Below, piece after piece: positions 1 to 34,330 of a stretch of DNA of 34,330 nucleotides. Each line of letters starts with the position of its first letter. Within the stretch, counting starts at the first letter, position 1. This DNA is from an uncultured bacterium. GTDB lineage: Bacteria > Verrucomicrobiota > Kiritimatiellia > RFP12 > UBA1067. Below the pieces are notes generated by a model. The model had not been told where the DNA came from. It made no database searches and was given only the letters and a program-made list of their open reading frames with translations. The stretch is taken from positions 1 through 34,330 of the forward strand of contig CADCCQ010000023.1 of assembly GCA_902799955.1 (NCBI GenBank), in the 5' to 3' direction. Made by a program: the position numbers and the translations under genes.

Positions 1-1
1 A

Positions 2-1846
2 TGGGTCGCGGCGAACTTCACGAACGCGGCGGAGATCGCGGCGGCGGGCGGCTACGCGGCATGGGTCGACGCACAGGTGGGGACGGACCTCACCAACGGA
101 CTTTACAAGCTCATGGTCTCGCTCGCCGACGATCCCCCCGAGACGACGTTCCTCTCCGTCGGCGACCTCTCCGTCGCCGTCACCAACGCGGGCGAGTACG
201 TGTTCCTGCTCGGGAAGGGTGTCGCGTACGACTTCACGGTCTTTCCGCCGAATGGAGGCGTTACGCTTTCCGCGGTCGACGACATGGCGGCCCCGCCCTC
301 TCCGCCTCCGCTCCGTTCGCCCGCCGCCCCTGGCCGTGGTGAGTGGGTGCCGGACTGGGGCGGGTTCTGGACGGACTATGCGCCCTTTGCGGGCGCGGCG
401 CGGCTCTGGTGGCTCCCGGCGCTCTGCGGGTCGCCTGACGTGTTCCATCTCGCCCCTGGCAATTCGACGACCGTATTCTCCGCGACGCTTTCGGACTGTG
501 CGCAGACGAGCGGGGTCTCGTTCCACTGGAACGTGGATGAGAATTTCACCGCCGCCACCCCCGGCGAGCGCACGACCGAAGTCACGGTCGAGACCTTTCC
601 GCGGTGGGGGAGCGCAAGCCTGTCCGTCACTGCCGACTTCGGCTTCGGAATCCTGCTCTGCTCCTACATGGACTTCTGCTTCGGGACCAATTCGTTTCCG
701 ATGGCGACTACGCACGTGAGCCTCCCGGGCGCGCTGGTCGTGCGCGACAAGTGGATGGCCGGCAGCGTCTCCGCGAGCGGGCGTGCGTGGCTTGAGTCGG
801 ACGAGCTCACAAACGGGACCGTGCGCGTGTGGCTTGAGCGGGGCGGCGAGAGGGTGTCCATTCCCGGGTTCCCCGTCGAGCGCACCGTGGCGTGGTCTAG
901 TTCGGTGACGGTGGACTTCCCCATCGACGGCGTCGCCGCGAGCCTGGAGGCGGGCGACGTGGAGGTGCGCTGCTCCTTCGAGCCGGAGGAGGGCGAGGCG
1001 CAGACGAACGCCGCGCAAACGACGGTAGTCTCGCCTCTTGCGGTTCGCGTGCCGTCCGCGCCGACAACGGGGCTCGCGGTGCTGAGGGGCGCGGATGTCG
1101 GGGTCGTGCTTGACGTGCGGCCAGCCGGGGTACAGGGGTTGAATGTCGAGTGGTTCACGGCGAAGAGAAGGACAAGGGATGACTACGACCCGTGGGCGCT
1201 TGCAGCTTCGGGTTCGACCGGCGCCACGCTTTCGATGTCCGACTCAGGTGTCTTCGCCCTTTGCGCAAGGTTGGTATGCGGCTGCCAGTCGAACGAGACG
1301 TTCTACGTGCATGTTGCGGATGAGCCGAAGAGCAGTACGCTGAAAGGGTACATTGGACCATGTGTGGCCGGTCAATGGGACCATATTGGAGTCGCATCGA
1401 CTGCAGGGTTGTTGCGATTGAGGAACACGGCCTTGGGATATATGGAACATTTGGAATATGGGTATTTTTCATATCTCCCTTCTCGCTATGGGTTTTCAGC
1501 AATCAAAGAGAACAGATGGAAATGTAATCGCTTTGTTGCGGACATAGCCATTGAAACTGGATTTCAAGTCCCTCACAATCAAACTGCACCTTTGTTTGGC
1601 AATACATATCCTCCTACCGCCAATGACTGGGTCTACGGAAACAATATTAGCGGTTGGGTTCATCTTGGACAGATATATCCCGAACCAGGATTCATAGCTG
1701 GTCGACCGTCACCAGGTGAAGCCGGTCACTGTGGGGTTGTGGACTATGATGGATGGGTCATAAGCGGAAGGCACATTGGCGTGGAGAGAAATGCCGACAA
1801 AATGCTTGATGGAACAACTAGATACAACAAACCAGAGGAGGACTAA
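2..1846 (+). CDS. Large secreted protein, 3' part, with C-terminal NlpC/P60- or CHAP-like cysteine amidase domain (partial)
   Basis: The frame is open from base 2, so the start lies upstream; 614 codons are visible. Residues about 1-440 are rich in T, S, V and W with scattered cysteines and look like beta-sandwich repeats. Residues 412-420 carry the Ig-type signature SDSGVFALC. From about residue 446 the character changes: KCNRFVADI (Cys508), then PPTANDW, then GHCGVVDYDG (His576). This Cys-then-His order is that of NlpC/P60 and CHAP peptidoglycan hydrolases. The DNA shifts from GC-rich to AT-rich near base 1340, exactly where this domain begins. The stop lies 1 base before the next ATG, and that gene's strong Shine-Dalgarno lies inside the last codons here, so the two are translationally coupled. 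I infer a modular effector with an exchangeable enzymatic tip. The fold assignment rests on motif order only. An ordinary cell-wall enzyme is the alternative. Confidence 0.6.
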   Translation, partial: WVAANFTNAAEIAAAGGYAAWVDAQVGTDLTNGLYKLMVSLADDPPETTFLSVGDLSVAVTNAGEYVFLLGKGVAYDFTVFPPNGGVTLSAVDDMAAPPSPPPLRSPAAPGRGEWVPDWGGFWTDYAPFAGAARLWWLPALCGSPDVFHLAPGNSTTVFSATLSDCAQTSGVSFHWNVDENFTAATPGERTTEVTVETFPRWGSASLSVTADFGFGILLCSYMDFCFGTNSFPMATTHVSLPGALVVRDKWMAGSVSASGRAWLESDELTNGTVRVWLERGGERVSIPGFPVERTVAWSSSVTVDFPIDGVAASLEAGDVEVRCSFEPEEGEAQTNAAQTTVVSPLAVRVPSAPTTGLAVLRGADVGVVLDVRPAGVQGLNVEWFTAKRRTRDDYDPWALAASGSTGATLSMSDSGVFALCARLVCGCQSNETFYVHVADEPKSSTLKGYIGPCVAGQWDHIGVASTAGLLRLRNTALGYMEHLEYGYFSYLPSRYGFSAIKENRWKCNRFVADIAIETGFQVPHNQTAPLFGNTYPPTANDWVYGNNISGWVHLGQIYPEPGFIAGRPSPGEAGHCGVVDYDGWVISGRHIGVERNADKMLDGTTRYNKPEED

Positions 1847-1847
1847 A

Positions 1848-2531
1848 ATGAAGAGAACATTACACATGCTGAGCATGCTGAGCACAACTGCTCTTTCGTA
1901 CTTGATTATCTGTGGAGGTGTCGCTGATGCTGAAAGCTTTGAGCAGATTGAGGCCAGATATAATGGTCCATGGAGCTATCCAGACAATTTGTTGGCGTCC
2001 AACATCTATGTACAAGTTAGATCTGTTTACGCACACGATACTTGGCGGCCGTTATATAGATACTTTGATGCGGTACGAGGCGGCGGGCTACGAATGGACT
2101 TGGAAGACCGCGACATGCCCAAGTTCCTCGCGCTGACGGCATGTGTCTCCAACCACTGCGCGGAGGTCGCGGCGGACTGGAGGACGTATGAGACAAACGA
2201 GGTGGTGCGGTTCACGACTTTGAGTGCCGTGGGATATTCAGGCTACAGTAACTTCACGAACTTTGCGGACATTGTGACGGCACAACTGATGTCAAATCCA
2301 TCCCTTTGTTCTTCGTGTACCATGAACTTTCTCGTCTCCCCATATGGAACGCCAAGTGAGACCTGCATGGGTTTGAATTATGACAACCCGGTTGTGAGTA
2401 ATATCATCACAAGGATTCGGCAAGTAGAGGTCTCATTGAATCAAACAAACGGAGTAAATGCCTGTGATGCTTTTCTTTCTGGCGAATGGAAACGCGAATA
2501 CCTTGAAATGAAGGCGGCTGGTGCGTTGTGA
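1848..2531 (+). CDS. Small exported Cys-containing protein, candidate periplasmic immunity protein for the upstream amidase
   Basis: This is a 227-residue protein. The start at 1848 is chosen because AGAGGAGGA (1834-1842) is well placed and because residues 1 to about 24 form a good signal peptide (MKRT..., hydrophobic core, GGVADA cleavage region). The mature part holds six cysteines (TAC, NHC, SLC, SSC, ETC, NAC), suggesting disulfides and an extracytoplasmic location. I do not recognise a family. The context is suggestive: it directly follows a putative peptidoglycan-amidase tip, shares its AT-rich composition and is coupled to it. Known immunity proteins against periplasmic peptidoglycan hydrolases are likewise small and exported. 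The function as immunity protein is inference. A stretch at about 2070-2230 is again GC-rich, so the gene looks mosaic. Gene confidence is high, role confidence low. Confidence 0.75.
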   Translation: MKRTLHMLSMLSTTALSYLIICGGVADAESFEQIEARYNGPWSYPDNLLASNIYVQVRSVYAHDTWRPLYRYFDAVRGGGLRMDLEDRDMPKFLALTACVSNHCAEVAADWRTYETNEVVRFTTLSAVGYSGYSNFTNFADIVTAQLMSNPSLCSSCTMNFLVSPYGTPSETCMGLNYDNPVVSNIITRIRQVEVSLNQTNGVNACDAFLSGEWKREYLEMKAAGAL

Positions 2532-2547
2532 ATTCAATTTGCCTATA

Positions 2548-2610
2548 AGTTGTTAGTTGATAATTGGCAGATGGTAGTCGCTAGTGGTTAGCCGCTAGTG
2601 GTAAGTCGGC
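2548..2610. repeat. Degenerate heptamer tandem repeat (9 units, intergenic)
   Basis: Nine consecutive 7-base units, eight of which begin with AG (agttgtt, agttgat, aattggc, agatggt, agtcgct, agtggtt, agccgct, agtggta, agtcggc). The period is exact while the units vary. It fills the space between the exported small protein and the GH5 promoter. The tract encodes nothing visible. Confidence 0.75.
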
Positions 2611-2673
2611 AACATTCTCATTCTCTCTTTCTACATTTTCTACACTTCTCCACGGCCAAACTTCTCGTGTTTG

Positions 2674-2682
2674 TGATATAAT
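2674..2682 (+). promoter_or_regulatory. Extended -10 promoter of the GH5 gene
   Basis: TGATATAAT: a TGN extended -10 with a perfect TATAAT at 2677-2682. No convincing -35 lies 16-18 bases upstream. The hexamer ends 7 bases before the ATG at 2690, so the predicted transcription start falls on or next to the start codon. No Shine-Dalgarno is present, so a leaderless mRNA is likely. Confidence 0.6.
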
Positions 2683-2689
2683 ATTCATC

Positions 2690-3841
2690 ATGAAAGTGTA
2701 CCGATGCATCCTTCCGGCGCTGTTCGTCGTCATGGCTGGATGGCAGCTTTGCGCGGCTTCGCTGTGCGGCGTCCATTCGGTGCAGATCGGCTACGACACG
2801 CTTATTGCGCACCGCGGCGAACCGGTGACGGCCGCCCTGGTCCGATATACGGACGCCGTCGCAAAGGCGCCGCGCCGCCGCGGCGTGATGTCGCCCGCGC
2901 GCGACATGACGGAGGACGATTTCAAGACGCTGAAGTCGTGGGGCGCGACGCTCCTCCGGTACCAGATAATCCGCGACTGGTTCGGCGTGAACGCCAACCG
3001 CGACATCGTTGAATACGACAGCTGGATCACGTCGCGGCTCGACCATCTCGACAAGGTCGTTCTTCCGCTGGCGGTGAAGTACGGCCTGAAGGTCGTGATA
3101 GACGTACACGTTCCACCAGGCGGACGCGACGCGGGCTCCGAGCACAACATGTTCTACGAGGAGAGATACGCCAAGTACTTCGTCGACATGTGGCGGCGGA
3201 TCGCGCGGCGCTTCAAGGGTCGCGAGGGAATCTACGGCTACGACCTCATCAACGAGCCGTGCCACAAGCGCATGGCCGTGCCGGGTTTCGACTACTGGAA
3301 CCTTCAGCGCAAGGCGGCCGAGGCTGTCCGCGCCGAGGATCCCAAGACGCCGATCGTCGTGACCTCAAACAAATGGGGCGGGCCGGACGGGTTCGCCGCG
3401 CTCAAGCCACTGCCGGTCGAGAACGTCATCTACCAAGTCCACATGTACGAGCCGTTCGAGTACACGCACCAGCGCGTCCTCGGCGCGCGGCTCGAGACGG
3501 TCGGCTGGCCGAACGCGGAGAAGGGCTGGGACAGGGCGTTCCTTGAACGCAAGCTGAAGCCCGTGCGTGATTTCCAGCTGAAGTATGGCGTGCGGATCTA
3601 TGCCGGCGAGTTCTCGGCGGTATGCTGGGCGCCAGGTGCCGGGAAATACTTGAGCGACTGCATTTCGCTGTTCGAGGAATATGGCTGGGACTGGACGTAC
3701 CACGCATTTCGCGAGTGGCCCGGCTGGAGTGTGGAACACGAGGGCGAGGACTACAAGACTTTTCGCCCGTCCTCGGACAATGCGCGCAAGCGTGCGCTCC
3801 TGAATGGCTTGAATCATGTAAAGGCAGAGGTGGCAAAATGA
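2690..3841 (+). CDS. Secreted glycoside hydrolase family 5 (cellulase/endoglycanase type)
   Basis: This 383-residue protein has a signal peptide (residues 1 to about 23) followed by a single TIM-barrel domain. GH5 hallmarks are visible: the DLINEP strand with the acid/base Glu189, HMYEP with His251, IYAGEFSAV with the nucleophile Glu307, and a late Trp (EWPGW). Enzymes of this family hydrolyse beta-1,4-linked glycans such as cellulose, mannan or xyloglucan; the exact substrate cannot be read from the sequence. Export places it in the periplasm or outside. The start is preceded by no ribosome-binding site but by a -10 element 7 bases away. It overlaps the next glycosidase gene by ATGA, so the two are co-translated and probably attack the same polysaccharide. 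Confidence 0.88.
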   Translation: MKVYRCILPALFVVMAGWQLCAASLCGVHSVQIGYDTLIAHRGEPVTAALVRYTDAVAKAPRRRGVMSPARDMTEDDFKTLKSWGATLLRYQIIRDWFGVNANRDIVEYDSWITSRLDHLDKVVLPLAVKYGLKVVIDVHVPPGGRDAGSEHNMFYEERYAKYFVDMWRRIARRFKGREGIYGYDLINEPCHKRMAVPGFDYWNLQRKAAEAVRAEDPKTPIVVTSNKWGGPDGFAALKPLPVENVIYQVHMYEPFEYTHQRVLGARLETVGWPNAEKGWDRAFLERKLKPVRDFQLKYGVRIYAGEFSAVCWAPGAGKYLSDCISLFEEYGWDWTYHAFREWPGWSVEHEGEDYKTFRPSSDNARKRALLNGLNHVKAEVAK

Positions 3842-5820
3842 ATAAAACAGCAAATACAAGTTGTGTGTGCGCGCTGGCCGCCGTGTTCATGGCAGGTGGC
3901 GTGTTTGCGGCGGGAGACTCCCTTGACAACATGGGGAACGTGCGTCTCAAGGGCTATCTCGGCGAACGGCTGGATGCGATGATCGCGAACCACGTCGCCG
4001 CCCAGGATGTCGATTACATAACCGCGCCGTTCATGGAGAAGACCGAACGCCGGGGATGGTGGCAGACGGAATTCTGGGGCAAGTGGATGCATTCGGCCGT
4101 CCCTTACCAGCGGTACTTGGAGAATGGAAAGTGTAAAGGAGGGGAAGATCTCCATGCCAGTATAGAGCGGGGCGTGGAGAGGATGCTCGCCTCGCAGGAG
4201 CCGAACGGCTATATCGGCAACTACCCAGACGAACTGCGCTGCGGCGAGGGGTGGGATGTCTGGGGCATGAAGTACACGATGATGGGACTGTTGCATTACT
4301 ATGATGGGGAACGGGGAACGGGGAATGGGGAACGGGGGAAAAGGGCGCTTGAGGCGGCAAAGAGGCTGTGCGACTACGTGATTGCCGAGATCGGGCCGAA
4401 TGGCAGACGTGGGCGCGAACTCTGGCAGACGGGCAACTGGTCGGGGTACGCGAGCTCGTCGATCCTTGAGCCTGTCGTCTGGTTGTACAAGCGCTGCGGG
4501 GAAAAGAAATATCTCGACTTCGCCGCCTACATCGTCAAGGGAATGACCGAGCCGGAGTCCGGGCCGCGCCTAATCGACTTGGCCCTCAAGGGCATATCGG
4601 TCGCCGACCGCAATGGATATGGCAACAAGCCCGACGCGCATGGCGGGTATGTTATGAAGCACAACCGCTGGAAGTCATACGAGATGATGAGCTGCTACCA
4701 GGGGCTGCTGGAGTACTGTGAAATTGTGAAGTCGGGTAAATGTGGAAATGCCCACTACTCGGTGCCGCCAGTTGAGGACATCTTCAAGGCCGCTGTGATG
4801 ACGGCCGAGGACATCGTGAAGGAGGAGATAAACCTTGCGGGAGGATGCGCCTGTTCCGAAGCGTGGTTCCACGGGGCGCGCAAGCAGCATCTGCCGTACC
4901 TCAGGCTTCAGGAGACGTGCGTCACCACAACGTGGATGCGCTTCTGCGAGAAGCTGCTGGACACGACCGACAACCCGAAGTGGGCGGACGAGATTGAAAA
5001 GACGTTCTACAACGCCTATCTTGGGGCCATGAAAGCAGACGGCGCCGAGTTCGCGGGATACACGCCGCTCTCCGGCAACCGCTACCATGGGCAGCATCAT
5101 TGCTACATGCACACAGACTGCTGCACGGCGAACGGTCCGCGCGGATTCCTCTGTTTCCTCAAGAAGCTCTTTGCGGTGCGCGACGGTGTCGCGACATTCA
5201 ACTTCTATTCGTCGGCGCTTGTGAGCGGCGAACTGCCGGACGGACGCAAGGTCGCGTTCGACATGTACTCGCTCTATCCCCGCTCGAACGCCGTGCGGAT
5301 CGTGAGCCACACGGAGGGTGTGGGCGAAGTCCCGCTCAGGCTGCGCATTCCGGGATGGAGCGCAAAAACGGAGGTGAAGGTGAACGGCAAGGCGCTTGAA
5401 GGGGTCTCGGCCGGTTCGTATTTCACGGTCAGGAGGGACTGGAAGCTCGGCGACATCGTGGAGATCAAGTTTGACATGCCGGTTGTTGCGCATGTGCTCA
5501 ATCACCACGTGGCATTCACGCGGGGGCCGGTCCTGCTCGCCCGCGACAGCCGCTTTGCGGACGGCGACCTGACGGAGCCGTTCAGGCGCGGGATCAAGGA
5601 CGGACAGCCGATGCCGACGTTCGCGGCGGTACGCACGCCCTCGGACGACATCTGGATGGCGTTTTCCGCGACGCTCCCGATTGGCTCACACCACGAGAAT
5701 CCCGAAGCGGGCAATCCCGCGACCGTGTTTTTCTGCGACTATGCCTCTGCCGGCAACACCTGGCACCGCGACAATTACTACCGAACCTGGTTCCCGGTCG
5801 AATACGGCCCGCACGAGTGA
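3838..5820 (+). CDS. Secreted GH127-like (DUF1680) glycosidase, probable beta-L-arabinofuranosidase
   Basis: This 660-residue protein starts at the ATG overlapping the GH5 stop. Residues 1 to about 25 are a signal peptide. The body resembles the alpha/alpha-barrel family DUF1680/GH127. LRLQETCVTTTW holds Glu359 and Cys361, and HTDCCTANGPR holds Cys428 and Cys429. The family uses a Glu plus a Cys cluster that binds zinc, with one Cys as nucleophile. GH127 enzymes release L-arabinofuranose from arabinan or arabinoglycoprotein side chains. Oddity: residues about 157-168 (GERGTGNGERGK) are encoded by heptamer tandem repeats. They sit in a loop before RALEAAKRL, where I recall relatives having only about four residues. 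Exact family (GH127 versus the related GH146) is uncertain. Confidence 0.82.
   Translation: MNKTANTSCVCALAAVFMAGGVFAAGDSLDNMGNVRLKGYLGERLDAMIANHVAAQDVDYITAPFMEKTERRGWWQTEFWGKWMHSAVPYQRYLENGKCKGGEDLHASIERGVERMLASQEPNGYIGNYPDELRCGEGWDVWGMKYTMMGLLHYYDGERGTGNGERGKRALEAAKRLCDYVIAEIGPNGRRGRELWQTGNWSGYASSSILEPVVWLYKRCGEKKYLDFAAYIVKGMTEPESGPRLIDLALKGISVADRNGYGNKPDAHGGYVMKHNRWKSYEMMSCYQGLLEYCEIVKSGKCGNAHYSVPPVEDIFKAAVMTAEDIVKEEINLAGGCACSEAWFHGARKQHLPYLRLQETCVTTTWMRFCEKLLDTTDNPKWADEIEKTFYNAYLGAMKADGAEFAGYTPLSGNRYHGQHHCYMHTDCCTANGPRGFLCFLKKLFAVRDGVATFNFYSSALVSGELPDGRKVAFDMYSLYPRSNAVRIVSHTEGVGEVPLRLRIPGWSAKTEVKVNGKALEGVSAGSYFTVRRDWKLGDIVEIKFDMPVVAHVLNHHVAFTRGPVLLARDSRFADGDLTEPFRRGIKDGQPMPTFAAVRTPSDDIWMAFSATLPIGSHHENPEAGNPATVFFCDYASAGNTWHRDNYYRTWFPVEYGPHE
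4121..4148. repeat. Short heptamer-period purine tract inside the GH127-like gene
   Basis: Four weak 7-base units (agaatgg, aaagtgt, aaaggag, gggaaga) encode about YLENGKCKGGED. The words GAATGG and AAAGTGTAAA match those of the other heptamer tracts. This is the weakest member of the set. Confidence 0.4.
4306..4340. repeat. Heptamer tandem repeat inside the GH127-like reading frame (5 units)
   Basis: GGGGAAC twice, GGGGAAT, GGGGAAC, GGGGGAA: 35 bases of 7-base units in the coding frame. Three units (21 bases) add exactly seven codons, so gain or loss of other unit numbers would shift the frame. Confidence 0.85.
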
Positions 5821-5846
5821 ACTGAAAAAATTCCTGAATTTTTCGC

Positions 5847-5875
5847 TTGCACATAGCGGCGGAAAAGTGTATTAT
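5847..5875 (+). promoter_or_regulatory. Promoter of the potABCD-rnhC operon
   Basis: TTGCAC (5847-5852), a 17-base spacer and TATTAT (5870-5875), in a short AT-rich gap after the GH127-like gene. The predicted start is near 5882, leaving a leader of about 28 bases to the TTG start of potA. Confidence 0.65.
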
Positions 5876-5910
5876 TCGCATTAGTAGATGAAACAAGAAG
5901 GAGCCAGGAA

Positions 5911-7014
5911 TTGAAAGACGACTTTCTCGTGTTCGACCACGTCACGAAAAGGTTCGGCGCGCTGACTGCCGTCGACGACGTCACGCTTTCCGTGAGGAAA
6001 GGCGAGTTCTTCTCCCTGCTGGGCCCCAGCGGGTGCGGGAAGACTACGCTCCTTCGCATGCTCGGCGGATTCGAGCGCCCCGACTCCGGGCGCATCTACC
6101 TGGAGGGCCAGGACATAACGGACCTTCCGCCCAACCAGCGCCGCGTGCACACCGTCTTCCAGAACTACGCGCTGTTCCCGACGATGACGATCTGGGACAA
6201 CATCGCGTTCTCGCTCAGGCTCGCGAAGCGCCCCAAGGGCGAGGTCGAGGAGAAGGTCGACGCGATACTGGAGATGATCCAGATGAGCGAGCACGCCTGG
6301 AAGTACCCCAACCAGCTCTCCGGCGGGCAGAAGCAGCGCGTCGCCATCGCGCGCGCCCTCGTCGACCGCCCGCAGGTGCTGCTCCTCGACGAGCCGCTCG
6401 CCGCGCTCGACCTCAAGCTGCGCCAGCACATGCTCATCGAGCTCGACGCCATCCACGACCAGGTCGGCATCACCTTCATGTACGTCACCCACGACCAGGG
6501 CGAGGCGATGAGCCTCTCGGACAGAATCGCGGTCGTGAACAAGGGCGGCATAGAGCAGCTCGACGTCCCCGCGAAGATATACGAGGCGCCGACGTCGCGC
6601 TTCGTCGCGTCGTTCATAGGGGACACCAACTTCCTATCGGGCGAGATAACGTCCGTGGATGGCGACTACTGCACGATCAAGACCGACGGCTTCCCGGCGA
6701 TACGCGCCTACAACGACAGGAACCTCGCCGTCGGGCAGCGCGTCGACCTCTCCGTCCGGCCCGAGAAGATCCGCGTCACCCTGACGCCCCCGCCGCCTGA
6801 GAAGGGCGCGGGCATCAACGTGTTCCCCGCGAAGGTCGAGGACATCGTGTACCAGGGCGTGTACACGAGGTACTGGCTCAGGGCGTGCGGACTGAGGATC
6901 GCGGCGCTGAAGCCGCATTCGCGCTTCCTGCTCGACCAGGAGGCGATCACCTGGAACGACGACGCGTTCGTCTGGTGGCATCCCGACGACGGATACATGG
7001 TGGAAGTGAAATGA
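5911..7014 (+). CDS. potA: Spermidine/putrescine ABC transporter ATP-binding protein
   Basis: This 367-residue protein starts at TTG 5911; GAAGGAG at 5897-5903 is 7 bases upstream, and the nearby ATG at 5888 is out of frame. All ABC ATPase motifs are present: Walker A GPSGCGKTT (residues 38-46), Q-loop FQNYALFP, signature LSGGQKQR, Walker B VLLLDEPLAALD and H-loop VTHDQGEAM. The C-terminal third is a TOBE-type regulatory domain (SVRPEKIRVTL). The string RVHTVFQNYALFPTMTIWDNIAF is typical of PotA. It energises polyamine import at the inner membrane. It is first in a tightly coupled operon and overlaps potB by ATGA. Confidence 0.93.
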   Translation: MKDDFLVFDHVTKRFGALTAVDDVTLSVRKGEFFSLLGPSGCGKTTLLRMLGGFERPDSGRIYLEGQDITDLPPNQRRVHTVFQNYALFPTMTIWDNIAFSLRLAKRPKGEVEEKVDAILEMIQMSEHAWKYPNQLSGGQKQRVAIARALVDRPQVLLLDEPLAALDLKLRQHMLIELDAIHDQVGITFMYVTHDQGEAMSLSDRIAVVNKGGIEQLDVPAKIYEAPTSRFVASFIGDTNFLSGEITSVDGDYCTIKTDGFPAIRAYNDRNLAVGQRVDLSVRPEKIRVTLTPPPPEKGAGINVFPAKVEDIVYQGVYTRYWLRACGLRIAALKPHSRFLLDQEAITWNDDAFVWWHPDDGYMVEVK

Positions 7015-8003
7015 AGATGTCCGTCTCCAAGGAGAAGAGGCGGGAGCTGCTGCTCACCTCGCCGTCGTTCCTGTGGCTGCTCGTGTTCTTCGCGGCGCCG
7101 GCGCTGATCGTGCTCGCGTTCACGTTCCACGGGCACACGGCGAACGGCGGCGTCGGCGAGTGGTCGCTCTCCACGTGGCGCGAGCTTGTGGACCCCGACT
7201 ACCCCGCGATCGTCTGGAACACGATCCGCATATCGTTCGAGGTGACGGTCTGGTGCATCGTCCTCGCGGTGCCGTGCGCGTACGCGATAGCGAGGATGTC
7301 GAAGAGGTGGCGCGCGCTCGTGGCGGGGGCGATCATGCTGCCGTTCTGGACGAGCTTCGTGGTGAGGATATTCGCGTGGAAGACGATGCTCCACCCCGAC
7401 GGCTGGCTCCAGGCGTGCTACCTCACGTGGCTGAGGGTCTGCCAGTGGCTGTTCGACTGGATGCCGGGGGCCGTGCAGCGGTTCCTGCTCTGGACGGGCA
7501 TGGCGTCGCCGGGGCGCGTCGACCCGGCGCTCTCCACGATCCTCGACAGCGAGGCCGCGGTCGTGCTGGTCTCGGTCTACTCCTTCCTGCCGTTCGCGAT
7601 AATGCCGATCTACACGGCGGCGGAGAAGTTCGACTTCTCTCTCCTCGAGGCGGCGCGCGACCTCGGGGCCAGGAACTTCTACGCGTTCAGGAAGATATTC
7701 ATCCCGGGCGTCCGGCAGGGGATCGTCTCCGCGGTTCTCATGGTCTTCATCCCGGCGATAGGCTCGTACGTCATCCCGCAGATGCTCGGCGGCACAGAGT
7801 GCGTGCTCATCGGGAACAAGATATTCATGCGCGCGATGCAGAACAGGAACATCCCGCACGCGTCGGCGCTTGCGACGCTGATGGCGGTCTCGGTGCTGGT
7901 GCCGATGGGCCTGGCCATGTGGTGGAAGCGGCGGCAGCTGGCGCGCGACAGGCGCCGGCTGGACATGAGGACCGCGCAGCTGATGACGGGAGGGGAGTCA
8001 TGA
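7011..8003 (+). CDS. potB: Spermidine/putrescine ABC transporter permease PotB
   Basis: This 330-residue inner-membrane permease starts at the ATG overlapping the potA stop. An ATG two codons later is possible but less well coupled. There is an N-terminal basic stretch, then six hydrophobic segments. The EAA loop is clear: LLEAARDLGARNFYAFRKIF followed by IPG, the docking site for PotA. Relative to E. coli PotB it is somewhat longer, with an extra loop around residues 125-165 (HPDGWLQACYLTWLRV). It forms the heterodimeric channel with PotC. Confidence 0.92.
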   Translation: MKMSVSKEKRRELLLTSPSFLWLLVFFAAPALIVLAFTFHGHTANGGVGEWSLSTWRELVDPDYPAIVWNTIRISFEVTVWCIVLAVPCAYAIARMSKRWRALVAGAIMLPFWTSFVVRIFAWKTMLHPDGWLQACYLTWLRVCQWLFDWMPGAVQRFLLWTGMASPGRVDPALSTILDSEAAVVLVSVYSFLPFAIMPIYTAAEKFDFSLLEAARDLGARNFYAFRKIFIPGVRQGIVSAVLMVFIPAIGSYVIPQMLGGTECVLIGNKIFMRAMQNRNIPHASALATLMAVSVLVPMGLAMWWKRRQLARDRRRLDMRTAQLMTGGES

Positions 8004-8824
8004 AGCGCTCGTACTTCTCGACAGTCGTCATGGCGCTGGTGCTGGCGTTCCTCTACGTGCCGATCGTGCTGGTCGTCGTGTACGGGTTCATCCCCAACGG
8101 GATATCGATGAGCTTCTTCGACTCGTCGGGGAGCTTCGCCGGGTTCTCGTCCAGGTGGTACTCCATGATATTCTCGGGCGACTCGCGCCTCGAGGCGCTT
8201 ATGCAGAGCTTCTGGCTCTCGCTCGTCGTCGCGGGGCTCGCGACTCTCGTCTCGTGCGTCCTCGGCACGACCGCCGCGCTCGCGCTCCACAGGTGGCGCT
8301 CGCGCCTGCAGGGCCTCCACCACGCCCTCGTCTACACGCCGCTCATAATGCCCGACATCCTGATCGGCATATCGCTTCTGATGCTCTTCGTGGCCTGCGG
8401 GGTCGACTGCGGGTTCTGGACGATCCTCATCGCGCACGTCACGTTCTGCGTGTCGTACGTCGTGATGACGATCCTCGCGAGGCTCCAGGACTTCGACTAC
8501 CGCATAGTCGAGGCGGCGTACGACCTCGGCGCCGGGCCCTGGTACACGTTCTTCAAGGTGGAGCTCCCGCTGCTGATGCCGGGCATCGTCGCCGGCGGCC
8601 TCCTCGCGTTCACTCTCTCCATAGACGACGTGGTCATAACCTCGTTCGTCAACGGCGCGGGGACGAACACGTTCCCGACGTACGTCAGCTCGATGACGAA
8701 GCACTCCCGGAACCTCCCGGCGGTCTTCGCGCTCTCGACGCTGATGCTGATATTTACCTGCGTGCTGGTTGGCTTGTCGAAGTTCATCGCGCGCGGGCAG
8801 CAACAAAAGACGAAAGGAAGATAA
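8000..8824 (+). CDS. potC: Spermidine/putrescine ABC transporter permease PotC
   Basis: This 274-residue protein starts at the ATG overlapping the potB stop, after the Shine-Dalgarno GGGAGGGGAG. It has a short cytoplasmic start, then six membrane segments. The EAA loop reads IVEAAYDLGAGPWYTFFKVE, followed by LP. The length is normal for PotC. It is the second half of the polyamine channel. The end LSKFIARGQQQKTKGR is a basic cytoplasmic tail. Confidence 0.93.
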   Translation: MKRSYFSTVVMALVLAFLYVPIVLVVVYGFIPNGISMSFFDSSGSFAGFSSRWYSMIFSGDSRLEALMQSFWLSLVVAGLATLVSCVLGTTAALALHRWRSRLQGLHHALVYTPLIMPDILIGISLLMLFVACGVDCGFWTILIAHVTFCVSYVVMTILARLQDFDYRIVEAAYDLGAGPWYTFFKVELPLLMPGIVAGGLLAFTLSIDDVVITSFVNGAGTNTFPTYVSSMTKHSRNLPAVFALSTLMLIFTCVLVGLSKFIARGQQQKTKGR

Positions 8825-8829
8825 AGCAA

Positions 8830-9987
8830 ATGGACAGCAAGACAATGCGCATCGCGGCCGCCGCAATAGCCGCCGCGGCCGTCATGGCGGGATGCTCGAA
8901 GCAGGACGGCGAGGACAAGGTGGATCTCTCGGGCCAGGCGAAGGCGGCGGCCAAGTCCGCCGGGCTCTCCGGCAAGGAGGGGAAGACGCTCCACATCTAC
9001 ACATGGAGCGACTACGTCGCCCCGGAGGTCCTCGATGGCTTCAAGAAGGCGCTCGGGGTTAAGGTCGTCATCGACACGTTCGACTCCAACGAGGCCATGT
9101 ACGCCAAGCTCAAGGCCGGCGGCACGGGCTACGACATCATCACGCCCAGCTCCTACTTCGTGCCGCTCATGGTGCGGGAGAAGCTCGTCAGGAAGCTCGA
9201 CCACTCGAAGCTCCCCAACGTCAGGCCCAACTTCGACAGGTCGTTCGCGGACCAGGTCTTCGACCCGACGTTCGAGTACAACGTGCCGTACGCCGTCACG
9301 TACACCGGCTTCATGTACCGCAAGGACAAGGTCCCCGCGGGCGTCGACGTCGCGACCTGGAAGGTCCTCGACAACCCGGCGTTCAAGGGCAAGGTGACGC
9401 TCCTCGACGACATACGCGAGGTGATCGGCGCCGGCCTCATGTCGCTCGGCTACCCGCTCAACTCCGACAAGCCCGTCGAGATCGAGGCCGCGGTCGCGCA
9501 GGTCCTCAAGTGGAAGCAGAACATCCGTAAGTTCGACGCCGAGTCCTACAAGACCGAAGTCGCCTCCGGCGCGACCTGGATCGGCCACGGCTACTCGACG
9601 GACGCCACCCAGGTCATCCTCGGCGACGAGGACGAGGGCAACCCGCCGCGCAAGGACATCGGCTTCGCGCTCCCCAAGGAGGGCTTCGTCATCGCCGTCG
9701 ACGAGATGGTGATTCCGGTGTCCGCGCCCGAGCCGGAGCTCGCGTACGCCTTCATCAACTACGTCTACACCACAGAGGTCGCGAAGGCCAACATGGAGTA
9801 CATCATGGGGCCCATGCCCGTCAAGCCCGGAATCGCCGCGCTCGACGAGGACTACCGCAAGAAGATCGTTCTCGACCAGAACGTCCTCAAGAACGGACAG
9901 GTCCTCCGGCCCATCGACGACTCCCCGGCGGTGAAGGCCCTCTACGACAAGGCCTGGGACCGCATCAAGGCGACTTCCGCCAGGTAG
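8830..9987 (+). CDS. potD: Spermidine/putrescine-binding lipoprotein PotD
   Basis: This 385-residue protein has a lipoprotein signal ending in VMAGC (lipidated Cys about residue 22), so it is membrane-anchored rather than free as in E. coli. The binding-protein fold begins at LHIYTWSDYVAPEVLDGF, the family opening. YDIITPSSYFVPLMVREKLVRKLD and VDEMVIPVSAPEPELAYAFINY are further PotD hallmarks. It captures spermidine or putrescine and delivers it to PotBC. It lies 5 bases after potC. Confidence 0.92.
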   Translation: MDSKTMRIAAAAIAAAAVMAGCSKQDGEDKVDLSGQAKAAAKSAGLSGKEGKTLHIYTWSDYVAPEVLDGFKKALGVKVVIDTFDSNEAMYAKLKAGGTGYDIITPSSYFVPLMVREKLVRKLDHSKLPNVRPNFDRSFADQVFDPTFEYNVPYAVTYTGFMYRKDKVPAGVDVATWKVLDNPAFKGKVTLLDDIREVIGAGLMSLGYPLNSDKPVEIEAAVAQVLKWKQNIRKFDAESYKTEVASGATWIGHGYSTDATQVILGDEDEGNPPRKDIGFALPKEGFVIAVDEMVIPVSAPEPELAYAFINYVYTTEVAKANMEYIMGPMPVKPGIAALDEDYRKKIVLDQNVLKNGQVLRPIDDSPAVKALYDKAWDRIKATSAR

Positions 9988-9994
9988 GGGCGCG

Positions 9995-11026
9995 GTGACG
10001 CAGCTTACCACATACACGTACGACCTCACGCGCGAGCAGCAGGTCAAGGTCCTGGAGATAATGGACTCCGGGAACTACCGCCCGCGCGAGGTCCCGTATT
10101 CCCTCCGGGCAGTGGAAGGCGACGGGTTCACCGCCACCCTCTACTCCAGGGAGAGGCACAACACGAGGAAGTTCTGCGTCCAGGGCTCCAAGGCGCAGGA
10201 CTTCATCCTCTTCCAGCTTGAGCCCCTCGTCCTCGGGGGCGCGTCGCTCGGCTACGAGACGGTGCTCGACAAGTCCCTGACCGCGCCGCACGGCGGCTCC
10301 GACGAGTCCGGGAAGGGCGACTACTTCGGCCCGCTGTGCGTCTGCTGCGCATACGTCGACGAGAGGCTCTACGACAGGATGAAGGAGATGGGCGTCAAGG
10401 ACTGCAAGCAGATGACGGACAAGGCGGTGCTCGCCGCCGGGGCGTCGCTGCGCGCGCTCCTGGGCCCGGACGGCTACTCCGTCGTGAAGCTCGGCCCCGC
10501 CGCGTACAACCGCCTCTACGCGAAGATGCGCAACATAAACAGGATGCTCGCCTGGGCGCACGCGACCGCGATTGAGGAGCTGCTGACGAAGCGCCCGGGC
10601 TGCCCGCGCGTCGTCATCGACCAGTTCGCCCCCACCGAGGCGACGATACTCCGGCAGCTGAAGCCCCTCGGTCGCGCCGCGAAGATCGAGCAGAGGCACA
10701 AGGCGGAAAGCGACATGGCCGTCGCGGCGGCGTCCGTCATCGCCAGGGAGGCGTTCCTTCGCGACGTCGCCAGGATGGGCGAGGAGATGTTCGGCCCCGA
10801 GAACGCCAAGCTGGACTCGCCGCGCCGCGTCCCGATCGGATCCAGCGACCCCCGCGTCGCCGCGCTTGCCGTCGAGATGGTCAAGGCCAACGGGCCGGTA
10901 TGGCTGATGAACCACTGCAAGGCGCACTTCCAGACGACGGACAAGGTCCTCGCCGCGTGCGGCGCCACCCGCGCCGACCTTCCTCCGGAGGGCCAGGTGG
11001 AGAGCGTCAAATTAAAGTCGAGTTGA
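9995..11026 (+). CDS. rnhC: Ribonuclease HIII
   Basis: This 343-residue protein starts at GTG 9995, seven bases after potD. Residues 1-95 form the TBP-like substrate-binding N-domain. The catalytic domain opens with GGSDESGKGDYFGPL (Asp103 and Glu104), the RNase HIII signature that differs from HII (DExGRG). Later acidic residues lie in VVIDQFAP and KAESDMAVAAASVIARE. It cleaves RNA in RNA/DNA hybrids, helping primer removal and R-loop control. It is unrelated in function to the pot genes but clearly on the same transcript. Confidence 0.93.
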   Translation: MTQLTTYTYDLTREQQVKVLEIMDSGNYRPREVPYSLRAVEGDGFTATLYSRERHNTRKFCVQGSKAQDFILFQLEPLVLGGASLGYETVLDKSLTAPHGGSDESGKGDYFGPLCVCCAYVDERLYDRMKEMGVKDCKQMTDKAVLAAGASLRALLGPDGYSVVKLGPAAYNRLYAKMRNINRMLAWAHATAIEELLTKRPGCPRVVIDQFAPTEATILRQLKPLGRAAKIEQRHKAESDMAVAAASVIAREAFLRDVARMGEEMFGPENAKLDSPRRVPIGSSDPRVAALAVEMVKANGPVWLMNHCKAHFQTTDKVLAACGATRADLPPEGQVESVKLKSS

Positions 11027-11123
11027 GAAAAATATTTTCCCTTCCCGGTTCGTCTATCTTTGTGTAGGCGCCATGGTGGCGTCTGTAAAATGCGGCGGGG
11101 ACGCCGCGAAAGGAAAGGGAAAG
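11027..11123 (+). promoter_or_regulatory. Leader of the LTxxQ protein/ECF sigma operon
   Basis: This 97-base gap begins AT-rich and then holds inverted repeats: CGCCA-TGG-TGGCG (11069-11081), and GGCGTC (11078-11083) with GACGCC (11100-11105). The two share bases, so only one can form at a time. AAAGGAAAGGG lies just before the ATG at 11124. I see no confident promoter; TATCTT at 11055 is a weak candidate. Confidence 0.3.
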
Positions 11124-11708
11124 ATGAAAAGTCTGATGATGACTGTTGTCGCCGCGCTCTGCTGCGCGGCATTCGCTGACGGGAAAGGGGCGCCGCCTCC
11201 TGGCGAGGGACGTCCTGGTGGAAGGGGCCCCCACGGGGGGATGAACGGCCCGATGATCGACCCAATCGTCCGCATGGTGTCGAATCCCAAGGCCGCCGAG
11301 AAGCTCGGCCTCACCGAAGAGCAGAAGGCAAAGCTGAAGGAGATCAACAAGGTCTCCGCCGCCAACCGCGATATGCACAAGAAGGTCCACGAGGCCACGA
11401 TGAGGCAGTTCGAGCTGATGAAGGCCGACAAGATCGACGAGGCGGCCGTCATGAAGGCGATCGACGAGGTGTTCGAGCTGCGCAAGGAGATGGCGAAGGC
11501 CCAGGTGAAGCGCGTGATCGCGGTCAAGTCGGTCCTCACGCCCGAGCAGATCACGAAGGCGCGCGAGGAAGTCAAGAAGATGTTCGAGCAGCGCGGCGAA
11601 AAGGGGCAGTGGCGCGGTGAAAAGGGGCCCAGGCACGGCAGGATGCACGGCAGGGGCCCCAGGGGCGGCGACAGGCCTGAGCCTCCGAAGCCGCCGGAGG
11701 CCAAGTAG
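11124..11708 (+). CDS. Periplasmic LTxxQ-motif protein (Spy/CpxP-like)
   Basis: This 194-residue protein starts at ATG 11124 because it gives a clean signal peptide (MKSLMMTVVAALCCAAFADG) after a purine-rich ribosome site. An in-frame ATG at 11073 would bury the signal. The mature protein has a Gly/Pro-rich linker and then a mostly helical, charged segment with two LTxxQ-type motifs (LTEEQKAKLKEI; LTPEQITKAREEV), the mark of Spy, CpxP and Zn/Ni-resistance sensor relatives. The tail is rich in His, Gly, Arg and Pro (GPRHGRMHGRGPRGG), possibly metal binding. Spy-type proteins are periplasmic chaperones or stress sensors. Its position directly ahead of a sigma/anti-sigma pair suggests envelope-stress sensing. 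Confidence 0.75.
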   Translation: MKSLMMTVVAALCCAAFADGKGAPPPGEGRPGGRGPHGGMNGPMIDPIVRMVSNPKAAEKLGLTEEQKAKLKEINKVSAANRDMHKKVHEATMRQFELMKADKIDEAAVMKAIDEVFELRKEMAKAQVKRVIAVKSVLTPEQITKAREEVKKMFEQRGEKGQWRGEKGPRHGRMHGRGPRGGDRPEPPKPPEAK

Positions 11709-11714
11709 GGCCGG

Positions 11715-12272
11715 ATGGAAGAAGACAGCGATCTCTTCTTCGCCTATTCGCGCCGCGGCGACGTGCAGTCGCTCGCGGCGCTTGTCGGCCGTCACTCGAC
11801 GTGGATGCGCGCGCTCCTGCGCTCGCTTCTCCACGAGGCGGCCGATGCCGACGACGCGTTCCAGGAGACGTGGATGAAGGTCATCCGCTCCGCCCCGTCC
11901 TACCGCGGCGGGAACGTGAGGTCGTACCTGGCTGTCGTCGCGCGCTCCGTCGCGATCGACCGGATCCGCCGGAGCGGACGCATCGTCAGCCTCGATGCCG
12001 GGGACGGCTCTGTCGCCGAGGCCGCCGAGAGCGCGGCGGACTCCGCGCCGACCCCGGGCGAGCGCTTCGAGTCGAAGGCGACGTCCGAGGACGTGCGCCG
12101 CGCGCTGCGCAGCCTCCCGGAGGGGCCGCGGCAGGTGCTGCTGATGAGAATTGAGGGCGAGCTCCCGTTCAGGGAGATCGCCGACGAACTGGGCGTGCCG
12201 CTGGGCACCGCGCTGACGTGGATGCGCGCGGCGACGCTCAAGCTGAGGAAAATGCTGGGAGGAGAGAGATGA
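11715..12272 (+). CDS. ECF-family RNA polymerase sigma factor
   Basis: This 185-residue protein has region 2 (DADDAFQETWMKVIRS through SYLAVVARSVAIDRIRR, residues about 37-85) and region 4 (LPEGPRQVLLMRIEGELPFREIADELGVPLGTALTWMRAATLKLRKML, residues about 134-180), joined by an acidic Ala-rich linker. Region 3 is absent, as expected for the ECF class. It redirects RNA polymerase to stress promoters. It overlaps the anti-sigma gene by ATGA and lies 6 bases after the LTxxQ gene. Confidence 0.9.
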   Translation: MEEDSDLFFAYSRRGDVQSLAALVGRHSTWMRALLRSLLHEAADADDAFQETWMKVIRSAPSYRGGNVRSYLAVVARSVAIDRIRRSGRIVSLDAGDGSVAEAAESAADSAPTPGERFESKATSEDVRRALRSLPEGPRQVLLMRIEGELPFREIADELGVPLGTALTWMRAATLKLRKMLGGER

Positions 12273-12685
12273 CGGAAGACAGGGAGATGATGAAATTCCT
12301 GAAGGGACGTCTTGAGGAAGACGTGCCCGGCGACGTGCCGCACCTTGACGAGATACTGCGCTATGCGTCGGCGCAGTCATTTGCGCACAGGGCGGAGCGC
12401 CGTTCTCGCCTGCGCCTCTGGGTGGCGGCCGCCGCTGCCGCCTGCGTTGCGGTCGTCTGCTCCTTCGTGTTTCTGCGCCCGCAGGCGGCTCTCGCGCCCG
12501 CGCCGGAGGCCACCGTCGTATCGGCGATAGGCCTGGTAATGGCCGCCGACGGCGCCGAGGAGGACTCCGACGATACGGCCGTCGCCGACATGCTCCTGGC
12601 CCTGCAGGACGCCCCGTACGAAAACGTGATCGAGGAGCTCGTCGCCGAGAATTCCCAGGCGGAGCTTTGGTGCGGCCTCTGGTGA
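12269..12685 (+). CDS. Probable membrane anti-sigma factor
   Basis: This 138-residue protein starts at the ATG overlapping the sigma stop. It has a cytoplasmic N-part of about 47 residues (charged, EDVPGDVPHLDEILRYAS), one transmembrane helix (LWVAAAAAACVAVVCSFVFL), then an acidic periplasmic tail with DxxLALQDAPYENVIEEL and a terminal Cys-Gly-Leu-Trp. The position after an ECF sigma gene and the topology support the call. No zinc HxxxCxxC motif is seen, so it is not the ZAS type. The tail could contact the LTxxQ protein (inference). Confidence 0.68.
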   Translation: MTEDREMMKFLKGRLEEDVPGDVPHLDEILRYASAQSFAHRAERRSRLRLWVAAAAAACVAVVCSFVFLRPQAALAPAPEATVVSAIGLVMAADGAEEDSDDTAVADMLLALQDAPYENVIEELVAENSQAELWCGLW

Positions 12686-12766
12686 CCGCCCCGCGCCATC
12701 TGCCTGCTTTGCGTCGTCGCTTTCACTGTTCCGCATTGCAAAAAACCGACCTCGAAGGCGAATTTG

Positions 12767-12775
12767 TGATATACT
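12767..12775 (+). promoter_or_regulatory. Extended -10 promoter of the GH78 gene
   Basis: TGATATACT, with TATACT at 12770-12775, preceded by TTTG as at the GH5 promoter. No good -35 at standard spacing. The leader to ATG 12848 is about 65 bases and can fold a hairpin (GTCG 12792-12795 and CCC 12798-12800 with GGG-CGAC 12812-12818). Confidence 0.5.
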
Positions 12776-12847
12776 ACTTCTATCAAGTACGGTCGCTCCC
12801 GTTGAATGTCTGGGCGACACACAGTTGAAAACAAGAAAGGCGGTAAC

Positions 12848-15460
12848 ATGAAGAAGTGCAATATGGCGTTTCCGATGCTGGCGATGGCGCTTGCTGCGGC
12901 GCAGGCGGCGAGCGGCGATATGGAATACATGCGCGTCGCGGCGCTGGACAAGGACCTCTGGAAGCAGAGCGAATGGATATCCGTCCCGGACGCTCCAGTC
13001 GCGGGCGATGCCGTGCGCAAGTCCCAGCGGGCCGCCGACGGCGCGAGCTGGTTCGTGACGTGCGTGACGAACGAGGGCGTAGTCGCGAAGGCGGAGTGGA
13101 TGACGACTGGCCTTGGCATCTACGAGCTGTACGTCAACGGCAGTAGGGTCGGCAACAGTGATCAAGTGCTGAAGCCGGGCTTCACGCATCCGAAAAAGAC
13201 GCGTCGCTCGTTCACCTACGACGTCACATCCGGGTTGGAGGCCGGCAAGGGCGCGGTCAACTTCTTCGCCGCGGAGGTCACGTCCGGATGGTGGAGCGAC
13301 AAGATCGTCAACTACGCCGGAAGGAAGAACGCCTTCCGCGCCGTCCTGAAGCTGACGTACAAAGACGGCGGCGTAAAGGTGTTCGGCACGAACACGAAGG
13401 ACTGGCGCGCAGGCATTGGAGGCCCCGTGAGGCATGCCGCCATCTTCGACGGAGAGGAGTACGATGCGCGGGTCGCCGCGCCCACAATGGGCGAGGCGTC
13501 GTTCAAGGCGCCGGAGGTGAATGACGAGTTTCAGGGCGAGATACTCCCCACGGACGGCGCCGAGATATGCCTAAGGCAAGACTTGATGATGATGATGCCC
13601 GAGAAGGCATACGTCTGGAAGGGCGTCGATGGCGCCGATGCCGCGAAGGGCGTGTTCGGCCGCGTCCACAAGCTTAGGAACGTCGATTTCACGAAGGTCT
13701 TTGAAAACGGCATGGAGGGCGGAAAGTCCAGGGGCGAAGCGCTGAAGAAGGGCGAGACGCTTGTGGTCGACTTCGGGCAGAACTGCGCCGCCGTGCCGCT
13801 GTTCCTCTTCAAGGCCGCGGAGGGAACTGTCCTCACCTGCCTTCCCGCCGAGATGCTCAACGACTCCAGCGGCGAGAAGTCCCGCGGCAACGACGGGCCC
13901 GGCGGCAGCGTCTACCGCGCGAACCTCCGCGTGCCGGATCGCGGGATGCGGCTTGTCTACACGTTCGGCAAGGGAGAGGCGGATGGCAACGGCGTTTCCT
14001 CATACGTGCCGCGCCACACTTTCTTCGGCTATCGATATATGTCCGTGACGGCCACCGATGACGTGGAGTTCTTCATGGTCATGTCCGTTCCCGTTACGTC
14101 GATTGCCGAGGACATGGAGATCGGCGAGATAGAGACGGGCGTCGAGGACCTCAACAGGCTCGTCAAGAACGTCTACTGGGGGCAGCTCTCGAACTACCTG
14201 TCCGTCCCGACCGACTGTCCGCAGCGCAACGAGCGCCTGGGCTGGATGGCGGACACCCAGGTCTTCTGCGAGGCGGGCTCCTTCAATGCGGACACCTCCG
14301 CGTTCTTCCACAAGTTCATGCGCGACGTCCGCGACTCCCAGGATCCGCGCGGAGGCTTCCCCGGCGTCTCGCCTCGTGCGCAGTACGGCAACGAATCCAT
14401 GCGCCTCGGCTGGTCCGACGCGGGCGTGATCGTCCCCTACCAGGTATGGAAGCAGTTCGGCGACAGGGGGATCGTCGCCGAGAACTGGGAGGCGATGGAG
14501 AGGTACGTCGCGCGCGTCAACGAGACGAAGTACGACTACGAGCAGACCAAGGGCGAGAACCGCGGCTACCAGTGGGCCGACTGGCTCAGCTACGAGCGGC
14601 TCGAAAGCTGCGGCGGCGGCATCAGGAAGAACGGCAAGCTGCGCCCCGAGGCGAAGTTCTACTGGAACTACCTCGGCGCGTGCTACTGGCTCTGGGACGC
14701 GATGATGATGCAGGAGATGGCGGCGGCGATAGGCGGCGACGGCGCGAAGTACGCCGCGATGGCGAAGGACGCGAGGGAGTACATCAGGAAGAACTTCTTC
14801 GCCGCGGACGGCATGGTGTCCGACACGCTCCGCGGGATGCAGACGCCCGCGCTCTTCGCGCTCAGGCTCGGCCTTGTCGAGGGCGACGCGAAGAGGCGCA
14901 CGATCGAGGAGCTGAGAAAGAACTTCAAGGACCACGGCGACTGCCTGCAGACCGGATTCCTCGGGACGTCAATCCTGATGGAGACGCTTTCCGCGAACGG
15001 CATGACCGATGTCGCGTACACGCTTCTCCTCCAGCACAAGAACCCGTCCTGGCTCTATTCCGTCGATCAGGGCGCGACGACGATCTGGGAGCGCTGGAAC
15101 AGCTACACGAAGGAGAAGGGCTTCGGGCCCGTCGGGATGAACAGCTTCAACCACTACGCATACGGCGCGGTCCTCGCGTGGATGTACAAGGACATGGCCG
15201 GCATTGCGGCTGACCCGAAGGCTCCGGGCTTCTCGAACATCGTCATGGCCCCGAAACCTGACCGCCGCGTGGGGTTCGTGAAGGCGCAGTACAATTCCAC
15301 CTTCGGCCTCGTCAAGAGCGCGTGGCGCTACGAAGGCGAGAAGTGGATATGGGAGTTCACGGTGCCCGCGAAGGCGACGGCAGACGTGTACGCCCCCGGC
15401 GCGACGTCGCCCAGGCGTTATGTCGGCGGCGACTACCGCATCGAGATGAAGCTGCCGTGA
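12848..15460 (+). CDS. Secreted GH78 alpha-L-rhamnosidase
   Basis: This 870-residue protein has a signal peptide (residues 1 to about 21). Domains in order: an N-terminal beta-sandwich with the lectin-like motif LGIYELYVNGSRVGNSDQVLKPGFT (about residues 92-116), a second beta-domain (VDFGQNCAAVPLF), the catalytic alpha/alpha-barrel and a C-terminal beta-domain. The catalytic signature is PTDCPQRNERLGWMADTQ, with Asp456, Glu462 and Asp469. GWSDAGVIVPY and TTIWERWNSY are further family marks. It releases terminal alpha-L-rhamnose, for example from rhamnogalacturonan or arabinogalactan, by inversion. The ATG at 12848 is preceded by AAAGGCGG. It is followed 16 bases later by an exported hydrolase. 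Confidence 0.9.
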   Translation: MKKCNMAFPMLAMALAAAQAASGDMEYMRVAALDKDLWKQSEWISVPDAPVAGDAVRKSQRAADGASWFVTCVTNEGVVAKAEWMTTGLGIYELYVNGSRVGNSDQVLKPGFTHPKKTRRSFTYDVTSGLEAGKGAVNFFAAEVTSGWWSDKIVNYAGRKNAFRAVLKLTYKDGGVKVFGTNTKDWRAGIGGPVRHAAIFDGEEYDARVAAPTMGEASFKAPEVNDEFQGEILPTDGAEICLRQDLMMMMPEKAYVWKGVDGADAAKGVFGRVHKLRNVDFTKVFENGMEGGKSRGEALKKGETLVVDFGQNCAAVPLFLFKAAEGTVLTCLPAEMLNDSSGEKSRGNDGPGGSVYRANLRVPDRGMRLVYTFGKGEADGNGVSSYVPRHTFFGYRYMSVTATDDVEFFMVMSVPVTSIAEDMEIGEIETGVEDLNRLVKNVYWGQLSNYLSVPTDCPQRNERLGWMADTQVFCEAGSFNADTSAFFHKFMRDVRDSQDPRGGFPGVSPRAQYGNESMRLGWSDAGVIVPYQVWKQFGDRGIVAENWEAMERYVARVNETKYDYEQTKGENRGYQWADWLSYERLESCGGGIRKNGKLRPEAKFYWNYLGACYWLWDAMMMQEMAAAIGGDGAKYAAMAKDAREYIRKNFFAADGMVSDTLRGMQTPALFALRLGLVEGDAKRRTIEELRKNFKDHGDCLQTGFLGTSILMETLSANGMTDVAYTLLLQHKNPSWLYSVDQGATTIWERWNSYTKEKGFGPVGMNSFNHYAYGAVLAWMYKDMAGIAADPKAPGFSNIVMAPKPDRRVGFVKAQYNSTFGLVKSAWRYEGEKWIWEFTVPAKATADVYAPGATSPRRYVGGDYRIEMKLP

Positions 15461-15476
15461 CGGGGAGGTGCGAGGC

Positions 15477-16355
15477 ATGAGAGACATGAAGAACATTGTT
15501 GCAGTCGCGGCAATCGCCGTCAGCGCGCTCTGCGCGGCGGCCGCCAAGCCAGCCGCCAAGCCGGCGCAGGCCCTCGGAGTCTCGGCGGACAACGCGGCGG
15601 CGCTTCGCGCGAAAATCGCGAAGACGTGCAAGATCGAGCGCGAGGACGTTTGGTACGGGCACAGCCGCATTCAGTTCCGCTTCAAGGAGCGCAAGGCGTG
15701 GGTGGTCGCGCCCAGCGTCGCCCCGCTTGACGGGACGCCCTGGACCTGGACGATGCAGTGGGCGGAGGCGTTCGTGGAGAGGACCGGCGTCCCGGCCCTC
15801 CTCAAGTCGGGCTTCCACCACGTCACGATAGACCTCTACCCGACGCGCATGGACGACACGGGCATCGCGGCGGCGGCGGAGTTCCAGGACTTCCTAGTGA
15901 AGGAGCTGGGCTTCGCGCCGAAGGCGAACCTCATCGGCATGAGCTGGGGCGGGTTCTTCTCGATCCGCTACGCGGCGGCGCATCCGGGGAACGTCCGGCG
16001 GATATACCTCGACGCGCCGCTTCTCTCCTTCCAGAGGTTCAGGGCCGCCGCGAATGCGAGGGGCATAGGCTCGTGGTTCGCGAGCAGGCCATCGGACGGC
16101 GAATGGCGCAAGGACCCTCGCATGCCCGTCAACATGGCCGGGGCCGTCGCGAAGGCCGGGATCCCGATCCTCCTGCTCTACGGCGGGAAGGACGATGTCG
16201 TGCCGCCGGACGAGAACTGCCGTCCGTTCGCCGCCGCGTTCAAGGCCGCAGGCGGCAAGATAGAGGAGCACTGCCGTCCCGCATACGGACACCATCCCCA
16301 CGGCGCGGACCCCGGCAAGCTGGGGGTCATAACGGGGTTCTTCACCGCGAAGTAA
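15477..16355 (+). CDS. Secreted alpha/beta hydrolase (esterase-like)
   Basis: This 292-residue protein starts at ATG 15477, eight bases after GGGGAGG. Residues 1 to about 24 are a signal peptide. The alpha/beta-hydrolase triad is visible: nucleophile elbow GMSWGG (Ser156), LLYGGKDDVVPP (Asp239/240) and AYGHHPHG (His272/273/275). The family covers esterases, lipases and peptidases, so the substrate is open. Being exported and co-transcribed with a rhamnosidase suggests removal of acetyl or other ester groups from the same polysaccharide. Confidence 0.75.
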   Translation: MRDMKNIVAVAAIAVSALCAAAAKPAAKPAQALGVSADNAAALRAKIAKTCKIEREDVWYGHSRIQFRFKERKAWVVAPSVAPLDGTPWTWTMQWAEAFVERTGVPALLKSGFHHVTIDLYPTRMDDTGIAAAAEFQDFLVKELGFAPKANLIGMSWGGFFSIRYAAAHPGNVRRIYLDAPLLSFQRFRAAANARGIGSWFASRPSDGEWRKDPRMPVNMAGAVAKAGIPILLLYGGKDDVVPPDENCRPFAAAFKAAGGKIEEHCRPAYGHHPHGADPGKLGVITGFFTAK

Positions 16356-16373
16356 AATTAATGAAATTTACTA

Positions 16374-16403
16374 TTGCAATTTAAGCGGAATTTTTGATAT
16401 ACT
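16374..16403 (+). promoter_or_regulatory. Promoter of the rplY-rpsF-ssb-rpsR-rplI operon
   Basis: TTGCAA (16374-16379), an 18-base spacer and TATACT (16398-16403), with a TGA extension just before the -10. The AT-rich setting contrasts with the GC-rich surroundings. The leader of about 64 bases can form GCGC-GAGT-GCGC (16428-16439), a possible regulatory hairpin. Confidence 0.75.
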
Positions 16404-16473
16404 TTACAGAAATAGTCGCAGAGTGTAGCGCGAGTGCGCGAGAGTATGCGGCGAAACTGACAAAAGGCAACAA

Positions 16474-17151
16474 ATGGATCAGATAAGAATCAAGGCGGAG
16501 CCGCGTTCCGAACAGGGGACTGGGGCTGTTCGCCGTTTGCGCAAGACGGGCATGATTCCCGGAAGCGTGATGAAGATGAAGAAGGGCGGGACGGAGCTCA
16601 TCAAGCTCCCTGCGCACGACTTCATGATGGCGATGCGTGGCCATGCGAGCAAGCAGCTCCTGGTGACGCTCGACATGGACGGAAAGGAAGTCCCGGCGCT
16701 TATGCGCGAGATGCAGAACGACGTTCTCGCGGGGACTCCGATACATGTGGATTTCAGCGAGGTCTCGCTCTCCGAGAAGGTGCGCGTGACCGTGCCGCTG
16801 CAACTCGTCGGCGAGCCCGTCGGCGTGAAGCTCGGCGGCGGCGTGCTTGAGCAGGTCCTCCGCACGATCGACGTGGACTGCCTGCCCACGGACATCGCGG
16901 AGAGCTTCGACGTCGACGTCTCCGGGCTCGGCCTGGACCAGACGCTTTTCGTTCGCGACCTGAAGCTGGGCGACGCGCAGACCGTCGTGACCCACGGCGA
17001 GCTCGCGGTCGCGGTGGTCAAGGCCCCTGACGACGCGGTGCCCGGAGCGGCGCCTGCCGCCGGCGAGGCCGCCAAGGCGCCCGAGGTCATCAAGAAGGGC
17101 AAGGAGGATGAAGCCGCCGCCGGCGACAAGAAGAAGGAGGAGAAGAAGTAA
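16474..17151 (+). CDS. rplY: Ribosomal protein bL25 (long CTC form)
   Basis: This 225-residue protein belongs to the CTC form. The N-terminal 5S-rRNA-binding domain (RSEQGTGAVRRLRKTGMIPGSVM, residues about 11-33) is followed by the beta-rich C-terminal domain (VPLQLVGEPVGVKLGGGVLEQVLRTIDVDCLPTDI) and a Lys/Glu/Ala-rich disordered tail. It binds 5S rRNA in the large subunit. The stop overlaps the rpsF start by one base (TAATG). A pth gene, often found after rplY, is absent here. Confidence 0.92.
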   Translation: MDQIRIKAEPRSEQGTGAVRRLRKTGMIPGSVMKMKKGGTELIKLPAHDFMMAMRGHASKQLLVTLDMDGKEVPALMREMQNDVLAGTPIHVDFSEVSLSEKVRVTVPLQLVGEPVGVKLGGGVLEQVLRTIDVDCLPTDIAESFDVDVSGLGLDQTLFVRDLKLGDAQTVVTHGELAVAVVKAPDDAVPGAAPAAGEAAKAPEVIKKGKEDEAAAGDKKKEEKK

Positions 17152-17537
17152 TGAAGAAGTACGATGCTCTCTACATCTTCGTCGGGATCGCCAAGGACGA
17201 CGCCCTCAACGCCTGCCTCGAGAAGGCCTTGGCGGAGGTGACGCGCGTCGGAGGCAACGTCCTCTCGACGGAGTCCCTGGGCAAGCGCGCGTTCTCCCGT
17301 CCCATGTCGAAGAGGGAGTCCGGCGTGTACGTGAAGGTGCGCATGGAGCTCGACCCGCTGAAGGTCGGCGAGCTTCTCTCGCGCTACCGTCTCGTCGAGC
17401 AGGTGTTCCGCGTGCAGATTCTCGCCGTGGACGAGCGCCGCGAGGCGAAGCTCGTCGCGGAGCGCGCCGCGCGCGCCGAGCGCCTGGCAAGGAAGGAAGC
17501 GGCTGCGGCCGAGACGGTCGCGGCGGCGGAGGGTTGA
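17151..17537 (+). CDS. rpsF: Ribosomal protein bS6
   Basis: This 128-residue protein opens with MKKYDALYIF, the bS6 start. It carries the expected ferredoxin-like fold (VTRVGGNVLSTESLGKRAFSRPMSKRESGVYVKVRMELDP and LLSRYRLVEQVFRVQIL). A basic/acidic Ala-rich tail extends past the core. bS6 pairs with bS18 on 16S rRNA. The Shine-Dalgarno AAGAAGGAGGAG lies within the end of rplY. The order rpsF-ssb-rpsR-rplI is the classical one. Confidence 0.93.
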   Translation: MKKYDALYIFVGIAKDDALNACLEKALAEVTRVGGNVLSTESLGKRAFSRPMSKRESGVYVKVRMELDPLKVGELLSRYRLVEQVFRVQILAVDERREAKLVAERAARAERLARKEAAAAETVAAAEG

Positions 17538-17556
17538 AAAACAGGGGGATGACGTC

Positions 17557-18000
17557 ATGGCCTCTTTCAACAAAGTGATACTGATGGGCAACCTTACGCG
17601 CGACCCTGACGTGCGCGCCACCGGGACGAGCGGCATGAAGGTCGCGAGGCTCGGCATCGCCGTCAACGAGCGCCGCAGGGACCGCAACGGACAAGTCCAG
17701 GAGTTCCCCGTGTTCGTCGACGTCGACGCATGGGACAAGCTTGCTGAGTTGTGCGGTCAGTACCTCTCCAAGGGAAGGTCGATACTCGTCGAAGGGCGTC
17801 TGCAGATGGACACCTGGGAGAAGGAGGGCGTCCGCCACCAGAAGCTGAAGGTGCGCGCGACGACCATCAAGTTCCTCCCGCAGGGCGACCGTCTGATGAG
17901 CCCGCAGGTCCAGCATCAGCAGGAGAGCCACTCTCCGGCCATGCAGAACCCTCTCCAGGGCAGCTCCCTGGAGGGCGACCCAGACGACATCCCGTTCTGA
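17557..18000 (+). CDS. ssb: Single-stranded DNA-binding protein
   Basis: This 147-residue protein has an OB-fold core (FNKVILMGNLTRDPDVR; FVDVDAWDKLAELCGQYLSKG; ILVEGRLQMDTWEKEG) and a short Gln/Ser linker. The acidic tip ends DPDDIPF and recruits repair and replication proteins. The ATG at 17557 follows CAGGGGGATGA. It coats single-stranded DNA as a tetramer. Its place between rpsF and rpsR is conserved across many phyla. Confidence 0.94.
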   Translation: MASFNKVILMGNLTRDPDVRATGTSGMKVARLGIAVNERRRDRNGQVQEFPVFVDVDAWDKLAELCGQYLSKGRSILVEGRLQMDTWEKEGVRHQKLKVRATTIKFLPQGDRLMSPQVQHQQESHSPAMQNPLQGSSLEGDPDDIPF

Positions 18001-18042
18001 GAAAACCCGTAACGAAACAACCAATCACCAAGGAAGACCAAA

Positions 18043-18273
18043 ATGGCTTTCAAGAAATCAAACAGTTCGGCCGGCGAGGAGTTCGCCGCAAGGAAGCGTC
18101 CGCCGCTCGGCCCGAAGGACCAGATCGACGTCAACGACGTCGAGACGCTGAAGTACTACATCACCGACTACGGCAAGATCCTGCCCGCGCGCATCACCGG
18201 CGTCACGTCGGCGCAGCAGCGGCAGATCCGCCAGGGCGTCAAGCGCGCCCGCAACATGGGGCTCATGGCCTGA
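18043..18273 (+). CDS. rpsR: Ribosomal protein bS18
   Basis: This 76-residue protein carries the bS18 core IDVNDVETLKYYITDYGKILPARITGVTSAQQRQIRQGVKRARNMGLM. A variable basic N-terminus (FKKSNSSAGEEFAARKRPPL) replaces the zinc-Cys version seen in some bacteria; no cysteines are present. It binds bS6 in the small-subunit platform. Confidence 0.95.
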   Translation: MAFKKSNSSAGEEFAARKRPPLGPKDQIDVNDVETLKYYITDYGKILPARITGVTSAQQRQIRQGVKRARNMGLMA

Positions 18274-18291
18274 CGCGAAAGGAGCGCTGCA

Positions 18292-18762
18292 ATGCACATT
18301 GAAGTAATGCTCATGGACGACGTCAAGAAGCTGGGCAAGGCAGGCGAACTCGTCAAGGTCGCGCCCGGCTACGCCAGGAACTTCCTCTTCCCGAAGGGGC
18401 TCGCGGAAGTCGCGACGGAGGCGGCGAAGCGCCGTCTCAAGAAGCTCGAGGCCGAGCGCGCCGCGCGCGCCGCCGAGGAGCGCAAGGCCGCCCTCGAGGT
18501 CGCCAAGAAGCTCGAGAAGCTCGAGATCACCGTGTCCGCCGCCACGACCGACGGCAAGCGCCTCTACGGCGCCGTCAGCGTCACGGACATCCTCGCGGCG
18601 ATCGAGGCGAACCGCGGCGTGAAGATCTCGCGCAGCCAGCTCTCCGTCGAGGACTCCCTCCGCGAGGTCGGCGAGTACGAGGCGACCATCGACCTCGGAC
18701 ACGGCGTCCTGGTCAAGTTCAAGATCGTCATCCTGGACGAGCAGGCCCAGGTCGAGGCGTAG
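18292..18762 (+). CDS. rplI: Ribosomal protein bL9
   Basis: This 156-residue protein has the N-domain signature MDDVKKLGKAGELVKVAPGYARNFLFPKGLA, then a long Lys/Ala/Glu connecting helix (residues about 42-75) and the C-domain (VTDILAAIEANRGVKISRSQLSVEDSLREVGEYEATIDLGHGV). It binds 23S rRNA near the L1 stalk. It is last in the operon; a strong terminator follows after 29 bases. Confidence 0.95.
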   Translation: MHIEVMLMDDVKKLGKAGELVKVAPGYARNFLFPKGLAEVATEAAKRRLKKLEAERAARAAEERKAALEVAKKLEKLEITVSAATTDGKRLYGAVSVTDILAAIEANRGVKISRSQLSVEDSLREVGEYEATIDLGHGVLVKFKIVILDEQAQVEA

Positions 18763-18791
18763 GCCTCGGGCGTGTCTGAACGAGAAAGGAA

Positions 18792-18827
18792 GGGGGCGCC
18801 GTCCGTTCCGGACGACGCCCCCTTTTT
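18792..18827 (+). terminator. Intrinsic terminator after rplI
   Basis: The stem GGGGGCG (18792-18798) pairs with CGCCCCC (18816-18822) and CGTCC (18800-18804) with GGACG (18810-18814). There is one internal mismatch and a 5-base loop, and TTTTT follows. A next gene starts only 7 bases after the T-run. Confidence 0.92.
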
Positions 18828-18833
18828 GTTTCC

Positions 18834-20159
18834 ATGGGGGAGCGACACCTTTTCGTGATCTGGCCCAGGGGCCGATTCGCGCAGGACCGCATTCTCGCGG
18901 ACATGAGACGCGAGATGGATGTCGTCTTCTCCCGTCCGCTTTCCTTCGAAGGCGACTATGCTCTCGCCTACCGGAGGTTCTACGGTCCGTCGCTCCCGGA
19001 TGCGCGTCGGAAGGTCGCGAAGTGCGGGACGGGCGAGTTCATGCTCGTCGTCGCGGACGACCCCAGGCCGGACTACTGCGTCGTCCCCGTCCCCGGCAGC
19101 AGGCCCACGTTCTGCAACAGGCACACTTTCGAGCTGAAGCAGCGGTACAGGGAATGGTGCGGCGGAGGCCATAGAGTGCACGGGACGGTTCGCCGCGACG
19201 AGTTCGAGCGCGACGTAAGGATGCTCACGGGACATTCCGCCGACGAATGGGCGGATGGCGTCCCCTCCGGCAAAATCTCGCCCTCGCTCCCGGACTGCTG
19301 GGCTGCGGTCTCCGAGCTTGGCCCTTTCGCCGCCGGGAAGGTGCGCCCTGTCTGGGGCGAGCCGCCGGACGGCTCGCTTTTGATGAATGCGTCAGTCCTT
19401 CAGGAGGGCCGCTACCTCAACGACCTTGTGAGCGTTGGCGAATGCCTGGGTGTGCCCGCCGTCGAGAAACGCTCGACGAAGGGCGTGTGGTCGATAGGCA
19501 ACGAGTACTCGATGTCCGCGAGGATGCACGAGGCCGCGCCTGGCGTCGTCGCGCGGCCCCTCGCGTGGCGGTTCGCGGGCGACGGCAGGTCCGCCGCCGT
19601 CGTCACCGAGCGCGTCGCCGGGGACTCCCTCGCAGAGCGGCTCCGCCGCCGGCTGTCTCCGCAGGAGGCGGATTCCTTCGCCGCGGACATGCTGGAGCTT
19701 GCCGACGCCCTCGCCAAGACGGGCATCGTGCACCGCGACCTCTTCGCCGACAATTTCATCGTCGGCGCCGACGGACGCCTCAAGGCGATCGACTGGCAGC
19801 TGGCGATCGACCGTACGCTCTACCGCGAGGACCCTTGGGTGAGGAAGCACTGGAAGTTCCGCTATGTCGTCTTCGGGGTGAACCGCGAGATGGGCCTCGG
19901 CGTGTGGAACGACTTCGCCGCCATGGAGAAGCTGCTCTCCGCGTTTCCGCAGACCGCCGCCGTCGTTGCCGCGAGGCGGAGCCTTGCAGACCGCGCGGAA
20001 GCGATGACGTTCGCCGCGCCGCCGGATGCCGCGACGCGCATGAAGCTCTGGCTGTACGCCCTGTCGCTTCGCTTCCAGATGGTTCTCCGCGGCAGGCGCC
20101 ACCGCAAGTACGCGCAGCTGGAGCGCCGCTGGCGGACTGTGAAGTGCAAGTGGGACTGA
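18834..20159 (+). CDS. Two-domain protein with C-terminal WaaP/APH-like kinase fold
   Basis: This 441-residue protein has a clear kinase-like half from about residue 215. Its catalytic loop reads GIVHRDLFADNF (His300, Asp302, Asn307), and the metal-binding Asp320 lies in AIDWQLA. This is the layout of lipopolysaccharide-core and aminoglycoside-type small-molecule kinases, not of a DFG protein kinase. Residues 1-140 form a separate domain I cannot name; marks are VIWPRGRFAQDRI, CGTGEFMLVV and EWCGGGHRVHGTVRRDEFERDVRMLTG. There is no signal peptide, so it is cytoplasmic or peripheral. It sits ahead of an MBOAT acyltransferase and an SGNH-like protein, so a role in phosphorylating a surface-glycan or lipid precursor is inferred. 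There is no visible Shine-Dalgarno, and the ATG directly follows a terminator. Confidence 0.6.
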   Translation: MGERHLFVIWPRGRFAQDRILADMRREMDVVFSRPLSFEGDYALAYRRFYGPSLPDARRKVAKCGTGEFMLVVADDPRPDYCVVPVPGSRPTFCNRHTFELKQRYREWCGGGHRVHGTVRRDEFERDVRMLTGHSADEWADGVPSGKISPSLPDCWAAVSELGPFAAGKVRPVWGEPPDGSLLMNASVLQEGRYLNDLVSVGECLGVPAVEKRSTKGVWSIGNEYSMSARMHEAAPGVVARPLAWRFAGDGRSAAVVTERVAGDSLAERLRRRLSPQEADSFAADMLELADALAKTGIVHRDLFADNFIVGADGRLKAIDWQLAIDRTLYREDPWVRKHWKFRYVVFGVNREMGLGVWNDFAAMEKLLSAFPQTAAVVAARRSLADRAEAMTFAAPPDAATRMKLWLYALSLRFQMVLRGRRHRKYAQLERRWRTVKCKWD

Positions 20160-20181
20160 ATGCTGAAGGGACTGCAGGCAA

Positions 20182-21618
20182 ATGTTATTCAACAGCATAG
20201 ACTTTCTTGTATTCCTCCCTGTGGTTTTCGCGGTGTACTGGTGCGCTGCGCGGAGCGTCCGACTCCAGAACCTCGTCGTCGTCGTCGCGAGCTACGTCTT
20301 CTATGGATGGTGGGACTGGCGGTTCCTCGGGCTGATGGCGTTCACGAGCGCGTGGAGTTACGTCGCGGGGGCGGTCGAGCTGTCGCGGGCCGACGCCGGG
20401 AAGCCGCCTTCCAAGTTCGTCGTGGCGACGAGCGCGGTCGTCAATCTGGGCGTTCTCGGCGCGTTCAAGTACTACGACTTCTTTATCGGGGAGGCCGTGA
20501 CATTCCTGGGCAGGCTTGGATTCGAGGCGCACGCGCCTTCTCTCAGGGTGATCCTGCCCGTGGGCATATCGTTCTACACTTTCCAGGCGCTGAGCTACAC
20601 CATCGACGTCTACCGCCGCCAGATCCGCCCGACAAGGGACCCGATTGCGTTCTTCGCCTACATAAGCTTCTTCCCGCAGCTCGTCGCGGGGCCGATCGAG
20701 CGCGCCGTCAACCTCCTGCCGCAGTTCACCTCGCCGCGGCGCTTCGACTACGCCGAGGCCGTCGCCGGATGCCGCCAGGCGCTGTGGGGCTTCTTCAAGA
20801 AGTGCGTGGTCGCCGACAACTGCGCAGTCCTGGCGGACACCTTCCTGGGCGGCGGCGCCGGCGGCGTCGACGTCTGGATCGGGTCGCTTGCATTCGCCAT
20901 ACAGATATACGGCGACTTCTCCGGCTACTCGGACATCGCCATCGGCGTCTCGCGGCTCTTCGGCATAAGGCTCATGCGCAACTTCGCGTTTCCGTACTTC
21001 GCGCGCGACATAGCGGAGTTCTGGCGCCGCTGGCACATTTCGCTCACCACCTGGTTCAGGGACTACCTCTACATCCCGCTCGGCGGAAGCCGCTGCGGGA
21101 CCGCCCGCCGCATACGCAACACGTTCGCGATCTTCCTCGTCAGCGGACTCTGGCATGGCGCGAACTGGACGTTCCTGGTGTGGGGCGCCTTCCATGCCGT
21201 GCTTTTCCTGCCGCTTCTCCTGCTCGGGAGGAACCGCGACAACACGGGCGTAACCGCCGACGGACGCGCTCTGCCGCGCCTTGTCGACGTTTGGCACATG
21301 GCAAGGACGTTCTTCCTTGCGCTCATCGGCTGGACGATTTTCCGCGCGAGGTCGATCGGCGAGGCCGCCAGCTGGCTCGCGTCGATGTTCAACCCACGCT
21401 CGTTCGCGTCCCCGGCGGGCGTCCCGCGCGAAACGGCCGTCGCGGCGGTGGCGACCGTGCTGATGCTCTCCGTAGAGTGGTTCAACCGCCGCGAGGAATG
21501 GGGGTTCGCGAGGCTCCCCCGCCGCACGCCGTTCAGGTGGGCCGTGTACATCGCCGTCCTCTGGCTCGTCGTGTTCTACGCGCCTGGAAGCCAGAGCTTC
21601 GTGTATTTTCAGTTCTAG
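20182..21618 (+). CDS. MBOAT-family membrane O-acyltransferase (AlgI/DltB-like)
   Basis: This 478-residue multi-pass membrane protein starts MLFNSIDFLVFLPVVFAVYW, the AlgI-type opening, with AAGGGA about 10 bases upstream. Family marks are VVVASYVFYGWWDWRF, LPVGISFYTFQALSYTIDVYR, FPQLVAGPIER, FWRRWHISLTTWFRDYLYIPLGG (His285) and SGLWHGANW (His325, the catalytic His). It moves acyl (usually acetyl) groups across the inner membrane to a glycan acceptor. It lies 22 bases after the kinase-like gene and 12 before an SGNH-like partner, as in alginate or peptidoglycan O-acetylation loci. Confidence 0.9.
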   Translation: MLFNSIDFLVFLPVVFAVYWCAARSVRLQNLVVVVASYVFYGWWDWRFLGLMAFTSAWSYVAGAVELSRADAGKPPSKFVVATSAVVNLGVLGAFKYYDFFIGEAVTFLGRLGFEAHAPSLRVILPVGISFYTFQALSYTIDVYRRQIRPTRDPIAFFAYISFFPQLVAGPIERAVNLLPQFTSPRRFDYAEAVAGCRQALWGFFKKCVVADNCAVLADTFLGGGAGGVDVWIGSLAFAIQIYGDFSGYSDIAIGVSRLFGIRLMRNFAFPYFARDIAEFWRRWHISLTTWFRDYLYIPLGGSRCGTARRIRNTFAIFLVSGLWHGANWTFLVWGAFHAVLFLPLLLLGRNRDNTGVTADGRALPRLVDVWHMARTFFLALIGWTIFRARSIGEAASWLASMFNPRSFASPAGVPRETAVAAVATVLMLSVEWFNRREEWGFARLPRRTPFRWAVYIAVLWLVVFYAPGSQSFVYFQF

Positions 21619-21630
21619 GGGGCATGCACC

Positions 21631-22599
21631 ATGAAACGATTCCTGAAAAGGCTTTTGATGTTTGCGTTGGTGGTGTTCGTCCCCGCCGCGCTTTGGGTCG
21701 CCCTCGTCGTCGCGCTCGACAGGTCGAGCTACGTCTCGTCGCTGAAGATTCCGGAGGGCGCGTCGATTGTGGTGTGCGGGGATTCGCAGACGAAGGACGC
21801 GCTTGACCCCGCGCACATCCCCGGCTTCTTCAATTTCTCCAACGCGGCCTCGCTCCACGACCAGAACATGCTTCGCCTGAAGGACCTCTTTCTCGCCAAC
21901 CCGGGGAAGGTCAAAGTCGTCCTGGTCGACGCATCCCCGCTGAAGCTCGGCTACGACCCGGCGAAGCCGGTCTCGGACACCGAGGCGGCGCGTGTGCACT
22001 TCCTCATCCACGTCTACCACCTTGGCGAGGGCGTCCGCCCCGTCGGATCGTGGACGAAACTTGTAAGGGACGTCCTCTTCACGCGCAAGTTCAACGAGTT
22101 CAGGAAGTCGATCCTTCGCGGGAAGCGCTGGCGCTCGTCGCTTGCTGGCGGATTCGACCCGGACAAGACGCACGGCTTCGTCAACCCCCGCTACAGGGAG
22201 ATGGCGCTGGCCGACGTGAAGGACAAGGCCGAACGAGTGAATTCGCTTCCGCCCGCCGACGGGAACGAGCTGCTGTTCGGTGTGCTGGAGGCGCAAATCG
22301 ACCTGGTTCGCGCTCAGGGCGCAATTCCAGTGCTGACGACTATGCCGCTCTCGGGCCCGCTTCTGGAGGCAGTCGACTCCGCCCGGCTTGACGCCTTCAC
22401 GAAGGCCGTCCGCGGGCTCGCAGAAAGGAAGGGCGTCAAGTACATCGACTGCCTGCGGTTTAAAACGGACGACTCCGCCTGGCACGATGCAAACCATCTT
22501 AACCGGGACGGAGCCGCCGCGTTTTCCGACGCATTCGCGCCGCTGCTTAGAGGATGTCTATCTTCTTCGCCTGCGTCTCAGGGCGCTTCTTCACGATGA
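21631..22599 (+). CDS. Membrane-anchored SGNH-like protein, probable O-acetylation partner of the MBOAT protein
   Basis: This 322-residue protein has one N-terminal membrane helix (about residues 7-30), then an extracytoplasmic domain. VVCGDSQTKDAL holds the block-I Ser52, and WHDANHLNRDG holds Asp286 and His289, the DxxH of SGNH/GDSL enzymes. AlgJ/AlgX-like proteins of this kind pass the acetyl group from the MBOAT protein to the polysaccharide. AGGGGG lies 8 bases before the ATG. The natural fold ends near APLLRG; the last 17 codons run antisense into the hsp20 gene, an overlap of 53 bases. Confidence 0.78.
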   Translation: MKRFLKRLLMFALVVFVPAALWVALVVALDRSSYVSSLKIPEGASIVVCGDSQTKDALDPAHIPGFFNFSNAASLHDQNMLRLKDLFLANPGKVKVVLVDASPLKLGYDPAKPVSDTEAARVHFLIHVYHLGEGVRPVGSWTKLVRDVLFTRKFNEFRKSILRGKRWRSSLAGGFDPDKTHGFVNPRYREMALADVKDKAERVNSLPPADGNELLFGVLEAQIDLVRAQGAIPVLTTMPLSGPLLEAVDSARLDAFTKAVRGLAERKGVKYIDCLRFKTDDSAWHDANHLNRDGAAAFSDAFAPLLRGCLSSSPASQGASSR

Positions 22600-22885
22600 C
22601 CGTGAGCACGCCGTTCTCCAGCTTTGCCGCGAGCGTCTTGGGATCTGCCATCTCCGGCAGGTCCGCCGTCAGCGCGTAGTTCGGGTATGTGAACTCGGTC
22701 ACGACCTCCTTGAACCCCGCAGGGTTCTGGTACTTCGCGTGCGTCTTCAGCGTCAGCGTCTTGCCGTCGATGTGAAGCTCCGCATCTTCCTTTGCTATGC
22801 CCGGCAGCTGCACCTTGAGCTCGTATTCCTCCGGCTTCTCGGTGAATGTCGCGGTCGGAACCTCGAATTTCTCTTCGCTGTTCAT
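22547..22885 (-). CDS. Small heat-shock protein, Hsp20 family (second in operon)
   Basis: This 112-residue protein is almost entirely an alpha-crystallin domain: YELKVQLPGIAKEDAELHIDGKTLTL, then LENGVLTVIVKKRPE and a short tail with KIDIL (an I-x-I-like anchor). Such proteins hold unfolding clients as oligomers without ATP. AAAGGAG precedes the start. It follows another hsp20 gene with a 33-base gap. Its 3' end overlaps the convergent SGNH gene. Confidence 0.9.
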   Translation of the reverse strand: MNSEEKFEVPTATFTEKPEEYELKVQLPGIAKEDAELHIDGKTLTLKTHAKYQNPAGFKEVVTEFTYPNYALTADLPEMADPKTLAAKLENGVLTVIVKKRPETQAKKIDIL

Positions 22886-22918
22886 TTCAGGTCTCCTTTC
22901 TTGTATGAGGTTGTTGCC

Positions 22919-23317
22919 TTAGGCGATTGCGATCCTGCGCACGCCATCCGTTTCCGATTTCGGGAGTTCGATGCGGAGGATTCCGTTTTCGAACTTCGCG
23001 TTTGCCTTCGACGCGTCGACGCGGAAGGGGAGCTCCACGCGGCGGCTCCACGCGGGCGCCTTCCTCTCGGCACCGTCCGTCGGCTCCGCCGGCTTGTCCG
23101 CAATCACCACCGCCTGCGCCTCCAGCGTCAGGTCTACGTCCTTCGCCGTCTTGCCGGGAAGCTGCAGGTCGACGATCATGGCATTGTCGTCGAGGAACAC
23201 ATTCACCGGCGGAAAACGGCCGGCCGCGCGCGCCCTCATGTTTCTGAAGACGTTGCCGCCGACATTCAGAATGTCATCCAGGAAACTCCATGGATCCATA
23301 TTTATCAGTGTGTTCAT
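22919..23317 (-). CDS. Small heat-shock protein, Hsp20 family (first in operon)
   Basis: This 132-residue protein is read from ATG 23317, after AAAGGAGAAAC on the minus strand; an upstream in-frame GTG lacks a ribosome site. The N-terminus MDPWSFLDDILN is the hydrophobic, client-binding arm. The alpha-crystallin domain runs from about residue 35 (PPVNVFLDDNAMIVDLQLPGKTAKDVDLTLE) to FENGILRIELPKSE. It is transcribed with the second hsp20. The upstream sequence holds a sigma-54-like element. Confidence 0.9.
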   Translation of the reverse strand: MNTLINMDPWSFLDDILNVGGNVFRNMRARAAGRFPPVNVFLDDNAMIVDLQLPGKTAKDVDLTLEAQAVVIADKPAEPTDGAERKAPAWSRRVELPFRVDASKANAKFENGILRIELPKSETDGVRRIAIA

Positions 23318-23354
23318 TTTTGTTTCTCCTTTCGTTTGACAACACAAGGAGATA

Positions 23355-23371
23355 TGCACACACCGTGCCAA
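23355..23371 (-). promoter_or_regulatory. Sigma-54-type (-24/-12) promoter of the hsp20 pair
   Basis: The minus strand reads TTGGCACGGTGTGTGCA, matching YTGGCACGRNNNTTGCW at all defined positions but one; GG at -24 and GC at -12 are correctly spaced. The predicted start is near 23344, giving a leader of about 27 bases to ATG 23317. A second TTGGCACGG (23392-23400) lies 29 bases upstream without a -12 half. Confidence 0.6.
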
Positions 23372-23401
23372 CGGGAATTTGCGTCAGATTGCCGTGCCAA
23401 C

Positions 23402-23418
23402 TGCGACACAAAGTCGCA
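23402..23418. promoter_or_regulatory. Perfect 6-bp inverted repeat between thiF and hsp20
   Basis: TGCGAC-ACAAA-GTCGCA lies upstream of the hsp20 promoter and just past the thiF stop. It could be an operator or a weak hairpin ending thiF. No T-run follows on either strand, so it is not a standard terminator. Confidence 0.35.
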
Positions 23419-23436
23419 TTGTGGGACAAAATCGGC

Positions 23437-24036
23437 CTAAAGTTCTTTTCCCAGCAGAATGGCAGCGACGGCATTGGCCTGCATTGCCGCGGCGATTGTC
23501 ACGCGAGGCCCGACTGGCGCCAGGCCGTCACGCACGTCACTGGCGAAGTCTCCGACCATGACGAGGTTGCGTCCTATGCGCCTTGTCCTGATTTCGTTGG
23601 AGCGCCCCCATCCAGCGAGGCCGCTTGCGCCGACGACCTTCATCCCTGCTGGGAGTAGTCTCTCAAGAAGCATCCGCTTGCTTTCCGCTGAGTCGAACGC
23701 CTCGACTACGATGTCGCAGCCGGAAAAGACGTCTAGGATGTTGTCCGTGGTAAGCCGCGTGTCGTGGACGGAGACGTCAAGGTCGTCTTCAATCATCCTG
23801 AGGTTGTCGGCGAGGGCGTGGACCTTCTTCTCGCCGAGCTGTCTGCGGAAGTAGAACTGGCGGTTGAGATTGGATTCGTTCACTACGTCGAAGTCAGCGA
23901 TGACGAGATTCCTCACGCCTGCGCGCACAAGCAGCATGGCGCAGTTCGATCCTAGCCCGCCGGCCCCTGCGATGCCGACCCTGGCAGACTCGAGGATGCG
24001 TCGCTCGTCTTCCGTGAGATATGGATTGGCGCTCAT
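23437..24036 (-). CDS. thiF: ThiF-like adenylyltransferase (short, type-2 form)
   Basis: This protein is about 199 residues from ATG 24036 (MSANPYLT...); a GTG at 24060 is a possible alternative start. It has an E1-like nucleotide-binding fold: VGIAGAGGLGSNCAMLLVRAGV (GxGGxG), LVIADFDVVNESNLNRQFYF (D-x(n)-NLNRQ, the ATP/Mg site) and the crossover DIVVEAFDSAESKRMLLE. The length of about 200 fits the ThiF subfamily that lacks the C-terminal zinc Cys pairs. It adenylates the C-terminal Gly-Gly of ThiS to load sulfur for the thiamin thiazole. thiS lies directly upstream. Confidence 0.82.
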   Translation of the reverse strand: MSANPYLTEDERRILESARVGIAGAGGLGSNCAMLLVRAGVRNLVIADFDVVNESNLNRQFYFRRQLGEKKVHALADNLRMIEDDLDVSVHDTRLTTDNILDVFSGCDIVVEAFDSAESKRMLLERLLPAGMKVVGASGLAGWGRSNEIRTRRIGRNLVMVGDFASDVRDGLAPVGPRVTIAAAMQANAVAAILLGKEL

Positions 24037-24043
24037 GATTCCG

Positions 24044-24134
24044 CAACTTTCACTTTGCACTTCTCATTTACATTTTGCATTTTACACTTTGCATTTTACA
24101 CTTTACACTTTACATTTTACACTTCCCACTTCCC
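24044..24134. repeat. Heptamer tandem repeat separating thiS and thiF (13 units)
   Basis: Thirteen 7-base units in perfect register (for example cactttg, attttgc, attttac, actttgc, actttac, acttccc). On the coding (minus) strand these are purine-rich words such as GTAAAAT and GTAAAGT. The tract fills the gap between the thiS stop and the thiF start and supplies whatever ribosome site thiF has. Confidence 0.92.
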
Positions 24135-24136
24135 CC

Positions 24137-24334
24137 CTAGCCTCCCGCGACGATCCTGTAGGCGTTCAGCTCCGCGCCTTCGGCGAGCGGCGTCGCGGCG
24201 GCGTCGGCCGTGCCGAGGATTTCTCCGTTGTACTCGACTACTGCTTCGCCCTCGCCGATCCCTGCGGACGCGAGGAACTCGCCGACCGTCGCGGCGGTGG
24301 TCTCAGTGCTTTTTCCCTGATATGTTATCTGCAT
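24137..24334 (-). CDS. thiS: Sulfur carrier protein ThiS
   Basis: This 65-residue protein has a ubiquitin-like fold with the ThiS pattern: a short beta-hairpin, TVGEFLASAGI, VVEYNGEIL, EGAELNAYRIVAGG. The C-terminal Gly-Gly is the adenylation and thiocarboxylation site. It precedes thiF on the minus strand, its activating enzyme, so the pair supplies sulfur for thiamin thiazole synthesis. Other thi genes are not in the window. Confidence 0.9.
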   Translation of the reverse strand: MQITYQGKSTETTAATVGEFLASAGIGEGEAVVEYNGEILGTADAAATPLAEGAELNAYRIVAGG

Positions 24335-24364
24335 GGCTCTTCGTGCCTTTCAATGCTGGCGAAT

Positions 24365-24395
24365 ATTATACCACAACATAACATTGCTATTTCAA
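24365..24395 (-). promoter_or_regulatory. Promoter of thiS-thiF
   Basis: On the minus strand TTGAAA (24395-24390), a 19-base spacer and TATAAT (24370-24365) with a TGG extension. The predicted start is near 24358, about 24 bases before the thiS ATG. No TPP-riboswitch-like stretch fits in that leader. Confidence 0.6.
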
Positions 24396-24446
24396 CTTTT
24401 CGCCTCGGAGTTGTCGAACGAACACGCGCCCGTCCCCGGAGACGGT

Positions 24447-24566
24447 ACACCCCCGTCCCCCTACGTGTTCCCGGCGGCGCAGTCACAGTACGCCAGGAAC
24501 AAGAACAGGATATTCCAGGCCGTCAAGCCCGTGTTCGCCCGCGCCGTGTTCGGAGACGTCGAGCCG
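24447..24566 (+). pseudogene. Possible tyrosine-recombinase (integrase) remnant
   Basis: In frame from 24447 the translation contains PYVFPAAQSQYARNKNRIFQ, then AVKPVFARAVFG. The YVFP-x(n)-Y-x-RN pattern resembles the segment just before the catalytic HxLRH box of phage-type integrases in PVC-group bacteria. No HxLRH box or catalytic Tyr follows in any frame. The rest of 24400-24700 shows no other recognisable gene. The call rests on memory of family patterns and is tentative. Confidence 0.3.
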
Positions 24567-24704
24567 GAATCGGACGTGGGCGACGCTGGCCGTGGATCCA
24601 CCACCAGCGCAACAGGCCGGGCCGGGGACGTTCCCGCCGCTGACCGCTTGCGAGAAAGTCCTTGCCAACGATGATGACGCCCGAAGAATATGCCGCGAAA
24701 CGTA

Positions 24705-24733
24705 ATGCAACAAGCGGCGGAATATGATATACT
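24705..24733 (+). promoter_or_regulatory. Promoter of the RelB-HicB-like gene
   Basis: ATGCAA (24705-24710), a 17-base spacer and TATACT (24728-24733) with a TGA extension. It has the same form as the rplY promoter. The leader of about 40 bases ends in AAGAAAGGA before ATG 24778. Confidence 0.65.
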
Positions 24734-24777
24734 ATTCCGTGTTGCAAGTGAAAGCGAAATGAAGAAAGGATTGAACC

Positions 24778-25137
24778 ATGAGACTTAATGGGCGAACAGG
24801 CAGGGCAAGGGCGGCGACGCTTGACCTTGACCTTGCACAACGGGCGGAGCGAAAGTTGCGCCGTTATGGAACCGACTTGAACGGGGTGCTGGCGTTCATC
24901 GTCGCCGTTCGCGGGTTGCCCGACTTGCGCAACGCCCCGCAGACGATGGACTTCACAACGCACGGGCAGACCTTCACGGCGGACGTGACGTCCGACTCCG
25001 ACGGCGGGTATTGCGCAACCGTGCGCGGGCACGACAACTGCTTTACCGAGGCTGATACCCTGCCGGAACTGCGCAAGTGCCTTGTGGAGGTGACAGACCT
25101 CATGCTCTTCGACGAGGGCGAGAGGGCGGCGCAATGA
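24778..25137 (+). CDS. RelB-like/HicB-like fusion antitoxin
   Basis: This 119-residue protein appears to have two antitoxin modules. Residues about 12-52 (ATLDLDLAQRAERKLRRYGTDLNGVLAFIVAVRGLPDLRN) resemble the ribbon-helix-helix DNA-binding start of RelB/DinJ proteins. Residues about 57-112 (FTTHGQTFTADVTSDSDGGYCATVRGHDNCFTEADTLPELRKCLVEVTDLML) match the HicB partial RNase-H fold. HicB antitoxins bind HicA mRNA interferases. AAGGA lies 7 bases before the ATG. The next start overlaps by ATGA but yields only 14 codons. Function as an active antitoxin is inferred. Confidence 0.62.
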   Translation: MRLNGRTGRARAATLDLDLAQRAERKLRRYGTDLNGVLAFIVAVRGLPDLRNAPQTMDFTTHGQTFTADVTSDSDGGYCATVRGHDNCFTEADTLPELRKCLVEVTDLMLFDEGERAAQ

Positions 25138-25178
25138 AGCCATTGACCGCAGTGCGAGTGAAAGCGCTCTTTTGTTAG
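25134..25178 (+). pseudogene. Truncated start of a toxin gene (possible hicA stump)
   Basis: An ATG overlapping the antitoxin stop (ATGA, the usual coupling here) begins MKPLTAVRVKALFC and then stops. HicA toxins often begin with a similar K-P/L-(S/T)-x-x-(E/V)-V-x-K-x-L segment. The likely reading is a toxin gene cut off near its start. Fourteen codons are too few for certainty. Confidence 0.3.
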
Positions 25179-25274
25179 TGCCTCTACCTACTTTCCTGTC
25201 CCCCACTTTGTCGTCCACTTTCAGGGTGAAAAAGGGTGTAATGGGGTGTAAAGGCGGACGGATTCACGGAAAAG

Positions 25275-25301
25275 AAAAAACCCGTTTTTATTGGGTTTTT
25301 T
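25275..25301. terminator. Bidirectional intrinsic terminator between the antitoxin remnant and tRNA-Pro
   Basis: AAAAAACCC (25275-25283) pairs with GGGTTTTTT (25293-25301) around a 9-base loop. It offers a T-run on both strands, so it can end transcripts from the left and the tRNA transcript from the right. The GC core is only 3 bp. The rest of 25179-25314 holds nothing I recognise. Confidence 0.6.
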
Positions 25302-25314
25302 CTTGATTTTTCAA

Positions 25315-25391
<77 letters not shown>

Positions 25392-25507
25392 AATCTGAAA
25401 TCCCTGGCTTCAGGCTAGGAATTTCCAAGTAACAATATAGTATATCAGATTTTTCCCATTTTGTGTTAAAAGAAATTTCTGAATAATTTTGCGGCCGCAA
25501 ACCGATG

Positions 25508-25536
25508 TTGAATAGATGGCGCGGATTTGTTATAAT
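25508..25536 (+). promoter_or_regulatory. Promoter of the GH31 operon
   Basis: TTGAAT (25508-25513), a 17-base spacer and TATAAT (25531-25536) with a TGT extension. The predicted start is near 25543, which rules out the in-frame codon at 25505 as the start. The leader to ATG 25640 is about 97 bases with no clear structure. Confidence 0.75.
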
Positions 25537-25639
25537 TATCGCTATATGGGAAATTGCCATGGACCCTTTTGTGTGCAGGCGGCGTTGGAACGTGCCGGAT
25601 GCAAGTGGCAGGCGGAAGGGGCTTGACGATAGGAGCCAG

Positions 25640-27865
25640 ATGAGAGCAGCAAACGACATGAAAAAGATGAAAGCAGGTTCGGCGGGACGCGCGGCGATGT
25701 GCGCGGCGACGTGCGTTGCGGTGATGTGCGCGGCGGCGCGGGGCGCGCTGCCGTCCGGCGCGGTGACCGTCGCAACGCCGTCCGGCGGCGTGTGCGTGTC
25801 GTCTCCGTCGAAGGGGGCGCTTCGCGTGACGCGTGGCGCCCCGGTCAGCCCGGAGCTTGTGTTCGTCTCCGCGAAGGGCGAGCCGGTGTCCGTCGAGAAC
25901 GTTGCGGAAGGGGTGCGCGTGAGGTCCGGCGACCTCGCGGCGGTCGTCTCGCGCACGACTGGGCTCGTGCGCTTCGAGGGGCCGGACGGCACGGTCCTTT
26001 CCGAACGCGAGGTCGGCGAGAGGTCCGTCGCGTTCGACTCGCCGTTGGGAGAGCGGCTCTACGGTCTCGGGCAGTTCCAGGACGGTGCGCTCGACGTCCG
26101 CAACCTGCCGCGCCGCCTCGTTCAGGTCAATACGCAGGTCGCGTCCCCGTTCCTCGTCTCCACCCGCGGCTGGGGCCTCTACTGGCACACTTACGCGAAG
26201 GTGGACTTCAACCCATGCGCCAATGCGGTCGCGCTTGCGAAGGAGGGCGAGGGCGCGGCGAAGACAGTTGACGTCTCGACTGGCGCGGGCAGGGCGAAGG
26301 AGAGCCGCCGCGACGTGGCGTACGTCGGCGAGTTCGAGGTGCGCGAGGCCGGCGAGTACGCCTTCATGTTCGACTGCGGCTCCAGGATGGCACGCCAGCA
26401 GGTCGTGGAGATTGACGGGAGGAGGGTCGTGGACAACAGAAACTTCTGGCTTCCTCCGGCGGTCGGATTCAGGGCCGCGCTAAAGCCGGGCCGCCACAAG
26501 GTCAGGGTGCTGGCGGAGTCTCGCGACAGGCCTTCGCTCGCGTTCCGCGCCGACCGCGGCGAGACGCGCTTCGCCACCGACTCCCCGAGGACCGGCACCG
26601 ACTACGTCGTCTACCTGGGCGCCCCCGAGCGCGCGGTCGCGAACTTCCGCGCCGACACCGGCGGGACCGCCGCGCTCCCCGACTGGGCGTGGGGATACTG
26701 GCACTGCCAGGAGCGCTTCAGGTCGCAGGCGGACCTCCTCGCCGCGATGCGCTGGTTCAGGTCGCGCGGGCTGCCGCTCTCGGTGATCGTCCAGGACTGG
26801 CAGTGGTGGCGGAAGGGGACGTGGAACTCGATGGAGTGGGATTCGGAGCACTACCCCGACCCGAAGGCGATGGCGGACGAGTGCCATGCCAACGGCGTGA
26901 GGGTCATGCTCAGCGTGTGGTCCAAGACCGGGGGGAACAGCGCCTTTATGTCGGAGCTCAAGGCGGCCAATGCGTTCGTCCCCGGTACCCAGTGGATAGA
27001 CTTCTCCAGCCCGCGGGCGTGCGACGTCTACTGGAGGTGGTTTGAGAGGTGCTGCGTCTCGAAGGGGATCGACGCATGGTGGCTGGACGCTGTGGAGCCG
27101 GAGAACGACGACCTCCACGGGCGCACGTTCGCGCTCGGCTCCGGCGACGTATACCGCAACGTCTACCCGCTTCTCGTGAACACCGAGGCCGACCGCAGGA
27201 TGCGCGCGCTGCGCCCCGGCGAGACGCCGCTTGTGCTGACGCGCTGCGCGTTCGCCGGCCAGCAGAGGACGGCGTCAGTCGTGTGGAGCGGCGACGTCGG
27301 CGGCTCGTGGGACGCGCTGCGCAAGCAGGTCGTCGCCGGGCTTGGCTTCGCGGCGGCGGGCTTCCCGTACTGGACGAGCGACTGCGGCGGGTTCTTCCGC
27401 CCGGGCGACCAGTACACGAACAAGGCGTACCACAGGGTCCTGGCGCGGTGGATGGAGTTCGCGACGTTCTGCCCCGTCCAGCGCGTGCACGGATACAAGA
27501 GCGACACGACGCCTTCACGCTACGGCCCGGAGATGGAGAGGCTGCTCTGCGACCAGATCCGCCTGCGCGAGCGCCTAAAGCCGTACATCCTGAAGACGGC
27601 GAATGACGTCGCATCGAAGAACGCGATGTTCATGCGCCCGCTGTGGGACGCGCCGGCGGGGTTCGAGACGGAGTACATGTTCGGCGAGGACATGCTTGTC
27701 TGCCCGGTGACGTCCGACGTGGAGGAGATGGACGTGTGGCTGCCGGCAGGCGAGTGGCGGGACTTCCACACCGGCGAGGCGGTCTCGGGCGGGCGCGTCC
27801 TGCGCGTCAAGGCGCCGCTGGACAGAATCCCGGTGTACGAGAGAATGGCGAAGGATGGCAAATGA
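25640..27865 (+). CDS. Secreted GH31 glycosidase with PA14-like insert (alpha-xylosidase/alpha-glucosidase type)
   Basis: This 741-residue protein starts at ATG 25640 after AGGAG (25631-25635), with a signal peptide ending near residue 36; upstream in-frame starts lack ribosome sites. The N-terminal beta-sandwich carries ERLYGLGQFQDGALD (about 138-152). A PA14-like module is inserted at about 215-295 (YVGEFEVREAGEYAFMFDCG ... VVEIDGRRVVDN ... LKPGRHKVRVLAE), as in some Bacteroides xyloglucan alpha-xylosidases. The barrel has WWLDAVEPE (nucleophile Asp483) and WSGDVGGSWD (acid/base Asp552). It removes alpha-linked xylose or glucose from non-reducing ends. Its stop lies inside a heptamer repeat tract that also forms the start region of the next gene. 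Confidence 0.9.
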   Translation: MRAANDMKKMKAGSAGRAAMCAATCVAVMCAAARGALPSGAVTVATPSGGVCVSSPSKGALRVTRGAPVSPELVFVSAKGEPVSVENVAEGVRVRSGDLAAVVSRTTGLVRFEGPDGTVLSEREVGERSVAFDSPLGERLYGLGQFQDGALDVRNLPRRLVQVNTQVASPFLVSTRGWGLYWHTYAKVDFNPCANAVALAKEGEGAAKTVDVSTGAGRAKESRRDVAYVGEFEVREAGEYAFMFDCGSRMARQQVVEIDGRRVVDNRNFWLPPAVGFRAALKPGRHKVRVLAESRDRPSLAFRADRGETRFATDSPRTGTDYVVYLGAPERAVANFRADTGGTAALPDWAWGYWHCQERFRSQADLLAAMRWFRSRGLPLSVIVQDWQWWRKGTWNSMEWDSEHYPDPKAMADECHANGVRVMLSVWSKTGGNSAFMSELKAANAFVPGTQWIDFSSPRACDVYWRWFERCCVSKGIDAWWLDAVEPENDDLHGRTFALGSGDVYRNVYPLLVNTEADRRMRALRPGETPLVLTRCAFAGQQRTASVVWSGDVGGSWDALRKQVVAGLGFAAAGFPYWTSDCGGFFRPGDQYTNKAYHRVLARWMEFATFCPVQRVHGYKSDTTPSRYGPEMERLLCDQIRLRERLKPYILKTANDVASKNAMFMRPLWDAPAGFETEYMFGEDMLVCPVTSDVEEMDVWLPAGEWRDFHTGEAVSGGRVLRVKAPLDRIPVYERMAKDGK

Positions 27866-27896
27866 CGAACGGCGAACAATGAAGAGTGAAGGGAGG
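27855..27896. repeat. Heptamer tandem repeat across the GH31 stop and the next start region
   Basis: The 7-base units atggcaa, atgacga, acggcga, acaatga, agagtga, agggagg run through the last GH31 codons and into the ribosome-binding site of the next gene. Units are degenerate, but the -GA endings keep register. Confidence 0.6.
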
Positions 27897-27902
27897 GGTG
27901 AG

Positions 27903-30900
27903 ATGAAGATGCGGATTCTCCTTTGCTGCGCGTTCGCGGCGGCCCTCATGGGTGCGGGCGCCGCGAACAAGGGGATGCTCGTCCTGCAGGTCGGCAGCGA
28001 CTGGTGCGAGAGCGGCGACTACGTGAGGCAGGTCTTCGAGAGCTCCGACTTCCGCCTGGCGGTCAGGCGGGACTTCGACTTCGCGGTGTACGACGACATG
28101 GACAAGCCGACGGACGCGGTCAGGGCGGCGAACAAGAAGGTCGCCGGGCTTCGCGTAGAGTCGCGGCGCTTCCCTTCGATAACGTTCCTCAGCGGCGACC
28201 CCCGCCGGTTCTTCGCGCAGCTGGACAACATCCCGTGGGACATAACGGCGAAGGACCTGGCCGCGCAGGTGCAGGCGATGGCGAAGGGGCTGCACGACGC
28301 GGAGGCGCTTTTCAGGAAGGGCGCGTCGATGCGTACCGGCAACGCGAGCGGCGCGGCGGACGCATACGGCACGGCGTTCGAGATTCTCGTGAAGCAGGTC
28401 GGCGAGCCGTACCAGGGGCAGGTCTTCAACGGCAGGTTCGCCTTCGCGAAGGAATGGGGCGAGCTGAAGAAGCTCGACGTCGGCGACAAGTACGGTTGGC
28501 GCCGCCGCTTCGAGATGGGGTACGGCTTCGACATCGTGAACAAGGCGAACAAGTTCCGCGAGGACGGCGACTTCGGCGGCGGCGCGGCATACGTCGCGGG
28601 GCTTCGCGGGATCCCGACGGAGCACCTCACCGTGGAGCAGCGCCAGTGCATCGACTTCGCGGAGTACGCGCTGTGGAGGAAGACGTCGAGCCACTCCAGC
28701 TCGAACAAGGCGCTTCTGAAGAGCGCGCTCGAGAAGGGCCGCGACACCGTGTGGGGGCAGTGCGCGATGGGGTACCTCATGCTCTCCGGCGAAAAACTGA
28801 CGAGCCGCGAGCGGTACAGGGCGTCGATGAGGGAGCGTCCGAAGGACTCCGACAAGATCTCCGGCCGCGACCCGCAGCTCGCGGCGATCGCGCAGCGTCT
28901 TTCGCATGTCTCGCCGAGGACGGAGGAGCTCACCGACGCGCAGAAGGCGGACATCGTGCGCCACGCCCTGCTGCGGCGCATGGACGACGGCTGGCGGGAG
29001 CTGAAGACGCGGCCCGGGTCGAAGAAGTTCATCTTCGCGTTCTTCGGCGACAGGGTGTGGATGGAGGACTTCCTGTGGAGCGGCAAGTGCGACGTGCGCA
29101 GGTCGCTGCTCGCGCTGGAGACGCTGTACTTCCAGGACAACGGTCGCTGGATCACCGACGCCGACGGACCGGGCCGCCGCTTCGCCACTGCCGTCGCCCT
29201 CGAGGTGCCGGGCTGGAGCGAAGAGATGCTGGCGGACTACCTTGCCGCGTACCGCGAGACGGCGCAGGCGAAGCGCCTCCACAAGTACGCCCTCACGCAG
29301 CCTGTCTGGCAGTGGCGCTTCGCGGTGCAGAGCTACGACGGGGAGTCAACCGTCGCTGACGCGCCCAACCAGCAGCGCTACATGGAGAAGTTCATGAACG
29401 TGAGGATGGACAGGTACGGCGGCGCGTTCTGGAGCGTCCCGTACAGGAAGTACAACTGCTTCGGGGAGTGCATCCACACCAAGTACTACTACGAGCCGTG
29501 GGCGACGGCGGGCGAATGGCCCAAGCGGAGCTACACCCACATCGTCGGAGGCGTGTGCGGAGAGCTCTCGACGTTCGGCTCGATTTGCGGCAACTCCCAC
29601 GGACTTCCGCAGACGACCGTCGGCCAGCCCGGGCACTGCGCGTACACGCGCCGCCGCGCGAACGGCACCTGGCAGATATGCAACAACATATCTCCGCCGA
29701 CGGGGCTCAGGACGACGCTCTGGCCGGGCAAGCACAGCTGGCTGTACCTGCAGGCCCACGAGGGGACGTTCGAGGGCGACAGGGAGCGCAGGCTCAACGC
29801 GGAGCGTTTCGTCGAGCTCGCGCTAATGGCGGAGGGGCGCAAGGCCTCGCCGACCGTAGTCACCGGCTTCTTCAGGAGGGCGTGCCTCTCGTGGCGCACC
29901 AACTACAACGCCTGGAGGGAGTACGGCGCATGGATCGCCCGCAATGAGCGGCCAATCGCCGAGCACCGCATATTCGCAATGGGATGCGCCAAGGCGCTGC
30001 ACAACTGGCGCCAGCCGATGTGGGACATCCTCACGCCGTACTTCGAGCGCGTCGCCAAGCTGAAGGGGCCCAAGGCGCTCACGGAGACCCTCGTCGAGTT
30101 CGCGCCGCTTTTGAGGCAGTCCGACGAGAGGCTCCAGGAGGAAGGCGACTTCAAGTCCGTCATCGCGAAGTGGGCCAAGCCCCTTGAGGGCAAGCCCGAC
30201 AACATGGAGGCGGTCGCAAAGGCCGTGCTTGAGGCCCAGGAGAACACGCGCGACTACCACGCCCAGGCGCTCACCTGGTGCGGAGAGTTCGTCGTAGCGG
30301 ACAAGAAGCGCCTGGAGAGGTTCGCGTCGCTCTTCGGCGGCAAGGCCGGCTCCGGCGGGCGCGACGTCTCGCGCCTGATACTCGCCGCGTCGAAGTCCGA
30401 GAACTTCCCCGCCTTCAGGAACCTGTGCACGCTCCAGGAGAAGCTCTCACCGTACAAGGCCCAGGGGCGCGAGTACCCGCAGAGGGACTTCGGAAGCGGC
30501 ACGCTCGTCTCGTCCGAGGGGATGCTCACCACGTCGTCAACGAGTCCGCAGGACACCCCCGCGAAGTATGTCCACGCCATCGACGCGACGCCGTGCAACG
30601 GCGACTCGTTCGTCACCGCCAGCAAGGAGAAGGAGCCGTGGGCGCTCGTCACGCTGAAGGGGACGGTCGTCCTCAAGGGCGTCGTCGTCGAGAACAAGGG
30701 CCGGAACGCCGACCAGCGCAAACGCCAGGCGCCAATCGAGATCGAGGCCTCCGACGACGGCAAGACGTGGCGGCCGGTCTATTCCGACGAAGAGGCGCGC
30801 GAGACGTACCGCGCCGACCTCTCCAGGAGCGAGATGCGCGTGCGCTACGTGCGCGTGCGCCGGAAGTCCGCAAAGGACAACGAGGAGCCGTTCCGGCTTT

Positions 30901-30935
30901 CCAAGATACTGGTCTACGGACGCAAGCTCTACTGA
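27903..30935 (+). CDS. Secreted thioredoxin-like/transglutaminase-like/discoidin multi-domain protein
   Basis: This 1010-residue protein starts at ATG 27903, after GGGAGGGG, because that gives a signal peptide (MKMRILLCCAFAAALMGAGA). Residues about 24-120 look thioredoxin-like (MLVLQVGSDWCESGDYVRQVF), with one Cys (Cys35) and no CxxC partner. The middle has a transglutaminase-like core: GGVCGELSTFGSICG (Cys552) and GQPGHCAYT (His578), then GTWQICNNI. The C-terminus (about 880-1005) is an F5/8-type discoidin domain (IEIEASDDGKTWRPVY; MRVRYVRVRRKS; ILVYG), usually carbohydrate-binding. I do not know a characterised relative. Lying between GH31 and a sugar permease, it may act on or tether to glycoprotein or glycan. 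Domain calls are from motifs. Confidence 0.65.
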   Translation: MKMRILLCCAFAAALMGAGAANKGMLVLQVGSDWCESGDYVRQVFESSDFRLAVRRDFDFAVYDDMDKPTDAVRAANKKVAGLRVESRRFPSITFLSGDPRRFFAQLDNIPWDITAKDLAAQVQAMAKGLHDAEALFRKGASMRTGNASGAADAYGTAFEILVKQVGEPYQGQVFNGRFAFAKEWGELKKLDVGDKYGWRRRFEMGYGFDIVNKANKFREDGDFGGGAAYVAGLRGIPTEHLTVEQRQCIDFAEYALWRKTSSHSSSNKALLKSALEKGRDTVWGQCAMGYLMLSGEKLTSRERYRASMRERPKDSDKISGRDPQLAAIAQRLSHVSPRTEELTDAQKADIVRHALLRRMDDGWRELKTRPGSKKFIFAFFGDRVWMEDFLWSGKCDVRRSLLALETLYFQDNGRWITDADGPGRRFATAVALEVPGWSEEMLADYLAAYRETAQAKRLHKYALTQPVWQWRFAVQSYDGESTVADAPNQQRYMEKFMNVRMDRYGGAFWSVPYRKYNCFGECIHTKYYYEPWATAGEWPKRSYTHIVGGVCGELSTFGSICGNSHGLPQTTVGQPGHCAYTRRRANGTWQICNNISPPTGLRTTLWPGKHSWLYLQAHEGTFEGDRERRLNAERFVELALMAEGRKASPTVVTGFFRRACLSWRTNYNAWREYGAWIARNERPIAEHRIFAMGCAKALHNWRQPMWDILTPYFERVAKLKGPKALTETLVEFAPLLRQSDERLQEEGDFKSVIAKWAKPLEGKPDNMEAVAKAVLEAQENTRDYHAQALTWCGEFVVADKKRLERFASLFGGKAGSGGRDVSRLILAASKSENFPAFRNLCTLQEKLSPYKAQGREYPQRDFGSGTLVSSEGMLTTSSTSPQDTPAKYVHAIDATPCNGDSFVTASKEKEPWALVTLKGTVVLKGVVVENKGRNADQRKRQAPIEIEASDDGKTWRPVYSDEEARETYRADLSRSEMRVRYVRVRRKSAKDNEEPFRLSKILVYGRKLY

Positions 30936-30943
30936 AGCTACAG

Positions 30944-32380
30944 ATGGCAGTTCTACTTGACAGCGAGAGGAGGTCCGCGAAGGCGAGGGTGTTCGTCGCC
31001 CTCGTCTACTCCGTGCTCGCGCTTGGCGCGGCGACGATGGTCTACCCGTTCATGGTGATGATCTCCGCGAGCCTGTCGTCGTCATACGACTACCACCGCC
31101 ACAGCCCCGTCCTCTCCGCGTTCTTCGACAGGGGCGACCGCTTCATGAGGTCCGTCGCCACGCACTTCAGGACGTTCCCGAGGGAGGTCTACCCAGACGC
31201 CCCGAAGGGGTGGACCACGTGGACCGAGGTCGCGAAGGACCGCGAGGGAATCCGCAGGTTCGCCGAGCGCGAGCTCTCCGCGCTGGAGTCCGACCCCGCG
31301 CGCCTCGCCGAGGCGAGGGAGCGGTCGGCGAAGTTCCTCCGGTCGCTCGCCGCCGCCGACCCGCTTGGCCTCTCCTGCCACTACGACCCGCGCGACCTGC
31401 CCGGGTTCGTGAAGCGCAAGTACGGGACGGTCGAGGCGATGAACGCCGCGTGGCTCGTGCCGCACAAGTCCTTCTTCGACGTGTCGTTCAGCGCGGAGGC
31501 GCGCATGGCGCCGGGGAGGAAGGGGGACGGAAGCGAGAAGTTCGCGACGTGGCTTGAGCTGAAGAAGTGGTATGTCGACGAGGCGATCGCCGCCGGCGAC
31601 AGCGTCTCGCGCACGATGCCCGGCTCGCTCGCGGACCACGCCGAGGAGGTGAGGACCGCCCTGGCGGTGCAGTTCATCGACCACGGCTGGCGCGACTTCC
31701 TGAGAAGCGCGTTCGCCAACTACGCACTTGTCGGAGAGTACCTGTTCGTCCGCGGGCGGGCGTTCGCGAACACGCTGATACTGGTGCTCCTCTCCGTCCT
31801 CGCCTCGCTCACGGTCAACCCGCTGGCGGCGTATGCTCTCTCCCGGTTCAGGCTCAGGCACACGGAGAAGATCATACTCTTCATGCTTGCGACGATGGCG
31901 TTCCCCGCCGCCGTGACCGCGATCCCCGGGTTCCTGCTCCTGCGCGACCTCGGGCTCCTCAACACGTTCGCCGCGCTCGTCCTGCCGACGGTGGCGAGCG
32001 GAATGTCGATATTCATCCTGAAGGGGTTCTTCGACGCGCTGCCGCGAGAGCTGTACGAGGCCGCCGCGATAGACGGCGCGTCGGAGTGGACCGTCTTCCG
32101 CCGCGTTACGCTGCCGATGACGACCCCGATCCTCGCGGTCAACGCGCTCAACAGCTTCATCCACGCCTATTCATCGTGGGAGTGGGCGTTCCTCGTCTGC
32201 CACAAGGAGTCGCACTGGACGCTCGCCGTCTGGATGTACCAGATGTCGGCGGACACCTTCGCAGGCCAGCCCTGGTGCGTCACCGCTGGGTTCGTCCTCG
32301 TTTCCATTCCCACAGCCGTCGTGTTCCTCCTCTGCCAGAAGGTCATCATGCGCGGCATCGTCCTCCCCTCGATGAAGTGA
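30944..32380 (+). CDS. CUT1-type sugar ABC permease (MalG-like) with large extracytoplasmic insert
   Basis: This 478-residue protein starts at ATG 30944, 8 bases after the previous stop. The core is MalG-like: TM1 at about 15-38, then TM2 to TM6 from about 270. The EAA loop ELYEAAAIDGASEWTVFRRVTLP (about 369-391) docks the ATPase. Usual MalG relatives are about 280 residues; here about 200 extra residues (40-265) sit between TM1 and TM2, facing outward. The insert includes FVKRKYGTVEAMNAAW (155-170), a motif that recalls GH42-like glycosidases (KYGTIEALNxAWG). No ATPase, second permease or binding protein is adjacent. It probably imports oligosaccharides released by the nearby enzymes. Confidence 0.8.
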   Translation: MAVLLDSERRSAKARVFVALVYSVLALGAATMVYPFMVMISASLSSSYDYHRHSPVLSAFFDRGDRFMRSVATHFRTFPREVYPDAPKGWTTWTEVAKDREGIRRFAERELSALESDPARLAEARERSAKFLRSLAAADPLGLSCHYDPRDLPGFVKRKYGTVEAMNAAWLVPHKSFFDVSFSAEARMAPGRKGDGSEKFATWLELKKWYVDEAIAAGDSVSRTMPGSLADHAEEVRTALAVQFIDHGWRDFLRSAFANYALVGEYLFVRGRAFANTLILVLLSVLASLTVNPLAAYALSRFRLRHTEKIILFMLATMAFPAAVTAIPGFLLLRDLGLLNTFAALVLPTVASGMSIFILKGFFDALPRELYEAAAIDGASEWTVFRRVTLPMTTPILAVNALNSFIHAYSSWEWAFLVCHKESHWTLAVWMYQMSADTFAGQPWCVTAGFVLVSIPTAVVFLLCQKVIMRGIVLPSMK

Positions 32381-32453
32381 CGTTCGCAATGGGACAGTAG
32401 TTCTTTCATGAAACAAACAAACAGCAAAACAAGAAAGAAGGAGGCAAGAGGCA

Positions 32454-34330
32454 ATGACAACGAGAGAGACAGTGTGCATGACGGGAAGGGCGGCGCTGGC
32501 CGCGCTGTGCATGGCGGCGATGGTGTCCACGCAGGCGGCGGCTAAGGGCGTGAGCGTCCGGGAGGCGATTGCCAAGATGCGCGTCGTGCAGGGGAAGTAC
32601 CCATACACGGAAGTCAACGACAGGGCGATGAACGACATCATCGTCGCCGACCGCGCGATCGACGCGGCGTGGGTGGAGGCGGCGAAGGACCCCGCCGCGT
32701 TCAAGGCGCGCCAGGAACGCGTGCGCCAGGCGTGGCTCGACTCCATCGGCGGCTTCCCGGAGCGCTGCGACCTGGACGTGAAGACGACCGGCGTCATCGA
32801 ACGCGACGGCTACCGCATCGAGAAGACGCTCTTCCAGTCGCGACCCGGACACCACGTGACCGCCACGGTGTTCGTGCCCACCGATCCCCGCTTCAAGGCG
32901 CCGTACCCCGCCGTGCTCGTGCCGTGCGGGCACACCTACAACGGGAAGATGTCCGAAGACTACCAGCGCCCTGGCGCGATCGGAGCGAAACTCGGCTTCG
33001 TCGTGATGGTGTACGATCCGATCGACCAGGGGGAGCGTCCGCAGAACCGGAAGGCCCGCAAGCCGATGGTCTGCCACGGACACAACCGCACCGGGCACCG
33101 CGCCGCCCTCATTGGCTGGAACACGGCTCAGTTCCGCATCTGGGACGGCATCCGCGCGCTCGACGTGCTGTGCGCCCGGCCCGACGTGGACGCGAAACAC
33201 CTCGCCGTCACGGGGCACTCCGGCGGCGGCACTGATTCGAGCTACGTCATGGCGATGGACAAGCGCATCGCCGCGGCCGCGCCCTCAGGCTTCATCGCCT
33301 CGATCCGCGGCACGAACTGGGACCTCGGCGCGAGCGACGCCGAGCAGCAGTTCTACGGACAGCTCAAGTACGGCATGAACCACCTCGCACTCTTCATGCT
33401 CGCCGCCGACCGCTGCGCCGCGCTCCACCTCGCCACGCACGCCGACTTCTTCCCGTTCATCGGGGTGTACGAGACCGCCGAATACGCCGCGAAGGCGTAC
33501 AAGGCGCTCGGACGCGGCGACTGCTTCCAGCTGATCGACACCTCCGGCCCGCACCTCTGGGCGGAGAGCTCCAAGCAGGCCGAGTTCCTGTGGTTCCGCA
33601 AGCACCTCAAAGGCGAGGACGTGTGGAAAGGCTACGACTGCGCCAAGTTCCAGAAATACAACCTCGGCTTCAGCCTCAACGACCCGAAGGTCGACGTCGG
33701 CCTCGCCCGCGACCAGAAGAACCTCGTGACGCCCACGGGCAGCGTCCTTGATTTGCCGGGCGAGCGGACGGTCTACGACCTCATCCGCGAGGAGGCGCGC
33801 AGGCTAGAAGGCGAGCGCAAGCCCGTCACCCCCGACATCGTGCGTGCGGCGACTGGCATCCGCAAGTTCGGCTTCCACGCCGAGGCATACGACAGGTTGG
33901 ACCAGGAGCTCGCGAACGGGAAGTCCTCCACGGTCACGCTCCTCACGGACGACGGCATCGCGCTACAGATGTTCACGTTCCGTCCTAACGCGCCGAAGGC
34001 CGGTGCCCATCCCGTGATGATCGTCTCTGAGGATCTAGACTCTGTGGCGCACGCGGCGCGCGTGGAGGAGATCCTCCGCGAAGGCCGCGCCGCCGTGATC
34101 CTCGAGGCGCGCGGCTGGGGGCTCACCGGGCGCTACTTCCGCCACCACCGCGGCGAAGGCGGCGCGTCGTCGACGAAGTACTACGGCTGCCCCACAATGG
34201 ACGAGATGGTCACGATGAAGTACTACCACCTCGGCGAGAACATGGTGGCGCACCGCGCCGAGGACATGCTCTCCGCCGCCGACGCCGCGAAGAAGATCAT
34301 TGGCTCCACCGAGCCGTTCGACATCGAGGC
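32454..34330 (+). CDS. Secreted tandem alpha/beta-hydrolase, acetyl-xylan-esterase-like (3' end outside window)
   Basis: This partial protein has 625 codons visible, starting at ATG 32454 after AAGAAGGAGG. A signal peptide ends near residue 30. The first hydrolase domain has TATVFVPTD (cap strand), VLVPCGHTYNGK, GHSGGG (nucleophile Ser256), ATHADFFP (Asp candidate) and DTSGPHLW (His candidate). From about residue 430 a second hydrolase-like domain begins (TLLTDDGIALQMFTFRPN ... PVMIVSEDLD ... AVILEARGWG); its own catalytic residues lie beyond or are absent. Relatives in PVC bacteria are annotated as acetyl xylan esterases. It probably deacylates plant polysaccharide. The frame is still open at 34330. 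Confidence 0.75.
   Translation, partial: MTTRETVCMTGRAALAALCMAAMVSTQAAAKGVSVREAIAKMRVVQGKYPYTEVNDRAMNDIIVADRAIDAAWVEAAKDPAAFKARQERVRQAWLDSIGGFPERCDLDVKTTGVIERDGYRIEKTLFQSRPGHHVTATVFVPTDPRFKAPYPAVLVPCGHTYNGKMSEDYQRPGAIGAKLGFVVMVYDPIDQGERPQNRKARKPMVCHGHNRTGHRAALIGWNTAQFRIWDGIRALDVLCARPDVDAKHLAVTGHSGGGTDSSYVMAMDKRIAAAAPSGFIASIRGTNWDLGASDAEQQFYGQLKYGMNHLALFMLAADRCAALHLATHADFFPFIGVYETAEYAAKAYKALGRGDCFQLIDTSGPHLWAESSKQAEFLWFRKHLKGEDVWKGYDCAKFQKYNLGFSLNDPKVDVGLARDQKNLVTPTGSVLDLPGERTVYDLIREEARRLEGERKPVTPDIVRAATGIRKFGFHAEAYDRLDQELANGKSSTVTLLTDDGIALQMFTFRPNAPKAGAHPVMIVSEDLDSVAHAARVEEILREGRAAVILEARGWGLTGRYFRHHRGEGGASSTKYYGCPTMDEMVTMKYYHLGENMVAHRAEDMLSAADAAKKIIGSTEPFDIE

Follow-up and report, generated by a model that had tools for sequence, protein, structure and literature searches.

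Dispersed heptanucleotide arrays in the gene gaps and predicted enzyme loops of a Kiritimatiellae genome

The locus examined here raises the question of what could place short repeats of one length, with drifting unit sequence, in both intergenic and coding DNA. To our knowledge, the dominance of 7-nt repeats in scattered bacterial lineages has no settled explanation. The window, by which we mean the whole stretch of 34,330 nucleotides that was analysed, comes from an uncultured bacterium that is likely a rumen dweller. Its placement in the Kiritimatiellae is based on RNase HII, which is 50-74% identical to that of nine genomes of named records. An initial annotation had reported five tracts with a strict 7-base period in it. 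These tracts, and the gene that contains two of them, are as follows.

2548..2610, plus strand: intergenic degenerate array of TAGTSGY-family heptamers ahead of a GH5 gene (shuffle test)
3838..5820, plus strand: GH127 beta-L-arabinofuranosidase-like gene (Pfam PF07944, PF20736)
4121..4148, plus strand: tract in GH127 loop 1 (about residues 95-104) whose period is not significant in this genome
4306..4340, plus strand: GGGGAAY array within loop 2 of GH127, at about residues 157-168 (TRF score 57, period 7)
24044..24134, minus strand: TGTAAAR array, intergenic (TRF scores 75 at period 7 and 95 at period 21; shuffle test)
27855..27896, plus strand: degenerate heptamer array that spans the junction from the GH31 stop to the start of the following gene (shuffle test)

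The period was tested by comparing the fraction of positions equal at lag 7 with that in 2000 base shuffles of each tract. No shuffle reached the observed lag-7 identity at 2548-2610 (0.61), 4306-4340 (0.86), 24044-24134 (0.75) or 27855-27896 (0.66). At 4121-4148 the identity was 0.38 and 1216 of the 2000 shuffles were as high, so this tract has no 7-nt period by itself. At lags 4, 5, 8, 10, 11 and 13, no window of the same length matched the lag-7 values of the four confirmed tracts. At lag 7, 65, 12, 0 and 88 other windows did so for the four in order, and all of them overlap one of the other confirmed tracts. TRF reported period 7 at 4306-4337 and 24067-24121, period 21 at 24046-24131 and period 14 at 2575-2602. 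The shared period thus stands for four of the five tracts and fails for 4121-4148, and the word strict was too strong, as 8-nt arrays, 9-nt arrays and indels also occur. The tracts at 4121 and 4306 both fall within the GH127 gene, the one at 24044 is intergenic and adjoins a ThiF gene, and a reading of the junction placed the GH31 stop codon inside the array at 27855. TGTAAAR reads on the sense strand of the minus-strand gene that comes after 24044..24134, which was assigned to ThiF by Pfam. The gene call immediately upstream of this array (24137-24334, minus strand) is short and weak. Arrays of the TAGTSGY type were also seen at three other places of the same genome (L019, L026 and L028) and in two further genomes (G352 and G355).

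The four tracts are part of a wider excess. From the 3.81 Mb source genome (G000) we sampled 428 kb, made up of the window and 20 further stretches, and counted as arrays the segments that scored at least 13 at a given lag. Lag 7 gave 34 arrays, followed by lag 8 (14), lag 12 (13), lag 9 (11) and lag 6 (7); lags 4 and 5 gave one each, and lags 10, 11 and 13 gave none in this sample. Five Markov-3 simulations of the same size contained 0, 0, 1, 1 and 0 lag-7 arrays. The autocorrelation check suggested in the initial annotation therefore came out positive for the sampled part of the genome, with a 7-nt class that exceeds those of nearby unit lengths and an 8-nt class that is weaker. Codon bias, which had been raised as a possible cause, does not account for the arrays, because 7 is not a multiple of 3 and 31 of 37 lag-7 arrays lie outside called genes in a sample of which about 80% was called coding. 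The gene calls came from our own script, which is crude and missed some genes. The initial annotation had also suggested looking for a bias to operon gaps: over all sampled genomes, 73 of 128 arrays lie in gaps between co-directional genes. No lag-7 arrays were seen in the sampled DNA of G004 (51 kb), G006 (100 kb), G030 (22 kb) or G047 (54 kb). G034 was left out of these counts because its sampled stretches consist of N, and was kept in the comparison of GH127 loop 2 orthologues.

The sampled genomes of the order differ in their sets of heptamer units. Counting arrays with at least three units, G000 (428 kb) contained 16 of TGTAAAR, 13 of GAATGNR and 6 of GAAGTCC, G012 (100 kb) 5 of CCACGAA, G056 (70 kb) 9 of AATTAGR and G059 (100 kb) 15 of GTTCTCY; each family was represented by 0 to 2 arrays in all other sampled genomes. 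In G000, GGGGAACGGGGAACGGG with at most one mismatch had 78 matches, which overlap one another and by our own grouping fall at about 35 places; the reversed GGGGAACGGGGAACGGG pattern had 0. CGTCTMN arrays occur in the GH127 gene of both G042 and G020; elsewhere in these genomes they were seen at about six and about five places, respectively. To this extent the proposal of a mobile repeat is supported: a single unit is found at many unlinked sites, and relatives carry different units at one site.

The GH127 gene illustrates the latter. In an AlphaFold2 model of the protein (mean pLDDT 67.9, pTM 0.77), turns between helices fall at residues 97-102 and 158-164, and by this model tracts 4121 and 4306 occupy two helix-helix turns. 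The array at 4306..4340 translates as GERGTGNGERG. Relatives hold other heptamer families in both loops. In loop 1, which was bounded in 63 of 121, they carry heptamer-like peptides, among them GNGEWGTGNG and EKCKVESVKCKV. At loop 2, period 7 was significant at p < 0.01 in 7 of 15 loci and an eighth gave p = 0.015, with at least four unit types; the remaining 7 of 15 loci lack period 7. Among the intact proteins compared were related ones whose loops differ in length by 7 residues, exactly 21 nt.

Two loops of a glycosyltransferase that G000 also encodes show a similar pattern. The protein clusters P0122, P0132, P0135 and P0136 are about 96-99% identical outside these loops and represent all four combinations of two alleles at the two loops. 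Outside the loops, identity to P0122 is 99.1% for P0123, 98.5% for P0136 and 96.1% for P0135; their loop 2 is either 31 residues longer than that of P0122 or entirely different. Alignment gaps in 12 pairs were confined to the two loops and the C-terminus. Among 23 loci of the glycosyltransferase loop, the best lag was 7 in 9 (7 of them with p < 0.01), and another lag in 14, including lag 8 in 2. The peptide families were defined by our own motifs, set after the loops had been seen, and 33 of 98 and 20 of 114 loops matched none of them. Loop 2 of P0135, P0136 and P0137, which are represented by protein sequence only, likewise fits no repeat motif, which means that not every replaced allele can be counted as a proven array. 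In P0136, SKLKA recurs at 7 residues.

We consider it somewhat probable that the tracts belong to genome-wide arrays of 7-nt, less often 8-nt, units that grow by slippage and seed new sites by short-patch copying. Growth by copying slips is in itself likely: slippage, one of the processes named in the initial annotation, is supported by the exact 21-nt differences between related proteins and by the fact that, of 31 long arrays, 16 match themselves more closely at a lag of 14 or 21 nt than at lag 7. Arrays would lengthen and homogenise through slipped-strand replication in 7-nt steps, a step perhaps set by the footprint of the polymerase, as Mrazek et al. 2007 are cited as proposing in PMC4679880. 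New sites would be seeded from existing arrays by short-patch, microhomology-guided copying or template switching. Loop alleles could then be swapped between strains by homologous recombination through conserved flanks, and selection would keep only in-frame, stop-free arrays in exposed loops and let stop-bearing arrays persist at gene ends. That gaps and protein loops differ in array sequence between relatives would follow from slippage growth and seeding. A donor array with shared flanks was not found, nor a pair of strains in which such a change was under way. Steps of 7 nt would shift the reading frame, as at a phase-variable contingency locus, where slippage turns a gene on and off; the proteins compared here were all intact.

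Since loops differ between proteins that are otherwise nearly identical (about 96-99%), such repeats would supply new protein sequence quickly, and they represent a possible route by which bacterial enzymes acquire new loop sequence without point mutation. We regard as doubtful a stronger reading, in which arrays particular to each genome would constantly enter exposed enzyme loops, be replaced there and pass between strains, such that carbohydrate-enzyme and glycosyltransferase loops outpace any point-mutation clock and a species-specific trans-acting factor sets the dialect. Array load and turnover are testable, as related genomes with abundant, near-absent or different arrays have comparable loops in conserved genes.

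The 21-nt differences would also be expected if arrays merely grew in place from chance duplications, with no copying between sites. In agreement with this, GGGCAGC is present four times in G036 only at the GH127 loop, where relatives carry GGGGAAC; the same case also fits the local homogenisation of arrays in our preferred reading. Local slippage alone is nevertheless unlikely, as it leaves unexplained why the same few units appear at many unrelated places of one genome and differ between genomes, and why one loop holds different units across species. Similarly, the four allele combinations of the glycosyltransferase could mean that the diversity consists of old alleles shuffled between strains by homologous recombination, the arrays being relics. 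We think this improbable: there are 91 distinct peptides among 114 bounded loops, and loop length has changed in the otherwise near-identical P0123, so a source of new alleles is needed.

Our preferred reading, slippage growth with seeding, was also weighed against the idea that selection keeps the arrays as signals, whether as linkers for stop and restart, as hairpins at mRNA 3' ends or as sites bound by protein between the genes of an operon. Twelve exact-TGTAAA arrays of G000 lie between co-directional genes (4 more elsewhere were left out); 11 of the 12 read on the sense strand and 9 begin at most 15 nt from the upstream stop as called. TAAARTG can be read as a stop codon followed by A and a start codon. 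With all genomes taken together, 28 of the 73 arrays in co-directional gaps begin no more than 15 nt before or after the upstream stop, another 3 overlap that stop to a greater extent, and 8 end at most 15 nt from the next start. These figures fit signals, but the proximity to stops is partly circular, because any gene that runs into an array with stops in all three frames will end there, and the distances depend on the gene calls of our script. We therefore rejected proximity to stops as a demonstration of function. In addition, the 7-nt units of G059 lack stops, and of its 8 lag-7 arrays in co-directional gaps only 2 come within this distance. Signals also leave the protein-loop arrays and the change of unit at one site unexplained, and altogether this explanation is decidedly improbable. 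At the 27855 junction, four GH31 relatives (62-71% identity) had no match to the next gene in the adjacent DNA examined, and hence no empty site is available for this tract. The last residues of the GH31 protein differ from those of these relatives, which also differ among themselves.

A dedicated enzyme that writes the arrays was considered as well, such as a telomerase-like reverse transcriptase, a REP-associated (Y1) transposase or end joining with filler DNA. A genome-specific template would yield genome-specific units. RVT_1 matches were present in 19 of 58 genomes of the genus, yet absent from G000, G012 and G040, all of which bear arrays; these assemblies are 88-92% complete and most genomes are incomplete. 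The result gives no support to the templated addition raised in the initial annotation, or to a DGR or telomerase-like system, both of which require a reverse transcriptase in the genome. Y1_Tnp was found in 14 of 16 genomes but not in G056 or G059, both array-rich, and Ku in 0 of 16. The presence of either over the 16 genomes fits no pattern of array load, and no gene that tracks array load was found. REP/BIME elements with RAYT (Y1) transposases are intergenic, lie after operon stop codons and sometimes form hairpin pairs. The arrays resemble them in being intergenic and 3' of stops in operons, and some are paired as hairpins: an inverted partner lies within 250 bp of 21 of 124 arrays (4 of the 128 lacked flanks and were left out), as compared with 1 and 4 in two controls. 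They differ from a palindromic unit mobilised by a Y1 transposase in that no conserved palindrome was seen and Y1_Tnp was not found in G056 and G059. Taken together, we strongly doubt a writer enzyme, although one from outside these families might exist. Eight of 23 glycosyltransferase loops fold with z < -3, as does none of the five window tracts; a hairpin is a frequent feature of the arrays and not a rule, and we rejected it as a general principle.

An assembly or binning artefact, for which the 148 contigs of the genome assembly and the arrays close to both ends of one G056 contig might speak, is hardly credible given similar loops and units in many separate assemblies, clusters with many member sequences (13 for P0123, 11 for P0132) and GGGGAAY arrays in named Kiritimatiellae records from sheep and yak rumen. 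As that contig illustrates, assemblies may break at arrays, which are a trap for assemblers and aligners.

Heptanucleotide STRR were reportedly described in Cyanobacteria by Mazel et al. in 1990. The arrays described here extend to Kiritimatiellae the heptanucleotide-STRR phenomenon of Cyanobacteria, Xanthomonas and Beggiatoaceae, and add unit dialects and the replacement of protein loops to it. That no such repeats were known for a genome of this kind is partly right: heptamer repeats have been described in Xanthomonas, Beggiatoaceae and Bacteroidetes, and no description for Kiritimatiellae was found among the literature matches listed. In the STRR and the long simple sequence repeats of Cyanobacteria and other bacteria (Mrazek et al. 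2007 as cited in PMC4679880; three heptanucleotides of Calothrix are mentioned in PMC4692102), 7-nt units form several families per genome, dispersed and chiefly intergenic, as here. Heptamers are the commonest long class there and also in our sample. Our case differs from these repeats in its host group, in the different unit sets of related species and in the occupation of protein loops.

Other heptamer systems share some of these features. In sequence, GGGGAAY closely resembles GGGGA(C/T)T among the GGGNATC-type G-quadruplex heptamers of Xanthomonas and Nostoc, which also lie between co-directional genes, often near a stop codon (PMC4692102). According to the same paper, their repeat loci are more stable and four units are preferred, whereas here the loops change quickly and other families are more frequent. 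The TAACTGA direct repeats of Beggiatoaceae are likewise one heptamer scattered over a genome and patchily common to distant lineages; according to PMC4679880, they are a single unit, mostly just 5' of start codons, with related units rarely repeated, in contrast to the several units and the loops found here. The P6b region of the Nostoc tRNA-Leu (UAA) intron is a variable stem-loop built on one of two 7-nt motifs and, according to PMC4476775, the whole region has been replaced repeatedly, as in our loops, and complementary arms are shared with some of our arrays. P6b is an RNA loop of two classes, whereas the loops described here are protein-coding and of many classes, with arrays at many other sites.

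The initial annotation had proposed that five tracts of the window keep a strict 7-nt period while their units drift. Each tract was scored by the share of positions identical at a shift of 7 nt (lag 7) and compared with 2000 base shuffles of that tract. The proposal held for four tracts and failed for the one at 4121–4148.

Lag-7 identity of the five tracts and shuffles reaching the same score
2548–2610: 0.61, 0 of 2000; degenerate TAGTSGY array
4121–4148: 0.38, 1216 of 2000; ordinary
4306–4340: 0.86, 0 of 2000; GGGGAAY array
24044–24134: 0.75, 0 of 2000; TGTAAAR array
27855–27896: 0.66, 0 of 2000; the GH31 stop codon falls within this array

At lags 4, 5, 8, 10, 11 and 13, no window of the same length equalled the scores of the four periodic tracts. 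At lag 7, the scores of the tracts at 2548, 4306, 24044 and 27855 were equalled by 65, 12, 0 and 88 other windows, respectively, each overlapping another of the four.

The window is one entire contig of the assembly G000 (3.81 Mb, 148 contigs, 92% complete), which was sampled as the window plus 20 stretches, none longer than 20 kb, 428 kb in all. The genome-wide excess at lag 7 anticipated at the outset was borne out in this sample. Segments scoring at least 13 numbered 34 at lag 7, 14 at lag 8, 11 at lag 9 and 13 at lag 12, with none at lags 10, 11 or 13; five Markov-3 simulations of equal size gave 0, 0, 1, 1 and 0 lag-7 segments and no lag-8 segment. Outside called genes lay 31 of the 37 lag-7 arrays scoring at least 12, with about 80% of the sample called coding by our own codon-usage script, which missed some genes. 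Most arrays in G000 are covered by a few families, namely TGTAAAR, GAATGNR, GAAGTCC, GGGGAAY, AGCTCCA and TAGTSGY with 7-nt units and TCTAGNNA and ATTCCRYA with 8-nt units. With at most one mismatch, GGGGAACGGGGAACGGG gave 78 overlapping genomic matches (about 35 places by our own grouping) and its reversed control gave zero.

The relatives were sampled as 80 stretches from 16 genomes; G034, whose stretches consisted of N, is excluded from the counts. Families were counted as arrays of at least three units with one mismatch allowed per unit, which can confuse neighbouring families (the TAGTSGY matches in G012 are CCACGAA arrays).

Array families characteristic of single genomes
G000, genome of the window (428 kb): TGTAAAR 16, GAATGNR 13, GAAGTCC 6
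G012, relative (100 kb): CCACGAA 5
G056, relative (70 kb): AATTAGR 9
G059, another family of the order (100 kb): GTTCTCY 15

Each of these families had 0 to 2 arrays in any other sampled genome. The lag-7 load was 8 in 100 kb for G012, 9 in 70 kb for G056 and 11 in 100 kb for G059, and was zero in G004 (51 kb), G006 (100 kb), G047 (54 kb) and G030 (22 kb). Arrays lie close to both ends of one G056 contig (stretch L219, 58–237 and 16966–17076); assemblies may thus break at long arrays, and array counts may be lower bounds. Of the 14 genomes in the family, 7 contained three GGGGAAY units with one mismatch, as did 3 of the 274 remaining genomes in the phylum sample; one of those 3 did not exceed its control. 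Three TGTAAAR units with one mismatch occurred in 15 of 96 genomes including G000, where the reversed control also matched (21 versus 153 matches). Among the matches listed for the 21-mer GGGGAACGGGGAAYGGGGAAY were named Kiritimatiellae and Lentisphaerae, several of them rumen-derived, and the distant Dyella, Rhodanobacter, Nostoc, Fischerella, Planctomycetes and Gemmatimonadetes. RNase HII of nine genomes with GGGGAACGGGGAAYGGGGAAY records is 50–74% identical to that of the window, which suggests a rumen Kiritimatiellae genome.

The suspected bias toward operon gaps was also observed. Arrays with 7- or 8-nt units from 16 genomes totalled 128: 73 sat between co-directional genes and 29 within genes, 8 were in divergent and 7 in convergent gaps, and 11 had a neighbour missing on one side. 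The upstream stop was no more than 15 nt away from the array start, in either direction, in 28 of the 73 co-directional arrays and was overlapped further in 3 more, a closeness that is partly circular because a stop-bearing array terminates any gene it enters; the next start, as called, lay within 15 nt of the array end in 8. Of 12 exact TGTAAA-unit arrays in co-directional gaps of G000, 11 were on the sense strand and 9 started within 15 nt of the stop. TGTAAAR can be read as TAAARTG, a stop plus a start codon, and since 7 = 2 × 3 + 1, such an array supplies both in every frame per 21 nt.

The tracts at 4121 and 4306 share one gene, encoding a GH127 beta-L-arabinofuranosidase-like enzyme that has relatives with solved structures. 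In an AlphaFold2 model (mean pLDDT 67.9, pTM 0.77), they are predicted to fall at the turns between helices 77–97 and 102–118 (loop 1) and between helices 141–158 and 164–185 (loop 2), respectively. Loop 2 DNA was compared in 15 genus loci including the window, taken from the highest-scoring of 46 matching genomes. Lag 7 gave p < 0.01 in 7 loci (1000 shuffles) and 0.015 in an eighth; the remaining 7 lacked period 7.

Units in GH127 loop 2 of G000 and relatives
GGGGAAC: G000, G006; worn form in G004
GGGCAGC, four copies: G036
AAGTGTA/AAGTTGA: G029
CGTCTCN: G020, G042
TCTCATC/TAACATC: G024 (p 0.015)

GGGCAGC was found in G036 only at this loop, as a local variant that took over every copy. CGTCTMN recurs outside GH127, at about six further sites in G042 and about five in G020. 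At the peptide level, loop 2 was bounded in 98 of 121 sequences (120 homologues plus the query). By motifs defined post hoc from loops already read, so that one loop may fit two, 33 were GGGGAAY-like, 13 AAGTGTA-like, 9 GGGAARR-like, 5 CGTCTCN-like, 5 of the GTTGGAG type and 3 GAATGNR-like, and 33 of the 98 fitted none. The homologues P0038 and P0049, and likewise P0001 and P0078, differ in loop 2 length by exactly 7 residues (21 nt). Loop 1, bounded in 63 of 121, held peptides of the same kinds, and P0005 and P0046 differ there by 7 residues. The G004 locus L149 carries a RLRQDFGGQAGAQ-type insert in a further loop, absent from the other 14 loci.

P0122, an unrelated glycosyltransferase encoded in the same genome, has AAGTGTA-type sequence inserted into one loop and GGACTTC-type sequence into a second. 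Across P0122 and 119 listed homologues, loop 2 ranged from 16 to 82 residues, with 91 distinct peptides in the 114 of 120 bounded; no motif fitted 20 of the 114. Outside the loops, identity to P0122 is 99.1% for P0123, whose loop 2 is longer by 31 residues, 98.5% for P0136, which differs in both loops, and 96.1% for P0135, in which loop 2 is different. Gaps were confined to the two loops and the C-terminus in all 12 pairwise alignments examined. Among P0122, P0132, P0135 and P0136, with mutual identities of 95.8–98.8% outside the loops, two alleles of loop 1 and two of loop 2 occur in every one of the four possible pairings, a pattern that requires recombination or repeated replacement. Of the four, DNA was covered for P0122, the only one for which the replaced alleles are proven to be arrays. 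At the DNA level, with 23 of 25 genus loci bounded, the best lag was 7 in 9 (7 with p < 0.01), 8 in 2 and different in 12; the G012 loop is built of CCACGAA, that genome's own unit. Several of these loops contain an array followed by its reverse complement, and 8 of 23 fold with z < −3. An inverted partner lay within 250 bp of 21 of 124 sampled arrays, versus 1 with flanks from another genome and 4 with partners reversed without complementing. No tract of the window itself folds.

This type of array is already known, and the lineage is what is new. GGGNATC heptamers are reported from Xanthomonas and Nostoc (PMC4692102), and an intron of Nostoc is reported to contain a stem-loop built of heptamers that was repeatedly replaced (PMC4476775), the latter being the nearest precedent. 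Keyword searches of the open-access literature brought up neither reports of such arrays from Kiritimatiellae nor any on heptamer arrays in protein loops. Two features are seemingly new, as we have not seen them described: unit sets that differ among related species, and fast replacement of the protein loops where arrays sit.

A dedicated process had been suggested for these repeats. Its enzyme candidates do not fit: RVT_1 (reverse transcriptase) was not found in G000, G012 or G040, Y1_Tnp (Y1 transposase) was not found in G056 or G059, and Ku (end joining) was found in 0 of 16 genomes. Slippage by 7-nt steps would account for the period, the homogenisation and the 21-nt differences; a shift of 14 or 21 nt gives a closer self-match than one of 7 nt in 16 of 31 long arrays. 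Slippage does not explain the few units at many places per genome or the unit changes within a loop, for which both copying between sites and strain-to-strain exchange would be needed. We infer that the copying proceeds by microhomology-guided template switching.

Other arrays in the G000 sample were observed as follows. Four 8-nt arrays built on CTAG (L012 17672–17854, L021 3171–3311 and 17562–17672, L026 419–464) contain, in 555 bp, 59 of the 251 CTAG sites of the 428 kb. Similar 9-nt CGGGACGGG arrays occupy two unlinked places (L016 9763–9812, L021 1229–1294). GGAATGA arrays lie within and at the end of a putative gene (L020 13281–13336 and 13925–14003) that we take to resemble a type I restriction specificity gene. 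Block copies of a GAAGTCC/GACTTC array (L019 17655–17800 and 18630–18860) flank a single open frame, giving the impression of a segment enclosed by repeats. Window 2618–2690 and L022 18465–18570, on different contigs, share a very similar promoter-like block with TTCTACAY repeats, CACGGCCAAAC and a TATAAT-like box, upstream of two different genes.
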